Source of the DNA: Gloeocapsa sp. PCC 7428
GTDB lineage: Bacteria; Cyanobacteriota; Cyanobacteriia; Cyanobacteriales; Chroococcidiopsidaceae
Assembly: GCF_000317555.1 (NCBI RefSeq)
Contig: NC_020051.1
Coordinates: 1-64,000 of the forward strand
Direction of reading: 5' to 3'
Length of the DNA: 64,000 bases
The notes under the pieces are model-generated. The model did no database searches, was not told where the DNA came from, and saw only the letters and a list, made by a program, of their open reading frames with translations. A program made the position numbers and the translations under genes. Positions 1 to 64,000 of this stretch are shown here, one piece after another. Numbering within the stretch: the first letter of the stretch is position 1; every line of letters starts with the position of its first letter.

Positions 1-36
1 TACATTGTTATATTGGAATTCCAATATAACAATGTA
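1..36. repeat. 36-bp perfect palindrome
   Basis: Positions 1-18 are the exact reverse complement of 19-36, centred on GGAATTCC. The palindrome begins at the first base of the window, so it may extend further left. Further short TGTAC-containing motifs follow within 310 bp. It could be a protein-binding site, a cruciform at a replication or resolution region, or the inverted end of a mobile element. No gene nearby decides between these. Confidence 0.85.
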
Positions 37-1679
37 CGCTCGTGTTTACCTGTATATACAGTCAAATTTTTAACTGTACAGGGTCAACTTGGTCAACTTA
101 TCCGCCCTTACCTAGATTTATACAGATATTTTAGGGCATGAGTATGCTAGTCTAGAGTGCTTATCTAACAAGGCTTTTACATTTACATTGCATAGATGCA
201 CCTATACAGCTTGCTCGTACAACTGTATAGATGTACAAATATGTCTGTAAGATTGTAGGAATTGCTGTACATATACACTTTTAATTTATTCGCCTTTCAG
301 TAATTGTACGCTCGTAGGAGTGCCTCTGCTCTGTTGATTGTTGGTTGGCTCTTTAGCCTAAAGCAGTGCGATCGCATCCCTATCGTAGCCTCTATTGGTT
401 GCTGATATAGCATACTGCGATTGTTTGACTTTGTTTCTAGCTATCAGCGCGATCACTTGCTTCTTGTGCCTTCATCATTGCTGAGTCAAACAGTGCGATC
501 AAGTGCTAGCCTTGCCTCTAACCGTGTTCTGCTATTGCCTGCCCTGCTGTACTCAGTATAATGCGTCATTTCCCTTGCCTGTCCTCGCTTGCTAGCTCAA
601 GCTCCGCTACTATGCCTCGCCTGATCCTGGATGAATTTCGGGTTTAGCTCGTAGCCTTGCTGATATTGAAGGGCGATCGCTCACATCGCTCACTTTGAAC
701 TCAAGCCTTAGTCCTATCTTACTTAAGCGTATAAAATTGTCTGGCTCCACTGAGCGCCATTATTATACAGCTAAATTTTTGCTGACTAACCGTACGCCTA
801 AACCAGTATTTGTGGTGCTATCTCTGCAATCGCAGCCCTGAGTACTTACCTGTCCGCTACTCCTGCCTGCTACGGCTCAACTGTCTTCGCCCCTAAAAAA
901 CTAAACTAAATCTAAAAACTAAACCTCACTCTCACTCTACATAACAACATGCTGGTTGCACTGTCAGCCTATCGGCTTTAGAGGATGGCAATTCACTGGC
1001 ACGGGCTTTTGGTTTACTAGCGTAGGTGGTCGCCCACCACACCCGCAGCTTGCAATTGATTGCTCTGGGCAATTTGCACATCATCACACAGTCTCTGGAC
1101 TTGAGGCAGAGCAGTCAATCGAGCCGCCATGCACGCTATGTTGACTGACTAGGATTATGACTGGCTTGAGTTGGTGGCTCTGTCATTCTGTCATGATGTA
1201 GTAGAATTGCTGCTACGGCGTTCCCCAACAAGTTAAACTAATTCGGGATTACACACTTTTGCAATACCGAGTTGTTTGACGTTGGGAAAGCTGCATTCAA
1301 TTTTGAGCCATATCGAAGGAGTTATTATCTGCTCCAGCCTTGATGTACGGTTATTGCTATTGGTGTTGGACGCGCGCGGTGCAGGTGAGGGGCAGCTTTG
1401 GGTTGACTTGGTTGCCTTCATTGGCATTGTTTTGTTTCAGTTCCACCACACCTCAAGCAGTGATCGCTACTTTCCTACTCCTGGTGCATGGGGTTCATCC
1501 TACTCCTTCTGACAGCTTCAGGGTTAGATTCCAACCTTCTCCTTATAACTCTTTGACATGACATTCCTCAAATTTCGTTGCACATTTGGTAGGGACACCG
1601 ACAATATTCATTAAAAAATTCGACAGTTTTGTTTCACAGCAGTAATAGCACACGGAAAATCGTATTTTGAATTAAATAA
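37..1679. other. Long stretch without recognisable genes
   Basis: Short open frames here (for example near 956-1144 and 1276-1561) show no domain I recognise and no convincing ribosome-binding site. The stretch contains several HIP1-like GCGATCGC/GCGATCA words. The motif TGTACGCTCGT occurs twice (about 34-44 and 305-315), and other TGTAC or CTGTA words cluster in 34-310. The rest looks like decayed sequence. Confidence 0.5.
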
Positions 1680-1694
1680 TTGGCTAAATTGAAG

Positions 1695-2132
1695 ATGTAT
1701 GTTTTCGATAGCTGCATTTTGGTTGCAGCACTACGCTCTCGACGAGGTGCTAGTTTTTTGATTCTGAGCGCTCTGAGGCAACGAGCCATTACTGGATGTC
1801 TTTCAGAAGCCCTTTTTCTTGAATATGCTGATGTGTTGAAGCGCGACGAGAACCTACGACAGTTTTGGACTTCACTAGAGGAGGTCGATGTGGTACTAGG
1901 AGTGCTGGCAGATGTTTTGAAGCCAGTTCCTATCTATTTCCAATGGCGACCGCAACTAAGCGATCCCAATGACGAAAGAGTTTTAGAATGTGCTATCAAT
2001 GCTCAAGCTACGGCAATTGTCACGTTTAATGAACGAGATTTCCTGCCCTCTACATCACAATTCGGCATTGCAGTGATTCAGCCTGGAGTTTTGGTTCGAG
2101 CCTTGAATTTAAAGGAGCGTTTAAGCGAATGA
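1695..2132 (+). CDS. PIN-domain toxin (putative toxin of a TA pair)
   Basis: Single PIN ribonuclease domain, the usual size for COG1569-type toxins. Acidic residues expected for the metal-binding RNase site are visible: the Asp in VFDSCIL near the N-terminus, the Glu in FLEYADVL, the Asp cluster in SDPNDERVLE, and the Asp ending TFNERDF. I chose ATG 1695, which places the first catalytic Asp in the usual position; an in-frame TTG at 1680 would add five residues. Its stop overlaps the start of the next gene by four bases (ATGA), so the two are translationally coupled. RNase activity is inferred from the family. Confidence 0.8.
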   Translation: MYVFDSCILVAALRSRRGASFLILSALRQRAITGCLSEALFLEYADVLKRDENLRQFWTSLEEVDVVLGVLADVLKPVPIYFQWRPQLSDPNDERVLECAINAQATAIVTFNERDFLPSTSQFGIAVIQPGVLVRALNLKERLSE

Positions 2133-2365
2133 GTTCTTATCTATTGCAATTACCGGAAGAGTTAATGCAAGAAGTACGGCAGTTAGCTGCGGCAAGTCAA
2201 ATCCCCCTAGAGCAATGGTTGATTGCTGCAATTACCCAGCAGCTAGAAGTCGAACGCTCTCTCTCACGCTTGCGGCAAGCAGCACAAGTTGCCGATTACG
2301 AGAGATTTGACCAGATTTTGGCAAGAGTACCAGATATTGAACCGATGCTGGGAGATGAACTTTAA
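2129..2365 (+). CDS. Ribbon-helix-helix-like antitoxin partner
   Basis: A 78-residue protein whose N-terminal part (LQLPEELMQEVRQLAAAS, then a second helix with PLEQWLIAAI) has the beta-helix-helix pattern of CopG/RHH DNA-binding antitoxins. The acidic C-terminus probably contacts the toxin. The gene order is toxin first, antitoxin second, with a 4-bp overlap, the reverse of many TA operons but common for cyanobacterial PIN pairs. Family membership is inferred from pattern and context only. Confidence 0.65.
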   Translation: MSSYLLQLPEELMQEVRQLAAASQIPLEQWLIAAITQQLEVERSLSRLRQAAQVADYERFDQILARVPDIEPMLGDEL

Positions 2366-2511
2366 CATACTTGTCGCATTCCTCGATCAGCGTCCTCTGT
2401 TCCACAGTATCTGCCTCTGTCTTAGAGCCTTTGATTCCTTGCTCTTCCATAGATCGCTCCCAAGCTAACTTAGGCAAAACCTACTAAGCGCGATCGCGTT
2501 CTTCAGCCGTT

Positions 2512-2673
2512 CTTCCTACAATCACGACATCGGACAGTGGGCATCCACAATCAGGAACTTGCCGACACGTTACCATCTTGAGCGAAGATGTTGCTAGACA
2601 TAGTCAGGCTTTGAACCTAGACTTTGAGCCCTTATCCAACTGGGAGGCGATCGCACATCCTCTTCACTGGTAA
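2512..2673 (+). pseudogene. Possible C-terminal fragment of an unrecognised protein
   Basis: One frame without an initiation codon ends at a TAA at 2671 and reads like real protein (…ILSEDVARHSQALNLDF…NWEAIAHPLHW). An upstream TAA interrupts the same frame, so only a tail of roughly 50 codons remains. I cannot assign a family. It lies between the TA pair and the transposon relic, where other fragments occur. Confidence 0.25.
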
Positions 2674-3004
2674 CATGTTTCCTATCCCTAGAACCCTCTA
2701 CTCTTTTTATTCGGTTTTCTACACCTTTTGGTTCGGTTGAAAGGCTTCTATCTACAAAAGGTTACATTCTACAACTGAGATGAATTTGGTGGATGGGCAG
2801 CAGTTTGGTACTAATCTAGCCTAGTTCACTCAACGTCATCTATTGTTCCCAGGTTTAATGACTGGACACCCAGGCATTATCGCTCGTCGAGCAACTTGAT
2901 TCTACACCTCACCAGACAATGACATTTAACGTGGTACTTTTTGTTTAACTGTTTAGCTTCCGTCCTCATATGGCACAAGCTTCGGCTATCCTTATCGATA
3001 TCTC
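2674..3004. other. No gene seen
   Basis: Neither strand has a convincing frame here. It is where the rest of tnsC, and then tniQ, would be expected beyond the truncated tnsC relic. I could not recognise TniQ or Cas12k remnants by eye. Confidence 0.5.
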
Positions 3005-3149
3005 TTAATGCAACAGCGGCGACAAATAGCGTGAAACTTCTTCAAACGATAAATCTACAATGACGTTGCAGGCGTTCGATTTGTTGCTCAGTTGCCGCAT
3101 CAAGTTGACGTTGCGGGGGAATGATGATTTCGATCTCGCGCTGTGTCAC
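3005..3149 (-). pseudogene. tnsC: Truncated, frameshifted tnsC start (CAST/Tn7-like AAA+ regulator)
   Basis: A GTG at 3149 overlaps the tnsB stop by four bases, as in intact tnsB-tnsC operons. The first 30 or so codons (IEIIIPPQRQLDAA, then EQQIERLQ) match what I recall of the N-terminus of cyanobacterial CAST TnsC proteins. A frameshift near 3057 then moves the reading to a second frame (VDLSFEEVSRYL), which stops at 3005. The AAA+ Walker motifs are absent, so no functional TnsC remains. The assignment rests on position after tnsB and on remembered family sequences. Confidence 0.65.
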
Positions 3150-4742
3150 AGTAAGCCTGCCTTCCGTTTTAGGTCTTCGTAATCATAAACCCGCACATAG
3201 GGCACCGACTTCTTCGGCTTGATCGTCTCTGGCTCCGACTCGGTAACAGGTTCAGTTGCAGGCGAATTAACCAGGGAGGATGATACGCTGATGGGTGCAT
3301 CGGTTCCTACGATATCGGGTTGAGCAGCGGTGCGGGGTTTGGGCGCATTCCCGTTTTGTTTTTGCTGCTTTTGGAGTTTCTTGACGCGCTGATCACGATC
3401 GCGCACTTCGTCCAGCATCGATCGATTACTAATGGCTTTGCCTGCTTCTCGTTTGCGTTGGCTGAGTGTCTGGGCTTCTGCATATGACAAGGTTTCGGTT
3501 TCCCAGCCCTGAGCATGGGCACGAGTGAGAAACACTTCTTTACACTCTTGCACCTGATAAATGAAGACAGTCGTGATGTCGCGGGGGTCGTACCGCAGCA
3601 CGACCGATTCTCCGGCATAAGCAGCTAAATGTTCGCCAAGGTATGTTAGATTGGCGAACTGGAGATAGCCACTGCGGTACACCGTTCGGTGATCGCGTCG
3701 CATCAGGCACAGGTCTAACTCGCGTTCCCCTAACAGAGACAGTTGGGCAATGCGTCCGGCTTCCCACCGTCCGATGCGGCTTTGATCGCCCATACGGGCA
3801 TCGATCGCCGGGTTGTAGTGATCCACGATGTAGCGCACAAACAATTGCTCTAGCTGAATTAGCGTTAAACAAGCTTCGGTTTCCGCCACGGGCGATCGCG
3901 TTTCTACATTACTGCTGACATAGCCGGGTAAGGTTGAGAAAAATTGGGTATTGAATGTGCCAAAGGGTCGCTCGACAATCCCACCATCGGAGGGCTTGCG
4001 ACGCAGACACAGTACGATGCCTAATTCGGTTGCCACTTGCTCTAAGTGTTGCGCTCGAAAGTCTTTCCCCCCATCCGTATATAAATATTGTGGTAGCCCA
4101 TACGTCCCCCAGTTTCCCTGCAATTCATAGGCAGAACTGTATTGTTTGGGTAGGATCGCATGGCGTAATGCCAAACACACCACGGCGGCACTAGGCGCGT
4201 CAAAGCCGAGATGCATCCCCATAATGCACCGCGAGTAGGTGTCAACCACGAGCGTTAAGGTAGGTCGCCCTAAAACTTGCCCTGCCTGATCCACCACCAA
4301 CACATCAGCGCGGGTGTGATCCACCTGCCACACTTGATTCGACCACTCGATCCCAATCGCTAATCCTTCACGGGTGTTCAGCGTCAAACGGTCCTGTCGC
4401 CAGCAAGAGCGATCGCTTTTGCTGCTGCTGCTCGATTAACGGCTTCAAGATGCGGTAGACCGTCATGTGGCTCGGATACTCTTGTGTCCCTAGTTCTTGT
4501 GCCCGTACCTTCACCCGCACTGCCACTTGTGCCGGGTTCATTCTCCGACCGCCTCGATTCCCAGAGCGATAAGTTTTCACAATAAACTGCTGCCACTGAG
4601 AGCTGATGCGCGCTTCTCCTCGATCCGAGCGCGATCGCCGGATGATACTCTCCACTCCCTCCTCGCGTAATTGCCGCATCAGTCGGCGCACGCTCCGAAC
4701 GGTCATCCCTAACTTTTGTGCCGCTGCTGCTTGCCACGGCTA
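3146..4742 (-). pseudogene. tnsB: TnsB transposase relic of a type V-K CAST-family transposon
   Basis: This is a DDE transposase of the Tn7/Mu class. The C-terminal frame (3146-4387) has the catalytic core: the Asp in VWQVDHT, the Asp in LYTDGGKDF, and the Glu in GGIVERPFGT, followed by a Mu-type beta-barrel region and a basic tail. The N-terminal frame (4368-4742) has the helix-turn-helix part (QKLGMTVRSVRRLMRQL). The two frames are joined by a single-base frameshift near 4395-4400, within a region that would otherwise read RS-WRQDRLTLNTREG. The reading starts at a stop codon near 4740 with no initiation codon, so I estimate that roughly 60-70 N-terminal residues are missing. The sequence resembles TnsB of cyanobacterial V-K CRISPR-associated transposons. 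It is probably inactive. Confidence 0.8.
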
Positions 4743-4781
4743 TAAAAACGATTCATTGTGTAATCTTCAAAGATTGCTTCT

Positions 4782-4809
4782 TAGATTCTCTAGTAAACTG
4801 AAGAATCTA
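4782..4809. repeat. 8-bp inverted repeat between tnsB relic and RND gene
   Basis: TAGATTCT and AGAATCTA are exact reverse complements separated by 12 bp. The site lies just beyond the RND permease stop codon and could be part of its terminator, although no T-run follows. The centre (CTCTAGT…ACTGAAG) also loosely resembles the MerR-type dyads found elsewhere in the window. Confidence 0.4.
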
Positions 4810-4840
4810 GCTCTCAATTAAAACTTTTCTGACTGTTGAA

Positions 4841-7800
4841 TCAAGCCTGTTCATCAAAGATGTGGATGGATGGCGAGCGCATCAATCGTTCTCGAATCTT
4901 GCTAATCATGATGTAGAGCATGGGCACCACGAATAAACTCAAAAGTGTTGAAACTAACATTCCACCAAAAACTGCCGTTCCTAAGGATTGGCGACTAGCT
5001 GATCCGGCTCCAGTTGCCATAACCAACGGATAAATGCCTAACAGGGTAGAGATGGCTGTCATCAAAATTGGGCGTAATCGCTCCTGTGAGCCTTGTATAG
5101 CTGCTTTAGTAATTGAAAGTCCCTGATCGCGTAATCGATTGGCAAACTCTACAATCAAAATTGAGTTCTTGCTAGCTAAACCAATCAACATGACGAGTCC
5201 AACTTGACAATATACATCGTTATGTAACTCTCGCAGAGATTGAGCTGATAACGCTCCTAGAACCGCCAAAGGAACAGACAACACGATAATGAGTGGATCA
5301 ACAAAATTGTTGTACTGAGCTGCCAGAACCAGGAGTACAAAGAAAACACCTAACCCAAAAATGATGGGAGCCTGCCCTCCAGATTCTAGTTCTTCCAGAG
5401 AAATTCCTGACCACTCAAATCCCATGTTGGGAGGTAACACCTCAGCCGCCAATCTTTCCATGGCTTGAATAGCTTGTCCAGAACTAAACCCAGGCGCGGC
5501 TGTCCCATTAATTTCAATTGATCGATACAGGTTATAGTGATTAATCGTTTGCGGACCAGTTGTTTGAGTCATGGTCATGAGGTTACTCAAAGGAATCATT
5601 TCACCCTGTCTGGAACGCACGTACAACTGACTAATATGTTCTGGATTAGAACGAAATTGTTGATCTGCCTGGATATAAACACGATAGGTGCGACCAAATG
5701 CATTGAAATCATTGACGTAGCGCGAACCGAGATAGGTTTGCAGTGTACTGTAAATTTCATCGACTGAAACTTGCAATGCCTCCGCTTTATCGCGATCAAC
5801 TTCAAGCAACAGTTGTGGTGCGTTTGCCGTATAGGTGCTAAAAACAGCCTGCAATCCTGGGGTTTGATTAGCACGATTGAGCAGTTCACCCTTCATCTGA
5901 TCGAGCGTGCTAATATCACTGGTGGTACGATCGCTTCGATCTTGCAGTTGAAATACAAAACCACCTACACTGCCCAAACTTTGAATCGTCGGTGGATTGA
6001 TTGCCAGCACCGGAGCTTGCGGAATCGCCATCAGTGATCCTCGTACCCGATTCAGAATGCCTGATACCGTCTGTTCCGGATTGGTTCGTTCAGTCCAAGG
6101 CTGGAGGGGCGCAAACATAAATCCTCGATTAGGAGCATTGCCGCTAAATCCTACACCACCAACGGCAAAGGTTGCTCGGATTTCGGGCACGTCGAGCAAC
6201 TGTTGTTCCGCTTGCTCCACAATCTGTTTGGTGTAATTTAAGGATGTGCCATCGGGTCCTTGAATCAAATTGATGAAATATCCTTGATCTTCATCGGGTA
6301 AAAAGGCTTGTGGGACGCGCAGGTAAAGCCAACCCGTTAACCCTAAGGACGCGATAAACAGGATGAGCACGGCTCCCTTAAACCGAATGATGAAATGAAG
6401 GGCACGATTATAAACACGACGCAGCCAATTGAGAAACCCATTGATGCGATTAAAGCTCCAACCTAACCAGCCTCGTGATTGAGGCTGTTGACGTAGCAAT
6501 AGAGCAGAAAGGGCTGGAGTTAATGTCAAGGCATTAAAGGTAGAAATGGCGATTGCAAAGGCAATCGTCAGGGCAAATTGTTTGTAGAGTTGTCCAGTGG
6601 TTCCAGGGAAGAAGCCAACAGGAATAAACACTGCCATAAGAACTAACGATGTAGCGATGACTGCCCCAAATAGTTCGTGCATAGCTTCAATTGCAGCTCG
6701 AACTGGACTCAGCCCTTTTTCTTGAATTAAACGGGAAATATCTTCTACGATAACGATCGCATCATCCACAACCACTCCAGTTGCTAAAGTTAAACCAAAT
6801 AACGTCAGGCTATTGAGTGAAAAGCTGAATAGTTTTACGAATATAAAAGTGCCAATCAAAGAAATAGGAATTGTGATGGCTGGAATGATCGTGGTGCGCC
6901 AGTCCTGTAAGAAGATGAAAATTACCAGCACAACTAGCAACACCGCTTGAACCAGAGTGATGACGACTTCCTTGAAAGATGCCTCTACAAACAATGAAGA
7001 ATCATAGGGAATGTCGTAGGTCAAGCCAGCAGGAAAGCTCTCTGCCAATCGTTGCATTTCAGTCTTGACCGCTTTTGCAATGTTCAAAGCATTGCTGCCT
7101 GGAATCTGAATCACTTGATAGCCAACTGAAACATGTCCTCTATAGCTGGCGAACGAGCTATAGTTTTCAGCCCCTAACTCGACCCGACCCACATCTTTCA
7201 ATTTCACCAGTGTGCCATCAGTTTCGGCCTTCAGCACAATCTCCTCAAACTCGTTTGCGTCTCTCAGTCTACCGATCGCCTGCAAGTCAATTTGATATAG
7301 CTGTTTATCAGGTACAGGTGGTTGCCCAATGCTACCAATCCCTATTTGGATATTTTGCTGATTGAGGGCACTAATTACGTCCTGAGCAGTAAGGTTACGG
7401 CTGGCGAGTCGATTAGGGTCTAGCCAAACCCGCATCGCGTAACGACGTTCGCCAAAAGTAAGAATGTTGCCAACGCCCTCAATGCGCCGGAGCGGGTCTA
7501 GTACATAGAGATCCACATAATTACTAATAAAAATGTCATCATAGCGATCGTCTTCGCTATAGATTGCCATTGCTAAGACAATGCCGCTAGACTGCTTTGA
7601 TACCGATACGCCCGTTTGTTGCACAGCTTCTGGTAAGCGCGGTTCCACTTGCAGTACCCGATTTTGCACATCAGATGCAGCGACATCAATGTCATATCCC
7701 TGCTCAAAGGTGACGACGATCGTACTCGTGCCATCATTACTACTGGTCGAACTCATATACCGCATGCCTTCGACCCCATTAATCTGCCGTTCCAACACAG

Positions 7801-7990
7801 TAGTGACAGTGTCTTCGACGACTTGAGCATTGGCACCGACATAGTTTGCAGTCACCGTGATTTGCACCGGGCTGATGTCAGGATACTGCTCGACAGGTAA
7901 AGTCGGCAGGCTGACTAATCCCGCCACTAGAATAACCAAAGCACCAACGATCGCAAAAACAGGTCGTTTGATGAAGAAATCAGCGAACAT
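4841..7990 (-). CDS. RND efflux permease, HAE1 (AcrB-like) type
   Basis: Inner-membrane pump subunit of a tripartite exporter driven by the proton gradient. At 1049 residues it is the standard length, with twelve predicted membrane helices and two large periplasmic loops. Proton-relay residues are present: paired Asp in TGVVVDDAIVIVED (TM4) and the Lys in GLASKNSILIVEF (TM10). The N-terminus (FFIKRPVFA) and the VEQYPDISP segment are typical of the hydrophobe/drug (HAE1) branch and not of the heavy-metal branch. It follows the adaptor gene after a 32-bp gap and is the last gene of the operon. No TolC partner adjoins it; the one at 61.4 kb is a candidate. The substrate is unknown, but the operon starts with a metal-type MerR promoter. 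Confidence 0.95.
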   Translation of the reverse strand: MFADFFIKRPVFAIVGALVILVAGLVSLPTLPVEQYPDISPVQITVTANYVGANAQVVEDTVTTVLERQINGVEGMRYMSSTSSNDGTSTIVVTFEQGYDIDVAASDVQNRVLQVEPRLPEAVQQTGVSVSKQSSGIVLAMAIYSEDDRYDDIFISNYVDLYVLDPLRRIEGVGNILTFGERRYAMRVWLDPNRLASRNLTAQDVISALNQQNIQIGIGSIGQPPVPDKQLYQIDLQAIGRLRDANEFEEIVLKAETDGTLVKLKDVGRVELGAENYSSFASYRGHVSVGYQVIQIPGSNALNIAKAVKTEMQRLAESFPAGLTYDIPYDSSLFVEASFKEVVITLVQAVLLVVLVIFIFLQDWRTTIIPAITIPISLIGTFIFVKLFSFSLNSLTLFGLTLATGVVVDDAIVIVEDISRLIQEKGLSPVRAAIEAMHELFGAVIATSLVLMAVFIPVGFFPGTTGQLYKQFALTIAFAIAISTFNALTLTPALSALLLRQQPQSRGWLGWSFNRINGFLNWLRRVYNRALHFIIRFKGAVLILFIASLGLTGWLYLRVPQAFLPDEDQGYFINLIQGPDGTSLNYTKQIVEQAEQQLLDVPEIRATFAVGGVGFSGNAPNRGFMFAPLQPWTERTNPEQTVSGILNRVRGSLMAIPQAPVLAINPPTIQSLGSVGGFVFQLQDRSDRTTSDISTLDQMKGELLNRANQTPGLQAVFSTYTANAPQLLLEVDRDKAEALQVSVDEIYSTLQTYLGSRYVNDFNAFGRTYRVYIQADQQFRSNPEHISQLYVRSRQGEMIPLSNLMTMTQTTGPQTINHYNLYRSIEINGTAAPGFSSGQAIQAMERLAAEVLPPNMGFEWSGISLEELESGGQAPIIFGLGVFFVLLVLAAQYNNFVDPLIIVLSVPLAVLGALSAQSLRELHNDVYCQVGLVMLIGLASKNSILIVEFANRLRDQGLSITKAAIQGSQERLRPILMTAISTLLGIYPLVMATGAGSASRQSLGTAVFGGMLVSTLLSLFVVPMLYIMISKIRERLMRSPSIHIFDEQA

Positions 7991-8022
7991 AAGCTAACTC
8001 TGTAATACTAGAAATTCCGGTG

Positions 8023-9309
8023 CTAGGACTCAGGGGTAATCGGTACACCATCCCTTAGAGCCAGGACTCCTGAGGTAACAATGCTTTCTCCTGGCTCTAA
8101 TCCATCAAGAACTTGATAATCATTGCCCTCCACGCTGCCGAGTTCAACCAAGCGCTGTCGAGCCACGAATCCTAACTCTGAAGGTTCAATCACATAAACG
8201 AAGGCTTCCCCACCTAAGCGAGTCACGGCAGTTGTGGGAATAAGTACACCGGGTTGCTGATTCCAAATCACGCTTGCCCGCACAAATTGATCGGTTCGCA
8301 ATTGCCCATCAGAATTGTCAAGCGAGGCTTTGACAAGAACAGATTGCGTTGTGTTAGCTGTGTTAGGAGCAATGAAAAAAACTTGGCTAGTTCCCAATTT
8401 GCGACCCTGGCTGTCGAATAACTCAACTGGGCTGCCTACTTGCAGTTGAGTTGCCTGCTCAGCCGGGATTGAAAAATTTACCTCTAGCGAATCATTCTCT
8501 GAAACGCTGATCAACTCGGTAGAGGTATCTACGAAGTCACCTACTTTCACAGGAATGTCGCCTACAACACCTGCAAACGGAGCCGCAATTTGAAAATACT
8601 GAAGCTGCACCTGTTGTTCTTGAATCCGTGCTTGAGCTTCCTGTACTGCCTTCTCAGCCCGAACAACGGCAGCTTGTTGCGCTTGAATTTGTTCTACAAT
8701 CGCATTGAGGTTAGCCCGCGCGACTTCAATGCGGTTAGCATACTGGTCTCGTGTCTGTTGCGAAACAGCTCCCACTTCAGCCAGTGCCGCATAGCGTTCA
8801 TATTCTTGTTGATTAAGTTCAACATCCGATAATTTAGATACTCGTTCAGCTTCGAGCGAGCGCAATATAGCTCTGACATTCTTCACATTCGCTTGAGCCG
8901 ATTCTACTGCTGCACTGGTACTGCTGACAGCCGCTTGTTGTTCATCTGGATCAATTTGAATGAGTACGGTTCCGGTAGTAACTCGTTCTCCGGGGGTCGC
9001 CAAAATCTGAGTAATTTGACCCTGAATTCTAGGTCGTAATGTTACGGAACGGCGCGATCGCACATTAGCGATGAACTCCGATCTCTCCTGAATGAGGCGC
9101 GGCTGTAGGGTCAAGGTTTTGACGGGCATCGCCGGTTGCTGGGCAGTTGCAGGAACTGGCTCACGACTCGGAGCCAGAACCCACCAAACTCCCAGCCCAC
9201 CGCCCCCTAGCAACAGCAGTCCTAGCAACCACCCCAGGCGAAAGCGACGAGGACGGACTGAAGCCCTTTGAGAAGATGAATTCATTGCAGAAAAATCAGA
9301 TGATTCCAT
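8023..9309 (-). CDS. RND periplasmic adaptor (membrane fusion protein)
   Basis: Links the RND pump at 4841-7990 to an outer-membrane channel. The 428 residues comprise a short basic N-terminus, one membrane anchor (about residues 24-45, Gly/Leu-rich), a lipoyl/barrel-sandwich half (RSVTLRPRIQGQI), a long alpha-helical hairpin rich in Gln/Ala/Glu (about 130-245), the second lipoyl half (FAGVVGDIPVKVGDFV), then beta-barrel and membrane-proximal domains. No lipobox is seen, so it is anchored by the helix. It lies 22 bp after the glutaredoxin-MauE gene and is transcribed with it. Confidence 0.93.
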   Translation of the reverse strand: MESSDFSAMNSSSQRASVRPRRFRLGWLLGLLLLGGGGLGVWWVLAPSREPVPATAQQPAMPVKTLTLQPRLIQERSEFIANVRSRRSVTLRPRIQGQITQILATPGERVTTGTVLIQIDPDEQQAAVSSTSAAVESAQANVKNVRAILRSLEAERVSKLSDVELNQQEYERYAALAEVGAVSQQTRDQYANRIEVARANLNAIVEQIQAQQAAVVRAEKAVQEAQARIQEQQVQLQYFQIAAPFAGVVGDIPVKVGDFVDTSTELISVSENDSLEVNFSIPAEQATQLQVGSPVELFDSQGRKLGTSQVFFIAPNTANTTQSVLVKASLDNSDGQLRTDQFVRASVIWNQQPGVLIPTTAVTRLGGEAFVYVIEPSELGFVARQRLVELGSVEGNDYQVLDGLEPGESIVTSGVLALRDGVPITPES

Positions 9310-9331
9310 AACTCAACCCCAATCATCCTAC

Positions 9332-10156
9332 TCATTTAGCTTCGTAGTTTCCTTCTCGTAGCTGCACCACCGCTGGAGGCAATGCTTCTAGACTTCGCAT
9401 CGACTGAATATTTGCCTCTGACAATGCAGAAAAGGTTAGCACTCCACCCATCACTGCCATGATTGCGTTCTCAGCAAAACTGACGACACCCAGTGGTGCT
9501 TTAGAGTTACCGCCCACACAAGCGCAATTTAACGCCAGCTTATCAATGTAGACCGCTTTGAAGACCGAAATTGCACCACTCACACCAACAATCAATGACC
9601 CAATTCCAGTAGCAAGCGGGGCAACGCCAGAGAGAAACCCAAGCCCAATTAGTAACTCAGCAAAGGGATAGATTTTTCCATAGGGCTTGAAGCGCTTGGT
9701 GACGAGGTCATATTTTTCAAAGCTCTCGGCAAAAGCGTTAATATCCATCAATTTGAGCGAAGCCAGCATTGAGAGCGAAAATCCCATGAAGCCAGGAATT
9801 CCAAGCGATGTGGCAAGCGCCATTAGTCCGGCCGTCGAGAAGACCGCAGCGACTGGAGTATAGGAATACTCGGCTTTTTCTGCTTCTACCTTTAGCCGTT
9901 CTGCCAAATCTGTGTAACCTCCAACTCGTTCTTTACCAAAGAAAATCTGAGGGGTAGTGGCAACACCGTATTTTGCTTTGAACTGATCGACTTCTTGGCG
10001 CGATCGGAGTTTAACATCCTCGAATTCCATACCTTGCTCCTGAAGCAATTTGATCGCACGAAGTCCCCAAGGGCACTCATGCTCAGGCATAGACATCCGA
10101 TAAACAGTAACGGATGTAGCAGTCGTATTTTTAGTTTTTCGATTCATAACAGTCAT
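9332..10156 (-). CDS. Glutaredoxin-MauE/DoxX fusion membrane protein
   Basis: Residues about 15-90 form a glutaredoxin-like fold with a CPWG active-site motif (one Cys only in the usual CxxC place) and the cis-Pro segment VATTPQIFF. Residues about 95-250 form a four-helix MauE/DoxX-like membrane domain with the signature CACVGGNSKAPLGVVS. Such proteins are thought to handle thiol or disulfide exchange at the membrane; this is family inference. ATG 10156 has a strong GGAGG seven bases upstream. It is the first gene of the RND operon, downstream of the MerR-type promoter at 10316-10347. Confidence 0.8.
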   Translation of the reverse strand: MTVMNRKTKNTTATSVTVYRMSMPEHECPWGLRAIKLLQEQGMEFEDVKLRSRQEVDQFKAKYGVATTPQIFFGKERVGGYTDLAERLKVEAEKAEYSYTPVAAVFSTAGLMALATSLGIPGFMGFSLSMLASLKLMDINAFAESFEKYDLVTKRFKPYGKIYPFAELLIGLGFLSGVAPLATGIGSLIVGVSGAISVFKAVYIDKLALNCACVGGNSKAPLGVVSFAENAIMAVMGGVLTFSALSEANIQSMRSLEALPPAVVQLREGNYEAK

Positions 10157-10161
10157 AATTT

Positions 10162-10176
10162 ACCTCCTGGAGGTTA
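10162..10176 (-). promoter_or_regulatory. Self-complementary ribosome-binding site
   Basis: The Shine-Dalgarno of the glutaredoxin-MauE gene sits inside ACCTCCAGGAGGT, whose arms ACCTCC and GGAGGT are complementary. The one-base spacer is too short for a tight local hairpin, but the arm could pair with the SD in a longer structure. Whether this affects translation is unknown. Confidence 0.3.
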
Positions 10177-10315
10177 AAAATTGTGTTGAAGGCTGCCACA
10201 ATTGTGATACTCGATCTGCCAGCTAGTACAAATGCTGCAATCCTGATGCACGAGGAGGCACAATCTTTTTAAAGGCATTGCAGCCAGAGCAATGATCCTG
10301 GCTCAACTGTTCATC

Positions 10316-10347
10316 ACTGGAAACTGTACAGTAAACTGGAGAGTCAA
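10316..10347 (-). promoter_or_regulatory. MerR-type promoter of the glutaredoxin-RND operon
   Basis: The -35 TTGACT (10347-10342) is followed by a 20-bp spacer containing CTCCAGT…ACTGTACAG, then a poor -10 (TCCAGT). The over-long spacer with a central dyad is the hallmark of MerR-activated promoters. It points at the gene starting at 10156, about 160 bp away. Confidence 0.6.
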
Positions 10348-10377
10348 GCTTTTTTCTCATCATTTATAATCAGCAAG

Positions 10378-10893
10378 CTACAGCCCAAACTCAGTCTTGA
10401 GTTGAGCAACCCAAGCCTTGATGCGTTCTTCTGTTAGTTCAGACTGGTTGTCTTCATCTAGGGCTAGCCCCACAAACTTACCGTCTCGGAGTGCTTTAGA
10501 ATCACTGAACTCATATCCTTCAGTAGACCAGTAGCCAACCGTTTCGCCACCAAGTTCAGAAATTTTTTCCTCCAGTATTCCCATTGCATCCTGGAAAGTA
10601 TCGGGATAGCCAATTTGATCGCCTTCTCCAAAGTATGCAACTTTCTTTCCGCTAAAATCGATGTTATCTAGCTGATCGTCGTAGAAACTTTCCCAGTCGC
10701 TCTGTAGCTCTCCTACGTTCCAGGTCGGACATGCAATGATGATGTACTGATATTCATTAAAGTCGTTAGGTTCAGTTTGCGAGATATCCTGTAGTGTTAC
10801 AACAGCGTCACTACCAAACTCTTTTTGAATCAATTCTGCTGCGGTTTGCGTGTTGCTTGTTTGAGTTCCATAAAACAAAGCAATCTTAGCCAT
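10378..10893 (-). CDS. fldA: Flavodoxin
   Basis: FMN-binding electron carrier that replaces ferredoxin under iron or oxidative stress. The FMN phosphate loop GTQTSNTQTAA is at residues about 8-18. The aromatic loop regions PTWNVGELQSDW and YFGEGDQIGYPD flank the flavin site. The full length (171 residues) is of the long-chain type found in cyanobacteria. I chose ATG 10893 because GGAGG lies seven bases upstream; an in-frame ATG four codons earlier lacks one. It stands alone and is not next to isiA. A degenerate MerR-like site lies 245 bp upstream. Confidence 0.95.
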   Translation of the reverse strand: MAKIALFYGTQTSNTQTAAELIQKEFGSDAVVTLQDISQTEPNDFNEYQYIIIACPTWNVGELQSDWESFYDDQLDNIDFSGKKVAYFGEGDQIGYPDTFQDAMGILEEKISELGGETVGYWSTEGYEFSDSKALRDGKFVGLALDEDNQSELTEERIKAWVAQLKTEFGL

Positions 10894-10905
10894 AATTACC
10901 TCCAA

Positions 10906-11339
10906 GGAAAATAACGATTAGGAACAAAATCATCGAATGAAAGGCAACTAACAGGATCTATCAGTGCTGTTAGCTGAGAGTAAATGTTCTAAAAGATTAG
11001 ATAAATGCATAGCTTGATTGAGGCGATCGCTAATGTAATTTCGGTACCAGATAGCTAATTTTGTCTGAGTCAACTTGGTTTTTAGCTCAGTCGAACAGCT
11101 TTTGGATCAATTTATAACTTGCTTGCTGAGATAAATTCACTTTCAGTCTCTAGTTAGCTAAAGAGTCACGATGATCTCACAAAAAACTCAAAAAAATTCT
11201 ATTTTTGTTTGGGTTTTAAAATGTTGTTATTGAACGGGTTCGCCTTAATCAGTTGATCCGCTCTAATCATGAAAATCATAACCTCCTGCCAGCCCTAAAG
11301 GTGTTCGGTTTAGTGGGACTTAGGCATGAAACACACTGA
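10906..11339. other. Flavodoxin upstream region
   Basis: There is no gene in this 434-bp stretch between flavodoxin and merR, both on the minus strand. It holds the flavodoxin ribosome-binding site, one HIP1 octamer near 11030, and the degenerate MerR-like promoter at 11138-11169. Confidence 0.6.
11138..11169 (-). promoter_or_regulatory. Degenerate MerR-like promoter before flavodoxin
   Basis: GTGACT, a 20-bp spacer with CTTTAGCTAACTAGAGACT, then AAAGTG, on the minus strand. The spacing and right half-site match the good MerR sites of the window, but the -35 and -10 are poor. The site could be decayed or coincidental. Confidence 0.3.
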
Positions 11340-11753
11340 TTAAACCCGTTCAATAATTGGACAAATGGTATCTTCAGGATGTTCAGGAATGGTTTCCCAA
11401 CCTGATAGTAATCCTCTTAATTCCTGTTTGAGAATTTGCAGTTGCTGGATTTGTTGTTCGATCGCCTCCAGCTTATCTTCCAACTTTACCTTGATGTGAT
11501 CGCACGGTAGGTCGCCCTGGTCGTAAACATCTAGAAATTCCTTAATCTCCGACAGACTTAATCCTAATCCTTGGGCACGCTTGATGAAGCTCAACCGAGA
11601 GAACACATCTGAGTTAAACAAGCGATATCCACCTTCAGTTCTCCCAGTTGTCTTCAGTAAACCTAGCTCTTCGTAGTATCGAATCGTTTTGATCGGCATA
11701 CCACTTGTTTTTGCAACTGAACCAATCAATTTAGGAGAGTGTTGAACTAACAT
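11340..11753 (-). CDS. MerR-family heavy-metal-responsive regulator
   Basis: A 137-residue regulator: N-terminal winged helix (about residues 8-75, with KTIRYYEELGLL), a long dimerisation helix (about 88-118) and a short metal loop. Cys84 (DLPCDHIK) corresponds to the ZntR-type cysteine at the start of the dimer helix, and Cys131 (TICPIIE) to the second loop cysteine of CueR. The first loop cysteine of CueR is not seen (residues 119-130 contain none). The metal is therefore uncertain: copper from context, divalent ions possible from Cys84. MerR proteins twist long-spacer promoters on metal binding. It is the likely regulator of the MerR-type sites listed here, including the one just upstream of itself. 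Confidence 0.9.
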   Translation of the reverse strand: MLVQHSPKLIGSVAKTSGMPIKTIRYYEELGLLKTTGRTEGGYRLFNSDVFSRLSFIKRAQGLGLSLSEIKEFLDVYDQGDLPCDHIKVKLEDKLEAIEQQIQQLQILKQELRGLLSGWETIPEHPEDTICPIIERV

Positions 11754-11787
11754 ACCGACTACACCATCCTCTAGTGTTCTTTCTTCT

Positions 11788-11819
11788 ATCCTAAACTCTC
11801 TAGTCTACTAGAGAGTCAA
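11788..11819 (-). promoter_or_regulatory. MerR-type promoter of merR
   Basis: TTGACT, 20-bp spacer with the almost perfect dyad CTCTAGTAGACTAGAGAG, then TAGGAT. The -10 is 35 bp before the merR start codon. It suggests autoregulation and is the best-formed example of the motif in the window. Confidence 0.8.
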
Positions 11820-11857
11820 GGGGCGTTGCAGGGCAATTGTCACTGAACAAACATCGC

Positions 11858-12829
11858 CTACCTCACCTGTATTGAAGTTTGAGCAATAACCTTCCCATCA
11901 CTAGTGCTATTAGAAGCTCGCACTTCAATCACACCACGATTCATCTTCATGCCACACATGAACTCATACTCGCCTGCTTGTTCTGGTGTAAATTCCACCG
12001 TTGTTGTTTGATCGAGTGGAAGGTTCACCGTGATCGCAAAGTCTGGAATCATTAATTGGTCATAGCAACTACTGGGATTTTGGCGATCGAAATGCAAACG
12101 AACGGGGTTTCCAGCTTCGACGATGACTCGCTTTGGTTGATACCCTTTCGCAACGGTTATGGTTGCCTGTTGGATTCCTGCTGGTGTCATTATCGCTTCA
12201 ACACCAGAGGCTGAAACCGTAGACTGATCCGCGTGATGAGTGTGATCAGAGTGATGAGTAGGTTGAGGAACAGAGGCGATCGCCATTGCCATACCTCCGT
12301 TTGCAGACTGCACTTCCACCACACCTCGAAACATATTCATGCCGCAGGTAAACTGATATCTGCCAGGTTTATCAGGCGTAAACTCGATTGGGGTGATTTG
12401 GTTGAGTGGTAGCTCTTGGGCGATACGAAAATCAGGGAAACGTACCTCCTCTAAGCAACTGCTGGGATCTTTGCGATCGAAGTTTAATCGCACGGGTTGC
12501 TCAGCTTGCACCACAATATGGCTCGGTTCATATCCACCATCGACTCTGACAGTCACCTCCTGAACTCCGCCCTGAGTGGTTGCCTTACGCGACTTTGGTT
12601 TACTGAGCAGAAACCACCACAGTTCCAACCCAATTAACCCTAATCCACCCAGTGTTACCGCTACTTTATTCGCAATAGGTTGATCAATGCGGCGAAATTG
12701 TCCGGTTTGTTCAGTCGGCTGCATGTCGCTCATGTCGTGAGGCATTTGTGCAACCGCTCTGCTAGATGCTACTCCTAGCACTAATCCCAAGCTTGCAATA
12801 CCACTGATGATTGTTGTTTTCTTCACCAT
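11858..12829 (-). CDS. Membrane-anchored protein with two cupredoxin domains
   Basis: A 323-residue exported protein: signal-like segment (about 5-28), one further hydrophobic helix (about 53-72), then two homologous cupredoxin modules (about 88-173 and 215-310). Each has the pattern DPSSC…PDF and a C-terminal F.CGM.M.RG.IEV/VEV, giving Cys and Met ligands suitable for copper. A His-rich linker (HHSDHTHHADQ) joins the modules. Last gene of the copZ-copA operon. It probably binds or relays copper outside the membrane; the function is inferred from fold and context. Confidence 0.8.
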   Translation of the reverse strand: MVKKTTIISGIASLGLVLGVASSRAVAQMPHDMSDMQPTEQTGQFRRIDQPIANKVAVTLGGLGLIGLELWWFLLSKPKSRKATTQGGVQEVTVRVDGGYEPSHIVVQAEQPVRLNFDRKDPSSCLEEVRFPDFRIAQELPLNQITPIEFTPDKPGRYQFTCGMNMFRGVVEVQSANGGMAMAIASVPQPTHHSDHTHHADQSTVSASGVEAIMTPAGIQQATITVAKGYQPKRVIVEAGNPVRLHFDRQNPSSCYDQLMIPDFAITVNLPLDQTTTVEFTPEQAGEYEFMCGMKMNRGVIEVRASNSTSDGKVIAQTSIQVR

Positions 12830-12841
12830 CGAGAAATCCTC

Positions 12842-12940
12842 CTATCCAAGTGTCCCTAAGATTGAGCCGGAAATCACACCGAGCAGAAAACCGAATCCTA
12901 TGAGTGTTCCAAAAAACGCTATTGTCTTGAGCATTGTCAT
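12842..12940 (-). CDS. 32-residue single-helix membrane peptide
   Basis: Starts at ATG 12940 with AGGAGG immediately upstream and stops with TAG. The product is one hydrophobic, Gly/Phe/Leu-rich helix (TIAFFGTLIGFGFLLGVISG) with a single early lysine. It fills the gap between copA and the cupredoxin gene in the same direction, so it looks like a real operon member. It could be a small regulatory partner of the CopA pump; that is inference from position and size alone. Confidence 0.65.
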   Translation of the reverse strand: MTMLKTIAFFGTLIGFGFLLGVISGSILGTLG

Positions 12941-12965
12941 TTCCTCCTGCTTTCGTCCGTTTCAT

Positions 12966-15269
12966 CTAACTCCGTGTTTTAGGTTGAAAGTTCCGCAGAC
13001 GTAGCGCATTCGTCACAACCGACACTGAACTGAATGCCATTGCTGCACCCGCAATAATTGGACTGAGCAACCAACCGAAGATCGGGTAGAGAATGCCAGC
13101 CGCGATCGGAATGCCTGCCACGTTGTAGATGAAGGCAAAGAATAGGTTTTGTTTAATGTTGCGAATGGTGGCGCGAGAAAGTTGAATTGCAGTCACGATG
13201 CCTTGCAAATCCCCAGAGATCAGCGTGATATCACTGGCCGCGATCGCCACATCCGTTCCCGTGCCAATTGCCATCCCGACATCCGCTTGAGCGAGAGCAG
13301 GCGCATCGTTAATACCATCTCCCACCATTGCCACAATTCTGCCTTCTGATTGGATTTTTTCTACGGTTGCCGCTTTTTGATCGGGACGCACTTCTGCAAA
13401 CACTCGTTCAATCCCCACTTCCCGCGCAATCACTTCGGCGGTACGACGGTTGTCTCCAGTCAGCATCACCACTTCTAAGCCTAATTTTTGCAAGGTGCGG
13501 ATTGCATTAACCGAAGAGGATTTAACGGCATCGGCAATCCCCATAATGCCCTCAACTTTGCCATCTACGGCAAGCCAAATGACGGTTTTGCCCAAGTATT
13601 CCAATCGTTCCCACTGTTGCTGCAAAGCACTCGTATCAATGCCCAACTCGTTCATCCAACGATGCGTACCAATTTGCACCAAATGCATTTGGCTCTGTTG
13701 CTGTGCCTGAGGCAAATGTATTTGCAAACGGTCTGATACATATCCCTGTACGCCGCTTCCAGCGATCGCCTCAAATTCTCGCGCATCTGCTAATTCCACA
13801 CCTTGAGCTTGGGCATATTGCACAACTGCCTCAGCAAGGGGATGTTCGGAATTGCGTTCCACCGATGCAGCTAATTGCAGTAATTTTAATTCGTTGCGAT
13901 TGGCTGTACCATTCACTGTGACGAAATCGGTAACAGTGGGTTTTCCTTGCGTGATTGTCCCTGTTTTATCAAGGACGATCGTTTGGAGCTTATGCGCCAT
14001 TTCCAGGCTTTCTGCTCCTTTGATCAAGATGCCGTTCTCGGCTCCTTTTCCCGTACCCACCATGATCGAGGTGGGTGTCGCTAATCCCAGCGCACAGGGA
14101 CAGGCAATAATTAGTACACCAACGGTGGTAATCAATGCTATTGTAACGTTACCGATGATGTTGTACCAGAGGATGAACGTGAGAATAGCAATCGCAATCA
14201 CCGCAGGCACAAACCATCCCGTCACCTGATCGGCAAGTCGCTGAATCGGAGCTTTGGAACCCTGTGCCTGTTGCACCAGCTTCACAATTTGCGCTAAGAA
14301 AGTATCTTTACCCACCCGCGTTGCTCGGAATTTGAAGCTACCTGTTTTGTTGATCGTTGCGCCAATCACTTCATCGCCCGGATGTTTTTTAACGGGAATA
14401 CTCTCTCCCGTGACCATCGCTTCATCAATGGTGGAGGAGCCATCGACAATCTCGCCATCCACCGGAATCTTTTCACCCGGACGTACCAAGACGACATCTC
14501 CCAACACGACTTGTGCGATCGGCACATCTACTTCTTGCCCATTGCGAATCACTCGTGCGGTTCTCGCCTGCAACCCCATCAGCTTACGAATGGCTTCAGA
14601 GGTTTGTCCCTTTGCCCGGTTCTGTAACAACCCTCCCAACAGAATCAAGGCAATAATGACGGCTGCCGCCTCAAAGTACACATCCGGACTCAGCCCCTGG
14701 TTCACGAACCACTGAGGGAAAAATGTCGGAAATAGCGAGTAAAGATAAGCGGTTCCGGTGCCGATCGCCACCAGCGTATCCATCGTTGCGGTATGGCGTT
14801 TTAAGGCTTTCCAAGCATTGACGAAGAATTCACTTCCTGCCCAAAACAATACGGGAGTTGTGAGGACGAGCTGGAACCAGGGATTGTGCAGCCACATGGG
14901 GATAAAGGGAATGGGTAAGCCTGTCATAACAGGCAGTGAGCCAATTACCAGAATGGCGCTGACAACACCACTGACCCAGACTTTACGAGTTAACTTACGG
15001 TTCTCGGCTTGTCGTTCTCGTCGTTCCGCATCATCTTCGGGGGCAAGCACATCATCTTGCATGGGTTGAGCTGCATATCCTGCCGCATCAACCGCTTCCT
15101 GAATCGCGGCTACGTCCGTTTTACTCGGATCGTAGGTGACAGATGCTTGCTCGGCTCCGAAGTTGACGCTGCATACTTCAACACCGGGAACCGATCGAAT
15201 TGCTTCTTCAATGTTGTTGGCACAGGAGGCACAACTCATGCCTCGCAGTTTTAAGGTTGCGTTTTCCAT
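12966..15269 (-). CDS. copA: Copper-exporting P1B-type ATPase CopA
   Basis: Pumps Cu+ out of the cytoplasm using ATP. One N-terminal metal-binding domain with MSCASC (Cys13, Cys16), then membrane helices, the actuator TGES (about 287-290), the transmembrane CPC (Cys390, Cys392), the phosphorylation Asp in DKTGT (about 434), HP near 476 in the nucleotide domain, and GDGINDAP. The 767 residues are full length, and the CPC with the downstream YN and MxxSS segments fits the Cu+ (P1B-1) group. It lies 31 bp after the CopZ-like gene and shares its MerR-type promoter. Confidence 0.96.
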
Positions 15270-15300
15270 GTGTTACCCCCCATTTCTCTGGATGCTTTGC

Positions 15301-15495
15301 TTATGCGACGGTATAACCCGCATCAGTAATGGCTTGTTTGATTGCCGTTTCAGACTGCTGCGTTTCAATATTGACCAACTTGGTTTTAGGATCAGCTTGT
15401 ACCGTTGCCACCGGATCAACAGCTTTGACAGCGTTCGTGATGGTTTCTCCACAAGCGGAACAAGCCATATTGGGAACAGTAAGCTGTAAGGTCAT
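15301..15495 (-). CDS. copZ: CopZ-like copper chaperone (HMA domain)
   Basis: A single heavy-metal-associated domain of 64 residues with NMACSACGETI as the Cu+-binding CxxC, which would deliver copper to CopA. I chose the second ATG (15495) because GGAGG lies nine bases before it; the first ATG (15504) directly abuts the SD. First gene of the operon copZ-copA-small peptide-cupredoxin. A second, interrupted copy lies at 26892-27004. Confidence 0.92.
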   Translation of the reverse strand: MTLQLTVPNMACSACGETITNAVKAVDPVATVQADPKTKLVNIETQQSETAIKQAITDAGYTVA

Positions 15496-15526
15496 GATTT
15501 TCATCCTCCTGCTATGAACTATCTTT

Positions 15527-15558
15527 ATCTTGAAGTGTCCAGTACACTAGAGAGTCAA
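15527..15558 (-). promoter_or_regulatory. MerR-type promoter of the copZ-copA operon
   Basis: TTGACT, 20-bp spacer (CTCTAGTGTACTGGACACTT), then CAAGAT, reading toward copZ. The leader between promoter and SD resembles that of the YtkA-like gene at 16446. Confidence 0.8.
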
Positions 15559-15603
15559 GGGGGGGCAAGCAAATTTTGAAAACCTATCAAAAGACAGAAC
15601 CAC

Positions 15604-16446
15604 TTAGCTTGAGTAGGTTTGTTGCTCGGCAATCCGTACAACGAAGGGGACGGTAATGACCTGTCCATCACGCTGTAACTGTGCCCAGGTTTTGTAAAGT
15701 CCAGCACGAGGAAAGCTTGTATGTGCGCTAATTTGAGGGGTGATGGTATCGACTGAGTGCAGTTCACCAGAGTGTGTGTGTTGATGAGTAGAGGATGAAA
15801 CTGCATGATCGGAGTGATGGGCTGCCGATGCGCCGTGATGCTCCATCGGATGAACATGCAGAAACTCTGCGCCATCTTCGCTGATGATGACAAAGTGGGC
15901 GAGCGCACCCAGGTAAGGTTGAAGATCGGTGACTGGCTCATGGGTCTGCTCATCTTCAACAACAAAATCGAGCAGTACGCCTTCACCCGCACGCAGGGGT
16001 TGGTTTGCCCTCATTGTGACTCGTATGCCATTCACTGTTTTCGTTGGGAGTTCATCTTCAATCAGGGCGATCGACTCACGTGCTTTTCCGAGAACTTGCA
16101 GACTCAGTTGATTCACAATTTGGTGCGTGTCGATCGGCGTGTAATCGACATAAAGCCGATAATTACCAGCTTGTGGAAAGGTATGCGTGACACGAAAACG
16201 ACCATCGGTTTGTTGTTCTGGATGCAAGTGATGGAACTCGCTCAGGTCTTCAGAGACGACAAGCAGATGCATGGCTTGCTCATGCACAACTTGGAGATTG
16301 TGCATGAGCAAGCCATTGGCATTCCGAATGGTAAAAACAAGGTCTACCACCTCACCCGCTTTAACGTCGGCAGGCTTTGATTCAAACTCAACTTGATAAG
16401 CAGATAGAGCCGGACCTGCGATCACATTTTCAGTGGATGTCATCAT
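15604..16446 (-). CDS. His-rich protein with YtkA-like domains
   Basis: 280 residues with two beta-rich YtkA/FixH-like halves (about 15-120 and 125-270). The second half carries a loop of alternating His residues (MEHHGASAAHHSDH, then THQHTHSGELH), and the first half has FHHLHPEQQ and MHLLVVSED segments, all plausible Cu/Zn ligands. I see no clear signal peptide, although related proteins are usually periplasmic or membrane-linked. ATG 16446 has GGAGG six bases upstream. Its own MerR-type promoter lies at 16475-16506. Metal binding is inferred from residues and context. Confidence 0.7.
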   Translation of the reverse strand: MMTSTENVIAGPALSAYQVEFESKPADVKAGEVVDLVFTIRNANGLLMHNLQVVHEQAMHLLVVSEDLSEFHHLHPEQQTDGRFRVTHTFPQAGNYRLYVDYTPIDTHQIVNQLSLQVLGKARESIALIEDELPTKTVNGIRVTMRANQPLRAGEGVLLDFVVEDEQTHEPVTDLQPYLGALAHFVIISEDGAEFLHVHPMEHHGASAAHHSDHAVSSSTHQHTHSGELHSVDTITPQISAHTSFPRAGLYKTWAQLQRDGQVITVPFVVRIAEQQTYSS

Positions 16447-16474
16447 TTCAATCCTCCTGCAATAAACTACTTCT

Positions 16475-16506
16475 ATCCTGAAGTCTCCAGTACACTAGAG
16501 ATTCAA
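16475..16506 (-). promoter_or_regulatory. MerR-type promoter of the YtkA-like gene
   Basis: TTGAAT, 20-bp spacer (CTCTAGTGTACTGGAGACTT), CAGGAT. It is 29 bp before the start codon and almost identical to the copZ promoter core. Confidence 0.78.
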
Positions 16507-16723
16507 GAACATTAGGAAAAATCTTTTGTAACGTCAGTAAAGCAAAACTGAGGCATCCCGAATCCTTGATCTTTCGGACTTTTTCGATAGATGCAATGCA
16601 GTTTCTTTGGCGAAAACTACAGTGTACTGGAAGTAACTATAAAAAAATGATTAAAGCTTGTCTTGAGATTTCTTGCGAAAGTTTGGAATTCTTGCTGTTT
16701 TTTAGTGTTGTCTCTTGGCGATA

Positions 16724-17083
16724 TCAGAATTGTTGTTGATAGGTTCTGGGAGACATTCCTACTGCTCTCCGAAAAGCGGTTGCAAATGTGCTTTGATCCG
16801 AGTAGCCGCACTGAAGAGCAATGTCGATGATGAGTGTTTGCTTCTGTTCTAATAGCTGCTTTGCTCGCTCCATCCGTTGCTGCATCAAATACTTGTAAGG
16901 AGAGACTCCAATGGATTCTCTAAATAGGCGGCAGAAGTAGTATTGGCTCATGCCGAGATGAGTAGCAATTGCCTCTAACGACAAATTCTCATCTAAGTGT
17001 TCATTGATATAAGCGATCGCTTGATTCAGTTTGTGTTTCGGTAATCCTCTACATTCAAAGGTTGGTTCTCGCTCCATGTCCAT
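16724..17083 (-). CDS. AraC-type DNA-binding domain protein
   Basis: 119 residues containing only the double helix-turn-helix of AraC/XylS regulators: first HTH near LSLEAIATHLGMSQYYFCRLF, second near DIALQCGYSDQSTFATAF, ending MSPRTYQQQF. The usual 150-200-residue sensor half is absent. The start has a good AGGAGAG, so it may be a genuine HTH-only form, though a 5' truncation is possible. It follows tetR after 25 bp and may be co-transcribed with it. Confidence 0.8.
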   Translation of the reverse strand: MDMEREPTFECRGLPKHKLNQAIAYINEHLDENLSLEAIATHLGMSQYYFCRLFRESIGVSPYKYLMQQRMERAKQLLEQKQTLIIDIALQCGYSDQSTFATAFRRAVGMSPRTYQQQF

Positions 17084-17108
17084 CGTTATTCTCTCCTTAA
17101 AACACCTA

Positions 17109-17720
17109 CTAGCGTCGTTTGGTTGAACCTGAAGTCCGGTATTGGTGGCTTTGTGCGGTTAATAAAGCTAAAGCAGCCGCACGAGCTTGCCCTGCCGCAT
17201 CTGAACGCTTTTCCATTAAGGCAAGCACAATTGCCCCTTCAATCAACAGCAATAGTTGACGGGCTAAAGATTCTGCGTTTTTTATTGCTGCCGCTTGTGT
17301 CAGTCTGAGGATGTATTGGTAAAGTGCTTGCTTGTGTTCCAGGGCCACTTGATAACCCGGATGATCTGAATTCACAAGTTCAACTGTTGCATTGATGAAT
17401 GCACACCCTCGAAAATTGGGCTGCTCAAACCAGTCTTTCAACGCATCAAACATAGCGAGTAGGCGTTCAAACGGAGTCTTCCCGTACTGTTCAACCGTTG
17501 CTTCAAACCAACGTCGCCAGTTCTCATCCCGCCGCCGCAGAAACTCTGCGACTAATTAATCTTTGGAGTGGAAGTGATTATAAAGCGACATTTTGGCAAC
17601 ACCCGAATGAGCCACGATCTCATCGACCCCAACGTGCTGAATGCCCTTCTGATAGAACAATTTCAAGGCAGCATCTAGAATGCGATCGCGAGCAGATTTT
17701 TTAGGAGAAGTTGATTTCAT
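17109..17720 (-). pseudogene. TetR-family regulator with an in-frame stop
   Basis: The frame from ATG 17720 reads a typical TetR N-terminus (KKSARDRILDAALKLF, VGVDEIVAHSGVAKMSLYNH) to a TAA at 17556-17558. It then continues in the same frame through LVAEFLRRRDENWRRWFEA to a normal C-terminal ligand domain ending at 17109. Total length without the stop is about 203 residues, normal for the family. The single stop follows the HTH, so only the DNA-binding part (about 54 residues) would be made unless it is read through. Probably a recent loss of function. Confidence 0.85.
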
Positions 17721-17880
17721 GAACGTTTTTATGTAGACCTGTCTGTCTATTTAGGGTGACTCTAATCTCTGGAAATTTATCAATGCCAACTATGGGTTTG
17801 ACTCAACTCTAGTGTTCTACTTAGTTCGACTGTGCGTGATGCTCCTTCACTGCTCGATGGCTTGCTCTATGAAACCAATA

Positions 17881-19059
17881 TCAGACTTGTCCCATAGCCG
17901 TCGTAGTCCCACTAAAGCGCTTTGTGCCATGCATAAACTGGGAACGTTCGCCGAGATCCTGACCAGTTTTCCACAAATGCATTCCCAATCTAAGCTGATC
18001 GGGTTCCCAAGCATTTAGCGCCTCAGGAACCTGATGGTTCTGTTCTAGGAGAGCGTCGGCAAGGGCGATCGCATTAGCCGATGCTTTCGAGGTGCTGGCA
18101 GCCGTATGAGGACGAGAAATGAAGGCAGCATCCCCAACCAGGGCGACTCGTCCAAAGCTCATTTGCGGTACTCCTAAGTCTAAAATTGCCTGCACAAAGG
18201 GTTCTTTTGTAGCAGCAACTAGCTTTTGAAAGGGGGGAGCCAGTACCGCATCCGCATAAGATCTCATCTCTCGCTCAACAGTGGGAGCTAAAAACCCTGG
18301 AGGAACTGAATAATCTCGCCGTCTTCCCTCTTTGTCAGTCAGAATTTGGGGCAGTTCTGTCGTTTCGTCATAGTTGACATACCAAACCCAGTTAAAGCGA
18401 CGTTCTCCGGGCACAAGCGATTCATTCTCACCGGGAACCAGGTATTGCAGAATGTGGGAATTGGGAAATTGGAAGAAGATGAATCGTTCTGTAAAGAGAG
18501 CGGCTGTCGCTGGATCAAGATCTGCTTCATCCACTAATCCTCGATAACCGACGTATCCTGCATAGTGATAATGATAAGTGGGCAAAAGCAGTTGACGCAC
18601 CGTTGAACCAGGACCATCTGCACCCACCAGCAATGCAGCAGTGACAGAGGTTCTATCTGTAAATATTGCAGTAACCTCTTCATTGGTTTGCTGAATATCT
18701 GTTAGTCGCTTTCCAGTATGGTAGTGTTCGACTGGAAAATGCCGCCGCATGGAGCCATAGAGCATATTCCAGGATGTTAAAGTTTGACGCATGGGCATTG
18801 CTAGTTTAATGCTGCCATCGCGGTTGAGGTAATAGCGTTCCTGTGCAATGACACCCAATGAATCAACTGGAATCCCTGCCCGTTGAAACGCTTCAATGAC
18901 ATCGGGTTGCAGGACAATGCCACCACCGCGACTATCAAGAGCATGGGGCGATCGCTCATAGACATCGACCTGCCACCCGATCGATCGCAACATGATTCCA
19001 GTGAATAAACCACCCAATGATCCACCAATGACAATGGCATATTTTTCTTTAGAGTTCAT
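17881..19059 (-). CDS. FAD-dependent aromatic-type monooxygenase
   Basis: A 392-residue flavoprotein of the PHBH/UbiH class. N-terminal dinucleotide fold IGGSLGGLFTGIMLRS (about 10-25), the middle VGADGPGSTVR (about 148-158), and the second FAD motif LVGDAAFISRPHTA near 318. Such enzymes hydroxylate aromatic or heterocyclic substrates with NAD(P)H and O2; the closest relatives I recall act on hydroxypyridines, but the substrate cannot be read here. It is downstream of the thiol-redox cluster on the same strand (96-bp gap), so co-transcription is possible. Confidence 0.82.
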   Translation of the reverse strand: MNSKEKYAIVIGGSLGGLFTGIMLRSIGWQVDVYERSPHALDSRGGGIVLQPDVIEAFQRAGIPVDSLGVIAQERYYLNRDGSIKLAMPMRQTLTSWNMLYGSMRRHFPVEHYHTGKRLTDIQQTNEEVTAIFTDRTSVTAALLVGADGPGSTVRQLLLPTYHYHYAGYVGYRGLVDEADLDPATAALFTERFIFFQFPNSHILQYLVPGENESLVPGERRFNWVWYVNYDETTELPQILTDKEGRRRDYSVPPGFLAPTVEREMRSYADAVLAPPFQKLVAATKEPFVQAILDLGVPQMSFGRVALVGDAAFISRPHTAASTSKASANAIALADALLEQNHQVPEALNAWEPDQLRLGMHLWKTGQDLGERSQFMHGTKRFSGTTTAMGQV

Positions 19060-19155
19060 TGTTCAACTCCAATTCGCTTTCTAGTTCAAACATTGGATAG
19101 CATTTGATTCCTGGAGAAATCATAAGAGACATCATTTTCTAAATAGCCAATAAAT

Positions 19156-20451
19156 TCAAGCTTCGGCTAGAAACTTGTGGACAAATGTAACTGCCATTGC
19201 CCCTTCTCCGACTGCTGAAGCAACTCGCTTGGTCGATCCATGCCGCACGTCACCCGCAGCAAACGATCCCGGAACACTGGTTTCAAGAAAATAAGGATCG
19301 CGATCAATTGACCAGCAAGCGGGCAACTGACCATTCTTAAGCAAATCCGATCCGGTAATCAGATAACCTGCCTCATCTCTCACAATGTTGGTATCTTTTG
19401 CCCACTCTGTGTTCGGCACACCACCAATACAGATAAAAAGATATTGAGTATCAATAGTTCGCACCAAATTTTCGCTACAGTCCGTAATTTCAACTTGCTG
19501 TAGGCTGCCCTCACCATCTAGCCTCGTAACTTGAGCATTAAAAAGCACCTCAACATTGGCGGCATTCAGGATGCGATCGATCAAATATTTTGACAATGTA
19601 GATGCCAGAGTGCTGCCTCGAACAATCATCGTCACCTGCTTGGCATACTGTGAGAAATGCATGACGGCTTGACCTGCTGAATTACCGCCACCAACCACGA
19701 GAACCTGCTGATTCCGGCACATGGACGCTTCACTCACACCCGCGCCATAAAATAGCCCCCGGTTCAGAAAACGATCTTCGTTGGGCAAATTTAATCGTCG
19801 ATACTCTACACCTGTCGCACAAATGTTGGTACGGGCAATCATTTTGCTGCCGTCTGCCATATCGACATAAATGCGATTGTTTCTAAATTCTGCCTTAATT
19901 CCTTCACGCAATAGCAAGAGTTCAACACCGAATTTAACCGCCTGCTGACGCGCTCGTTCCGCTAGTTCTGCACCCCGAATTCCTTCAGGAAACCCCATAT
20001 AATTTTCAATCAGTGAACTGGTTCCAGCTTGCCCTCCAACGGCTTGTCGCTCAATCAGGACAGTCCGCAGCCCCTCAGAAGCTGCATAAACGGCTGCACT
20101 CAGCCCCGCCGGACCTGCTCCATAGATCGAAAGATCGTATTCTTTGAATTTAGGCTGGGCTACCCACCCCAACCTTTGAGCAATGTCACGAATGGTTGGT
20201 GCAAACAGTCGAGTACCATCTGGAAATTCAACGACTGGTAAACGCAGATCGTTCAGGGCAGCAAATCCCAATTCTCGATGGCAGTCCTCGTCGCTTGTAA
20301 GTTCAACCCAATCAAATTCAACCACACTTCGATTGAGAAAATCGCGGATCTCGTAAGCTTCTGCTAGATTGGGTTGACCATACAGCCGCACTTGGTTTTG
20401 AGGTTTGTTTTGGTGTTCCGCTGAATCTAGGTAATCTAATTTAGTCATCAT
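19156..20451 (-). CDS. Thioredoxin-reductase-like flavoprotein lacking the CxxC
   Basis: 431 residues: an N-terminal glutaredoxin-like segment (about 20-90), then a TrxB-like fold. Present are the FAD motif YGAGPAGLSAAVYAASEG (about 109-126), the NADPH motif VVGGGNSAGQA (about 250-260), and the terminal AAGDVR. Where TrxB has its CATC redox motif, this protein reads YGAGVSEASMC, with no CxxC. It therefore cannot act as a classical thioredoxin reductase and may be a diaphorase or use a partner thiol. It starts 5 bp after the DsbA-like gene, so the two are tightly coupled. Confidence 0.85.
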   Translation of the reverse strand: MMTKLDYLDSAEHQNKPQNQVRLYGQPNLAEAYEIRDFLNRSVVEFDWVELTSDEDCHRELGFAALNDLRLPVVEFPDGTRLFAPTIRDIAQRLGWVAQPKFKEYDLSIYGAGPAGLSAAVYAASEGLRTVLIERQAVGGQAGTSSLIENYMGFPEGIRGAELAERARQQAVKFGVELLLLREGIKAEFRNNRIYVDMADGSKMIARTNICATGVEYRRLNLPNEDRFLNRGLFYGAGVSEASMCRNQQVLVVGGGNSAGQAVMHFSQYAKQVTMIVRGSTLASTLSKYLIDRILNAANVEVLFNAQVTRLDGEGSLQQVEITDCSENLVRTIDTQYLFICIGGVPNTEWAKDTNIVRDEAGYLITGSDLLKNGQLPACWSIDRDPYFLETSVPGSFAAGDVRHGSTKRVASAVGEGAMAVTFVHKFLAEA

Positions 20452-20456
20452 CGGAC

Positions 20457-21119
20457 TTAAACCTTCTCTAATTCTGTTGCAGCACGCAGGGCAGCGAGAA
20501 AAATCTCGGTAGGCTGCCCCCCCACTAACACTTCCTTGCCAATGCAGATGGTGGGAACACTCCGAATTCCTTGAGCGATCGCTTGACGTTTCAATGCTTC
20601 AATTTCTTGAATCCCTGCTTGTGAAAGAAGAAATGTTTTGACGTGCGCTGAATCTAAACCAATTTCAGCAGCGAGATTTACCAGCGTACCAACATCACCA
20701 ATATCCTGACCTTCTGTGAAATAGGCTCTCAGAATCCGTTCTGCCATCTCCGTTGCTTTGCCCGCATTACCTGCGAACCAAGTTAATCGGTGGGCTTTGA
20801 GGGTATTGGGAGTAACTTTCATCAAGTCGTAGCGAAATTCAATACCGTTGGCTTGCCCTGCCTGTACCGTTTTGGCATCCAGTTGTTGTGAATATTCCCA
20901 ACTGCCAAATTTATTGGTGCGGTAAGTTTTGCGATCCATCCCCGCTTCTGGCATATCTGGGTTTAGCTCAAACGGATACCAGATGCGCTGAATCTCAACT
21001 GAATTACCCAGTTGTGCGTTAGCGGAGCTTAACGAAGTTATTGCTTTCTGTAAGTTGGTGTCTGCAACTAAACACCAGGGACAAATAAAATCTGAAGTCA
21101 TTTCGATCGTTAAGGTCAT
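20457..21119 (-). CDS. DsbA/FrnE-like thiol oxidoreductase
   Basis: 220 residues of the DsbA superfamily: active site CPWC at the start of helix 1 (FICPWCLVAD), a helical insertion, and the cis-Pro segment IRSVPTICIG. Family members catalyse disulfide exchange or isomerisation and are usually cytoplasmic; no signal peptide is seen, which agrees. Second gene of the cluster 21707 to 19156, 24 bp after the previous gene. Confidence 0.88.
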   Translation of the reverse strand: MTLTIEMTSDFICPWCLVADTNLQKAITSLSSANAQLGNSVEIQRIWYPFELNPDMPEAGMDRKTYRTNKFGSWEYSQQLDAKTVQAGQANGIEFRYDLMKVTPNTLKAHRLTWFAGNAGKATEMAERILRAYFTEGQDIGDVGTLVNLAAEIGLDSAHVKTFLLSQAGIQEIEALKRQAIAQGIRSVPTICIGKEVLVGGQPTEIFLAALRAATELEKV

Positions 21120-21143
21120 GGCTTTCCATTTGCTCCAAAATGT

Positions 21144-21707
21144 TTATCCTTGCAAGAATACTTTTGAAATTTCTGATTTTAAAGTTTCTGGGTTCCATTC
21201 ACCATTTAGTCGAATCCCATTAATAAAGAAAGTCGGTGTACGACTGACTCCACTTTGTATTCCACTCGCTATGTCTTCATGCACTCGCTCTAAATGAACA
21301 TCTCGTCTCATTTGATGTAGAAAATGATTAACATCCAATCCTATTGTCAAAGCATACTTTACTAAATTGCCGTTATTCAAAGCATGTTGATGAGTCAATA
21401 AATAGTCATGCATTTGCCAAAATTTACCTTGGGCGGCGGCGGCTTCAGCCGCTTCAGATGCGTGTTGAGCTTCCGGGTAAAGATTGACTTGTGGAAAATG
21501 GCGAAATACAATCCGTAGCTGTTCTCCTAGCTGCTGCTGAAGTTGTTGAATTACGGTTTGAGCCGCTGCACAATTTGGACAGGCATAACTGCCATATTCC
21601 ACTAAGGTTATCACTGCGGTCTCTGCTCCCTGGATGTGGTCACGCTGTCCTACTGGAATTGCCAGTTGATTAGAATCATTTGCTGAATTCACGGCTACTC
21701 TACCCAA
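21144..21707 (-). CDS. DsbA-family thioredoxin-fold protein (CPNC)
   Basis: 187 residues with the active site CPNC (SYACPNCAAAQTVI, about 43-46), DsbA-like helical insertion and cis-Pro in SRTPTFFING. This branch is often fused to or encoded near NhaA-type antiporters, but none is here. No clear signal peptide. First gene of the thiol cluster; its start follows a 200-bp gap containing no obvious site. Confidence 0.85.
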   Translation of the reverse strand: MGRVAVNSANDSNQLAIPVGQRDHIQGAETAVITLVEYGSYACPNCAAAQTVIQQLQQQLGEQLRIVFRHFPQVNLYPEAQHASEAAEAAAAQGKFWQMHDYLLTHQHALNNGNLVKYALTIGLDVNHFLHQMRRDVHLERVHEDIASGIQSGVSRTPTFFINGIRLNGEWNPETLKSEISKVFLQG

Positions 21708-21908
21708 CCCATCGCTGAGTCTGCAACACCTTTCCTTACAAGCAAAATTGGCACATCTAACTCTGCTCCTGCTGTCAAGCTACCGTAAAACCTATGTTTT
21801 AGGCACGATGCAAACATCCAGTCTTTGACCTAGACGAAACGCTAGGTGTTTAATCAATTACAGCAAATCCCAAAAATCTAGTCTTGCTTAGACAAATGAA
21901 TCTGCTTG

Positions 21909-22541
21909 TTATAGCTTGATGATTCCGCGTTTTAGGGCTGTTACGACAGCATGAGTGCGATCGCTCACTCCCAACTTACTCATCAAATTAGACACATGAA
22001 ATCGCACAGTACTCTCCGAAATGCCAATGGCTTCACCGATCTCGCGATTATTTTTACCGTCCGTCATGAGCGTTAAAACCTGACGTTCGCGATCGCTCAA
22101 CTCTGACATACTGAGGCGAGAAGCCAGTTTAGAAGTGAGTGAATTGGGAATATGCTGCGCTCCAGTACAAACGGCACGAATCACTTCAACTAACTCATGA
22201 CAGGGGGTATCTTTGAGCAGATAGGCTTTGGCTCCAGCCCGAAATCCCTGGTAAATGTCCTCATCCCCATCGTAGACCGTGAGCATAATAAAACAGGCGT
22301 TGGGAAACTCAGCCCGGACGGTCGCAACGACCTCAGCCCCGCCCATTTCCGGCATCCGCAAGTCTACAATTGCCACATCAGGCTGATGCAAACGAAATTG
22401 CTCGACGGCTTCTAGCCCATCACCCGCCTGAGCAACGACGGTCATACCTGGCTGCTTGTTAAGAATTGCCGCTAGCCCGTCGCGGACTACGGGGTGATCG
22501 TCAGCAATTAAGATCCGAAGGGGTTGAGGCTCAGGGTTCAT
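21909..22541 (-). CDS. NarL/FixJ-family response regulator
   Basis: Receiver domain (about 8-125) with acidic pocket IADDHPVV, phospho-Asp in AIVDLRMPEM (about 60) and Lys in LLKDTPC (about 109). The LuxR-type HTH (about 145-205) includes LSDRERQVLTLMTDG and IGISESTVRFHV. It is the partner of the large kinase 106 bp upstream on the same strand. Targets are unknown; the neighbouring redox genes are candidates. Confidence 0.93.
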   Translation of the reverse strand: MNPEPQPLRILIADDHPVVRDGLAAILNKQPGMTVVAQAGDGLEAVEQFRLHQPDVAIVDLRMPEMGGAEVVATVRAEFPNACFIMLTVYDGDEDIYQGFRAGAKAYLLKDTPCHELVEVIRAVCTGAQHIPNSLTSKLASRLSMSELSDRERQVLTLMTDGKNNREIGEAIGISESTVRFHVSNLMSKLGVSDRTHAVVTALKRGIIKL

Positions 22542-22647
22542 AATTGAAGGCAGAACGGGATTTAGCAGGGCTTTGTCTTACATTCTGGTTAAAATTTTAT
22601 GCTCTGACATTTTTATTAATCAACCGAAATATTACTTTGCTGTCGCT

Positions 22648-25632
22648 TTAGCTTGGATGGGTAGGGGCTGTGATATGAACTTCAGTTCCTGTACCGATTT
22701 GGCTATTGATCTGCAATTGAGCATTCAGTAGGTCTGCCCGTTGCTGCATTCCCTTTAAGCCAAAGCCGTTGGTCGGCTGCTCTAGGTCAAACCCACACCC
22801 ATCATCTTGAATACACAGCGATACTTTCTGTGTAGCATACGAGAGATTAATCTGAATCGTAGATGGGTCAGCATGACGAAGCGCGTTGTTTAGAGACTCT
22901 TGAACCATGCGAAATAGGTGCATTCCCACTTCTGGATTTAGCGGATAAGGAGTCCCTTCAACGTTAACTGAGATAGGGACATCAGTATTGCACCTCATCT
23001 GCTCAATCAGTTGATGGAGAGAGGATAATAAATCGCTGTAAGCCGCGTCTTCTTGCAGCAGCAGCGATACTGAACGGCGGGCTTCTGCCAATCCTTCTCG
23101 CGTGAGATTGCTGGCTCGTTTTAGGTGAACAATGACTTGTTCTGGGTCATCGATCAGGTTAAGAGTGGCTGCTTGCAGTTGCATGAGGATTCCGGCAAAG
23201 CTTTGAGCCAGCGTATCGTGAATTTCACGCGCCATGCGATTACGATCTTCAAGGATCGCCGCTTGTTTTGCCTCTTCTGCCAACCGTGTCAATTGAATTG
23301 CCAGCGTTACTTGTTGAGCTAGGGCATAGGTGAGTTCAATTTGTTGCTCAGTGAAGTGGCGATCGCTTGGAAGAAAGACGATCAGTGCCCCGATCGTTCT
23401 GTCACCCAGAATCAACGGCATATTGAGAAAACGGTTCACCCCACGCGATTGATACCAGGCTCCTGCATCTAACCCATACTCATGAGCAATTCGGCTATGA
23501 ACTTCACTGCTGGCAATATCTTCAGTAATGAAGTACCTCCGGCGATGATGCGGACTGTCTTGCTGAATCATCTCCGGCGGAACCGGATAGCCAAACAAGC
23601 CAACATGACCCGATTGCTCTTCCGGCTTGAGGATCTTTTCTTGCCAGTAGGTCAGTCCAACGTAAGCAATGTTATCAGGTTTTGGATGATACCAGTATTC
23701 AGTGAGCGTTGCATCTAGTTGCTCTGCAATCACTTTAAGCACATGTCCTAAAAAGCGATTGAGGTCAGTCTCTGTTGCTAAGGCATCAACGGTTTGCTTG
23801 AGTGCATCATTCGCTTTTGCCAGTTCTGCGACGCGATCTTGCTCCGCTTGCAGGAGGGCCTGTTGTGCCAACCGCAGTTCGGTAATATCGAGTTGTGATG
23901 CCCAACCGCCGATCGCACAGCCATCTTTAATGATTGTGGTGATGTTGTTGAGGAAATAGCGTGGGTTGCCGTAACGATCGATTTCTTCTGTTTCAGCGTT
24001 ACGAAGTTGATAGCGACTTTCGATCAAAGCTCTCATGAAAGACTGATTTTGCTGTGATGTGGAAACATCTATATCACTCAAACGCAGTCCAACAATGGAT
24101 TCAGCGTCGTCAAAGCCATACATTGCTGCATAGGTGGCATTCCCTTCAGCAACACATAAGCTGCGATAGTACAAATCAATCTGTTCTTCAATCGGCAAAT
24201 GCAACGGAATTGGTGGATCATATTCAACCCGAAAAATTCCTTCGCTGCTGATTTCAAATAAGGTGCGGTAGCGTTCTTCCGATTCAGAGAGACGATCGAG
24301 CGTTTGTTGTAATTCGGTGTTGAGGCGTTCGAGTTCTTGCGATCGGGCTTGCTCGGCTTCGAGTAAGGCTTGTTGTGTCTCTCGCAGTTCGGTGATATCA
24401 ATCTGAGTACCCCAAGCATTCACCAAATAGCCATCCTGGATGGTATAAACTCCACTGTTGAGGAAGTAGCGTAGCCGTCCCTGCCGATCAATTTCCTCTG
24501 TTTCCAAGTTACGAAAGCGGTATCCACTTTCTATTGTGCCTCGAATAAAGAGCGCATTTTTCTCTGAACCTGGAGCATGTACATCGGAATTTTTCAAGCC
24601 AATTAACTCATTAGGATGGTCTACACCATACATGGCAGCAAAGGCAGGATTGGCTTTAACCACGTGAATGCTGTTATATAGCCATTCACATTGTTTCTCG
24701 ATAGGTAAGGTGACTGGACAAGGCGGGTCAATCTCCATGTAGTGGAATCCTTCGCTGCTCAACTCAAATAGAGTCCGAAACCGTTCTTCGGATTCCGAGA
24801 GGTGATCGAGCGATTGCTGGAGTTGGATGTTGAGGCGTTCGAGTTCTTGCGATCGGGCTTGCTCGGCTTGCAACATTGCTTTTTGGGTGCGATCGCGTTG
24901 AATGGCACTGCCAATACAATTAGCAGCAATTTTCAAGACTGCCAGTTCTGCTAGAGTACGATGCTTTGCCTCACGGCAGTCGTCCAGTCCCAATACCCCC
25001 CACCATTTGCCCTCAACAAAGATCGGTACGAGGTAAAACGCTTTGACTCCGATCGCCGCTTGCTTGCCCCGAAAAGGTTCTGGCATTTGCTCAATCTGGC
25101 AGCTAACGGGTTGCCCTTGGCAAAACAAGTCATGCCAATCTCGAATTTCCTCATAGCATCCCTGCGACGTATTCAAATCAAAAATCTGGGCGATTGTATG
25201 GGGTGAGTTCCACTCATACAGCACCTTCCAACCAGGTAATTCTTTAGATGGAAGAGTAAAGTTCTCGATCACAGTCACGCGATCGGTTTCTAAACCTTCG
25301 CCAAGGGTTTGTAGAGCAGTCTTAACCGCCTCATCAAAGTTCTCGATCGTCAGTAGAGCGCTGGCAGCAATCGCTGTAATTTCTAACAGGCGATCGGGTT
25401 TCCACAATTCCGGATTGGCTTTCTCTAGCGCTTGAGTCTGTTGCTGAGTTGTCTTTTGTTGTTGATTGACGATCTCGATAGAAAATTCTGTCTCCTTCTG
25501 CTGACGTAACTGCTCATTCTCTTGCCGCAGTTGAGCGATCTCTTCTTGTAATTGTTGAACTTGTTGTTCTAGCTTTGTCGAAGGAACAGATTGAGATGCC
25601 GTCGTAGGAGAATCAGATGAGTTCATCGGCAT
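22648..25632 (-). CDS. GAF-PAS-PAS-GAF sensor kinase (NarX/HisKA_3 type)
   Basis: 994 residues without membrane helices, so soluble. In order: N-terminal coiled coil (about 15-70, Gln/Glu-rich), GAF (about 85-245), two PAS units (about 280-420 and 440-590), a second GAF (about 620-785), the dimerisation helix with phospho-His in AREIHDTLAQSF (about His805), and the ATPase domain (QESLNNALRHAD, DDGCGFD, GFGLKGM). The two PAS units, with their LEAEQARSQELERLN linkers, are clear tandem duplicates. It phosphorylates the NarL-type regulator downstream. The input is unknown. Confidence 0.9.
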   Translation of the reverse strand: MPMNSSDSPTTASQSVPSTKLEQQVQQLQEEIAQLRQENEQLRQQKETEFSIEIVNQQQKTTQQQTQALEKANPELWKPDRLLEITAIAASALLTIENFDEAVKTALQTLGEGLETDRVTVIENFTLPSKELPGWKVLYEWNSPHTIAQIFDLNTSQGCYEEIRDWHDLFCQGQPVSCQIEQMPEPFRGKQAAIGVKAFYLVPIFVEGKWWGVLGLDDCREAKHRTLAELAVLKIAANCIGSAIQRDRTQKAMLQAEQARSQELERLNIQLQQSLDHLSESEERFRTLFELSSEGFHYMEIDPPCPVTLPIEKQCEWLYNSIHVVKANPAFAAMYGVDHPNELIGLKNSDVHAPGSEKNALFIRGTIESGYRFRNLETEEIDRQGRLRYFLNSGVYTIQDGYLVNAWGTQIDITELRETQQALLEAEQARSQELERLNTELQQTLDRLSESEERYRTLFEISSEGIFRVEYDPPIPLHLPIEEQIDLYYRSLCVAEGNATYAAMYGFDDAESIVGLRLSDIDVSTSQQNQSFMRALIESRYQLRNAETEEIDRYGNPRYFLNNITTIIKDGCAIGGWASQLDITELRLAQQALLQAEQDRVAELAKANDALKQTVDALATETDLNRFLGHVLKVIAEQLDATLTEYWYHPKPDNIAYVGLTYWQEKILKPEEQSGHVGLFGYPVPPEMIQQDSPHHRRRYFITEDIASSEVHSRIAHEYGLDAGAWYQSRGVNRFLNMPLILGDRTIGALIVFLPSDRHFTEQQIELTYALAQQVTLAIQLTRLAEEAKQAAILEDRNRMAREIHDTLAQSFAGILMQLQAATLNLIDDPEQVIVHLKRASNLTREGLAEARRSVSLLLQEDAAYSDLLSSLHQLIEQMRCNTDVPISVNVEGTPYPLNPEVGMHLFRMVQESLNNALRHADPSTIQINLSYATQKVSLCIQDDGCGFDLEQPTNGFGLKGMQQRADLLNAQLQINSQIGTGTEVHITAPTHPS

Positions 25633-25651
25633 TTCCTTAATGGATATGGAG

Positions 25652-25702
25652 TAGGACGGTAAACATCTGGTTGAATAGCTGCTGTAACTGTTTACTGTCC
25701 TA
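25652..25702. promoter_or_regulatory. 14-bp inverted repeat upstream of the kinase gene
   Basis: TAGGACGGTAAACA (25652-25665) and TGTTTACTGTCCTA (25689-25702) are reverse complements with one mismatch, separated by 23 bp. The repeat lies 20-70 bp before the kinase start codon, where an operator or 5'-UTR hairpin would act. Confidence 0.55.
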
Positions 25703-25789
25703 GTATATTTCAGCCGATCAAAGCCGCCTGCTTCCCCTTATCTTTGTTTAAGTTTGAGCAATTACAATGTTCTTCTACTTCCCCTACTA

Positions 25790-26891
25790 CCAGAAGTATT
25801 GAATCCAGCCATAAAACAAACTTTACATTTGACCTTGCAAGACTCATACAAGGGTCTCAGGAAGCAGATCGTAGCTCCAATGCACGATCGAACCGTGACG
25901 ACTCAATTCTAATTGCAAGTAGCGAAACTTATCCAGTAGTTGACGCCCATAGAACGCTGAGATTTCGATTAACTGCAAGATTAAATACGCAATGAGTACC
26001 ATGTAAATCTGTATCGTCACCCCGTTCACGTTTTTCGTGATCAACTTGTTCAATTTCAGGTGCATCTTGAGAAACTTCCACAACACCTCAATCTGCCAGC
26101 GATATGTCGATACGTTTCACCAATCTCTTCATTGCTCGTCTCATCCACATTCGTCGCTAGGCGAAACTCGGTTTGGCTCTCCCGATCGCAAAACCAGACG
26201 ACCCGATATCGATTGTGATCCAGTTCGGTCTTCATATTGTTCTTAATTCGCACAACAAATTGTGTTCCAGTTAAACTCAATTGGTCGAGGAACTCCCAAC
26301 CTGCAAAGCCTCTATAATGCCGATGCCGCCTTCCGGTATCATTCCTGTCACGGACTCGGCAAATTTTGCATCGCGCCCCAGCCCTAAATGAATCAGACAT
26401 TCACCCGGATTACCCTGCTCTAAGTTGATGCCATTGAGCAATTTAACTTGATGATAGCCTTGCATCCAAAACACTTTGCTGGTTAAGGTGATGACCGTTG
26501 AATCAATCGGAAACAGCATTTATGCGATCACTGGATTGCGTCGCTTGAGTTGCTGAATTAATTCGATATAAATCCGAAAAAAGTGCTGGTCTTGCCGATT
26601 TTTGCAAGCCTTAGAAACGTGGACACATTGACTGAAATACCCGTCCGATTTAGCCGATAAAACAAGTCCCTCATGCGGGTTAAACTGCGGTCGAGTACAA
26701 AGGTCAACCAGATTCCAAAGAATAAGCGCGAGTTCAATACAGGGTAGCCATGCGGGCGAAGTTGCTTCAGAATCGATTTGACAAGCGTTGGAAATGAGGT
26801 TACTGTCAAGCATCATTTTTTTCGTTGGGGACAGAATACTGCATCCTGCCTCTTTTTTTTCGTTGCTTAATCTTACTTTCAACACTTCTGG
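25790..26891 (-). mobile_element. Decayed IS4-family insertion sequence
   Basis: The ends are related: left inward CCAGAAGTATTGAAT and right inward CCAGAAGTGTTGAAA (13 of 15 identical), giving about 1.1 kb. The transposase is on the minus strand in several frames: start in 26558-26809 (TVTSFPTLVKSILKQL), continuing through 26277-26519 (FPIDSTVITLTSKVFWMQGY) and 26056-26400 (VVRIKNNMKTELD), ending in 25844-26086 (VLWKFLKMHLKLNKLITKNV-like). Multiple frameshifts make it inactive. The right end sits inside a copZ-like gene; the rest of that gene is not found past the left end, so a deletion accompanied or followed insertion. Confidence 0.8.
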
Positions 26892-27004
26892 GTTTTAGGA
26901 TCAGCTTGAACCATAGCATTGGGGTCGATCACCTTGATAGCTTTGGTAATCGTGTCGCCACAGGCAGAACAAGCCATGTTAGGAACTGTCAGTTGAAGAG
27001 CCAT
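26892..27004 (-). pseudogene. copZ: copZ-like gene truncated by the IS4 element
   Basis: ATG 27004 begins a heavy-metal-associated domain (LQLTVPNMACSACGDTITKA) nearly the same as the intact CopZ at 15301-15495. It stops making sense after about 38 codons, where the IS end begins exactly after the codons for PKT. The MerR-type promoter is intact upstream, so transcription would run into the IS4 element. The CxxC is present, but the second half of the fold is lost. Confidence 0.85.
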
Positions 27005-27036
27005 GAATCTAAACCTCTAAATGTGTAACTGCTTCT

Positions 27037-27068
27037 ATCTTGGAGTCTCCAGTTCACGGGAGAGTCAA
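27037..27068 (-). promoter_or_regulatory. MerR-type promoter of the interrupted copZ
   Basis: TTGACT, 20-bp spacer (CTCCCGTGAACTGGAGACTC), CAAGAT. One dyad arm has drifted (CCCG for CTAG), fitting a site no longer under selection. Confidence 0.65.
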
Positions 27069-27211
27069 GGGGGGAAGTGGAAAAAATGATTGAGTCTACT
27101 CAACTCATGTTGAAACGAACAAACCCTGGGTCTATCGCTAGATAAACCAGGGCTGCGATCGGCTAAAAATGCAACGCTACAGCTGCGTAACCACGACTGA
27201 ACGGTGCTACC

Positions 27212-27565
27212 TTATGCCATTGCAGTTGCCATTTGACGGCAAGACTCTGCACAACGACGACAGGATGCTGCACAGCGACGACAGTGGTTATGGTCATGCT
27301 TCTCGCACTCAGCGGCACAGCGTGCGCTCGCTTCAGCACAGACTTGACACAGCTGAGCGTGCAAATCAGAGTTGCGAGCCATAAACCGAGCGCAAATATC
27401 ACAAGTATCGGCACAATCACGACAGAGCTTAATGTACTGCGCCATCATCTGCACCATGTCACCACTCAAACAAGCATCAGCACAGGTTTCACATTCACGT
27501 AAGCAATCCAGACAGTTTTGGATACAAGTTTCAAGCAGCGATTGATGGGACTGGGCGGTAGTCAT
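27212..27565 (-). CDS. Four-helix-bundle copper storage protein (Csp, DUF326), copy 1
   Basis: 117 residues with 19 cysteines in CxxxC spacing along all helices (CLDCLRECETC, CRDCADTC, CRRCAASCRRC) and a His-rich turn CEKHDHNHC. Csp proteins bind many Cu+ ions through the cysteines lining the bundle. No signal peptide is seen, so it is of the cytosolic (Csp3-like) type. Closely similar to the copy at 37682-38038. A divergent Gor-like gene lies on the other side of the intergenic region with a TTTCAT box. Confidence 0.88.
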   Translation of the reverse strand: MTTAQSHQSLLETCIQNCLDCLRECETCADACLSGDMVQMMAQYIKLCRDCADTCDICARFMARNSDLHAQLCQVCAEASARCAAECEKHDHNHCRRCAASCRRCAESCRQMATAMA

Positions 27566-27906
27566 AGTTTTTTACTTCTCGCTGGGATAATTGTAACAAG
27601 AAGCAAAAATTTGCATTCTCTTCAGTCCAACGTAAGAGATTGTGGAAGTAATTGCGTCTGACCGCTGATGTAAAAACTCCTTTAAAGAATTACCACTGTT
27701 GAAAGACAGTGATTTCATGTTGGTTTTATTTTTTTGTGCTTAGCTAACGGATAAGTAATAAAGAATACGAGATCTTTTGATGAACTCGCTAATCACATGA
27801 GATTTCCTTCATATCTCATCTTGTTATAGAACAGAACGGTAGAAAAAGATTGTAGAAAACAGATAGTTAAATGTCTTGCCCCTACAAATCATTTGGATCA
27901 TTAATC
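27566..27906. other. Divergent intergenic region between csp and the Gor-like gene
   Basis: No gene. It contains one TTTCAT-type direct repeat (27713-27729) oriented toward the Gor-like gene, within AT-rich sequence. No MerR-type site is present. Confidence 0.6.
27713..27729 (+). promoter_or_regulatory. RppA/CopR-type box before the Gor-like gene
   Basis: TTTCAT-GTTGG-TTTTAT. It is a variant of the window-wide direct repeat with one substitution in the second half-site, 178 bp before the start codon. Confidence 0.5.
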
Positions 27907-29250
27907 ATGAGTTTTGATTACGATTTGTTTGTGATCGGAGCAGGTCCCGGTGGGCTAGCCGCAGCGGAACGGGCTGCTCATTACGGCGCACGAGTAGCGA
28001 TCGCCGAACGTGACCAGGTAGGAGGAACCTGTGTGGTGCATGGCTGTGTGCCTGAAAAGATGATGACCTATGCTGCCGGATTTTCTCATATTTTGCAAAA
28101 CGCCGACGAATACGGATGGAATAAAGTACCGCGTCAGTTTGATTGGTCAAAATTTGCCCAAACGCGAGATGAAAATATTAATCACTTGAGTCAAGTTCAC
28201 GTCCATCATCTGCAAACGGCAGGGGTTGAGTTGATGTATGGCGATGCCACATTCTTAAATCCGCATACCCTCAAGTTGGGCGATCACCAGATCACGGCAA
28301 ACAAAGTTTTGATTGCTGTTGGTGCAAGAAGCGTTACACCCGATATACCGGGTATCAATGATGCAATTACGATGCGCGAATTGCTGGAGCTGAAGCAACA
28401 ACCCGATCACCTAGCTATCATCGGCAGCAATCACATTGCCACTAAATTTGCTGGCATTATGAATGGGCTAGTTTGCAAGGTGACTCAGATTGTGGCAGAA
28501 GAGTATATCTTACCGAATTGCGATCTTGATCTGCGTACCACTGTGCAAACAGGAATGATCCGGCAAGGAATTCAGGTTCTCAATAACACTCATGTGAGCA
28601 GCATTGAACAGGTGCAAGAGGGCTTGCAATTAGAGTTTACTGGTACTGCTACAGATGCTATTACAGTCAATACTGTTGTCTATGCAACTGATCGCGTTGC
28701 CAATATCGATCGCTTGAACCTGGAAGCCGCAGGGGTTGAAGTTCAGCAAGGTGCGATCGTTATTAATGACTATGGCCGAACCACTCAGCCTCATATCTTC
28801 GCAGTGGGTGACTGTACGCCTCGTCCGCAATGGACTCCTGCCGCAATTGCTGCTGGTCGCGCCTTTGCTGATTTTGAATTTGGCAAGCAGCCCCATATAG
28901 TCAGTTTTGCAGGAATTCCCTATGTGGTTGCTACCATGCCCGAAGCTGCAACAATTGGTTTGACTGAAACACAGGCTAGAGAAAAGCTGGGTGAATCAGT
29001 GCGTTGTTACCGTAAGACGTTTCAACCTTTATTCAACTTAATTGGTGAAGCAGAACAGGAAGCCATGCTCAAGCTAGTGGTTGATAGCAATTCTGATCGC
29101 GTGTTGGGTGTTCACATGGTGGGTGAGTGTGCTGCCGAAGTCATTCAGATGTTGGCACCCGCGCTCAAGGCAGGCGTGACGAAACAACATTTTGATGAGT
29201 CATTGGGAATTCACCCTTCGGTGGGTGAAGAATTTTTCACTTTAAAGTGA
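27907..29250 (+). CDS. Glutathione-reductase-like pyridine nucleotide-disulfide oxidoreductase
   Basis: About 447 residues: FAD motif VIGAGPGGLAAAERAA, active-site CVVHGCVPEK (two redox Cys), second FAD motif FAVGDCT, and the C-terminal dimer segment with the catalytic His in LGIHPSVGEEFFTL, all as in glutathione or related disulfide reductases. The NAD(P)H fold is unusual: the expected GxGxxA reads IIGSNHIATKFAG, with Asn for the middle Gly. I chose ATG 27907 (SFDYDLFVIG) because it gives the usual N-terminus; an in-frame ATG at 27871 adds 12 residues. Preceded by a TTTCAT box. It may also be a mercuric- or dihydrolipoyl-type reductase, but no Hg-binding C-terminal CC is present. Confidence 0.82.
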   Translation: MSFDYDLFVIGAGPGGLAAAERAAHYGARVAIAERDQVGGTCVVHGCVPEKMMTYAAGFSHILQNADEYGWNKVPRQFDWSKFAQTRDENINHLSQVHVHHLQTAGVELMYGDATFLNPHTLKLGDHQITANKVLIAVGARSVTPDIPGINDAITMRELLELKQQPDHLAIIGSNHIATKFAGIMNGLVCKVTQIVAEEYILPNCDLDLRTTVQTGMIRQGIQVLNNTHVSSIEQVQEGLQLEFTGTATDAITVNTVVYATDRVANIDRLNLEAAGVEVQQGAIVINDYGRTTQPHIFAVGDCTPRPQWTPAAIAAGRAFADFEFGKQPHIVSFAGIPYVVATMPEAATIGLTETQAREKLGESVRCYRKTFQPLFNLIGEAEQEAMLKLVVDSNSDRVLGVHMVGECAAEVIQMLAPALKAGVTKQHFDESLGIHPSVGEEFFTLK

Positions 29251-29262
29251 CAAGACTGAAGC
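29230..29262. repeat. 33-bp repeat, copy A (3' end of the Gor-like gene)
   Basis: 29 of 33 bases match copy B at 30392-30424. It includes the stop codon and the 14-bp palindrome TCACTTTAAAGTGA. The two copies bracket the potassium-channel gene. Confidence 0.7.
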
Positions 29263-29277
29263 GAGTTTGCAAGAGAC

Positions 29278-30360
29278 TTACTCTCTCTCAACTGGAGCGA
29301 TCTCACTCCACCTGTATGCCATGTACTCAGCAAAGCCAACAACATAAGGATTCCACTTTTGGCGCAAAGCAATGTATAAATCTGCGCCCGTTTCTAAATC
29401 AGGTGTTGTTTCTATGTTCGCAGCTTGCAGCCGCTCTACAGCACGGAAATACCACTCGCGCCACTCTTTCTCCGATTTATTCTGGTGGGCTGAATGTCCA
29501 TCTGGAAGGAATGAATCGGACAATTGAAGCAGGGCATCCAAACCACCATCTTCTAACTCGGTAACTCCAGTAGAGTCTACTAACGCACGATATTTTTCTT
29601 GATTAAGCGCACTTTTGATTAATGTGGCTGTATCCACTGTGATTAGTGCAATCCGCGCTAGTGAGTAGTAGCTTTCCTGAAAGCGAAAATAGTGTAAAAC
29701 CGGGTACGAGTGGTGAGACTCTAGCAACTCCAACAGGTTTCTGCCCATATCAGCAACTTCCTGACGGGCACCATTGAAATCTCCATTCGCTCCCAGCCGC
29801 GCCAGGAACTCGGCAGCATTTGCTTGACTGGCAGTACGGTGATGTAAGCTTAAGGCAAAAGTATTGCGTCGCGTTAAGGCACTATAGACTGACAGGAAGT
29901 AGGTGAGCGTTAGGGTAAAGGTCGAAAAACCAAGGGCTGCTTCTAATATCATGAGTAGCCGATAGGTTCCTGTTTTTGGCACAAGGTCGCCCGTACCTAG
30001 AGTGGTAAAGGTGTAGCCGCTGTAATAAAGTGCTGTAGCAAAATCTGTTGGCGTTGATCCCTGGCTAGCCTGGATACCAGAACCTAGGGCAGTCCAAACG
30101 ATGAAGGCAAATCCGCCGATCAATAAGGTTGTCCATACAATGACAATTACTACTAGTAGGGTAGGACCACAGTAGGAGAGCAGGCGATCGCGATCGACCC
30201 AGGGACCGTATGAAGCTTGTCGAAATAGTTGCCATATTCCCTGATTGAGTAGCGTGCTCAACACTCCCCTACCACTGCGGGGATACAATACGGTTAAGAA
30301 AAGGTCTGTAAGAGCCAGGAGTATCAGTCCAACACCACCTGCGAGTACTAGCCAGTCCAT
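29278..30360 (-). CDS. Two-TM potassium channel-like protein
   Basis: 360 residues: an N-terminal helix (about 3-24), a second helix (about 70-95), the pore loop with a selectivity-filter-like TLGTGDLVP (about 122-130), and an inner helix (about 135-165). A roughly 190-residue soluble C-terminus follows without RCK/TrkA-type motifs that I recognise. The filter TxGTGD is typical of this cyanobacterial Ion_trans_2 group. Convergent with the Gor-like gene and flanked by a 33-bp repeat, so it may be an insertion. Role in a metal island is unclear; possibly membrane-potential homeostasis. Confidence 0.82.
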   Translation of the reverse strand: MDWLVLAGGVGLILLALTDLFLTVLYPRSGRGVLSTLLNQGIWQLFRQASYGPWVDRDRLLSYCGPTLLVVIVIVWTTLLIGGFAFIVWTALGSGIQASQGSTPTDFATALYYSGYTFTTLGTGDLVPKTGTYRLLMILEAALGFSTFTLTLTYFLSVYSALTRRNTFALSLHHRTASQANAAEFLARLGANGDFNGARQEVADMGRNLLELLESHHSYPVLHYFRFQESYYSLARIALITVDTATLIKSALNQEKYRALVDSTGVTELEDGGLDALLQLSDSFLPDGHSAHQNKSEKEWREWYFRAVERLQAANIETTPDLETGADLYIALRQKWNPYVVGFAEYMAYRWSEIAPVERE

Positions 30361-30391
30361 GCTTCAACTTTTTCCTTTCCCAGGATTATAA

Positions 30392-30424
30392 GAATTTTTT
30401 ACTTTAAAGTGACGAAACTAAAGC
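30392..30424. repeat. 33-bp repeat, copy B
   Basis: Resembles the 3' end of the Gor-like gene (see 29230-29262), with four mismatches. It keeps the ACTTTAAAGT core but no coding sequence around it. Confidence 0.7.
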
Positions 30425-30435
30425 TACGAGTAATT

Positions 30436-30475
30436 TACTTGGCTGCTTCTGCCATCTGGCTCAATTGACGATACG
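30436..30475 (-). pseudogene. Tail fragment of a second DUF305 gene
   Basis: On the minus strand it reads AYRQLSQMAEAAK then a stop, parallel to the tail of the adjacent DUF305 protein ([10 protein letters not shown] then a stop). The nucleotide similarity of the two tails (TTTACT…CTGCTTCT…ATCTGGC) suggests a duplicated and then deleted gene. Confidence 0.35.
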
Positions 30476-30506
30476 CGCTAGGCATTCACAACGAAAACCT
30501 GCCTAT

Positions 30507-31064
30507 TTACTGCACTGCTTCTCTAATCTGGCGCTCCATCTCGGGGGTTATCTCAAGCGAACGAGCGGGAAGCTCGACCTCCCCTCGTTCTCCGTTCTCC
30601 GCAATATCATCGAGGAGCAACTGCATCTCAGCTATTTCACGGACCTGCGACGCAATTATCTCATCCGCAAGCTCACGAACGCGCGGATCGCTAATGCTTG
30701 CCTTCCGCGCATTGTTAATGGCAATCGAATGGTGGGGAATCATCGCCTTCATGAAGTTGACATCTCCGATCAGCGCTTGGGTTCTATTCACGGAGAGCAG
30801 AATCACGCCGAGCGCGGTAGCTAAACCGAGAACTGCGATCTTGGTTCCTACTCCTCGATACATCGACCACATAAAGGAAAGCATCACAACGGTCATCACG
30901 CACCCCATCACCAATGAGGCGACCAGTCGATTTACACTAAACGTTGCGTGATCAAGTGTGTATATGAGCTGATACATCAAGAAGAACATGATGAACGTTG
31001 AGGTCGCGATCATCGCCGCGAATCGGTTCCAGCCCATTCCTGACATGTGTTTCTGTTGGTTCAT
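30507..31064 (-). CDS. Membrane-bound DUF305 protein
   Basis: 185 residues with three predicted membrane helices (about 15-36, 42-66, 73-93) followed by a DUF305 helical domain with the signature [18 protein letters not shown]305 proteins such as CopM bind copper through His and Met; this one has the MIPHH core only. Unlike the lipoprotein copies in this window, it is anchored by several helices. It is in the same orientation as the csp copy 2 gene upstream. Confidence 0.8.
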
Positions 31065-31221
31065 ATTGCTTCTCTACTATTTCAAAATAGTGCTTTCGCT
31101 CAAATCCTCCCGTCACTTCTATAGCCGACTTACATAAGCGCAGAAGTTGTAGAGGGAATTGGCAAGCTTATCAAGCAGGCTTGCCAACCTCCTGATACTT
31201 AAACTGTAAATTTCGGTCGAA

Positions 31222-31551
31222 TTAACGCGATGTGGCAACACTAACCACCTTACGGTACTCCTCAACAGCCGATCGACAAGCCTTGGCACAGCTTTGGCAG
31301 TGTTCGTTATCGTGTTTTTCGCATTCACTGGCGCAGGCTTCGCAGATATCGATACAAGCTCGAACAACCTGAGGGATGAATTGAGATCCGCGACTCATGT
31401 AGCCAGCGATCGTCCAACACATTTGGGCACAATCGCGGCAGAGACGAGCGCATTCTGCCATGCTGCCCATACAGGCATCAGCGCAGTGTTCACACTCGTA
31501 AGCACAGTGAATGGCAGCATCAATACTGGTTTTATACTGCTGATGTGGCAT
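31222..31551 (-). CDS. Copper storage protein (Csp, DUF326), copy 2
   Basis: 109 residues with 15 cysteines (CAYECEHCADAC, CARLCRDCAQMC, CIDICEACASEC) and CEKHDNEHC. It is diverged from copies 1 and 3: it lacks the Cys-rich C-terminal helix end and has RSAVEEYRKV instead of Cys-containing repeats, so it would bind fewer Cu+ ions. No signal peptide. Divergent from the copM pseudogene, with two TTTCAT boxes between them. Confidence 0.85.
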   Translation of the reverse strand: MPHQQYKTSIDAAIHCAYECEHCADACMGSMAECARLCRDCAQMCWTIAGYMSRGSQFIPQVVRACIDICEACASECEKHDNEHCQSCAKACRSAVEEYRKVVSVATSR

Positions 31552-31680
31552 TGTTAGATTCTCCTAGAAACGATAAAACTTCTTCTCATAGGAGTACGGT
31601 AGGAAGTTGTGTAGATATGGTACATCCAGCTTTTGAGGTAAAGATATTTTCTATAATTTCCGACCTTTGGACGGTAGGGA

Positions 31681-31697
31681 TTTCATGTTGATTTTAT
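31681..31697 (+). promoter_or_regulatory. RppA/CopR-type box, distal copy before the copM pseudogene
   Basis: TTTCAT-GTTGA-TTTTAT. The first of two boxes between csp copy 2 and the frameshifted copM-like gene. Confidence 0.5.
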
Positions 31698-31755
31698 TTT
31701 TTAGTGCATTTAGCACAAACTCGTCTTTGCTTGTATTGCTGCTTACCAGCTAAGA

Positions 31756-31772
31756 TTTCATCCTGATTTTAT
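31756..31772 (+). promoter_or_regulatory. RppA/CopR-type box, proximal copy before the copM pseudogene
   Basis: TTTCAT-CCTGA-TTTTAT, about 75 bp after the distal box and about 75-97 bp before the possible start codons. Confidence 0.55.
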
Positions 31773-31840
31773 TTTTGTTTGTCATCATTAACGTTCGTAA
31801 GAAGTTAATCTTTGACCCAAAAACCTGGAGGCTTGATTAG

Positions 31841-32514
31841 GTGGTTATGTTGATGAGAAAAACACTCGCCTCATTTCTGTTGGTCGGAATCGTGCCTTTA
31901 GTGTCATTTAGCCTAGCTGCTTGTAGTGGTACAGCCTCCGAACAAGCTGCTGAAAGTCGTCCTAGCAGCTCCACGATGGCTCAGATGGATCATGGCTCCA
32001 TGATGAACATGGATTTGGGACCTGCCGATGAAAACTTTGATCTGCGCTTCATTGATGCCATAATTCTTCATCATCGAGGCGCAATTCAGATGGCGGAAGA
32101 AGCTCAGCAAAAAACGAGCCGCTCAGAAATTCAGCAGCTTGCCGCAAACATTATTGAATCGCAAAGTCCGAAGAAAATGAGTTGTTACGAGCATGGCGGC
32201 AAGCATGGTATCCGAACGCCAGTGCAGAGCCAGTAATGTATGATGCAGCCAGTCAATCGATGATGCCCATGACCGCATCGCATCAACAGAGCATGGCGAT
32301 GCAGATGGATCTCGGAGAAGCGGACGAAGAGTTTGATTTGCGATTTATGAATGCCATGATTCCTCATCATGAGGGGGCAGTTGCAATGGCACAGGAAGCG
32401 TTAGAGAAGAGCGATCGCCCTGAAGTCAAAGAATTGGCTCAAAGCATCATCGATAGTCAGCAGCAAGAAATTGATCAGATGGTGCAGTGGCGGAAGGACT
32501 GGTACGGGCAGTAA
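31841..32514 (+). pseudogene. copM: CopM-like double-DUF305 lipoprotein, frameshifted
   Basis: A lipoprotein signal (FSLAAC) and a first DUF305 unit (FDLRFIDAIILHHRGAIQMA) are read until about 32170. One missing base near AGTCCGAAG then moves the rest into another frame (LLRAWRQAWYPNA…FMNAMIPHHEGAVAMA), ending at 32514. The intact homologue at 45412-46158 shows the correct junction (SREENELLRQWRQDWYPNA). Without repair only the first half is made. The start could be GTG 31841 or ATG 31847 or 31853; an AGGTGG precedes the last. Confidence 0.85.
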
Positions 32515-32556
32515 TACCGGAAAATACTTCTCGTCTTAATACATTGGGGAAGCCAA

Positions 32557-32889
32557 TCATTCTTCCCCTTTTTCGCTAAATTTGCCTAAATATACGCTCT
32601 TCAATCCCATCGTCCCCTTCTTCGTTACTCCCCAGTAGCGCAGATAGCGGTAAGGTCCATAAGTCTTACCTGTCTTAGAATCTGGAATCATCTTCAGCTC
32701 AATATGCCCTCGCCCTCCGTGCTTCCCCAGCGGTGTGCCATCCTCACGAGTCTCCTGGTTCTTCTCCTCTGCCTCCTGTTGCCGTGACTCCAATAGCCCC
32801 TGAATCATTTCAGCCAGATCCCCTAACTTTTCATCACTCCAATCTTGGAGTTCCTGAATCAATCGCGCTGCTTTGCTCCGCTTTGGCAT
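32557..32889 (-). CDS. Hypothetical protein, cyanobacterial accessory type
   Basis: 110 residues from ATG 32889 (PKRSKAARLIQELQDWSDE); an in-frame ATG seven codons earlier is possible. It has an acidic, Gln/Glu-rich helical N-terminal half and a basic C-terminal half containing GGRGHIELKMI and GPYRYLRYWG. I do not recognise a characterised family. Similar small proteins accompany plasmid and phage-like genes in cyanobacteria, which fits the neighbouring polA fragment. Confidence 0.55.
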   Translation of the reverse strand: MPKRSKAARLIQELQDWSDEKLGDLAEMIQGLLESRQQEAEEKNQETREDGTPLGKHGGRGHIELKMIPDSKTGKTYGPYRYLRYWGVTKKGTMGLKSVYLGKFSEKGEE

Positions 32890-33027
32890 CTCCCACCCCT
32901 GATCCCGCAAAAATTGCTTAGGGAATACTTAGGGATCTTTAGCTTGTTTTTATTCCCTAAGTCTAGATTCACCCGTACTGCTTTTGCTTAGGGAAAACTT
33001 AACTCGTCATAAAGGCAGAACTATTCC

Positions 33028-33845
33028 CTAAGCCTCATCACCACCCCAACTAGCTGAAACTTTGATGTCTACGACTACCAAGATCGGATGCAGAAACTTC
33101 CGAGCTGCTGCAACCATGCCGCGATGTAAGAGATAACTGATGTGCTTCGCCTCAGCAACAGGACACTCCAGCAGGATCTCATCATGAACTGTGCAAATCA
33201 GCTTTGCTCCTGTCTCTGCCAGTACTTTGTTAAGTTTCACTAACGCTAACTTTGTGATATCAGCATTCAATCCCTGGACGGGATGGTTCAGCAACTCCGC
33301 TAGCCTGGGTTTATCCGCCCACCTGCGCCGACGTCCAGCTAGGGTACGGCTCTCCTTTATTCCTCGGAGTAACTACGCTTGATCGTCTCATGCCACTCTG
33401 CCACTCCGGCGTAGGCTTCAAAGAAGCGTTTTCGGAATGCTTTTGCCTGCTCTAGAGACAGAGTGACTCCATACTTTGTCTCAGCATAGCTCTGAAGTTT
33501 GGCGGCACCCATGCCGTAAATCAGCCCAAAATTGATGGCTTTGGCAAGCCGTCGATCTTCCTCGCTCACATCCGCGATCGCTTTCCCCGTCACCAGAGCT
33601 GCTGTCAGCCGATGCAGATCCTCACCTTTGCGGTATGCTCGTTGCATCCGGGCATCGCCACTTAATCGGGCAACAATTCGCAGCTCAATTTGAGAATAGT
33701 CGGCTCGCACTATTTGATAACCTGGTGCAGCTACAAAGCAGGTTCGGGCAGCCGCATCACGAGGAATGGTCTGCAAAGGTGGATTGCGACAAGAAAACTG
33801 ACCTGACCTGGCTCCAAGCTGGTAGTACGTTGGGTGAATCCTTCC
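33028..33845 (-). pseudogene. polA: Fragment of family-A DNA polymerase (polA)
   Basis: C-terminal polymerase domain only. Motif A region (VRADYSQIELRIVARLSGD), motif B (RRLAKAINFGLIYGMG) and motif C (TVHDEILLE) are all present. A stop/frameshift near 33350 separates the second frame (LNHPVQGLNADI…), and the 5' end is cut by the IS6 element at 33846, after IHPTYYQLGARSG. The palm residues are intact, but the gene is broken and headless. Its compact style suggests a plasmid or phage polymerase. Confidence 0.8.
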
Positions 33846-34672
33846 GGCTCTGTTGCAAAAAATGGTAGGCTGAAATGATTTAATGAGAGGAAATCCTTCT
33901 GCCTACGGTCATGAATCCAAAGCAACCGTTCAAGTGGCGGCACTATCAACCCGAAACTATTCTCCTGTACGTTGGTATCTTCAGTATCCGCTTTCATACC
34001 GCCACCTGGAACAAATGATGTAGGAGAGGGGGTTAAGCGTTGACCATTCAAAGGTATACCGATGGGTGCAGACTTATGGCTCCAGGACTCGAAAAACGCA
34101 CTCGTCCACATCTGTGTTCTACTAATGATTCGTGGCAAGTGGATGAAACCTACGTTAAGGTCAAAGGTAAGTGGAAATATTTGTATCGGGCAGTCGATTC
34201 AGCTGGCAATACAATTGATTTTATGTTGAGTGCTAAAAGAGATAGACGTGCAGCAAAACGGTTTTTTCGCAAAGTACTTTCATCGGCTCACACGCACTCG
34301 CCACGAGTAATCAACGTCGATAAAAATGCAGCTTATCCTATTGCTATTAAAGAGTTGAAAGCAGGAGCGGAGCGAAACTACCTCAAGCTTGTGACTTACG
34401 ACAAAACAAATATCTAAATAATCTAGTTGAACAAGACCATAGGTTTATCAAGAAATTAGTTAATCCAGGTCTTGGCTTCAAATCATTTCACACCGCCAGA
34501 AGAACGCTAATTGGTTACGAAACTATGAACTCTATTAGAAAAGGTCAGCTCGTAGGAGTGTCCAAGGGAGACATTTTAGGTCAAGTGAAATTTATCGCTC
34601 AAATCTTTGGAGTCGCTGTCTAAATCCAACTGCTTCATCCGAAGAGACCGTTCTCAAAAACTTTTTGCAGTC
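33846..34672 (+). mobile_element. Decayed IS6-family insertion sequence
   Basis: The left end GGCTCTGTTGCAAAAAATGG is a typical IS6 terminus; the right end near 34661-34675 is degenerate (TGACTGCAAAAAG inward). The transposase is on the plus strand in pieces: start at 33912 (NPKQPFKWRHYQPETILL), a shift near 33970, a stop after HLEQMM, the main frame 34077-34390 with the first catalytic Asp in QVDETYVKVKGKW and the second in NVDKNAAYP, then a shift and EQDHRFIKK with the Glu, ending at 34623. Inactive. It interrupts the polA fragment. Confidence 0.85.
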
Positions 34673-34951
34673 ATGATGAGTTGTCAAGGGGTGGAGGAAA
34701 ATTTCAGTATTGAGATTCTCCAAGCATTAATTAATGTGGTTAATCAGTGTGGAAAGATGAATTGAGAATGGCAACAAGCAGTCATTCGTGGTCACTACCG
34801 TAGCTGTGCCACACTTTTCTCATTCGTTCTCAAAGCCCTGCACCGCAAACAACACAACGTGGTTAGTTAAGCTACTCACAGCAAAAATCTACGGGGTTAC
34901 AGGGAAAGCGAGCGGTTGAACAATCTCAAAAATCTCTTCTGGAAACTTTTG
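34673..34951. other. No recognisable gene
   Basis: Between the IS6 and IS110 relics. One plus-strand frame from about 34675 is interrupted by stops, and I cannot assign it. Confidence 0.4.
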
Positions 34952-36046
34952 TCAGCTATTCTCTGCTGAAGATGAGGTAATAGGAGTCATGCGATAGGGT
35001 TTACCCTGACGGAAAGCTGAACGAATACGACCGATTAATTTACGGCTGACAGCAACAATTGCTTTCTTCTTCCCCGTTCGGGGAAAGAGTCGCTCGAAGT
35101 ATTCTCTCAAATCCCGATCTTGTCTAATGGCTCTCCAAGCCGCTTCACATAAAACCCATCGAACCCGACTGTTTCCCTGTCGCGTGATGCAACCCCTTCG
35201 GATGTTGTCCCCACTCGACTGCTCGCAAGGAGTCAACCCCGTATAGCTAAATAATTGCCGCTCGTTGTGAAATTGGCTCATATCTCCTAACTCATTGGAT
35301 AGGATTCTCGCTCCGAGAGGACCTATCCCTGGAGCAGAACGGTAAATTTTCTCGTTGGGATCTGAGTATGCCTGCCGCTCCAATTCCTTGTCTAGCTTTT
35401 TAATCTGGGCTTCGATAGCTTACCACACTTGCCAATCAGTTTCAATTGCTAAGCTCAATTCTAACGAAGGACAGCATTTGAGCAATTCCTGCACTAACTT
35501 GTGGCTCATTTTACGGCGGTCATCTGCTGCAATCAATCCCATTTGATGACACTTCATCCGAATTTGATTTTTGAGCGCTGTCCGCTCCTTGATTAGTTGT
35601 TGTCGGGTACGGCTAAGCAGTCTTTGAGTTTCTTCTTTCTCGCTCGGAACTCTGATTCCTTTTAGGCGTCCCGCCTCTAGTAAACTAGCTAATTTTAGAG
35701 CATCTCGCTTATCCGTCTTCACTCGGTTATGGACGGTAGTTTCTATACTAGCTGCATTGACTACCAAGTTTTTAATACCAGCTTCTTCCAGTTTCCGATG
35801 TAAGACAAATCCTGAAAATCCTGCTTCATAAACACTATACAGGTTAGCTTCTGGGAAATAACTCTTGAGTTGTCTTGCCAGTTGGTCGGGTATAGCCGTA
35901 GTCTGCCATTTCTTTACTACGATTCCTTCTACTACACTCACTATTGAGTCTACTACACTCACTATTGAGTAGGTTCGTTTATGTACATCAATCCCGATGA
36001 AAACATTCTTTCCCGTGTATGAAGGCTTCTTTGATGAGCTATTCAT
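34952..36046 (-). mobile_element. IS110-family element with a nonsense codon in its transposase
   Basis: One frame of about 364 codons reads a DEDD transposase: FIGIDVHKR (first Asp), YSVYEAGFSGF (Glu), VKTDKRDALKLA (Asp pair), then the C-terminal helix-hairpin-helix-type region IYRSAPGIGPLGA and the catalytic-Ser area TGLTPCEQSSGDN. A TAA at 35420-35422 splits it into 208 and 143 codons in the same frame. A 21-bp tandem duplication (35928-35969) inserts seven residues near the N-terminus. Probably inactive. No terminal inverted repeats are expected for this family. Confidence 0.85.
35928..35969. repeat. 21-bp perfect tandem duplication inside IS110
   Basis: Two exact copies of a 21-bp unit beginning TCTACTACACTC. 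It keeps the frame and adds seven residues (IVSVVDS-like), probably by replication slippage. Confidence 0.85.
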
Positions 36047-36330
36047 AGCAATCTCCTTCTTAGACTACTACTTGAATTGTCTTAAATTCTGATGAAGGAT
36101 TCTACTAGTTGCTTACAACTCATCATAGAGACAGCACAACCTAATTCTTTCCTAAATGCCCCAGCACCGCATCTTATTAGGGAAAGGCGAGCACTTGGGT
36201 ACACAAAGGTAGCATTCAAGTGCAGAGTAAGTTGGGCAGTGGTAGTACCTTCGTTATTCACTTGCCACTCACAACAACCAAAGGAACACTTCGCACAACC
36301 TAATATCTATATATAAAAACGATAACTGCA

Positions 36331-36831
36331 ATGAAACCTAGTCGTCGTATGTCAAATTATTCTTCAAGCATCGGTCGTGCTTTTCTTTGGGTAAAATTAC
36401 CTGAATGGAATGTCGCTATATTCTCCTTTCTGCTGAATTTCGTTTGGGAGATTCAGCAAATGCCGTTTTTTCAGATTCCATTAGATTTTTCTTGCTCAGA
36501 TATAATCAGGAATTGTACTCTTGCAACTATAGGAGATGTTGGAATTTCAACCACTGCTTTCTGGATGGTTGCAGTAATATCAAAGTCTCGCCAATGGGTG
36601 AATCAGTCAAGTAGGTTGCAGATAAGTGTCTTTGTTCTGGTAGGCGTTGCAATCACGATTAGTTTTGAAGCTTTGGCTACTGGACCACTTAATCTGTGGG
36701 AATATGCTGCTCTTATGCCAAAGCTTCCATTGTTGGGTACAGGACTGTTACCACTATTTCAGTGGTTACTAATACCGCCCCTAATTGTTTGGTTCGTCCA
36801 ACGCCAACTTTTTTATACTAGGCATAAATGA
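36331..36831 (+). CDS. Hypothetical four-helix membrane protein
   Basis: 166 residues with about four hydrophobic segments (about 27-47, 63-83, 95-117, 132-157) and conserved-looking NFVWEIQQMPFF and GPLNLWEYAALMP motifs. I recognise no characterised family. It precedes the DUF411 gene on the same strand and may share its transcript. Upstream ATGs at 36331 and 36349 are both possible starts. Confidence 0.6.
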   Translation: MKPSRRMSNYSSSIGRAFLWVKLPEWNVAIFSFLLNFVWEIQQMPFFQIPLDFSCSDIIRNCTLATIGDVGISTTAFWMVAVISKSRQWVNQSSRLQISVFVLVGVAITISFEALATGPLNLWEYAALMPKLPLLGTGLLPLFQWLLIPPLIVWFVQRQLFYTRHK

Positions 36832-36997
36832 CTGAGACAATCGTAGAGAAAGATCGCAAACGTTGGTTCAACGTGGTTTGTTACTCGTTAACAGTAAGAT
36901 TTTACAAGTTCGCAACCAAATACTGTATTTGACATTTTTTGACGCAACAAGCATTTACGATCAAACAGCAATTGTTCTACCTGTAGGAAATAAACGA

Positions 36998-37489
36998 ATG
37001 CAATTAGTAAATGCCATTGTTCTGTTATCAGTTTTTATCTCATCGCTGTCTTCACCTGTAATTGCAAGTGAGAGCGTTTGGCATAGAGAAACTGAGTCCT
37101 ATTCAGGAATATTAAACATTACCGTGTATCGTAGCCCCTCCTGTAGCTGCTGTGGCGGATGGATGGAGCATTTGAAAAGGCACGGCTTCCAAGTCAAGGA
37201 TATTAAAGCAATCGATATGGAAGCTATCAAGCAGAAGTACAACTTACCCAAGGAATTGACATCCTGCCATACAGCATTGATTGACGGGTATGTGATTGAA
37301 GGACACGTGCCAGCCGACGATATTAAACGTCTCTTGAAAGAAAAGCCGCAGTTAACTGGCTTATCTGTTCCCCAAATGCCTGTAGGAACACCTGGTATGG
37401 AAGTAGGAAACAAGAAAGAGCCATTTGCTGTGATTTCCTTCAAGAAAAACGGCGAATTTAAGGTATTCAAGGAGTATCGGTCATACTAA
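36998..37489 (+). CDS. Periplasmic DUF411 metal-binding protein
   Basis: 163 residues: signal peptide ending about SPVIAS, then a thioredoxin-like DUF411 domain with YRSPSCSCCGGWMEHL, LTSCHTALIDGYVIEGHVP and a C-terminal FAVISF strand. DUF411 proteins are commonly found in copper-resistance loci and are thought to bind Cu. I chose ATG 36998 over an upstream in-frame start (36863) because AGGAAA precedes it and the signal peptide then begins at residue 1. It lies in the same region as csp copy 3. Confidence 0.82.
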   Translation: MQLVNAIVLLSVFISSLSSPVIASESVWHRETESYSGILNITVYRSPSCSCCGGWMEHLKRHGFQVKDIKAIDMEAIKQKYNLPKELTSCHTALIDGYVIEGHVPADDIKRLLKEKPQLTGLSVPQMPVGTPGMEVGNKKEPFAVISFKKNGEFKVFKEYRSY

Positions 37490-37563
37490 ATCTAGATTCA
37501 CACGAACAATGCTTGTAAAGCTTGTAAAGAATGTATTGGAATCTTGCAGATGGTAGGCTACAC

Positions 37564-37640
37564 TCATGCCGATTTTCGCGCCAGACGCAAACCATTAATG
37601 ATCGCCAGTAATTCACTGACTACTGTACTGAGCGCAGGTT
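37564..37640 (-). pseudogene. C-terminal scrap of a P-type ATPase
   Basis: The minus strand reads ALSTVVSELLAIINGLRLAR and stops at 37564, like the final helix of heavy-metal P-type ATPases (compare [13 protein letters not shown] in CopA). No further ATPase sequence is seen upstream, where the csp gene lies. Confidence 0.4.
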
Positions 37641-37681
37641 TCTATCAATAATATCAGTACAATAGTCAGTCCGCATACTAT

Positions 37682-38038
37682 TTATGCTGCCATGGCAGTT
37701 GCCATTTTGCGGCAGGATTCAGCACAGCGACGACAAGATTCAGCACATTGCTTGCAGTGGTCGTGGTCGTGCTTCTCGCACTCTGCAGCGCAGCGATCGC
37801 AGGCTTCGGCGCAGATGCTGCACATCTGACCGTGAATATCTGAATTGCGAGCCATAAAACGAGCACAGAGGTCGCAAGTGTCAGCACAATCACGGCAGCG
37901 TTTGATACATGCAGCCATCATCTGCACCATATCGCTGTCTAAGCAAGCATTAGCACAGTTTTCGCACTCGCGTAAACAATCAAGACAAGCTTGAATGCAA
38001 GTTTCCAACAAAGAATCGTGAGATTGAGTTGTGGTCAT
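37682..38038 (-). CDS. Copper storage protein (Csp, DUF326), copy 3
   Basis: 118 residues with 21 cysteines, the most of the three copies, and CEKHDHDHC. Nearly collinear with copy 1 (27212-27565), with an extra Cys in MMAACIKRC and CAEACDRC. No signal peptide, so cytosolic. Upstream lie a 17-bp tandem repeat (38072-38105) and, further out, an oppositely oriented TTTCAT box. Confidence 0.88.
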   Translation of the reverse strand: MTTTQSHDSLLETCIQACLDCLRECENCANACLDSDMVQMMAACIKRCRDCADTCDLCARFMARNSDIHGQMCSICAEACDRCAAECEKHDHDHCKQCAESCRRCAESCRKMATAMAA

Positions 38039-38071
38039 TGTTTAACTCCTAAAGTGAGAAACATAATCTAA

Positions 38072-38105
38072 GGCGGTAGTATGCCTTTGGCGGTAGTATG
38101 CCTTT
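38072..38105. repeat. 17-bp perfect tandem repeat upstream of csp copy 3
   Basis: GGCGGTAGTATGCCTTT occurs twice in a row. It lies 34-67 bp before the csp start, in the position of its promoter or leader. Confidence 0.85.
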
Positions 38106-38189
38106 TCCAATTTCACGTTAGAAGTTAACGCGGGCGATCGCGTCTCTCTAATGGTATGCGAGCAATTTCTTGCTTTAGAAATATAAGAA

Positions 38190-38206
38190 TTTCATCTAAA
38201 TTTCAT
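38190..38206 (+). promoter_or_regulatory. Orphan RppA/CopR-type box
   Basis: TTTCAT-CTAAA-TTTCAT, both half-sites perfect, followed by TTATATG and a TATACA-like -10. The plus-strand direction leads only into decayed sequence (purT relic). It may belong to a lost gene or act on the divergent csp copy 3. Confidence 0.6.
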
Positions 38207-38399
38207 TCTTATATGCTTTATACACAATCTAACTGATACAAACTAAACTCGTGAGATACTCGTTGCAACTTCATTTTTCTACGAAGAACCTAAATGCAAT
38301 AGTAAGCAATGTTAGTAAAAGCAAGAAGAAAAGAAAATTTTAAATAATGAATATAAAATCTCCAAATAAAGATTGAAATAGCAAGAGCATGATTTAAAC

Positions 38400-39421
38400 T
38401 GAAAAATTACTTGAGTTTGAACAACACGGAATCACTGTTATACCAACGGCTAAAGCAACTAACTTTACAATGAATCGTAAGCACATGCGCGAACTAGCAC
38501 ATACTCAACTGGAATCCGGACTGCTAAATATGCTTATGCAGCGAGTTTAGAGGAAATAGTGACGGCTTCTCAAAATATTAGTTTTCCAAATGTAATTAAA
38601 CCAATTATGTCTTCATCAGGAAAAGGGCAATCTGTTGTTCATATTCTGATGAGGTGAAAACTGCTTGAAATTATGCTATTCATAATTCTAGAGGAGATAG
38701 TCAAAAAACTATCGTTGAAGAATTTATTCAATTTAAACTGAAATAACTCTCTTAACCATTAAGCAGTGGAATGCACCAACATTTTTTTATTCTGCAATTG
38801 GATCCATCAAGAAAATGGAAACTATCAGGAGTCTTGGTAATCCGCTAACATTTCAAATAAATTATTAATAGAAGCACAAGCGATCATTCAAAAAGTTACT
38901 GATGTTTTGAGTGGTGCAGGATTTTTTTGGAGTAGAGTTTTTTGTTACTAAAAATGAATTTATATTTTCAAAACTTTCACATCTACCTCACGATATAGGT
39001 ATGGTGATATTGATTTCACAAAATCTGAATGAATTTGAATTACACCTGTAGGCTGTTTTAGGATTACCCATACCGCAAATTGAGTTATTCGCACCTTCAG
39101 CCAGTGCAGTTATTTTAGCTCATAAATAGGCTGACGAGTCCCCTATATTAGTGCAACGGAGGCTTTAGCAGAAAAAGACAAAAAGACATCAAATTGCGAT
39201 TATTTGGCAAGCCAGATACACGTCCTGGACGACAAATGGGAGTAGCTTTAGCTAAGGGTAACAATGTAGAGGAGGCAAGAGAAAAAGCACTACACAAGCT
39301 GCTAGCAAAATCAAAGTTGTTTAAAAATATGTTTCCCGCATTTCTACCATCTCAAGTACAGTTACTTAAGGAAAATGCAGCAATTGCTTTAGCTAAAAGT
39401 ATTCAACGTAAGTTGATTTGA
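38400..39421 (+). pseudogene. purT: Decayed purT (formate-dependent GAR transformylase)
   Basis: Recognisable PurT segments occur in several frames: [37 protein letters not shown], and a C-terminal 75-codon frame 39194-39421 (LRLFGKPDTRPGRQMGVALA). The first 80 or so residues are missing, and there are many stops. An enzyme of purine synthesis in life, dead here; a chromosomal-type gene relic beside lnt. Confidence 0.8.
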
Positions 39422-39434
39422 ACTCCGCTAAGCA

Positions 39435-40161
39435 AATAGGCGATCACTACAGCTTATGTGTGTCAAGGTACAGGTAAACTAATTTTACTATTGCATGGAT
39501 TTGACAGTTCAGTTCTAGAATTTCGCTATTTTCTACTATTACTAGCCAAATTTGGTCAAACATGGGCGGTTGATTGACTCAGATTTGGTTTTACTGAAAG
39601 AATAACAGAAATTATCTATAGTCCGGACTCAATTAAAGCCCATCATTATAGCTTTTGGAAGCTGATCAATCAGCCATTAATTGGTTGGTACTTCGATGGA
39701 GGTGCAACGGCAATCGATTTTGCGTTGAATTATCCGCAAGCGGTAGAGAAGTTAGTTTTGATTAATAGTGTAGGCTTTAGTGGTGATTTTCCACTTGGTA
39801 AGTTTTTCTTTCCGCCTTTTCATTATGTAGCAGTAGAGTATTGGCAACGTAGTGGAGTTATCTTAGTAAATTAGATTCTGTAGAAGCGATAAGTTGTGCT
39901 TTACTGCACTTAGATATGCCTAATTGGTATGAGGCAATGCTCGATTTTATGAAAAGTAACAGCTATAATAATTTAGCAGATAAGACTCATAAAATTACTC
40001 AACCAACGTTCATTTTGTGGGGTGATCGCAACGATACTTTGGGTATAAATGATACAACGAAGTTTCATTAGGCAATCGCAGATTCTCAACTTGTTTGGTT
40101 GAAAAATTGCGGTCATGTTCCACAAATAAAACAACCAAAAGTTTTAGTTAGTTATATTTAA
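39435..40161 (+). pseudogene. Decayed alpha/beta hydrolase
   Basis: Interrupted frames read the hydrolase pattern: LILLLHGFDSSVLEFRYF (oxyanion strand), a degenerate nucleophile elbow (GWYFDGGATAIDFALNYP, with the expected GxSxGG lost), FILWGDRNDT (acid) and KNCGHVPQIKQP (catalytic His). It has at least four stops. Same strand as, and adjacent to, the purT relic. Confidence 0.75.
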
Positions 40162-40309
40162 AAGTTTTTAAACTAAGAATAACTATAAAGGCACACAGTA
40201 CACAAAGAGTTTATATTAAATCTGGTCAATCGCTCGTAATATAAAGTAGCTAATAACTCAGCAACACAATTCCCAGTTACCAATTATCGATTCCCTGCAA
40301 TGTACCTAT

Positions 40310-41881
40310 TTATTTAGCCAGACTTGATATTGATTTAGAGATTACGGCTAATCCTAGTAGTAAGGGTGTGAGCCAATCCCCCCAACGGACGTATAAAGTT
40401 TGCGTAATACGTCGGTAGACTGTTTCTGCGTGTAACTCGTAAGTGTTTAAGCCGGATATCCACAATGTTCTACCGTGCGGATCGATAATACCTGAGTAAC
40501 CTGTGTTTGTTGCGCGTACTGCCCAACGATCTGTTTCTATTGCTCGCATGGTATCTTGAGCATGGTGTTGTGCTGGCATTGAAGGGCTGTAATGTGCGTT
40601 ATTCGCAGCGCTGAGGATAAATTGTCCACCTGCTGCAGCTTGATAACGTAACTGTTCAGGAAACGCGGAACTGTAACAAATTGCAGTGATCGCACGTCCA
40701 AAAGGTGTGTCAAATACTTGATCTGGCAAACCTGGTACTAGCTTGGCTTCTAATGGAGATAATCGTTGAATTAATCCTCCTAAAACTTGCTCAAACGGAA
40801 TATATTCACCAATTGGTACTAATTTAACTTTGTCGTAGCGACTGAATTCGCCCTTTTCAGTAAGAGTAAATATGCTGTTGGTGTAACTTTGTCCTTGTTC
40901 GCCAAATGTACCAATCCAAGCGGTGACACCTTTTTCTTGTACAGCAGAGTAGAAAGAGGTACGCAGCACCTCACTCCACATAAAAGGTAAAGCCCCTTCG
41001 GGTGTCAGAACTGCCTCAACTCCTCGCTCGACTAATGTAATATATCCTTCAGTGTAATCGGCGAGCGCCCGTCGCAATCCTTCAGGATAAAGTTTGATTG
41101 TATTGGGAATATTACCTTGAATAATTCCTACTCTTAAAGCAGTCTCTGGTGGTTGTATTAATGGGCGACTATATAAACTAAACCCAATAAGATGTAATAT
41201 AACAAAAAGTATGCAGCTTCTGGCAAAGACCTTTATTGCAGCCCTCTGATCCTTGACCACTGACCCCTCATATTTCATCCATGCTTCAGCTAGTAAGCCA
41301 TTAACTGCAACAATTGCGGCTGTGACTGTGAGAGAACCGGAAATTTGTCCTAGATGGAGAATAACTAAGTTATGAGGACTCTGAGTGTAGGAAAGTGAAG
41401 TCCAATATAAAGGACCTAAACTCCATAAACTTTCTAAACCACACCACAATGCAACGCCAACAAGAGTGCGGCTGAAAGTTCCTACACTTTGACTCAGAAC
41501 AGTCATACAAACTGCCCAAATTGTTACTAAGACTGCACCCCAAAGTGTAATAGCAGCCCAGCAAAATAGTGCGATCGCAATACTCGCAAGCCACGGTACT
41601 CCCATCCACATCATAGGGTGAACACCAGTAATCCAAGACAAAGCAACACCGTGATAGCCAATTCCCCACAGTGTAGCTGAGAGTAATTTAGTTTTTCGTT
41701 GTGCGGGAGATGCTACTAATACCCATAAAGGTACTAATGCGATCCATGCTAAAAACCATGCTTCAACAGGGGCAACAGTTAGCCCCATTAGCATACCGCT
41801 AGCTAAAGCAAGAAAACCAGAGGCAAGCATTGCCCACCTCTGATGATACTGTTTACCCAATCTCGTTTTCACAATTGGCAT
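40310..41881 (-). CDS. lnt: Apolipoprotein N-acyltransferase
   Basis: Adds the third acyl chain to lipoproteins at the inner membrane. 523 residues: about six to eight N-terminal membrane helices (residues 10-215), then a nitrilase-type domain. The catalytic triad is visible: Glu in TPEGALPF, Lys in YDKVKLVPIGEYIPF, and Cys in ITAICYSSAFPE. A final membrane helix is near the C-terminus. Intact, unlike the two decayed genes beside it. It could modify the several lipoproteins of this island (CopM, CusBA lipoprotein), but it is probably a general housekeeping gene. Confidence 0.93.
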   Translation of the reverse strand: MPIVKTRLGKQYHQRWAMLASGFLALASGMLMGLTVAPVEAWFLAWIALVPLWVLVASPAQRKTKLLSATLWGIGYHGVALSWITGVHPMMWMGVPWLASIAIALFCWAAITLWGAVLVTIWAVCMTVLSQSVGTFSRTLVGVALWCGLESLWSLGPLYWTSLSYTQSPHNLVILHLGQISGSLTVTAAIVAVNGLLAEAWMKYEGSVVKDQRAAIKVFARSCILFVILHLIGFSLYSRPLIQPPETALRVGIIQGNIPNTIKLYPEGLRRALADYTEGYITLVERGVEAVLTPEGALPFMWSEVLRTSFYSAVQEKGVTAWIGTFGEQGQSYTNSIFTLTEKGEFSRYDKVKLVPIGEYIPFEQVLGGLIQRLSPLEAKLVPGLPDQVFDTPFGRAITAICYSSAFPEQLRYQAAAGGQFILSAANNAHYSPSMPAQHHAQDTMRAIETDRWAVRATNTGYSGIIDPHGRTLWISGLNTYELHAETVYRRITQTLYVRWGDWLTPLLLGLAVISKSISSLAK

Positions 41882-42223
41882 TCTGCTGGAATGAGATTTT
41901 ACGAAGTAAATACTGTTACTTACTGTTATTATTAAGTGTTCTAATAAACTGGCTAAACAAAAAAACTAACGCAAGTTAAAAATGAATTACTTACCTATTA
42001 ATTGCTAGTTACAGCAGTTGCAGTCTTAAGGTTTGCTATAGTACCACTATTTGAGTATATTGCTTTAGCACTTGTACTTGAAGTCATAGTCAAGGAATAA
42101 CTAAAGTATCACTAGAGTAAAATATTAATCGAAGTGGTGGAATAGCACTTGTCTAATTCTGGGGTGTAAAATTCTACCCGTAAACGGTTGATGACCCACA
42201 CTCAATCCTAGTTCTTATGTTTT
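41882..42223. other. No gene seen
   Basis: AT-rich intergenic sequence between lnt and a small ORF. No TTTCAT box or MerR-type site found. Confidence 0.5.
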
Positions 42224-42376
42224 CTACATCTCAATAGATGAGCGATTAACAGAAGTATCAGCGGATGCAACGGAAATATATTGGGGCAAAAAGCGCTGCC
42301 ACTCATAGGCGAAGTCTTTCCAAGGATAGGGACGGTTAGACTCCATTGAAATAGTGTTTAACTCTTCAAAGTGCAT
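42224..42376 (-). CDS. Possible 50-residue conserved-looking protein
   Basis: ATG 42376 to TAG 42224. The composition looks coding (MESNRPYPWKDFAYEWQRF is followed by LPQYISVAS). No recognised family and only a weak ribosome-binding site. It could be a genuine small protein or the end of a lost gene. Confidence 0.4.
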   Translation of the reverse strand: MHFEELNTISMESNRPYPWKDFAYEWQRFLPQYISVASADTSVNRSSIEM

Positions 42377-42430
42377 ACATCACTAGCCCGACAGCGTTTT
42401 TGCAACATAACTCCAGGCTAAAAGATACAA

Positions 42431-43078
42431 TTATCGGCGAGGTGCTCCTGGATCGAGTAATCCAGGTTCAGGATCAACAGATGCCGAACCAGCAGCAGCA
42501 GCACCATTGTATTCAACACCATAAACATTCAGAAGCATATTTTGTAGCTGATTAATCTCACTTACTTGTGCAGTAACAACATCTGCGGCAAGATCTACAA
42601 ATTGGTGATGGTAAGCACGGTCAATAATTTCTCCTGCAAACTCGATAGCACCCCAATGATGTGACGCTAATGTCTTCATAAAGACAATTTCAAATTGCCT
42701 GCCATTTAATGATGCAAGTTCGTTGACTACGTTCGTAGCAAATTTATTAGCTGTCGGCGCATAGCTAACGCCATACCAATTAAAAAGCCACGATCGCATA
42801 GTTTGTATCTCTTGTTGCTGAGTTGAAATTACCTGTTCGCAGAGAGACTTTAGTTGCGGACGACTGACTTTCTGTACGCAAACTTGTGCCATTTGGACTG
42901 CAAAATTATGACCGTCAATTAAATCTCGTAGAAGACGAATCTCTAATATTGTTAGCCTATTTCTTGGTGCAGGCGCGTCTGATTTAACAGGCATTCTTGT
43001 AGTAACAAGTGTACCAATTATTAGTGTTAAAGCTAGAGCTAGCTGAGAGGTAATTTTTACAGTCCAACGCTTGTGCAT
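42431..43078 (-). CDS. DUF305-like exported protein
   Basis: 215 residues from ATG 43078: hydrophobic signal (LALALTLIIGTLV), then two degenerate DUF305 units, LIDGHNFAVQMAQ and MKTLASHHWGAIEFA, each followed by a QxxEIxxMxxWLxxWYGV-type helix. The canonical MIPHH of unit 1 is reduced to DGHN. It ends in a Pro/Gly/Arg tail. An upstream in-frame ATG at 43108 is less likely. Probably a periplasmic metal-binding protein like CopM; inference from fold and context. Confidence 0.72.
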   Translation of the reverse strand: MHKRWTVKITSQLALALTLIIGTLVTTRMPVKSDAPAPRNRLTILEIRLLRDLIDGHNFAVQMAQVCVQKVSRPQLKSLCEQVISTQQQEIQTMRSWLFNWYGVSYAPTANKFATNVVNELASLNGRQFEIVFMKTLASHHWGAIEFAGEIIDRAYHHQFVDLAADVVTAQVSEINQLQNMLLNVYGVEYNGAAAAGSASVDPEPGLLDPGAPRR

Positions 43079-43108
43079 ATTTTTTGTCTTATTGATTTTA
43101 GTATGCAT

Positions 43109-43494
43109 TGAGAAAATAAAACTTATTGATTAAGAGAAAGTTCAATAAGCTTTTACTGGTATGTAAAGATAAGTATTGATTGCTTAATCAATATCAATCT
43201 CTGCATACATTGACTAAACTTCAAGACCTGCTATTGATAGTATATTTAAATCTCTAAAGACAAACTCAGATTAAAGTCTTGACAAGAGTAATACATCTTT
43301 CAAATGGAGTAAAAGTGATTTATTACTAATTAGGTAAAAGGATTTCATTCTAATTTCATCTTTATATGCAGAGAAGAGCTACATTTCTCTGCATACAATC
43401 AATATCTTGGTGTATAAGTTCTGTTGGTGTTAGCTTGAGCTTTGGCTCAATCTGGGTAAAATAAGCCAGTAAGGCAAGGCGATCGCCAGAAAAA
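43109..43494. other. Intergenic region with an orphan box and a hairpin
   Basis: No gene. It holds the TTTCAT box 43343-43359 and an 8-bp-stem hairpin GCAGAGAA…TTCTCTGC at 43368-43392. Confidence 0.5.
43343..43359 (+). promoter_or_regulatory. Orphan RppA/CopR-type box
   Basis: TTTCAT-TCTAA-TTTCAT, perfect half-sites. It points away from the DUF305 gene (42431-43078) and into the 3' end of the multicopper oxidase, so it would produce antisense or a small RNA. Confidence 0.6.
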
Positions 43495-45018
43495 TCAACT
43501 ACGAATCTCTAAATTCCCCATCATTCCCAAGTCTTCGTGGTCGAGAATATGGCAGTGGTACACAGTTTTACCTGCAAAATCGCGGAAAGGAATGCGAATT
43601 CGGACAGTTTCACCGCCCTGCACTAGAACTGTATCTTTCCAAGCTTGATAAGGCTCAGGTTGACCATTGCGAGAAATGACTTGAAATGGATTGATATGGA
43701 GATGAAAAGGGTGATCCATGCGGTCTGGGTCAACATTTACTAATTCCCATTCCTCAGTTGTGCCCAATTGCACTTCAGTATCAATTCGCTTAGGATCGTA
43801 AGCTTTACCATTGAAGAGAAATGTCATACCTCTACCCATTCCCATTGCCATTGAGAGTTCAATTCGACGGGTGAGTACAGGCTTTGGTAAAGAATCAACA
43901 CTAATTAACTTTTGCGGTAGTGGCACAGAAGTAACGGAATCGTGATAGGTAAGAGTTGCTAAAGGTTGTGGAGCTTGGGATTGAGTTCCCATATCATGAC
44001 GCATTCCACGCCCCATCATCTCACTCATACCTTGCCCCATCATGCTCATACCGCCTCGGTTATAAGGCAAATTAAGCAAGCGGTATTGTCCTGGTTGGCG
44101 TTGGCGAAGCCTTTCCGAAGGAGAATCGCCTTTGACGAGTACTTCCGCCCGTTCTCCAGGAGATAACAGTAAATCGGCGACTTCGACTGGCTCGCTTAGA
44201 GCACCGCCATCTGTGGCGATTAAATAGAGAGGATGATTTTCAAGTGCTAATCGATAAAAGCGGGATGGGGAAGCATTAAGGAGGCGCAAGCGTAGCAATC
44301 CACCAGAAGCAATTTTTAGACTAGGATTGACTTGCCCGTTTACCGTCACGAGTTGTCCCTCACGTCCCATCATCATTGCCATAGGATTCGGGGTAATGAT
44401 GCGACCATTGGTGTCAAGGTCAAAATCCTGCAAAACAAGGAACTCTTCTTGTGCTGCTTGTATTTCTGGAATCTCATCTAGTTCCCCGCGTACAATAAAA
44501 AGACCTGCAAGTCCGCCGAACACTTGCTCTGCCACTGAGCCGTGGAGGTGGGGATGATACCAGAAAGTACCTGCCGGATGGTCACGAGGCAGGAAAAATT
44601 CATAAGTCAGGCGCTCTTGTGATGGAATATTGAGGAAAACGTTGTCAGCATTCCCCTGCGGTGTAACGTGCAATCCATGGTAGTGCAAGTTTGTAGGTTG
44701 CGAAAGTTTGTTGGTAAGGTGAATGCGGATAGTATCTCCTGGCTTGACCTCCAGTCGCGGACCTGGAACTTGTCCGTTGTAGCTTAAAAGATAAGCTTGT
44801 CGATTACCTAATTGAACCGGACGATAACTCGCGTCCAGATCGAGTTCAAGCAAACCATCCTTACTTTTGTGCAGTTGTGGGAGCGCGTTCGCGTAACGTT
44901 CCGTAGAAATCGCCGATTGCAGCGGATTTTGATTTCGTTGATTTACCCAACGACTAACAAGAATTGCTCCTACAGTGGCAGCACTGAGCGTAAAAAATTG
45001 ACGACGATGAATTTTCAT
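43495..45018 (-). CDS. Multicopper oxidase (CueO/CopA-like laccase)
   Basis: Oxidises Cu+ (and possibly organics) in the periplasm. 507 residues with a Tat-type signal (HRRQFFTLSAATVGAILVS) and the four copper-binding clusters: LHYHGLH (about 112-117), YHPHLHG, HPFHLHINPF and HCHILDHEDLGM. A Met-rich loop (SMMGQGMSEMMGRGMRHDMG, about 325-345) is typical of cuprous oxidases. ATG 45018 is preceded by AGGAG. A MerR-type promoter lies 64 bp upstream. Confidence 0.95.
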   Translation of the reverse strand: MKIHRRQFFTLSAATVGAILVSRWVNQRNQNPLQSAISTERYANALPQLHKSKDGLLELDLDASYRPVQLGNRQAYLLSYNGQVPGPRLEVKPGDTIRIHLTNKLSQPTNLHYHGLHVTPQGNADNVFLNIPSQERLTYEFFLPRDHPAGTFWYHPHLHGSVAEQVFGGLAGLFIVRGELDEIPEIQAAQEEFLVLQDFDLDTNGRIITPNPMAMMMGREGQLVTVNGQVNPSLKIASGGLLRLRLLNASPSRFYRLALENHPLYLIATDGGALSEPVEVADLLLSPGERAEVLVKGDSPSERLRQRQPGQYRLLNLPYNRGGMSMMGQGMSEMMGRGMRHDMGTQSQAPQPLATLTYHDSVTSVPLPQKLISVDSLPKPVLTRRIELSMAMGMGRGMTFLFNGKAYDPKRIDTEVQLGTTEEWELVNVDPDRMDHPFHLHINPFQVISRNGQPEPYQAWKDTVLVQGGETVRIRIPFRDFAGKTVYHCHILDHEDLGMMGNLEIRS

Positions 45019-45081
45019 ATGTGACTCCTGTTTATAGCCAACTTTGTAGCGGTTTTGAGTAATTAGGCTATCTCAGTCAAT

Positions 45082-45113
45082 ATTTTAAAGACTCTATTTA
45101 GCTGGAGAGTCAA
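45082..45113 (-). promoter_or_regulatory. MerR-type promoter of the multicopper oxidase
   Basis: TTGACT, 20-bp spacer (CTCCAGCTAAATAGAGTCTT), then a good -10 TAAAAT. The dyad is less perfect than in the copZ promoter. Confidence 0.7.
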
Positions 45114-45255
45114 GAAGTAAGTAAAAATACGGTATTGACATTATATATTTGACTTCTAGCTATTCTACTTGAAGTAACAAATCAAGTGTGGCAGAAATTG
45201 TTGATACGCCTTCGTAATGAAAAATCAGTACTTTTGAGTTCTCTAAATCTCAAAA

Positions 45256-45272
45256 TTTCATCTTGATTTCAT
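45256..45272 (+). promoter_or_regulatory. RppA/CopR-type box before copM
   Basis: TTTCAT-CTTGA-TTTCAT, perfect half-sites, followed by AAATGACAAG. It lies 72 bp upstream of a MerR-type promoter for the same gene. Confidence 0.75.
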
Positions 45273-45343
45273 TTTTAAATGACAAGCTGGGATTGTGTGC
45301 TGTTGAAAATTCTAGAAAAGTTAGCCAGTATACATGGAGACAT

Positions 45344-45375
45344 TTGAATCTCCAGTTGACTGGAGAGATCATAAT
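45344..45375 (+). promoter_or_regulatory. MerR-type promoter of copM
   Basis: TTGAAT, 20-bp spacer with the dyad CTCCAGTTGACTGGAGAG, then CATAAT. It overlaps the beginning of the longest open frame (45334), which excludes that start and supports ATG 45412. Confidence 0.78.
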
Positions 45376-45411
45376 GAAAAAGCCTCCCCTCTAAGTAGCA
45401 ATGATATAGGT

Positions 45412-46158
45412 ATGAAGTTTACACAAAGTATTTCTTTGAAAACAGGGTTATTAGCATTGACCTTCGCAGCGATCGCCTCCACAGGCGGATTACTTGCATC
45501 TTGTGCAAACACGACTCAAAGCCAAGTCCCTAATACATCTGCAACTGACGCAGGTTCAACTACTTCTCAGAACCAACCATCGCCAAACACCATGACGGAT
45601 ACAGGTGGTATGCAGGGCATGGATCACAGTAGCATGAACCATAACATGGCTATGGACTTAGGTCCTGCTGATGCCAATTATGACTTGCGGTTTATTGACG
45701 CAATGCGACTACATCATCGCGGCGCGATCGCCATGGCTCAAGAAGCTCAACAAAAATCGCAACGCCCAGAAATTAGAAAACTAGCAGAAAATATTATTCA
45801 AGCTCAAAGTAGAGAGGAAAATGAGCTGTTGCGGCAGTGGCGACAAGACTGGTATCCCAATGCTCCTCAAGAATTTGTAGCTTACGGTAGTGAGAGCAAA
45901 CCACTGGTACCGATGTCGGAACAACAACAGCAAAGCATGACGATGCTTGAAGACTTAGGACCTGCTGATGCTGAGTTTGACTTGCGGTTTATGAATGCAA
46001 TGATTGCCCACCATGAGGGTGCTTTGATGATGGCACAAGATGCTTTAGCAAAATCCCAGCATCCGGAAATTAAGAAATTGGCTCAAGAAATTATTGATTC
46101 GCAGCAAGCGGAGATTGCTCAAATGAAGCAGTGGCAACAAGCTTGGTACAAACAGTAA
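45412..46158 (+). CDS. copM: CopM-like periplasmic copper-binding lipoprotein (two DUF305 units)
   Basis: 248 residues: lipobox LLASC (Cys31), a Met/His-rich linker (GMQGMDHSSMNHNMAMD), then two DUF305 repeats, FDLRF-type, with RLHHRGAIAMA and MIAHHEGALMMA. In Synechocystis, CopM is a DUF305 protein encoded with copRS that binds Cu and reduces its uptake; the same role is inferred. ATG 45412 is chosen because the MerR-type promoter lies inside the longer frame and the signal peptide starts there. It is the intact homologue of the frameshifted gene at 31841. Both regulatory motifs of the window precede it. Confidence 0.9.
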   Translation: MKFTQSISLKTGLLALTFAAIASTGGLLASCANTTQSQVPNTSATDAGSTTSQNQPSPNTMTDTGGMQGMDHSSMNHNMAMDLGPADANYDLRFIDAMRLHHRGAIAMAQEAQQKSQRPEIRKLAENIIQAQSREENELLRQWRQDWYPNAPQEFVAYGSESKPLVPMSEQQQQSMTMLEDLGPADAEFDLRFMNAMIAHHEGALMMAQDALAKSQHPEIKKLAQEIIDSQQAEIAQMKQWQQAWYKQ

Positions 46159-46227
46159 GTATCGCACCTAACTTAAAAGTTGTAGAAATTATGGCGAGAA
46201 TTGTTTTACACTCGCCATAGTCAAAAA

Positions 46228-46244
46228 TTTCATTCTATTTTCAT
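46228..46244 (+). promoter_or_regulatory. RppA/CopR-type box before the cusBA-like operon
   Basis: TTTCAT-TCTAT-TTTCAT, then GATGAGAAAG and a -10-like TAGAAT at 46260, 15 bases after the box. It precedes the adaptor gene by 162 bp. Confidence 0.75.
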
Positions 46245-46406
46245 TTTTAGATGAGAAAGTAGAATTTAAGGCAACGATCTGTTTGGTCAGAAAAGCTAAC
46301 CTTGATTTTGCCATGCCAGCAACTTTAAACAGATGCGAGTGCATCAAGCACATTGTTAAACTCCAGCCTTAGCATTTCCTGTTGTACTTAAGGATATTTG
46401 TCATCA

Positions 46407-48137
46407 ATGCAGTACGTCTCCCATCATGCCAAACAATGTACAGCAAGCCGCTGTGTTGCTGGAGCAATGTTCAGTTTGTTGATCTTAGCTACTCCTAACA
46501 AAGTTTTAGCTCATGGCGGACATGGAAATGAGTTTCAAGGCGGAGCAAATCAGGCTGCTGACGCAATTCAAGTTGATGCCACAACTGCTAAACGACTAGG
46601 AATAAAAGTTGAGCCAGTGACTCGTCAGCCAATAGCTGTAGGAATTAAAACTACAGGTCAAATTGAAACATTACCGAATCAACAAGTTGAGGTAACGGCT
46701 CCTTTAAATAGCACGGTAGTCAAATTACTCGCTAACCCTGGAGACAGTGTAAGAAAAGGACAAGCGGTGGCGGTTATTTCCAGTCCTGAATTAGTTCAAT
46801 TAAGAGTTGAGTCGCAGGAAAAGCAAGCAGAAGGACTGGCAGATCTACAACAGGCACAAGCCGATTTAAGCCTAGCTCGTCAGAACTATCAACGATATTT
46901 GCAGATCGCAACAGATGAAACCGCACAAGCACGCAGCCAAGTGGCATTTGCACAAGAAAAGTATAACCGCGATCGCGAACTAGCAGCAGCAGGCGCACTA
47001 CCGCGTCGCAATGCCTTAGAATCACAAACTCAACTGGCACAAGCTCAAGCCGAACTCACTAAAGCTGCGAGTCGCCGAGATGTACTAGAAGCAGAAGCAC
47101 AACTCAAACGCGCACAATCAGCTGTTGAGGTAGCTCAATCTCGAATTAACCTCAGTAATGCTAATTACCAAACTCGGCTGCAACAACTGGGAACTCGTGC
47201 TGATGCTAGAGGATTAGTAACTGTCACTGCACCCATATCTGGTACAGTTACTGACCGAGAAGCTAGCCTCGGTCAATCATTCCAAGATGCTGGTGGTAAG
47301 CTGATGACGATAGTTAATGATAATCGCGTGTTTGCCACAGCAAATATCTACGAAAAAGATTTAGCTCAAGTTAAGACAGGTCAACGTGTAAACATTAAGG
47401 TAGCTTCACTCCCAAATCGCACCTTCAGCGGACGAATTACGCGAATTGGCTCGGTAGTAGAAGGAGAAACGCGGGTAGTGCCAGTACAGGCGGAAGTAGA
47501 TAACCTGAATGGACAACTCAAACCTGGGATGTTTGCAGAATTAGAGGTATTAACTGACCAAACGTCAGCAGAGACAATCGCCATTCCGAGTTCAGCAGTG
47601 GTAGACGCAAATGGCAAACAATTGGTTTACGTGCAAAATGGCAATGCTTATATAGCGGCAGAAGTTACTCTAGGTGAAACCTTTGGAGATTTGGTTGAGG
47701 TCAAGAGTGGTCTATTCGAGGGAGATTTGATTGTTACTGTGCGATCGCCGCAACTTTACGCGCAATCTTTACGTGGTGGTAGTACAACTCAGGAAGGGGA
47801 ACAACAGCAAGCACCTATACCCGCAACGCCAACTAGCAACAGTATTCCGTTACCTTGGTGGGTGGTGGGAGCCATCGGAGGAACTGCAATTGGGGCTGGA
47901 GCATTTGTGGCAGGTACTCTGTGGTCTAATCGCCGTAACCAACGCCATTTGAGTGGAGCATATGTAGGAGTACCAAATGATGGCTTCGTTACTTCATCAG
48001 AAGTTGCTTCGGGGGAGAGTAGTCACCATGAGCCTGAAATCTACGAAGCTCCTATATGGGTAGAAAATAACAATCACCAACCGACACCTAAAGTAAGTCA
48101 ACTCGAATCCGGCACTAAAAAATATTCTGACTCCTGA
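46407..48137 (+). CDS. Heavy-metal RND adaptor (CusB/CopB-like)
   Basis: Periplasmic adaptor of a metal-exporting tripartite pump. 576 residues: signal peptide (FSLLILATPNKVLA), lipoyl and barrel halves, a long coiled-coil hairpin (about 130-255), beta-barrel (about 290-400), and unusually a C-terminal membrane helix (PLPWWVVGAIGGTAIGAGAF, about 480-500) followed by a roughly 70-residue cytoplasm-like tail. I chose ATG 46407, 12 bases after AAGGA; a TTG at 46398 is too close to it. Followed after 9 bp by the permease. Confidence 0.9.
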   Translation: MQYVSHHAKQCTASRCVAGAMFSLLILATPNKVLAHGGHGNEFQGGANQAADAIQVDATTAKRLGIKVEPVTRQPIAVGIKTTGQIETLPNQQVEVTAPLNSTVVKLLANPGDSVRKGQAVAVISSPELVQLRVESQEKQAEGLADLQQAQADLSLARQNYQRYLQIATDETAQARSQVAFAQEKYNRDRELAAAGALPRRNALESQTQLAQAQAELTKAASRRDVLEAEAQLKRAQSAVEVAQSRINLSNANYQTRLQQLGTRADARGLVTVTAPISGTVTDREASLGQSFQDAGGKLMTIVNDNRVFATANIYEKDLAQVKTGQRVNIKVASLPNRTFSGRITRIGSVVEGETRVVPVQAEVDNLNGQLKPGMFAELEVLTDQTSAETIAIPSSAVVDANGKQLVYVQNGNAYIAAEVTLGETFGDLVEVKSGLFEGDLIVTVRSPQLYAQSLRGGSTTQEGEQQQAPIPATPTSNSIPLPWWVVGAIGGTAIGAGAFVAGTLWSNRRNQRHLSGAYVGVPNDGFVTSSEVASGESSHHEPEIYEAPIWVENNNHQPTPKVSQLESGTKKYSDS

Positions 48138-48146
48138 AATATCAAT

Positions 48147-51100
48147 ATGCTCAATGCCATTCTCAAGTGGTCAATTGTTCAACGTTGGCTGGTTGTGCTG
48201 GGAGCAATTATCGTGACGGTGTTGGGAATTTATAACCTAACACAAATGCCGTTGGATGTTTTTCCTAACTTTGCACCACCCCAGGTTGAAATTCAGACTG
48301 AAGCACCAGGGCTAGCTCCTGAGGAAGTTGAATCCTTAATTACATTACCCGTCGAAAGTGCAATCAATGGTACTCCTGGAGTTGAAACGGTTCGTTCTTC
48401 CTCCGCAGTAGGCATCTCTGTAGTCAAAGTCATTTTTAGCTGGGGAACCGATATTTATCAAGCACGTCAGCTTGTGACTGAGCGATTGCAACAAGCTCAG
48501 AGTAAGTTACCGCAAGGTATTGAACCACCCCAAATTTCTCCGATTAGCTCGCCCATTGGCACAGTCCTTCAGTATGCTTTTACTGCTGAAACTACACCAT
48601 TGATGGAAGTAAGGCGATTAGTTGATCGCGATATTACAAATCGATTATTAGCAGTTCCAGGTATTTCTCAAGTGATCGCGTATGGCGGAGATGTTCGTCA
48701 GTATCAAGTTTTGGTTGACCCTGCTAAATTAAAAGCTTTTAATGTCACTTTAGCTGACGTTACAGATGCGGCAGCAGCAGCGAATACAAATGCCGCAGGA
48801 GGATTTCTCGTCAGTCCCGACCAGGAATTATTAATTAGGGGTATTGGTCGAATTTCTACAATCGAAGACTTGCAGCGATCGGTAGTTACTGCTCGCAACG
48901 GTACGCCAGTCTTGTTAGGTGATGTGGCTGACGTGCAAATTGGTGCCGCCTTGCAGCGCGGTGATGGTAGTTTGAACGGTCAGCGGGCAGTTGTTGTGAT
49001 GATTAATAAACAACCCCAAGCTGATACCCCAACTGTCACGCAGGCAATTGAAGCCGCAATGGCAGAACTTCAAACCAGCTTACCATCAGATGTCAAGTTT
49101 ACGGTTACTTTCCGGCAACAAAATTTTATTGATGATGCGATTGAAAACGTTCAAAGTTCTTTGCGAGATGGAATCATCATTGTTTCCATTATCCTGCTGC
49201 TATTTTTGATGAATTGGCGCACTGCCATGATCACGCTTAGCGCTATTCCACTCTCGGTGCTGATCGGGATGATCATCCTCAACTTGTTTGGTCAAGCCAT
49301 CAACACAATGACGTTGGGAGGATTAGTCGTAGCAATTGGCTCAGTGGTAGATGACTCAATTGTAGATATGGAAAATGCTTACCGAGGGTTACGGAAAAAT
49401 CAACTAGCAGGAACTCCTGTTCATCCGTTTCAGGTTGTTTATGACACTTCAGTAGAAGTACGTGTCAGCGTACTGTTTTCTACGGTAATCATTGCCGTGA
49501 TATTTGCGCCAATTTTTACTCTTACAGGAGTCGAAGGTCGGATTTTTGCGCCGATGGGTGTGGCGTATTTAGTGTCGATTTTTGCTTCTACATTAGTAGC
49601 AATGACACTTTCACCAGCCTTGTGTGCCATTTTGTTAACTAAGCAGCAATTACCGGAGGATGACACCTGGGTTTCGCGCTTTTCCCAAAGATTGTATCGT
49701 CCACTTTTGAAGTTTTCGATAAATTTTCCTAGTGTTATTTTGGTTAGCGCAGTTGCGGTGTTTATTGCTTCTTTAATTATTTTAACGTCCTTGGGACGGG
49801 TATTTTTACCAGAATTTCAGGAGCGATCGCTTGTTAATGCCATGTTGCTTTATCCTGGCACTTCTTTAGAAGCTACCAATCAAGCAGGTTTAGCAATTCA
49901 AGATGCGCTTAAAGATGACCCGCGATTTGAATCAGTGCAGTTACGCGCTGGACGCGCCCCAGGAGATGCTGATGCAGGTGGTGTCAACTTAGGACACGTT
50001 GATATTGAAATCAGCGACGAAGGAATGAAAGATCGGGAAACGACGGTTGAGAAGGTAAGAGCAGAATTTGCGAAATTACCTGGAGTTGCACCGAGTATTG
50101 GAGGTTTTATTTCGCACCGCATGGATGAGGTATTATCTGGGGTAAGAAGTGCGATCGCAGTCAAAATCTTTGGTCCGGAACTCGATGAATTACGTAGCAT
50201 TGGCGCTGAAGTGCAAACAGCGATGAGCAACATTGCAGGTGTTGTCGATTTGCAGTTAGAGCCGCAAGTTCCTGTTAAACAAGTACAAATTCAATTTGAC
50301 CGTGCTACTGCTGCGCGCTATGGTCTTACTGTTGGCAATCTTTCAGAAATGATTGAAACCGCCTTGAATGGTAAAGTTGTTTCTCAAGTATTGCAAGAAC
50401 AACAACTGTTCGATCTGTTGGTGTGGCTGCAAGCCGATTCGCGTAACAACCTAGATACGATTCGTAACTTACTTGTAGATACTCCCGAAGGGCAAAAAAT
50501 TCCTCTCGCTCAATTAGCTCAAGTTAACTATGGCACTGGTCCAAATACAATCAATCGAGAAAATGTTTCGCGCTTAATCGTTGTTTCTGCCAACGTAGCT
50601 GGGCGAGATTTAGGTTCGGTTATTGAAGATATTCAAGCAAACATCAAACAACAAGTACAACTACCGTCGAGCTACTTTATCCAGTACGGTGGTCAATTTG
50701 AATCCGAACAGCGAGCCAGCCAAAACTTACTTGTCTTTGGCACGGTTGCTCTTATTATCATAGCTGTTCTTATGTACTTTGCTGTCAAATCAATACCAGC
50801 TATGTTAATGATTATGGTTAATTTACCTCTAGCTTTAGTTGGGGGCATTTTCTCCGTTGCTCTGGGTGGTGGAATCCTCTCTGTAGCATCAATGGTAGGG
50901 TTCATTACTCTTTTTGGAGTAGCGACACGTAATGGGCTATTACTAGTAGAAAATTACAACGCTAAGTTGGCACAAGGAATGCAAATAAAAAAAGTGTTAC
51001 TTGAAGGGTCAACCGAGCGCTTAGCCGCAATTTTGATGACTGCTTTTACCTCAGCTTTAGGTATGGTTCCACTTGTTATAGGTAGCGGGGCTGGTAAAGA

Positions 51101-51284
51101 AATTTTACAACCTTTGGCTGTTGTTGTCTTGGGCGGATTGTTTACTTCTACTGCATTAACTTTACTAGTTTTACCGGCTTTGTATTCTCAATTTAGTAGA
51201 CTTTTGGTTCCGAAGCAAATAAAGCAAACAATTCAAACTGAAGGCTTTAACGCACAAAGTGTAACACATCACCAACAAATTTAA
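48147..51284 (+). CDS. Heavy-metal RND permease (CusA/CopA-like)
   Basis: Exports monovalent or divalent metal ions using the proton gradient. 1045 residues, twelve-helix RND layout. The N-terminal PLDVFPNFAPPQVEIQTEAP and the LFGVATRNGLLLVENY segment are typical of the heavy-metal (HME) branch. In TM4 the usual HME signature with DFG reads VVAIGSVVDDSIVDMENA, with AIG for DFG, so the metal relay residues differ from CusA/CzcA. The Asp pair is retained. Part of a three-gene operon with the adaptor and the lipoprotein. Confidence 0.92.
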   Translation: MLNAILKWSIVQRWLVVLGAIIVTVLGIYNLTQMPLDVFPNFAPPQVEIQTEAPGLAPEEVESLITLPVESAINGTPGVETVRSSSAVGISVVKVIFSWGTDIYQARQLVTERLQQAQSKLPQGIEPPQISPISSPIGTVLQYAFTAETTPLMEVRRLVDRDITNRLLAVPGISQVIAYGGDVRQYQVLVDPAKLKAFNVTLADVTDAAAAANTNAAGGFLVSPDQELLIRGIGRISTIEDLQRSVVTARNGTPVLLGDVADVQIGAALQRGDGSLNGQRAVVVMINKQPQADTPTVTQAIEAAMAELQTSLPSDVKFTVTFRQQNFIDDAIENVQSSLRDGIIIVSIILLLFLMNWRTAMITLSAIPLSVLIGMIILNLFGQAINTMTLGGLVVAIGSVVDDSIVDMENAYRGLRKNQLAGTPVHPFQVVYDTSVEVRVSVLFSTVIIAVIFAPIFTLTGVEGRIFAPMGVAYLVSIFASTLVAMTLSPALCAILLTKQQLPEDDTWVSRFSQRLYRPLLKFSINFPSVILVSAVAVFIASLIILTSLGRVFLPEFQERSLVNAMLLYPGTSLEATNQAGLAIQDALKDDPRFESVQLRAGRAPGDADAGGVNLGHVDIEISDEGMKDRETTVEKVRAEFAKLPGVAPSIGGFISHRMDEVLSGVRSAIAVKIFGPELDELRSIGAEVQTAMSNIAGVVDLQLEPQVPVKQVQIQFDRATAARYGLTVGNLSEMIETALNGKVVSQVLQEQQLFDLLVWLQADSRNNLDTIRNLLVDTPEGQKIPLAQLAQVNYGTGPNTINRENVSRLIVVSANVAGRDLGSVIEDIQANIKQQVQLPSSYFIQYGGQFESEQRASQNLLVFGTVALIIIAVLMYFAVKSIPAMLMIMVNLPLALVGGIFSVALGGGILSVASMVGFITLFGVATRNGLLLVENYNAKLAQGMQIKKVLLEGSTERLAAILMTAFTSALGMVPLVIGSGAGKEILQPLAVVVLGGLFTSTALTLLVLPALYSQFSRLLVPKQIKQTIQTEGFNAQSVTHHQQI

Positions 51285-51308
51285 TCTTATTAAAAAGGAG
51301 AAAAGTAA

Positions 51309-51809
51309 ATGAAGTTATTCAAGTCAAGTTTACTTATTATAGGTAGTTTAGGATTTATCTTTCTGGGAGCTTGCAGCAACGGTACGCAAACAGCAAATTC
51401 TCCAACTAGTACGGCATCATCTCCTACTGCAACAACTGCCCAAAACCCTTCTACAACCTCTCCAGAAGCAACAGTAAATACAGGCAGTAATAGTAGCAAT
51501 ACAGGTCGCCAAGTTGTCGAGTCAGGTCCTTATCACTTAGAATTTGAAGCTGTACCCGAAAATAATGGTACCCACATCGATTTCTATCTGCAAACAGGTG
51601 ACGATCATCAAGCAATATCCGATGCAAATGTAACTGCTCAAGTTCAACTTCCTGACGGAAGTCAGAAGGAGCTTCCTCTTAGTTATGATGCTGAAGGAAA
51701 ACACTACGCTGCTTTGCTCCCTGGGCAGACATCTGGAGAACATCAAGTTGTCGTTCTCTCTGAGATTAAGGGCGAGAAAGTGAACGGTAGATTTACCTTT
51801 AATCGCTAA
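51309..51809 (+). CDS. YtkA-like lipoprotein, third gene of the RND operon
   Basis: 166 residues: lipobox LGAC (Cys22), a Thr/Ser/Pro-rich linker to about 65, and a YtkA-like beta-sandwich (about 70-166; SGPYHLEFEAVPENNGTHID, ending NGRFTFNR). A strong AAGGAG precedes ATG 51309, 24 bp after the permease. Its position matches copC (the third gene of Synechocystis copBAC), but I cannot confirm homology by eye. Perhaps a periplasmic metal carrier. Confidence 0.75.
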   Translation: MKLFKSSLLIIGSLGFIFLGACSNGTQTANSPTSTASSPTATTAQNPSTTSPEATVNTGSNSSNTGRQVVESGPYHLEFEAVPENNGTHIDFYLQTGDDHQAISDANVTAQVQLPDGSQKELPLSYDAEGKHYAALLPGQTSGEHQVVVLSEIKGEKVNGRFTFNR

Positions 51810-51954
51810 AACTTGACTGGCAGTACATAGAGATCAAAGTTTAGAGCTTTAGTTGATTATTTATCTTATTAGTTGATTATTTGTCTTAATTTTCAATTTG
51901 CTACTCAATAGCAATAATTGAAAGTTAATTTTTAGGAGTGAGGCATAAAGTAGA

Positions 51955-53604
51955 GTGGAAAAAGCTTATATAAACTTGGGGATATTTTGCGTAATTGGAG
52001 CGCTTGCCCCAATTCTACCTGCGTTTGCAACAAACGATCTGGGTGGACAAGTCGCACAAGCTTCTACTTTAATGGCTCAATCCGACACTATTTACCATAC
52101 TAAAGTTTATAGCTTTTCTGAGAATTTAGTAGCTCAAAAAGCTCCCATCACTTCAGTCTCGCAACTATCTGACGTACAGCCAAGTGACTGGGCATTCCAA
52201 GCTTTGCGAACATTAGTCGAACGGTATAGTTGTCTTGCAGGGTATTCAGATAATCTATTTCGTGGTGATCGCGTATTAAACAGATATGAGTTTGCTGCTA
52301 GTTTAGATACTTGTTTAAAACGAGTCAATAAACAGATTGCAACTGCAAAAGCCGAGCTATTTCCTGAAGAAGATCTAGCCACTTTACAAAAGTTACAAGA
52401 AGATTTTGCAGATGAACTTACTGTTTTAGGGAATCGAGTAGATGCACTAGAAGTAGCTACAGCAGAATTGAAAGCAGATCAATTTTCTACTACAACTAAG
52501 CTTAATGGAGAAGTTATATTTGCTCTTAGTACAGCGTCTAGAAATAACAAAGCTATTCCTTCTAATGTCTCAACTAGTTCAGTTAGCGATGTTGATAGTA
52601 ACCTCTCGTTTAGCCAACGAGCAATTTTGAATCTTGAAACTAGTTTTACTGGACAAGACGCACTCATTGTTTCAGTTTACGGCAATAATTTTCCAGATTT
52701 TCTTGACGTTACTGGAAGCAAAATGGCACGACTGGTTTACGAGCAAGATACTGGTGGATCTACCGAAAATGATTTTGGGTTGTTTTATCTTTCCTATCAA
52801 TTTCCTATTGGAGAACGCTTAAATGTTTTGGTTGAGCCATACGGTGGAGTTTTAAGTGATTTTGTAGATACAATAAATCCTTTTTTAGGAAGTGCAGGAG
52901 ATGGTTCAATCTCTGCTTTCAGCAACCGCAACCCCATTTACTGGCAAAGTAGTTTTGGTGCAGGAGTTGGCGTAACATATAATTTTAGTAACACGGCTAG
53001 TTTATCACTAGGCTATCTTGCTACCGAAGCTAGCAATCCTAACTCCGGGCTAACTGGCGGCTCTTATGGGGCGATCGCTCAGCTAACCTTGCGACCAGTT
53101 GAAGCTATCAATTTAGGTTTAACTTATGTGCGCTCTTTCAACGGTTTCAGTAATGTAGGAGTTGGAAGCATATACGCTAACGATCCTTTTGATGGAGCAG
53201 ACAATATAGCTAATTCTTATGGTTTTGAAGCAAGCTTTCAGATTAGTCCTCAGATGGCAGTCGGTGGATGGGTTGGTTATGTTCAAACTGAAGCTATTTC
53301 AGGAGCTAACGAAGGAGCCAATGCAACTATATTGAACTATGCTATTACTTTAGCTTTTCCAGACCTTTTTCAAGAAGGTAACTTAGCAGGAATTGTTCTT
53401 GGTATACCACCCAAAGTCACAAGTAATGAAATTAATTTACGTGAAGATAAAGATACATCTTTGCATCTAGAAGCTTTTTACCGGTTTCAACTCACTAAAA
53501 ATATTGGAATCACTCCAGGTATACTAGTTATCACTAATCCAGAACATAACAAAGCTAATAATACTATTTATATAGGAACACTCCGAACTACTTTTTCCTT
53601 TTAA
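51955..53604 (+). CDS. SLH-OprB porin (iron uptake porin family), copy 1
   Basis: Outer-membrane porin: signal (GTG start 51955; IGALAPILPAFA), SLH domain anchoring to peptidoglycan (about 65-128; VSQLSDVQPSDWAFQAL, LAGYSDN.FRG), a coiled coil (about 130-175), then an OprB-type beta-barrel ending in Phe (FSF). These porins are often linked to iron or inorganic ion uptake. An AGGAG lies upstream. No TTTCAT box was found directly before it; it follows the RND operon by 145 bp and may depend on read-through. Confidence 0.9.
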   Translation: MEKAYINLGIFCVIGALAPILPAFATNDLGGQVAQASTLMAQSDTIYHTKVYSFSENLVAQKAPITSVSQLSDVQPSDWAFQALRTLVERYSCLAGYSDNLFRGDRVLNRYEFAASLDTCLKRVNKQIATAKAELFPEEDLATLQKLQEDFADELTVLGNRVDALEVATAELKADQFSTTTKLNGEVIFALSTASRNNKAIPSNVSTSSVSDVDSNLSFSQRAILNLETSFTGQDALIVSVYGNNFPDFLDVTGSKMARLVYEQDTGGSTENDFGLFYLSYQFPIGERLNVLVEPYGGVLSDFVDTINPFLGSAGDGSISAFSNRNPIYWQSSFGAGVGVTYNFSNTASLSLGYLATEASNPNSGLTGGSYGAIAQLTLRPVEAINLGLTYVRSFNGFSNVGVGSIYANDPFDGADNIANSYGFEASFQISPQMAVGGWVGYVQTEAISGANEGANATILNYAITLAFPDLFQEGNLAGIVLGIPPKVTSNEINLREDKDTSLHLEAFYRFQLTKNIGITPGILVITNPEHNKANNTIYIGTLRTTFSF

Positions 53605-54067
53605 GTTTTATCAATAAATATATTAAATCCCATATGTAATACGCTGATATATACTTAACTATAGATTTAAAAACATTGTCCTTTGTTTTACTATTCTACT
53701 CGAGATTGTTGTTTTTATATTAAGAATCTATAGGGTATAACTGTACTGTTAAAATAAAATATACTCTTCTTTACTTGAAAGCTAGCTTAATTAGTAAAGT
53801 TTTTCGAGTAAGTTATGCTTTTCAACAATAAATATTAAAAAATAGAGAATATGTATAGTCACTGAATCGTTAATAAATTGAAAAATCAAGTCTTATTCTC
53901 ATTAAGATTTTATAATATATTTCGTATTTATTCTTTGTAGGTAGTGCTAAACGAGTAAAGATGTATTGTATTGGTGAACGAAGTGCCAAATAGCCAAAAG
54001 CGATAACGTCTTCCTCACTCCTCTTTATGAAATCCTCTGAATATTTATGATTTTTTTTAGAATATCA
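53605..54067. other. AT-rich intergenic region between the porins
   Basis: Very AT-rich, with no recognisable gene, box or hairpin before the TTTCAT box at 54068. Confidence 0.5.
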
Positions 54068-54084
54068 TTTCATCTTAATTTCAT
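54068..54084 (+). promoter_or_regulatory. RppA/CopR-type box before porin copy 2
   Basis: TTTCAT-CTTAA-TTTCAT, followed by ACTGTCATT. Its end is 50 bp before the start codon 54135. Confidence 0.75.
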
Positions 54085-54134
54085 AATTAACTGTCATTAT
54101 TTATATTAAAAGATTCTTTGGTGTGAGCAAAATT

Positions 54135-55901
54135 ATGCAGAAACTTTTCTGGAGTGTTTTAAAACTAAGCCCAACACTCTTAAGTGCTATATTTCTTTTG
54201 CTTGAACGTACTCAAGCTAGTGAAGTACCTGTGAGGGCGTTAGTATCTAACTCTTCTACTATTGTTACAACTCAAGATAGCACTTCACTAAAACAAAACT
54301 CTATCAATCCACAAGTTTTTGTAGCAAGCACTACTTCTTCTATCAAAAGTGTTTCAGAAGATATCTTGTCTTCTTCCAGACCTCAACCTCCAGATGTAAA
54401 GCTAGCTAATACTTATCAAACTATCGAAAATCCCTCAGCTTTGGATGCACTAGCTCAAGTTACATCAGTTTCTCAATTATCTGACGTACAACCCACCGAT
54501 TGGGCATTCCAGGCACTGCAATCTTTAGTAGAACGTTATGGCTGTATTGCTGGGTACCCTGATAGTACTTATAGGGGCAATCGGGCTTTGACGCGCTATG
54601 AATTTGCTGCTGGTTTAAATGCTTGTTTAGACCGAGTAAACGAACTCATTGCCACAGCAACTGCAGACGCAGTGAATCGGGAAGACCTAGCAACTTTACA
54701 GCGATTACAAGAAGAATTTTCAGCAGAACTAGCCACATTGCGCGGTCGCGTGGATGCATTAGAAGCACAAACAGCCGAACTAGAAGCTAATCAGTTCTCT
54801 ACTACTACCAAGTTAGGTGGGGAAGTTGTATTTGGCTTAGCTGATGTTTTTGGTGATTCAGCTGTTGGTGGAAGTGACTTAGAGTACAATACCATTGCTG
54901 CTGTCCGCGCGCGATTAAACTTTGATACTAGCTTTACTGGTAGAGATCTTTTAAGAACTCGTTTACAAGCTCGTAATATTGATAACAACACTGGAGAAAC
55001 TGGTACCTCAATGACCCGCTTGGGATTTGATGGTGACGAAGGTAATGATGTTATTATTGATGACTTCTTTTACCGTTTTCCACTCAACAACCAGTTTAGA
55101 GTCTTTCTTGCACTCAACAGTTTTGAACCAAGAGATTTTATTGATGTAGTCAGCCCTTTCTATAGTAGTGGTGATGGGGCTGTTTCCCGTTTTGGTCGTC
55201 TCAATCCAGTTTTGCGAATACCAGATGACAGTTCAGGGCTTGCGTTTGACTTTAAGCTAAATGACACCTTTACTTTAGCTGCTGGATATTTAGTCCCAAC
55301 TGATTTTGCTAGTAACCCTAGTCAAAAGGCTGGTCTTTCTGATGGTGCATATGCAGCTTTCACCAATGTAGTCTTTAATGCAACCAATAATTTTAAACTA
55401 GGTTTATCTTATGTCCGTTCTTATGCGCCTGGGGGTGAGGTCAATCTCACAGGCAGTACAGGTAGTGGCATTGCTCAAGACCCATTAGGAGTTGCAACTT
55501 CAGCTGATTCTGTTGGCGCACAAGCACAGTTAGGAGTAGGTGAAGGTTTGATTTTATCAGGTTGGGCTGGTTATACCTGGGCTAAAGCACAAGCTAGTGG
55601 TTTAGGTGTTATTGAGGGAAATGAAGCCAGGATTTTTAATTGGGCTGCGGCGGTTTCTTTTCCAGATTTGGGCAAAGAAGGTAATCTTGCTTCTATTATC
55701 TTTGGTCAACCACCGAAGGTAGTCGATAGCGATCTGATAGAGGATCAAAATACCTCTTATCATCTTGAAGGTTTTTACCGTTTTAAACTCACAGAAAATG
55801 TTTCAATTACTCCAGGAGCATTTGTAATTTTCAATCCAGAACATAACAATGATAATGACACAATCTATGTTGGAACAATTCGGACTACCTTTGAATTCTA
55901 A
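54135..55901 (+). CDS. SLH-OprB porin (iron uptake porin family), copy 2
   Basis: 588 residues: signal helix (LSAIFLLLERTQA), a 70-residue linker absent from copy 1, SLH domain (about 112-175; VSQLSDVQPTDWAFQAL, IAGYPDSTYRG), coiled coil (about 180-215; LEAQTAELEAN), and an OprB barrel ending TTFEF. ATG 54135 lies at a good distance from the TTTCAT box; a GTG at 54123 is possible. It is clearly a paralogue of copy 1. Confidence 0.9.
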   Translation: MQKLFWSVLKLSPTLLSAIFLLLERTQASEVPVRALVSNSSTIVTTQDSTSLKQNSINPQVFVASTTSSIKSVSEDILSSSRPQPPDVKLANTYQTIENPSALDALAQVTSVSQLSDVQPTDWAFQALQSLVERYGCIAGYPDSTYRGNRALTRYEFAAGLNACLDRVNELIATATADAVNREDLATLQRLQEEFSAELATLRGRVDALEAQTAELEANQFSTTTKLGGEVVFGLADVFGDSAVGGSDLEYNTIAAVRARLNFDTSFTGRDLLRTRLQARNIDNNTGETGTSMTRLGFDGDEGNDVIIDDFFYRFPLNNQFRVFLALNSFEPRDFIDVVSPFYSSGDGAVSRFGRLNPVLRIPDDSSGLAFDFKLNDTFTLAAGYLVPTDFASNPSQKAGLSDGAYAAFTNVVFNATNNFKLGLSYVRSYAPGGEVNLTGSTGSGIAQDPLGVATSADSVGAQAQLGVGEGLILSGWAGYTWAKAQASGLGVIEGNEARIFNWAAAVSFPDLGKEGNLASIIFGQPPKVVDSDLIEDQNTSYHLEGFYRFKLTENVSITPGAFVIFNPEHNNDNDTIYVGTIRTTFEF

Positions 55902-56265
55902 ACACAATTAGACTGAAATGTGTCCTTGCCATCAATAATACAAAACAGACAAGGACACTAACTAAACTATTAAAATTATTCTGAATTAAATTAATAAGAA
56001 AAATAAATTAGAGGAGTTCTTAATGTTTCTTGAAATAAAGCATTAGACTAAACTATAACATTTCCTAATTCACTTGGGTTTATTTTTTTAAAAATTTTCT
56101 CTTCTATAATAAAGGAAGAAGATTATTAATATAGACTATAACAAATCATTTTGATGATAAAACCTCAATTAAATACTACTTAGTTGAATTATTGGTATTA
56201 TTAATTGCTTTGAAAATAAACAGAATACAAAATAAGTAATATATTGTAGTTCTAAATGTTTAATA
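55902..56265. other. Region downstream of porin 2
   Basis: AT-rich. A 9-bp inverted repeat (GTGTCCTTG at 55919-55927, CAAGGACAC at 55949-55957) may terminate the porin transcript, although no T-run follows. Confidence 0.45.
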
Positions 56266-56282
56266 TTTCACTTTAATTTCAC
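56266..56282 (+). promoter_or_regulatory. RppA/CopR-type box before DUF2808 gene 1
   Basis: TTTCAC-TTTAA-TTTCAC (both half-sites end in C), then AATGTCAAG and a -10-like TATTAA 15 bases on. It lies 61 bp before the start codon. Confidence 0.7.
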
Positions 56283-56343
56283 TTGGTAATGTCAAGCTAT
56301 TAAATAAGGAGTTTACTAATATAACTGCTTAAGGACTTTTGCA

Positions 56344-56817
56344 ATGAATAAATTAATCTTCTCTACTGTTTTTACAATCGCGATCGCGTCTTCAGTTCCA
56401 GATGCTTTAGCAGGAGGAGTTTTACGTGATGCGAAAGCTTCTCATCTTGTTCATAGTGGAGCACATCCCAACAATGCTCGTTTATCTGCAACACATCATT
56501 TTGAAGTACACGTTCAGGGTGGTGATTTGTCACAACTTACTATTGATGTACCAAAGGGAATGAAAGTAAGCGATCGCATTGTTGTTACTGATGAATCTGG
56601 CAAAAAAATTGATAATACGATTTCTGTCAACGATAGGAAGATTGCGATCGCTTTTTCACAACCTATACGTACAGGTACAACGCTATCAGTCTCTATGAAA
56701 GGAGTTAGATCGCAATTATCATTGCTTGGTCGTGTATGGCTTTACCCAGTTTATGCAAGGAAGACAGGAATGACCGAAGACATAAGAATTGGTATGGCTA
56801 GAATTCAAACGTATTGA
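56344..56817 (+). CDS. DUF2808 exported protein, copy 1
   Basis: 157 residues: signal peptide ending about PDALA, then the DUF2808 beta-rich domain (HHFEVHVQGGDLSQLTIDVP, RIVVTDESGKKI, VWLYPVY). Small secreted proteins of unknown role found widely in cyanobacteria. Paralogue of the gene at 57670 with the same regulatory box, so induced with the copper genes by inference. Confidence 0.82.
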   Translation: MNKLIFSTVFTIAIASSVPDALAGGVLRDAKASHLVHSGAHPNNARLSATHHFEVHVQGGDLSQLTIDVPKGMKVSDRIVVTDESGKKIDNTISVNDRKIAIAFSQPIRTGTTLSVSMKGVRSQLSLLGRVWLYPVYARKTGMTEDIRIGMARIQTY

Positions 56818-56834
56818 TGGCATTACACTTATAC

Positions 56835-56868
56835 TTTTTAGACCTGAAGTGATGCTCAGGTCTAAAAA
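56835..56868. terminator. Bidirectional intrinsic terminator
   Basis: The 13-bp arms TTTTTAGACCTGA and TCAGGTCTAAAAA are perfect complements around an 8-base loop, with A- and T-runs on both sides. It lies 18 bp after the DUF2808 copy 1 stop. Confidence 0.85.
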
Positions 56869-57079
56869 AGTAAATGTTACCCGTCATGCTTATCTCATAA
56901 AAAGCCTTTTAGTAGGAGAAGTTTATTTTATTGTCAGCTTTTCTAAAACCAACTTAACATAAACCTGAAATCAATTTGACTATGATAATCAATTTGTTGC
57001 TACTAATTTTTAGGTAGATATGTGCTGGTTATTATACTAATAGTTACGAATTCAAAAAAAATGACTGTTGTGTAGTGTA

Positions 57080-57096
57080 TTTCATACTAATTTCAT
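57080..57096 (+). promoter_or_regulatory. Orphan RppA/CopR-type box with -10
   Basis: TTTCAT-ACTAA-TTTCAT, followed by a perfect -10 TATAAT at 57108-57113 (or TAGTAT at 57113-57118). No open frame follows; instead an intrinsic terminator starts about 30 bases on. Confidence 0.7.
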
Positions 57097-57120
57097 TTTC
57101 ATGTTCGTATAATAGTATTT

Positions 57121-57197
57121 AATCACTTACACCCTTAATGCAACATTGGGCTTTTCCACTGTGCTACTCAAGTACAAGCGAAAAGCCTATTTTTTTC
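57121..57197 (+). ncRNA. Candidate metal-responsive small RNA
   Basis: Predicted transcript of about 75 nt from just after the TATAAT to a T-run ending about 57197. Its 3' part is a hairpin, GGCTTTTC (57149-57156) with GAAAAGCC (57180-57187), followed by TATTTTTTT. The start is inferred from the promoter elements; no coding frame of useful length is present. It may equally be an attenuated leader or the remnant of a gene lost between the two DUF2808 genes. Confidence 0.45.
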
Positions 57198-57584
57198 TAT
57201 CAAAATATATCATTCTAAAGCTCTAATAGGCATTAAATCCAAGTGCAGAAGCAAAAATCGTATAGGAACTTCGCATTTTTCAAACTTTGAGAATACTGAT
57301 TTTTTTGCTGTCTTGAGCAATACTTTCTTTCAGTAGAGACAATCTATCATAAGATAAGTGAAAAGCATTTCCCTTATTGCTTCATTAGACCTCAAGAGTC
57401 ATAATATTTTTGAGGGATACATATTTCTTAATAAGAATGAATTAAAGTTTCTTTATTTAGCTTAGCTAGTGGTTCTCAAGTATAGATTCTTTAAATTATG
57501 TATTCAATCATTATTAATGCTTTGATGCGATAAGTTTAAAGTGCTTTGATAAAGCATAAACATTTTGTTTATCTAGTGTATATA
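57198..57584. other. AT-rich intergenic region
   Basis: No gene or motif recognised between the sRNA candidate and the next TTTCAT box. Confidence 0.5.
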
Positions 57585-57601
57585 TTTCATTCTAATTTCA
57601 T
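57585..57601 (+). promoter_or_regulatory. RppA/CopR-type box before DUF2808 gene 2
   Basis: TTTCAT-TCTAA-TTTCAT, then ACCTGTCAGG and a -10-like GATAGT at 57615-57620. That places the transcript start near 57627, favouring ATG 57670 as the gene start. Confidence 0.75.
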
Positions 57602-57669
57602 TATTACCTGTCAGGATAGTAAATAAGAAGAATATGATTTTCTCTCTTGAATTCCAAAGGGCAATTTCA

Positions 57670-58149
57670 ATGAAAAAACTAATTTCGCTTACTACTTTGA
57701 CTTTATTGAGTATATATTCAGTCCCAGCTGCTTTTGCGGAGGGAGTTCCAGGTGAAACATCTTTTTCTCATCTCTTTCATAGCAATGCACATCCCAATGA
57801 TGCTCGCGCTTTAAGCGCTATGCATCATTTTAAACTACACGTTCAAGGGAGCGATTTATCACAAATTTCAATAGATTTACCAGAGGGCGTTAAGATTAGG
57901 CGAGGAGTTGAAGTTACGGATCAATCTGGCAAGAAATTAGATGCTGATGTTTCTATCAATGACAAAAAAGCTACTGTCGCTTTTTCTCGACCAGTATCTC
58001 CAGAAACAATTCTTACAGTTTCGATGAAAGGAGTCCAAACTCCATTTCCTGGATACAGAAAAACTTGGCGTTATTCGGTAAGTGGCAAAAATCAAAATAT
58101 GGAAGAAGATGTTCTATTTGGTACAGCTCAAATCCAAACTTATGAGTAG
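57670..58149 (+). CDS. DUF2808 exported protein, copy 2
   Basis: 159 residues: signal peptide (KKLISLTTLTLLSI…AAFA), then the same domain as copy 1 (MHHFKLHVQGSDLSQISIDL, TDQSGKKLDADVSI, TWRYSVS). ATG 57670 has AAAGG ten bases upstream and gives a canonical signal peptide; the frame extends to ATG 57634, which would lie only about 7 nt into the transcript. Role unknown. Confidence 0.8.
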   Translation: MKKLISLTTLTLLSIYSVPAAFAEGVPGETSFSHLFHSNAHPNDARALSAMHHFKLHVQGSDLSQISIDLPEGVKIRRGVEVTDQSGKKLDADVSINDKKATVAFSRPVSPETILTVSMKGVQTPFPGYRKTWRYSVSGKNQNMEEDVLFGTAQIQTYE

Positions 58150-58390
58150 TAGATTGCTGCTTAAAAGATAGAGAAGTAAGAGGTGAAGAACCTCAATTTA
58201 CATAAAATTTAGAAAGAGAAAGTAAACATTTCTAATGAACTTTTATGTATTTTTCAATTACATGGAGTAGTTTTCTTCAGATTTTACTTAGTTGTTACTT
58301 CTGATTGGTAAAACTATCTCTTACAACTCAAATAGTCAAAGATTAAGTTGTGTTTTCACAACTTACACCAATACATTAGAGAGGTTTGTC

Positions 58391-58684
58391 ATGAATAAAC
58401 TGTTGATAGTATTCGGAACTACACTTTTTCTAGGTATAGTTTCTTTTGAGCCTACTGCTTTTGCAAATACAAGTAGTTCTCATGCAAGAACATGCCAAAA
58501 TATTCCTATAGCTGAACCTAGCGGAGGTGCTACTAGAATTCGGCTTCAAGCCATAGAGCGATGTAACAAAGGCTCCCAGCAATTTACAAAAACTCATCGT
58601 CGGAAAATGTGTCAATCTGCGTCTATAGCAGAGCCTACAGGTGGTGCTACTAGAGTAGGGATCCGTGCCATGAATAACTGTTAA
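58391..58684 (+). CDS. Small exported protein with two Cys-AEPxGGATR repeats
   Basis: 97 residues from ATG 58391: signal peptide (LLIVFGTTLFLGIVSF…AFA), then two homologous units of about 25 residues separated by a basic linker (TKTHRRKM). Each unit has Cys, then IAEPSGGATRIRL or IAEPTGGATRVGI, then a terminal Cys, so one disulfide per unit is likely. I recognise no family. The downstream neighbour is rppA. A frame extends upstream to 58292, but it lacks a signal and the ATG here is well placed. Confidence 0.7.
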   Translation: MNKLLIVFGTTLFLGIVSFEPTAFANTSSSHARTCQNIPIAEPSGGATRIRLQAIERCNKGSQQFTKTHRRKMCQSASIAEPTGGATRVGIRAMNNC

Positions 58685-59039
58685 TATAGACGTTTTGTAG
58701 CAATGTTTTCTGAGGCTTGACAATATTAAAGAGTTGTAGCAAACAACAAATTATGGAGTGTGTAGCAGATGAAAAATAAATAGTACCACCTAGAAGAAGC
58801 ATAAACTTCCCTAGCTGTTATTAAGATGATTTTCTACAGCCTTGAGAACTTCGCAAATTTTCTGAAAACGATTTACTTAAGGCTGTCTCGCTTAATTTAT
58901 CTTAACATCCTCATTTCCACTAATATTTCATTCTGATTTCATAATCTTGTGTCAATCTATCTTTAAGGATAAACCTTACAATTACTTAAGCAGATACAAA
59001 TTTGTATACTGTAATACTTATTGAAAATGATTGAGTGTT
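58685..59039. other. rppA upstream region
   Basis: No gene; the TTTCAT box 58926-58942 is the only motif recognised. Confidence 0.6.
58926..58942 (+). promoter_or_regulatory. RppA/CopR-type box before the response regulator
   Basis: TTTCAT-TCTGA-TTTCAT, then TGTGTCAATC and a -10-like TATCTT 15 bases on. The presence of the box before the regulator gene suggests autoregulation. Confidence 0.75.
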
Positions 59040-59744
59040 ATGAGAGTGCTGTTAGTTGAGGATGAACCAGATTTAGGATGTGCAATCAAGCGTACTCTAA
59101 ATCAGGAAAGATACATAGTTGACTTAGTTTTGAATGGTACTGAAGCGTGGAACTATTTAGATGGTCAGTGGACACAATATACACTAGCCATTTTTGATTG
59201 GTTACTTCCAGGAGTATCTGGTTTAGAACTATGCAAGCGGTTACGACTTCGGGGTAGCTGTTTACCAGTGTTGATGCTTACAGCTAAAGATCGCATGGAA
59301 GATAAGGTTGCAGGATTAGACGCTGGAGCAGATGATTATCTCGTCAAACCATTTGGTATGGCAGAATTGCTAGCACGATTGCGAGCATTGCAGCGGCGAT
59401 CGCCTCAACTTTCACCCCAAAAACTTCAAGTAGGTAGCCTTAGCTTAGATTACACTACGCGCACAGTTAGTATTCAGAATCAGTCAACTAATGCACAAGT
59501 GGTTCCTCTAACAACAAAGGAGTTTCAACTGCTAGAGTATTTCATGAAGCATTCCAACCAAATTGTTACCAGTGAGCAAATTCGTCATCAATTGTGGGAA
59601 GTAAGCGCCGAGCCAACCAGCAATGTAGTAGCTGCTCAGATGCGTTTATTGCGACGTAAATTAGGTCAGTTTGGAAATGATGGTTTGATTGAAACTCTAC
59701 ACGGCATGGGATATCGACTAAATGCAACCCATGAACCAAAATAA
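59040..59744 (+). CDS. rppA: OmpR-family response regulator (RppA/CopR-like)
   Basis: 234 residues: receiver domain with LVEDEPDLG acidic pair, phospho-Asp in AIFDWLLPG (about 51) and Lys in YLVKPFG; C-terminal winged helix (about 125-232; TTKEFQLLEYFMKHSNQIV, SNVVAAQMRLLRRKL). It matches cyanobacterial RppA/NrsR/CopR regulators, which act with RppB/CopS. ATG 59040 is used; the frame also allows TTG 59031. It overlaps the kinase start. The probable reader of the TTTCAT direct repeats, since the 11-bp period suits an OmpR dimer. Whether its metal is Cu or Ni cannot be read from the sequence. Confidence 0.9.
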   Translation: MRVLLVEDEPDLGCAIKRTLNQERYIVDLVLNGTEAWNYLDGQWTQYTLAIFDWLLPGVSGLELCKRLRLRGSCLPVLMLTAKDRMEDKVAGLDAGADDYLVKPFGMAELLARLRALQRRSPQLSPQKLQVGSLSLDYTTRTVSIQNQSTNAQVVPLTTKEFQLLEYFMKHSNQIVTSEQIRHQLWEVSAEPTSNVVAAQMRLLRRKLGQFGNDGLIETLHGMGYRLNATHEPK

Positions 59745-61068
59745 GCTTTTTTATCTGACTCGTTGGAAGTTAGCAGGTTGCTACTCTGCTGCGATGGGTT
59801 TAGTCTTAAGTATATGTGCGCTGGGTTTATACCAAGCGCTTGTTCATGCCCATTGGCAAACTTTAGATCGAGAACTAGAGTCAGTTGCTGGAACATTACA
59901 TGATAGTGTTGAAAGTGTATTAAAGCAGCCTGGACGTGTAGAACCAACTGCTCAGCAACTCTTACCAGAGCGGAAGCCGCAACAACATATCCTTGGAGCT
60001 ATTCACCAAGGCGATTACTTTATAAAGTTATTAAACACGGCGGGACAGACCGTTACTACGGCGGGGTTTCAGCCAGAGGGATTACCTACTACCTCAGGAG
60101 AGATCACTTGGCAAACAGTTCAAGATACTAAAGGAAATCGCTATCATCAAATTTCCTTACCACTGCACACGCAAGACAATCGCCCTTGGGGATATATGCA
60201 GATGGGACGAAGTCTCAACGATGTCGATAATTACCTTGCTAATGTGAAACTAGTTTTATTGCTGGGTTTACCACTTGCTATGGTTTTAGTAGGCAGTGCG
60301 AGTTGGTGGTTAGCAGGATTTGCAATGCAACCCATTTACGAATCATACAGCCAAATTCAACAGTTTACCGCAGATGTTGCTCACGAACTGCGAACGCCTT
60401 TAGCAGCAGTTGCTGCAACGGTAGAATCAGTATCGGGAATGCCTAACTTACCTGAATCAGAAGCACGGAATATCTTACGCACAATTGAGCGTCAGAATCG
60501 GCGGCTCACGACATTGGTTGCTGATTTACTACTACTTGCTCGTATAGAGCGACAACCCATACCAATACGACGCCAAATTTGTTATCTGAATGATATTGTT
60601 AGCGATTTAGTCGAAGAACTTGCGGCCTTAGCGATCGCAGCTAAAGTAACAATCAGTTATGAGGCAAGGGTGCATCAACAGATAAAAGTTATCGGTGATG
60701 AGGAACAGTTGTATCGCTTGGTTTCTAATATTATTGTTAATGCTATTCAATACACCCTTACAGATGGTCAAGTGAATATTGCTTTGAATTACAGCGATCG
60801 CCATGGAATTATTCAAGTTCAAGACACAGGTATTGGCATTGCACCTTTAGAGCAAAAACGGATTTTCGACCGCTTTTATCGCGTCAGTAGCGATCGCGCT
60901 CGTCATACAGGTGGTTCAGGGTTAGGGTTGGCGATCGCGCAAGCAATCGTCCAAACACACGGAGGTAGCTTACAGGTGCAGAGTGAACTAGGTAAAGGTA
61001 GCACTTTTATAATTCAGTTGCCTTCAATAATCAATCAATTTTCAAACCTTAAGCTGACTAAACAGTAG
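59722..61068 (+). CDS. rppB: Membrane sensor histidine kinase (RppB/CopS-like)
   Basis: 448 residues (or 445 from ATG 59731): TM1 (about 16-38), a periplasmic sensor of about 135 residues (HAHWQTLDRELESVAGTLHD start), TM2 (about 172-195), then HisKA with phospho-His in VAHELRTPLAA (about 221) and the ATPase domain (SNIIVNAIQYT, DTGIGI, GGSGLGLAIAQ). Overlaps rppA by 23 bp. The periplasmic part contains few Cys but several His/Glu residues; the metal site is not obvious. Confidence 0.9.
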   Translation: MQPMNQNKLFYLTRWKLAGCYSAAMGLVLSICALGLYQALVHAHWQTLDRELESVAGTLHDSVESVLKQPGRVEPTAQQLLPERKPQQHILGAIHQGDYFIKLLNTAGQTVTTAGFQPEGLPTTSGEITWQTVQDTKGNRYHQISLPLHTQDNRPWGYMQMGRSLNDVDNYLANVKLVLLLGLPLAMVLVGSASWWLAGFAMQPIYESYSQIQQFTADVAHELRTPLAAVAATVESVSGMPNLPESEARNILRTIERQNRRLTTLVADLLLLARIERQPIPIRRQICYLNDIVSDLVEELAALAIAAKVTISYEARVHQQIKVIGDEEQLYRLVSNIIVNAIQYTLTDGQVNIALNYSDRHGIIQVQDTGIGIAPLEQKRIFDRFYRVSSDRARHTGGSGLGLAIAQAIVQTHGGSLQVQSELGKGSTFIIQLPSIINQFSNLKLTKQ

Positions 61069-61106
61069 TATTTTTACTAAAAAGCCATTATTTAATACTA
61101 ACAATT

Positions 61107-61364
61107 ATGGCTCAAATGTCTGCTGCTTTATTTGATGAACGCTTTGAACAAATTCTTTGTGGCTATGTTAATACTACAAGACAAGTTCAAATTTTGCGGA
61201 TTGCCAACCCAATTAGTAGCTGGTTTGAACGAGTTATTTTTCCAGGACAACGTATCTTGTTCTTTGCACTACCAATTACTTATTTAGAAATCTACAGTAG
61301 CGAAATACCTAGTACAGTCTTAATGGACAAGATTCTATGCGATCGCTTGCGTATTAATTCATAA
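61107..61364 (+). CDS. DUF1830 protein
   Basis: 85 residues covering the DUF1830 pattern ILCGYVNTTRQVQILRI, WFERVIFPGQRILFFALP, CDRLRI. Function unknown; small cytoplasmic proteins of cyanobacteria. It sits between the two-component system and TolC on the same strand, so it may be co-expressed. Confidence 0.8.
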   Translation: MAQMSAALFDERFEQILCGYVNTTRQVQILRIANPISSWFERVIFPGQRILFFALPITYLEIYSSEIPSTVLMDKILCDRLRINS

Positions 61365-61404
61365 AAAACTGATCGAAAACTATCAATAAGTAGGATGAAA
61401 AGGA

Positions 61405-63024
61405 GTGAGAATTAATATTTTGAGCTATACTCGCTATTTTATAGCTGTAAGTATAAGCACAGTAACGGCTTTAGGAAACATTGAGCCAAGTAGGTCTCAA
61501 AACGTTTTATCAATTACTCAGCAAAACATTGATAGTTCGAGTCAGAGTATTCAATCTCAGGCAAACGAATTTTCTAAGCAACTACAAGATGTAATAGTAC
61601 CAGTGCGTACAAGCACTCCAATTCAAAACAATTTAAACTCTACTCCCAGTAGCTCCCCTAGTCCAGGGTTATCAACAGAAGCTCCAAATTATCTCAATCC
61701 CAATCCCAACCCACTACAATTTCCTACACGACCGGAAGAAGTACGCGTCCAGGGTACGCAGCCAATCACACTACAACAAGCGTTGGAACTGGCACAGCGA
61801 AACAATCGACAGTTACAAGTCGCCAGACTCACAGTTGAACGCAGTCGTGCAGCACTACGCGAAGCACGCTCCGCATTGTATCCTAGTGTCGGTGTAAATT
61901 CAGGAATTTCGCGCTCGCGCTCAGCCCAATCGGAGTTGCAGCAACGTATTCAAGAAAATCAAGGCATTCCCCAAACGGACGAAGGTTCAATCAGCACCGT
62001 GCTCAGTGGAACAGCGGAACTGAGTTACAACCTTTATACTTCCGGCGAAAGAAGTTCGCGAATTCGTGCCGCCGAAGAACAAGTGCGCTTGAGTGAATTG
62101 CAGCTAGAGCAAGCTACAGAAGAGTTGCGTTTGAATGTTGCAGATGATTACTACAATTTGCAAGCAGCTGATGAACTAGTCCGGATCAATCAATCTGCTG
62201 TCACCAATGCTCAAGCGAGTTTACGCGATGCCCAAGCGTTAGAGCAAGCAGGAGTAGGGACTCGATTTGCTGTACTACAAGCGGAAGTACAGTTAGCAAA
62301 CGCTACACAAGATTTAACTAATGCGTTGGGTCAACAACAAACAAGTCGTCGTCAGCTAGCATCGCGACTGAGTATCGCACAATTGGTAAATGTTTCTGCG
62401 GCTGACCCCGTGCAAATCTCAGGGTTATGGAATTTGCCTCTAGAAGACAGTATTGTGCTGGCGTTTCGCAATCGTGCAGAACTCGAACAGCAACTTGTAC
62501 AGCGCAATATCAGTGAAGCACAGCGACGCTTGGCATTATCTCAATTAGGACCACGCGTCAGTTTGGTGACAAGTTATAACGTTCTAGATGTGTTTGATGA
62601 TGGAGCTGGTCTAGCAGATGGTTACTCGCTGGGAGCCAACGTGTCGTTAAATTTATATGATGGGGGAGCCGCCCGCGCTAGAGCAAGACAAGAAGAAGCT
62701 AATATTGCGATCGCCGAGACAAATTTTGCCGACACGCGCAACCAAGTCCGTTTTGAAGTGGAAGAAGCTTACAACACGCTTCAATCAAACTTAGCAAACA
62801 TTCAAACTGCATCGGTCGCATTAGAACAAGCACGCGAAGCATTGCGATTAGCACGCTTACGCTTCCAAGCCGGAGTCGGGACGCAAACCGAAGTCATCGA
62901 TGCAGAAAACGACCTCACCAACGCCGAAGGCAATCGCGTCACGGCAATTTTAGACTACAATCGGGCGTTAGCAAGATTACAGCGCGCAGCTAGTTCAGAT
63001 CCGCAATCTGGAGGACTTGAGTAA
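61405..63024 (+). CDS. TolC-family outer membrane efflux protein
   Basis: 539 residues: signal region, then a Ser/Pro/Asn-rich low-complexity stretch (about 65-115), then the two repeats of the TolC fold (ITLQQALELAQRNNRQLQVA…; YNVLDVFDDGAGLADGYSLG). Coiled-coil segments are rich in Gln/Ala/Glu. Outer-membrane channel for RND pumps; it could serve the CusBA-like pump (46.4-51.3 kb) and the HAE1 pump (4.8-9.3 kb). The start is uncertain: GTG 61405 is one base after the AGGA; TTG 61420 is an alternative. Confidence 0.88.
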   Translation: MRINILSYTRYFIAVSISTVTALGNIEPSRSQNVLSITQQNIDSSSQSIQSQANEFSKQLQDVIVPVRTSTPIQNNLNSTPSSSPSPGLSTEAPNYLNPNPNPLQFPTRPEEVRVQGTQPITLQQALELAQRNNRQLQVARLTVERSRAALREARSALYPSVGVNSGISRSRSAQSELQQRIQENQGIPQTDEGSISTVLSGTAELSYNLYTSGERSSRIRAAEEQVRLSELQLEQATEELRLNVADDYYNLQAADELVRINQSAVTNAQASLRDAQALEQAGVGTRFAVLQAEVQLANATQDLTNALGQQQTSRRQLASRLSIAQLVNVSAADPVQISGLWNLPLEDSIVLAFRNRAELEQQLVQRNISEAQRRLALSQLGPRVSLVTSYNVLDVFDDGAGLADGYSLGANVSLNLYDGGAARARARQEEANIAIAETNFADTRNQVRFEVEEAYNTLQSNLANIQTASVALEQAREALRLARLRFQAGVGTQTEVIDAENDLTNAEGNRVTAILDYNRALARLQRAASSDPQSGGLE

Positions 63025-63027
63025 GTC

Positions 63028-63081
63028 AACCGCCCTACCCACAGGGGAATGGGGCTTGTAACTGACCGAGAGCATCGGTCG
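63028..63081. repeat. Hairpin between TolC and the ATPase
   Basis: GACCGA…TCGGTC (63054-63070) is a 6-bp stem. The preceding CCGCCCTACCCACAGGGG and ATGGGGCTTGTAAC resemble the stem of an IS200/IS605-type element end, but no transposase is present. Possibly a shared terminator. Confidence 0.35.
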
Positions 63082-63083
63082 AA

Positions 63084-64000
63084 TTAGGTTAACTGGACTC
63101 GGCGCAACAACATCGCGTTAATTGACACAATTACAGTAGAAAGGCTCATGAACACGGCTCCCAATGCCGGTGAGAGTAGAATACCTAGAGGGGCAGCAAC
63201 TCCAGCCGCTAATGGAATTCCAACTACGTTATACCCAGTAGCCCAAAACAAATTCTGAATCATCTTGTTATAAGTTGCTTTAGCAAGTTGAAGTGTATAC
63301 GTTACATCAAGCGGGTCATTTTCAACTAACACCAAGTCAGCTGATTCTATTGCTACATTTGTCCCTGCACCAATTGCAATTCCTAGATCTGCGTTAAATA
63401 AAGCGGCAGCATCATTAATTCCATCACCAACAAATGCCGTTGGGCTTTTTGCTTTTAACCGCTGGATGATTGCTGCTTTATCTTGAGGTAAAACACGCGC
63501 ATAATATTGCTCGATGTTCAGTTCCGCTGCAACAGTTTTTGCCACAGCTTCGGCATCTCCGGTAATCATTACGACCTGAACATCCATGACTTGCAGCTGT
63601 TGAACAGCTTCGCGCGCGCGTTCGCGGATCTTGTCAGCTAGCCCAAATATCGCAAGAACCTGACTATTGTCTAGTAGTGCAATCGCGCTTTCTCCACGCG
63701 CTTCAATTTTCTCTAATCCTGCTTGCAACTCAGTAGGAAACATCAAACCCAGTTCTTCTGCCCACTCTGAACGCCCGACTCGATAGCTTTTACCGTTAAC
63801 AACACCTTCTATTCCTTTGCCTGTCACCGATTGAAACTCACTTCCTTTCGGAAGTTTCACTTGCTGATTGTTTGCTTCCTCCACGACTGCCTGTGCTAGC
63901 GGATGTTCCGATAGCGATTCTAAAGCGGCGGCGATCGCAAGTGCTTCTAAGTCACTGATATCTTGAGCATAAATTCGCTGTACTCCAAACTGTCCTTCAG
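63084..64000 (-). CDS. P1B-type ATPase, C-terminal part (CopB-like), cut by the window edge
   Basis: The visible frame begins outside the window and ends at 63084. It starts just after the DKTGT region (EGQFGVQRIYAQD, typical of CopB-type ATPases), with the HP motif in ESLSEHPLAQAVV, the nucleotide-binding GKGIEGVV (about half-way), the hinge [12 protein letters not shown], and the last membrane helices (LFWATGYNVVGIPLAAG). CPx and metal-binding segments lie beyond the edge, so the metal is unproven; CopB-type enzymes export Cu2+ or Ag+. Convergent with TolC. Confidence 0.85.
   Translation of the reverse strand, partial: EGQFGVQRIYAQDISDLEALAIAAALESLSEHPLAQAVVEEANNQQVKLPKGSEFQSVTGKGIEGVVNGKSYRVGRSEWAEELGLMFPTELQAGLEKIEARGESAIALLDNSQVLAIFGLADKIRERAREAVQQLQVMDVQVVMITGDAEAVAKTVAAELNIEQYYARVLPQDKAAIIQRLKAKSPTAFVGDGINDAAALFNADLGIAIGAGTNVAIESADLVLVENDPLDVTYTLQLAKATYNKMIQNLFWATGYNVVGIPLAAGVAAPLGILLSPALGAVFMSLSTVIVSINAMLLRRVQLT

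Follow-up and report, generated by a model that had tools for sequence, protein, structure and literature searches.

Near the start of the window, by which is meant the whole 64,000-nucleotide stretch of Gloeocapsa sp. PCC 7428 DNA that was analyzed, lies a decayed tnsB-tnsC gene pair, and the question it raises is what kind of mobile element left it there. The original prediction regarded the pair as the residue of a type V-K CRISPR-associated transposon (CAST) that had inserted into a genomic island and had since lost its targeting components. The analysis described here points to a different origin: two or three Tn7-like telomeric transposons, nested and decayed, very probably occupy the left end of a hairpin-telomere linear plasmid in a cyanobacterium close to Gloeocapsopsis, and the relic would be the oldest of them.

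The tnsB relic is located on the minus strand at positions 3149–4742 and retains the catalytic D-D-E residues, but carries one frameshift. The closest full-length homolog is the TnsB protein of Pelatocladus, which is 85% identical to the relic and provides the numbering used here. In tblastn comparisons, residues 179–595 were matched in an open frame from 4402 to 3149 on the minus strand and residues 72–177 in a second frame from 4724 to 4407; both these segments and the DNA alignment place the frame change at 4403–4410. The catalytic and C-terminal part of the gene (residues ~179–595) therefore occupies 3146–4402 as a single open frame with the D-D-E residues intact, and the N-terminal part (residues ~66–177) occupies 4407–4742, with the first ~65 residues of the protein absent. 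The best relative of solved structure is the TnsB protein of the Scytonema hofmannii CAST element, ShCAST (E = 4e-139). The motifs VWQVDHT, YTDGGKDF, and GIVERPF contain the three acidic residues of the catalytic site, which align with their counterparts in ShTnsB. The tnsB stop and tnsC start overlap by 4 bp (3146–3149). Thus, the description of the locus as a decayed Tn7-like relic with a V-K-like TnsB, all three catalytic residues, the short gene overlap, and neither Cas12k nor an array was borne out.

The limits of the relic required revision. The tnsC fragment, again on the minus strand, comprises codons 1–31 only (3057–3149) and is 93% identical to Pelatocladus TnsC. As protein and DNA comparisons alike show an abrupt end of the homology at 3057, neither a boundary at 3005 nor a frameshift in tnsC is supported; a frameshifted tnsC that extends to 3005 was ruled out because the DNA at 3005–3056 is transposon left-end DNA held in common with Gloeocapsopsis dulcis. 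The frameshift in tnsB was real, and the gene pair is truncated on both sides as anticipated, with the N-terminus of tnsB missing and tnsC cut. The ratio dN/dS for the relic tnsB against the Pelatocladus gene was ~0.12, the same as among intact copies, so that the damage to tnsB looks recent on this sequence measure. The relic itself is inactive, and the genome search detected only this one TnsB in the host.

The provenance of the relic was examined by searching 390 cyanobacterial genomes with a model of ResT/TelK telomere resolvases, with the relic TnsB, and with a Cas12k model, after which the loci were fetched and mapped. Two types of gene map emerged. In the first, tnsB-tnsC-tniQ is followed by a convergent open reading frame (ORF) of ~120 codons, which is present in nearly all of these relatives, and often by a ResT/TelK gene, with no Cas12k nearby. 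In the second, Cas12k lies beyond tniQ, at distances of up to about 17 kb, and the small ORF is absent. The closest relatives of the relic, with TnsB identities of 72–85%, have no Cas12k beside the transposase genes, and those for which the flank was available possess the convergent small ORF, a telomere resolvase of the ResT/TelK type, or both. In a maximum-likelihood tree of 55 TnsB rows, 15 Cas12k-linked rows were separated from 25 small-ORF/resolvase rows by a branch with 100/100 support and the relic was nested among the latter, whereas none of 500 label shuffles gave an equally good separation. A second tree that included ShTnsB showed the same split. The test is not circular since the labels were assigned from neighboring genes and the tree was built from TnsB alone. 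By these sequence criteria the relic TnsB clade is sister to the type V-K CAST clade, and the relic is not a CAST that lost Cas12k.

Descent from a type V-K CAST from which cas12k, the CRISPR array, and tniQ were deleted would be consistent with the strong match to ShCAST TnsB, with the similarity of the TnsC and TniQ proteins of the relatives to ShTnsC and ShTniQ, and with an identical gene order in which TniQ is small. The relatives further resemble ShCAST in possessing a TGT-starting left end upstream of tnsB. CAST left ends begin with TGT. Nevertheless, this descent is highly improbable. The relic falls within the Cas12k-less clade and not among the Cas12k-linked TnsB proteins in both trees, all close relatives with an available flank lack Cas12k beside the genes, and the relatives carry the small ORF and often a telomere resolvase where ShCAST has Cas12k and an array. 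No match to the Cas12k family NF038191 above the cut-off was found in the host genome, the best score being 19.5 bits on the chromosome, and no array-like repeats were detected at positions 1–16000 of the window. The sole repeat-like match, GGTTCGGTTGAAAG at 2730–2743, has two mismatches and a chance expectation of 0.32; it was rejected as a V-K repeat remnant because a match of this quality is expected by chance. The best database matches are thus to a non-CAST Tn7-like element. Identity as a Tn5053-type element (TniA) was also rejected, as the top matches are V-K-like cyanobacterial TnsB proteins (72–85%) and those on plasmids of other bacteria are about 30–37% identical. The ancestral CAST insertion that was proposed originally, and the accompanying expectation of Cas12k or repeat remnants in the vicinity, consequently were not upheld.

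The small ORF encodes a protein of ~120 amino acids in opposite orientation to tniQ, with 13 invariant residues among 21 sequences, and no Pfam or NCBIfam match was found for it. The predicted structure is all-helical with a mean pLDDT of 72 and a pTM of 0.34, values that are too weak for a fold search. Within the plasmid collection the ORF was found only on plasmids of G. dulcis and Gloeothece verrucosa PCC 7822. A role in targeting or telomere binding would be a guess.

The replicon on which the relic resides displays features of a linear molecule. The window corresponds to bases 1–64000 of a 201,822-bp contig (C5) in a genome of five contigs that is 100% complete. A perfect 36-bp palindrome centered at 18/19 occupies positions 1–36, and the same 36 bp end the contig; the palindrome is read as read-through of a covalently closed hairpin telomere. 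The palindrome forms part of a terminal inverted repeat of 1,340 bp, whose copies at positions 1–1340 and at the far end of the contig (C5:200483–201822) are 100% identical. In G013, another genome from the same genus, the ends of a 270,008-bp contig (C6) reach 45 bp further and display a 126-bp palindrome with the same center at both ends. The ends of these two plasmids are 100% identical over about 20 kb each (G013:C6, L067:1–20000 and L089), bar 161 mismatches that all are situated within window positions 6515–9357, in efflux pump genes, as if this segment had been exchanged. The plasmid also encodes a telomere resolvase of 770 amino acids (C5:186157–188469; PF16684, E = 2e-59). Thus, a terminal palindrome, a terminal inverted repeat, and a resolvase gene, which characterize hairpin-telomere replicons, all are present in the sequence. 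The island of the original prediction is instead the end of a plasmid; tRNA attachment sites, which were also envisaged, find no counterpart as neither a tRNA gene nor an Rfam match was detected within the window. A broken telomere resolvase gene with two TAG stops is located on the host chromosome (G000:C1:2378702–2379906; L069, L071).

Plasmid unnamed1 of G. dulcis AAB1 is among the closest known counterparts. Its telomere resolvase is 86% identical to the C5 protein, and a perfect palindrome of 2 × 1,738 bp (L114:21322–24798; NZ_CP119970.1, about 209322–212798) has a center that matches the window telomere. The plasmid also bears a transposon left end that is 87% identical to window positions 2647–3060. 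In contrast to C5, it retains its own left end, a tnsC tail, a tniQ remnant, and the small ORF, but no tnsB there, and the record was deposited as circular. The G. dulcis genome was assembled with Trycycler and was called closed by its authors (PMC10516996), which favors a reading in which C5 also is a circular plasmid with a 2.7-kb palindrome, devoid of telomeres and with the transposon relic incidental. We consider this reading quite improbable: two assemblies end within 18 and 63 bases of the palindrome center, on both sides, and the plasmid encodes a telomere resolvase. Linearity here is read from assemblies, for which the remaining alternative is a large palindrome within a circular molecule, and the simplest reading of the sequences is that the C5 and G. 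dulcis plasmids both are linear with hairpin telomeres. On this interpretation, unnamed1 probably is a linear plasmid that was closed by the assembler.

Intact relatives reveal the anatomy from which the relic decayed. The left end is defined by a pair of elements in genome G164 that are 100% identical to each other; it reads 5′-TGTCGCGTCTCACGC... and lies about 0.3 kb upstream of tnsB. Ends starting with TGTCG are located 0.2–0.4 kb upstream of tnsB in most relatives, and at least seven of them retain a core sequence, GATGTAGTAYGG, at a distance of 89–90 bp from the terminus. The relatives are arranged in the order left end, tnsB, tnsC, and tniQ toward the telomere, followed by the convergent small ORF, often the resolvase, and the telomere. 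When contigs of 100 kb or more were considered, nine of the 10 tnsB genes of the telomeric type were situated within 14 kb of a contig end and the tenth was 10 kb from a palindrome center, whereas among contigs of known length none of 12 Cas12k-type tnsB genes was within 25 kb of an end. One contig (G390:C3) was left out of these counts as its length was only estimated. Proximity to contig ends may be inflated by assembly breaks at repeats, but the single 5.46-Mb contig of G074 has elements at both ends. An element in G161 (C3) that is near a contig end but points away from it counts against the pattern. The linear plasmid Cy782202 of G. verrucosa PCC 7822, deposited as linear, has tnsB-tniB-tniQ-small ORF-protelomerase in this order toward its end and a VapC-type toxin gene nearby. 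This element differs from the relic in that it is intact and its TnsB is only 56% identical, and no palindrome was seen in the first bases of the record.

Mirrored copies of such elements were observed in several assemblies. Within a 1.5-Mb contig (G164:C1, about 916522; L073/L074), a long perfect palindrome is flanked on both sides by mirrored tnsB-tnsC-tniQ-small ORF-resolvase arrays; it represents either a telomere junction that was not resolved or two copies of the same end that were wrongly joined. A Pelatocladus contig (JAHHHW010000042.1; L002) is a perfect mirror image about its middle, each arm of which carries tnsB-tnsC-tniQ and a partial ResT/TelK ORF. A 416-kb contig (G263:C3; L082, L124) has terminal inverted repeats of roughly 11 kb (98.7%) with an element at both ends, and the 4.5-Mb contig of the same genome (G263:C1) starts with the same element.

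The relic reads toward the telomere 3 kb away, with the start of tnsB 4.7 kb from the terminal palindrome, and the intervening DNA contains two further left-end fragments, both on the minus strand and pointing toward the telomere. The interior fragment (2647–3060; layer B) matches the subtelomeric G. dulcis left end, positions 143–573, at 87% identity, and a TTGT microhomology marks its junction with codon 31 of the relic tnsC (layer A). A motif scan located one TnsB-site-like repeat within layer B, at 3017–3034; across the whole plasmid the scan scored like a shuffled control, such that this match is notable by position only. The outer fragment (layer C) is a 31-bp left-end terminus, TGTCGAATTTTTT..., at 1595–1625, identical at 29 of 31 positions to the G. 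dulcis terminus (E = 4e-7). Of the transposon ends for which a search had been suggested, these fragments were found and are assigned to other layers, and the left end of layer A upstream of tnsB has been deleted. As these two fragments lie between the relic and the telomere, the relic is read as the oldest layer. Layers A, B, and C (the last from 1625), then the telomere, may therefore represent successive nested insertions. The tip of layer B is missing, which requires that its junction was shaped by a later deletion, and layer C is represented by the 31-bp piece only. No convincing remnants of tniQ, the small ORF, or a second tnsB were found elsewhere on the plasmid.

Rather than two or three nested generations, the fragments could derive from a single telomeric element scrambled by internal rearrangement. 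They correspond to different parts of one left end (G. dulcis positions 17–47 and 143–573), which thus could have been broken and moved. However, both are oriented like tnsB yet are downstream of it, for which a single element would need additional moves, and nested arrangements exist elsewhere: in G164 (C7) the left end of one of the two identical elements begins within the tniQ gene of an earlier element that has lost its telomere-side half, and the left end of G074 is similarly arranged. Scrambling consequently appears unlikely and nested insertion is the preferred reading. Between the left-end fragments on the plus strand are genes for a PIN-domain toxin (1680–2132) and a small partner (2129–2365) that resemble a toxin-antitoxin pair and are putative members of an element. 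PIN/VapC pairs are near the telomere both here (1680–2365) and on the PCC 7822 linear plasmid (L112:25084–25694), and might act as stabilizing genes.

The original prediction also proposed that the element had carried metal genes into the locus. Efflux and metal genes start at 4841, on the other side of tnsB, where the outer boundary of the relatives is only a few hundred bp upstream of tnsB. As these genes lie beyond this boundary, the element does not explain their arrival; from the arrangement of the sequence they would not have been carried by it, unless by a larger structure that is not visible in the window. Genes for a copper-type P-type ATPase, a multicopper oxidase, and CusA/CusB-like efflux proteins, named from their translations, were noted at 12966–15269, 43495–45018, and 46398–51284.

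Telomeric transposons have been described in bacteria whose genomes are linear (Hsieh et al., Science 2025, 387, eadp1973; cited in PMC12669027 and PMC13228271). These elements reportedly resemble the present one in having Tn7-like tnsB/tnsC/tniQ genes near and facing the telomere of a linear replicon in a cyanobacterial host, with no Cas12k, and differ in that the window keeps only a degraded tnsB and a tnsC stub. Tn7-like TnsB and TnsC, relatives linked to the small ORF or resolvase, and a telomere-facing position, the defining features applied here, all were found. Thus, the relic is a degraded new member of this kind. The published survey reportedly covered cyanobacteria. Possibly new are the recognition of the small ORF as a hallmark, the remnants in layers, and the plasmids of Gloeocapsopsis, including the circular-deposited G. 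dulcis replicon with its telomere junction.

A mechanism can be envisaged in which TnsB, TnsC, and TniQ would join the left end of the element to DNA near the end of a chromosome or plasmid. The other boundary of the element would be the telomere that it carries, such that the old end is replaced in a one-ended reaction, and the resolvase would regenerate hairpins from the palindrome formed on replication. With every further insertion the preceding element would lose its half on the telomere side; such a loss would be the cause of decay here and would leave tnsB with 31 codons of tnsC. More tentatively, and with the balance of judgment somewhat against it, cyanobacterial telomeres may grow by stacking, with one-ended elements of the Cas12k-less clade repeatedly replacing linear-plasmid ends, each truncating its predecessor, and the ~120-amino-acid protein taking the place of Cas12k in targeting.

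A TnsB of the V-K-like kind that has no Cas12k with it need not be a broken CAST, and misannotation on this basis is a likely risk; such a protein instead can mark the end of a linear replicon. The two clades provide a comparison set in which the same transposase core serves two targeting modes, RNA-guided and telomere-directed. Moreover, the findings suggest that a cyanobacterial genus that tolerates desiccation carries linear plasmids, and one of these plasmids has been deposited as circular.

Follow-up and report, generated by a model that had tools for sequence, protein, structure and literature searches.

Twelve copies of the direct repeat TTTCAT-N5-TTTCAT are located in a plasmid copper island, and the question is whether they mark the promoters of one regulon that is read by the response regulator encoded beside them. 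In this study, the repeat was investigated in the window, namely, the whole 64,000-nt stretch of DNA analysed here, in the contig bearing it (C5, 201,822 bases), in the whole genome (5.88 Mb) and in related cyanobacteria. Judged from sequence, the CopR-type response regulator encoded on the plasmid itself (59031-59744) very probably binds these repeats, which would mark the promoters of a putative copper regulon. CopR and a putative TTCAT repeat were already published for Synechocystis (PMC4182526); the regulon size, the promoter grammar, the DUF2808 genes and the RNA promoters are new.

Repeat and genes of the copper island

The initial annotation had listed twelve repeats (27713 to 58926), and a sequence check found the repeat at every one of these positions, always on the plus strand. 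Three sites indeed have TTTTAT as the second half (27713, 31681 and 31756). The reported nine pairs of identical half-sites are correct literally, but exact TTTCAT/TTTCAT pairs number eight, with 56266 reading TTTCAC/TTTCAC. The genes named downstream were also recovered, including the Gor-like gene (27871), DUF305/copM (31841 and 45334), cusB (46398), OprB (54123), DUF2808 (56344 and 57634) and rppA (59031). No plus-strand ORF of at least 60 aa is found close downstream of 38190, 43343 and 57080. The features are as follows; CopR box denotes a putative regulator site, composite denotes the refined element TTTCAY-N5-TTTYAY-N7-TGnnAnnnT, and every extended -10 is a candidate.

27713-27729, plus: CopR box (weak) before the Gor-like gene; repeat, without the A of the -10
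27871-29250, plus: Gor-like pyridine nucleotide-disulphide oxidoreductase (glutathione-reductase-like); TIGR01424 486.1 bits, below the cut-off of 606
31681-31697, plus: second, weaker box, 75 bases upstream of the 31756 box; without -10 letters
31756-31772, plus: CopR box (TTTTAT second half) of the split copM-like gene; repeat, composite; extended -10 at 31780-31788
31841-32514, plus: copM-like DUF305 gene in two overlapping ORFs (frameshift); PF03713 49.1 and 80.2 bits
38190-38206, plus: exact box without plus-strand gene; reversed, 152 bases upstream of a minus-strand DUF326 gene
43343-43359, plus: exact box without plus-strand gene; reversed, 235 bases upstream of a minus-strand DUF305 gene
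45256-45272, plus: CopR box before copM; repeat, composite; extended -10 at 45280-45288
45334-46158, plus: CopM-like double DUF305 protein; PF03713, two stretches
46228-46244, plus: CopR box before cusB-cusA; repeat, composite; extended -10 at 46252-46260
46398-51284, plus: CusB-type adaptor and CusA/CzcA-type RND pump; TIGR00914 833.8 bits, cut-off 701.45
54068-54084, plus: CopR box before the OprB porin; repeat, composite; extended -10 at 54092-54100
54123-55901, plus: SLH-OprB porin; PF04966, PF00395
56266-56282, plus: CopR box (TTTCAC half-sites) of the first DUF2808 gene; composite; extended -10 at 56290-56298
56344-56817, plus: DUF2808 protein, probably secreted; PF10989 30.4 bits, cut-off 25.3
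57080-57096, plus: CopR box of an orphan promoter; exact repeat; TATAAT 11 nt behind the second half-site
57119-57199, plus: proposed RNA of about 80 nt ending in an intrinsic terminator; hairpin and U-tract
57585-57601, plus: CopR box before the second DUF2808 gene; repeat, composite; extended -10 at 57609-57617
57634-58149, plus: DUF2808 protein, probably secreted, predicted Ig-like fold near YcnI; PF10989 25.9 bits, cut-off 25.3
58926-58942, plus: CopR box before rppA; exact repeat, composite
58950-58958, plus: extended -10 TGTCAATCT of the inferred rppA promoter; same letters at this offset in 162 of 220 homologous sites
59031-59744, plus: response regulator, RppA/CopR family, OmpR type, proposed activator binding the repeats; Response_reg and Trans_reg_C (Pfam)
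59722-61068, plus: sensor kinase, RppB/CopS family; NF041735 655.5 bits, cut-off 400

The island also contains genes of copper type, namely copM, the CusA-type pump and a CueO-like oxidase.

With up to one mismatch, TTTCAT-N5-TTTCAT has 11 matches in the window, whereas shuffled windows average 0.89 (sd 0.99); the largest shuffled count was 4, and none of 100 shuffles reached 11. Throughout the genome the exact form occurs 17 times (10 on C5 and 7 on the 5.43-Mb contig C1), compared with 3 for the reversed pattern. Three of the seven C1 sites fall within mechanical ORFs of at least 100 aa (the ORF at C1:1347205 has merely 103 aa, and a 298-aa ORF begins about 150 bases further on), and two stand in tandem upstream of a gene for an ABC ATPase. 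For one of the remaining two, no ORF of 60 aa was found within 350 bases; the other lies upstream of a CopM family gene and is the sole chromosomal exact match before a cop gene. On C5, the exact site at 131664 lies within an 809-aa ORF. The genome-wide search with one mismatch returned 145 matches versus 182 for the reversed pattern, which is the background level; the evidence is therefore confined to the exact and composite forms. Equal density away from metal genes, named at the outset as grounds for rejecting the regulon, was not observed: the eight composite sites of the genome all lie in C5:31756-65265, with none for the reversed control. The last of them is a thirteenth site beyond the window (C5:65249-65265, minus strand), upstream of a His-rich P-type ATPase gene. 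Chance occurrence in T-rich intergenic DNA agrees with the one-mismatch count, which does not exceed its reversed control, but the exact and composite counts are higher than every control; chance is refuted for these forms, and its overall probability is close to nil.

Proposed promoter grammar and recurrence across cyanobacteria

Eighty loci (1.445 Mb) were picked by the presence of a relative of the regulator, so their gene content is biased to metal islands; gene labels were the best matches to window proteins. The exact repeat with N5 spacing occurs 222 times in these loci, against 11 for N0 and 0-2 for 19 other spacings, and scrambled half-sites gave 0-3. The composite occurs 169 times and its reversed form never, while 12 of the 80 loci have no exact box. 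Conserved letters surround the repeat in the homologous loci, namely A at -1, a CYTRA spacer, TG at +24, A at +28 and T at +32. Of 220 homologous sites, 162 have the letters TG..A...T starting at +24 (after clustering, 83 of 122), and they were never found one base to either side; other offsets had a mean of 1.4 and a maximum of 12. TGnnAnnnT is missing from the fixed offset at 59 of the 222 sites, which counts against the proposed regulon.

The earlier description, in which most repeats were followed by a TGTCA-like word and then a -10-like box about 15 bases on, could not be sustained in that form: T24-G25 is kept in 11 of the 12 window sites, and TGnnAnnnT stands at the fixed spacing in 7 of 12. 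The TG word is probably best read as the extended -10 itself, and the earlier -10 placement was probably wrong; as part of an extended -10, it would leave the repeat in the place of the -35. Four window sites are without the conserved -10 letters (27713, 31681, 38190 and 43343), and these may be weak, decayed or reversed sites.

Box-bearing genes were scored in the 80 loci by TTTCAY-N5-TTTYAY located between 320 upstream and 60 inside a gene. The box was found before DUF2808 (36/42), copM (28/32), CusB (21/25) and OprB (6/6) genes, and not before any gene for RppB (0/86), CopA-type ATPase (0/19), MerR (0/11) or cupredoxin (0/8); 49 of 81 RppA-type genes have no box in that interval. The six OprB cases form one sequence cluster, and these six sites are what supports the apparent membership of the porin beyond the window. 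Searches of whole genomes from 60 relatives found 127 composite sites (control, 7), present in 41 of the 60. Thirty loci with 31 composite sites were returned, and 24 of these sites precede a gene matching a window family, namely, CusB (10), copM (6), MCO (2), DUF326 (2) and DUF2808, TolC, CusA and CopA-type ATPase (1 each). The single CopA-type ATPase gene with a composite, in another genome, is likewise a point against the proposed regulon.

The repeats might instead be iterons or fragments of mobile elements scattered over the plasmid. The island is common to a genome of another genus (98.1% over 19.4 kb, blastn) and to a congener (100% over 19.9 kb, blastn) and is therefore mobile, and no intact gene lies in the 2 kb behind the 38190 site. 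Against this origin, the flanks differ among the window sites, and sites in relatives follow the orientation of the genes, lie 43 to 187 nt upstream of them (medians by family), carry letters at a fixed offset and fall into 122 flank clusters. Such an origin is very unlikely. Blastn between one further locus (L150, genome G003) and the window gave nothing at E 1e-20.

The regulators and the proposed mechanism

Both the regulator and the kinase are encoded beside the sites, and both exceed their NCBI family cut-offs (NF041734 and NF041735); the regulator scores 402 bits for NF041734 (RppA, cut-off 250). The name RppA used in the initial annotation agrees with this match, but it is NCBI's family label, and for function CopR makes the better comparison. 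The regulator and CopR of Synechocystis pSYSX share 64% identity and the stretch SNVVAAQ-RLLRRKL, which we take to be the recognition helix. Both cop promoters on pSYSX carry the full composite. The Synechocystis repeat named in the initial annotation is in print as the putative CopR site TTCATN4-5TTCAT, and PMC4182526 reports CopR control of the pSYSX cop operons and of two operons in all (copMRS and copBAC), with plasmid genes not on the array. The spacing measured in the window and in pSYSX is TTCAT-N6-TTCAT (period 11); the printed N4-5 is perhaps a matter of notation. The two systems share the regulator family and a TTCAT direct repeat upstream of both copM and the RND operon (here 45256 and 46228). 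They differ in extent, with two operons reported in Synechocystis and eight composite promoters here, which add DUF2808, OprB and the P-type ATPase, plus an RNA promoter.

RppA/NrsR (sll0797) of Synechocystis is a further comparison, in that the window regulator falls in NCBI's RppA family NF041734, but the motif reported for RppA/NrsR differs, being given as AAMAWCTCYYWCCCC in a review (PMC13421787). A regulon of this motif was rejected: the window has 3 matches with at most two mismatches versus 2.29 expected, which is chance level. CopR is preferred to RppA/NrsR as the functional comparison because AAMAWCTCYYWCCCC is not enriched in the window.

PhoB, also of the OmpR family, binds as a dimer to 11-bp direct repeats (pho boxes) that replace the -35. 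A Pho-type (PhoB/SphR) regulon would have the same period, the same regulator superfamily and a distance to the -10 similar to that of PhoB. It is extremely unlikely, as the 59031 regulator scores 178.8 bits for PhoB (TIGR02154, cut-off 296.2) against the 402 for RppA, the half-site, regulator family and genes differ, and no phosphate gene is among the box-bearing genes of the window.

A second RppA/RppB-type pair lies 14 kb away. Its regulator (C5:73473) is 60% identical to the 59031 regulator and has the same SNVVAAQMRLLRRKL recognition stretch, and a box of the form TTTCAC-N5-TTTCAT-N8-TGGCAGACT stands before the adjoining adaptor and CzcA-like pump genes. Because of this common stretch and the similar box, the second regulator may read the same sites. 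The box class might then be read by several RppA-type regulators, perhaps including a manganese regulator, and the island might answer several metals. The ABC ATPase behind the C1 tandem pair has its best NCBIfam matches, below cut-off, in Mn and Mn/Fe transporters, and a putative CopR sequence is described in Synechocystis before mntC and between nrsRS and nrsBACD (PMC4182526). However, the C1 tandem pair is without TGnnAnnnT, the N8 spacing occurs in 0 of 220 homologous sites, mntC and the nrs genes had no differential expression in the strains of that study, and the island genes copM, CusA-type pump and CueO-like oxidase are of copper type. We regard shared reading by several regulators as rather unlikely.

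For a CopR regulon, the following mechanism is proposed. The RppB/CopS sensor would detect copper outside the cytoplasm and phosphorylate RppA/CopR, which would bind as a head-to-tail dimer to the two 11-bp-spaced half-sites (consensus A-TTTCAT-CYTR-A-TTTCAT). The box would lie at about -39 to -23, the position of a -35 hexamer, and the bound regulator would recruit RNA polymerase to an extended -10 (TGn-nAnnnT) starting 7 nt after the second half-site. We infer activation rather than repression, and likewise the copper signal, phosphorylation, binding and the -10 identity of the letters. The regulon of the strain would comprise copM (two plasmid copies and one chromosomal), cusBA, the OprB porin, two DUF2808 genes, the P-type ATPase, rppAB itself and a short RNA. 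Two observations support the initial proposal that an OmpR-type regulon links metal export to a porin and DUF2808 proteins, namely the genome-wide clustering and the recurrence before the same gene kinds elsewhere.

Since the same tag accompanies many of the same genes across cyanobacteria, a copper response thought to consist of two operons looks much larger. The loosely defined published site becomes an exactly searchable promoter grammar that predicts CopR-driven promoters and offers a set of likely copper-inducible ones. A missing or shifted extended -10 might explain the mntC and nrs repeats for which PMC4182526 reports no CopR control. The porin, and possibly small RNAs, would be tied to copper stress.

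DUF2808 proteins and candidate RNAs

We tentatively suggest, as somewhat less than an even chance, that the cyanobacterial CopR regulon is no two-operon pump switch but a mobile envelope programme carried on plasmids, with secreted, His-bearing, copper-binding, YcnI-like DUF2808 proteins and CopR-driven small RNAs in its core. Both window DUF2808 proteins exceed the PF10989 gathering score of 25.3 (30.4 and 25.9 bits), and PF10989 matched all 30 members of the DUF2808 alignment (A2) at E up to 1. The structure model of the 57634 protein has a pLDDT of 81.4. VIA-align placed YcnI of Bacillus subtilis (DUF1775) nearest to this model among solved folds (Z 12.2, rmsd 2.4, 113 residues), and Foldseek put YcnI 30th, after pilins and adhesins. 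The predicted DUF2808 fold is similar to YcnI and both proteins are found with copper genes, whereas sequence similarity was not detected: DUF1775 had no match among the 30 members at E up to 1, and the alignment had one match among solved structures, profilin, at E 1.6. YcnI carries a monohistidine brace (PMC8424229). A limited literature search found a zinc report and no copper role for DUF2808. The proposed regulon would give this uncharacterised family a role in extracellular copper handling that can be tested.

The hairpin and U-tract at 57119-57199 have a z-score of -3.86, with 1 of 200 shuffles as good. No Rfam family exceeded its gathering score in window positions 26000-64000 or in the six loci searched for a Nostocales RNA. 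The strands downstream of 38190 and 43343 did not fold better than their shuffled versions (z 0.04 and -0.62), and we accordingly propose no RNA at either site. The RNA model (R1) matched none of 60 genomes (the window's genome and 59 relatives), a result of little weight given strict filters and no known-positive genome. RNAalifold support from the RNA alignment (A1) was weak (-0.76 kcal/mol, 9 pairs); the longer P1 was named from single folds and its pairs were counted afterwards, so the count favours that structure. The proposed Nostocales structured RNA family was not detected in this genome and was absent from the literature found in a limited search. Its candidate members are 89-117 nt long, would start where the extended -10 predicts and have a terminator at the end. 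The word AACUYCUC occurs in 19 of 29 copies, a cleaner figure than the cruder count of CUCC-like words (22 of 29), which included tails, and it could pair with ribosome-binding sites.

Direct repeats in the window and the genome

The direct repeat TTTCAT-N5-TTTCAT (11-bp period; hereafter the CopR box, each copy named by its start coordinate) was present at all twelve positions of the initial annotation, with exact pairs in eight sites, TTTTAT as the second half in three and TTTCAC twice in one (56266). Eleven window sites were seen at up to one mismatch, against 0.89 in shuffled windows. The repeats are real and very probably functional.

The genome, which gene content and relatives mark as cyanobacterial, comprises 5.88 Mb in five contigs, and the window forms the first 64 kb of contig C5 (201,822 bases). 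C5 carries 10 exact pairs and the chromosomal contig C1, 27 times its size, carries 7; the reversed control gave three. On C5, nine fall within 38-66 kb and the remaining one is within an ORF; of those on C1, three are within mechanical ORFs and one is upstream of a CopM gene of the chromosome (132.1 bits for NF049983, cut-off 90). An ABC ATPase gene of the Mn/Fe type (below cut-off) is preceded, at C1:2073847-2073897, by two exact repeats at a distance of 34 bases that lack extended -10 letters. The composite TTTCAY-N5-TTTYAY-N7-TGnnAnnnT, which joins the box to extended -10 letters, occurred eight times genome-wide (31756, 45256, 46228, 54068, 56266, 57585, 58926 and 65265 on the minus strand), and its control was never found. 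All eight are on the island, the metal-gene region of C5, so the equal density away from metal genes that would have counted against a regulon was not observed. A gene for a His-rich P-type ATPase (PF00122) starts 76 bases downstream of 65265.

Proposed promoter architecture

Eighty loci (1.445 Mb) around the best 80 of 100 relatives of the rppA-encoded regulator were analysed. TTTCAT-Nk-TTTCAT occurred 222 times at k = 5, 11 times at k = 0 and 0 to 2 times at the other 19 values up to 20; exact sites were found in 68 of the 80 loci, with 1 to 12 in each. The 202 distinct contexts yielded the consensus A(0.96)-TTTCAT-C(0.85)YTRA(0.97)-TTTCAT, followed on the 3' side by T24 (0.86), G25 (0.84), A28 (0.96) and T32 (0.93), letters that fit the register of a predicted extended -10, TGn-TATAAT. 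In sigma-70 promoters, the -10 letters under the strongest constraint are -11A and -7T. TG..A...T stood at +24 in 162 of 220 sites and never at +23 or +25 (other offsets: mean 1.4, maximum 12), and was kept in 83/122 sites once similar flanks were removed. Because of this fixed offset, the TGTCA-like word, which the initial annotation had placed ahead of a separate -10 about 15 bases on, is probably the -10 region itself, and the repeat probably covers about -39 to -23, replacing a -35. A separate marker agrees with this reading: of the 26 copies of a structured Nostocales RNA that have a box, 21 begin 37-38 bases from the start of that box, no more than two bases away from the predicted +1. 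Site 57080 deviates, lacking the TG and having its TATAAT shifted one base downstream. The proposed mode resembles PhoB-type activation, in which an activator on direct repeats would take the place of the -35, with putative binding and copper response. On Synechocystis pSYSX, the complete element, box plus extended -10, is present in both cop promoters. In its regulator, its box and its core genes the set conforms to a CopR-type regulon, and it is judged an enlarged version of that known regulon.

Genes and predicted RNAs behind the boxes

Genes in the 80 loci were labelled by best blastp match to window proteins and counted at 60 bits or more with 320 upstream bases at hand; TTTCAY-N5-TTTYAY was sought from 320 bases upstream to 60 inside.

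Genes with a box in the 80 loci
DUF2808: 36/42
copM: 28/32
CusB: 21/25
OprB: 6/6, all one sequence cluster
RppA: 32/81
CusA: 10/35
DUF305-like, 15604 type: 4/14
CusF-like: 6/47
DUF326: 1/9
Gor-like: 1/1

No box preceded RppB (0/86), CopA-type ATPase (0/19), MerR (0/11) or cupredoxin (0/8) genes, or seven further labels (0/1 each), in these loci. rppB is an inner gene of its operon, and the remaining zeros are consistent with control by other regulators. Of the 222 exact sites, an unlabelled ORF follows 26, no ORF follows 21 and one runs off a locus edge. Five unlabelled box genes were scanned and encode two PLP enzymes (PF00291), a CemA/PcxA family protein, an MFS transporter and a sigma-70 factor. 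Two plasmid records in which the PF00291 gene is divergent from rppA name it as cysteine synthase family. At L108:16334-18789 and L113:12837-15288, such a gene and one for an unknown 442-aa protein diverge from rppA behind a box variant with CT replacing TG, possibly a thiol or metallophore arm of the regulon. The window DUF326 paralogs (27212-27565 and 37682-38038, minus strand; DNA 75% identical over 357 bases) both have a reversed box about 150 bases upstream, and three loci (L026, L133, L134) hold a DUF326 gene with a box in normal orientation.

Independently of the regulator, 60 whole genomes were searched (own, two congeners, 16 of the family and 41 of the order), of which G000, G002 and G010 carry one common island and are not independent. 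The composite occurred 127 times against 7 for the control, and in 41/60 genomes. Loci retrieved for 30 of these 41 contained 31 sites; 24, counting those of the own island and of its congener's copy, precede a gene resembling a window metal gene, two a cysteine-synthase-like gene (by eye), one is within an ORF and four are unexplained. One CopA-type ATPase gene bore a composite here, against 0/19 in the regulator loci. Plasmids of Oscillatoria nigro-viridis PCC 7112, Tolypothrix sp. PCC 7712 and Nostoc sp. C052 carry eight annotated DUF2808 genes, seven of which have a box no more than 320 bases away; the exception is the third such gene of PCC 7112.

Behind site 57080 there is no ORF of note, and a transcript of about 80 nt ending in a terminator (z -3.86) is predicted. 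The Nostocales RNA is a different one, of 89-117 nt with a covarying closing stem and a terminator, and in several loci (e.g. L055, L060, L113) it lies just before rppA's own box.

Examples of the Nostocales RNA (26 further places were found)
L052:5900-6016
L060:9726-9822
L065:4438-4554

In 16 aligned members, 9/16 pairs changed on both sides (score 0.302 vs 0.138 shuffled; at least nine pairs in 2/500 shuffles). Across 89 sources the resulting model found 29 copies, which represent 22 distinct sequences; 19 of the 29 copies have AACUYCUC. A box precedes 26/29, the 16 training members having been selected by box; the 13 others include three identical to known ones, and 7/10 new copies have a box, four of those being one sequence. 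Rfam gave no match to this RNA in six loci at gathering thresholds, and a scan of both copies in L065 with E up to 1 likewise gave none. Twelve plasmid records match, but as no RNA genes of any kind are listed in them, missing annotation is uninformative.

DUF2808 proteins, regulators and probable island mobility

The genome holds four DUF2808 genes, and the island type scores as divergent, with 30.2 and 25.9 bits for its two members against 193.7 and 144.2 for the chromosomal two. In an alignment of 42 proteins (40 from the loci, two from the window; numbering of the second window protein), His46, His64 and His69 are kept in 71%, 83% and 79%, and His49, His53 and His65 in only 21-26%. Inspection by eye showed no His in the corresponding part of the chromosomal copies. 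An AlphaFold2 model (pLDDT 81.4) is a nine-strand sandwich, whose best solved structures by VIA-align were apo and copper-bound YcnI (Z 12.1-12.2, rmsd 2.4, 112-113 residues), followed by a Nocardia Ig-like protein (11.3) and pilins (11.1 and below). Foldseek ranked YcnI 30th, after pilins and adhesins. Since YcnI stands only about one Z unit above the other Ig folds, the predicted likeness to it is a lead and no proof. Anabaena All7597, a DUF2808 protein, is named in an exoproteome study (PMC10957091), which fits secretion.

The product of rppA (59031) belongs to the RppA family (NF041734), with 64% identity to pSYSX CopR, and the stretch SNVVAAQ-RLLRRKL is identical in all five regulators compared. 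A second RppA/RppB-type pair (C5:72066-74177; L018:12067-14178, minus strand) adjoins an RND pump. Divergent from the pair are a short adaptor-like gene and the gene of this pump, which is CzcA-like, and beside it are an ArsR/SmtB-like gene and a P-type ATPase (labels partly by eye). Cross-talk, in which the second regulator reads the same boxes, may occur: that protein also has the SNVVAAQ-RLLRRKL stretch, and its pump operon has a similar box, with different spacing, upstream. However, the 59031 regulator is the likelier reader because of its adjacent, apparently autoregulatory site.

The island was likely transferred recently, since near-identical copies occur in G010, of another genus (window 44592-64000, 98.1% identity over 19.4 kb), and congener G002 (43359-63259, 100% over 19.9 kb). 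At 31841-32514, a copM-like DUF305 gene is split over two overlapping reading frames, for which a sequencing error, a frameshift or a pseudogene may account, and behind the exact box 38190 about 2 kb (38207-40309) without an intact gene holds short remnant-like ORFs.
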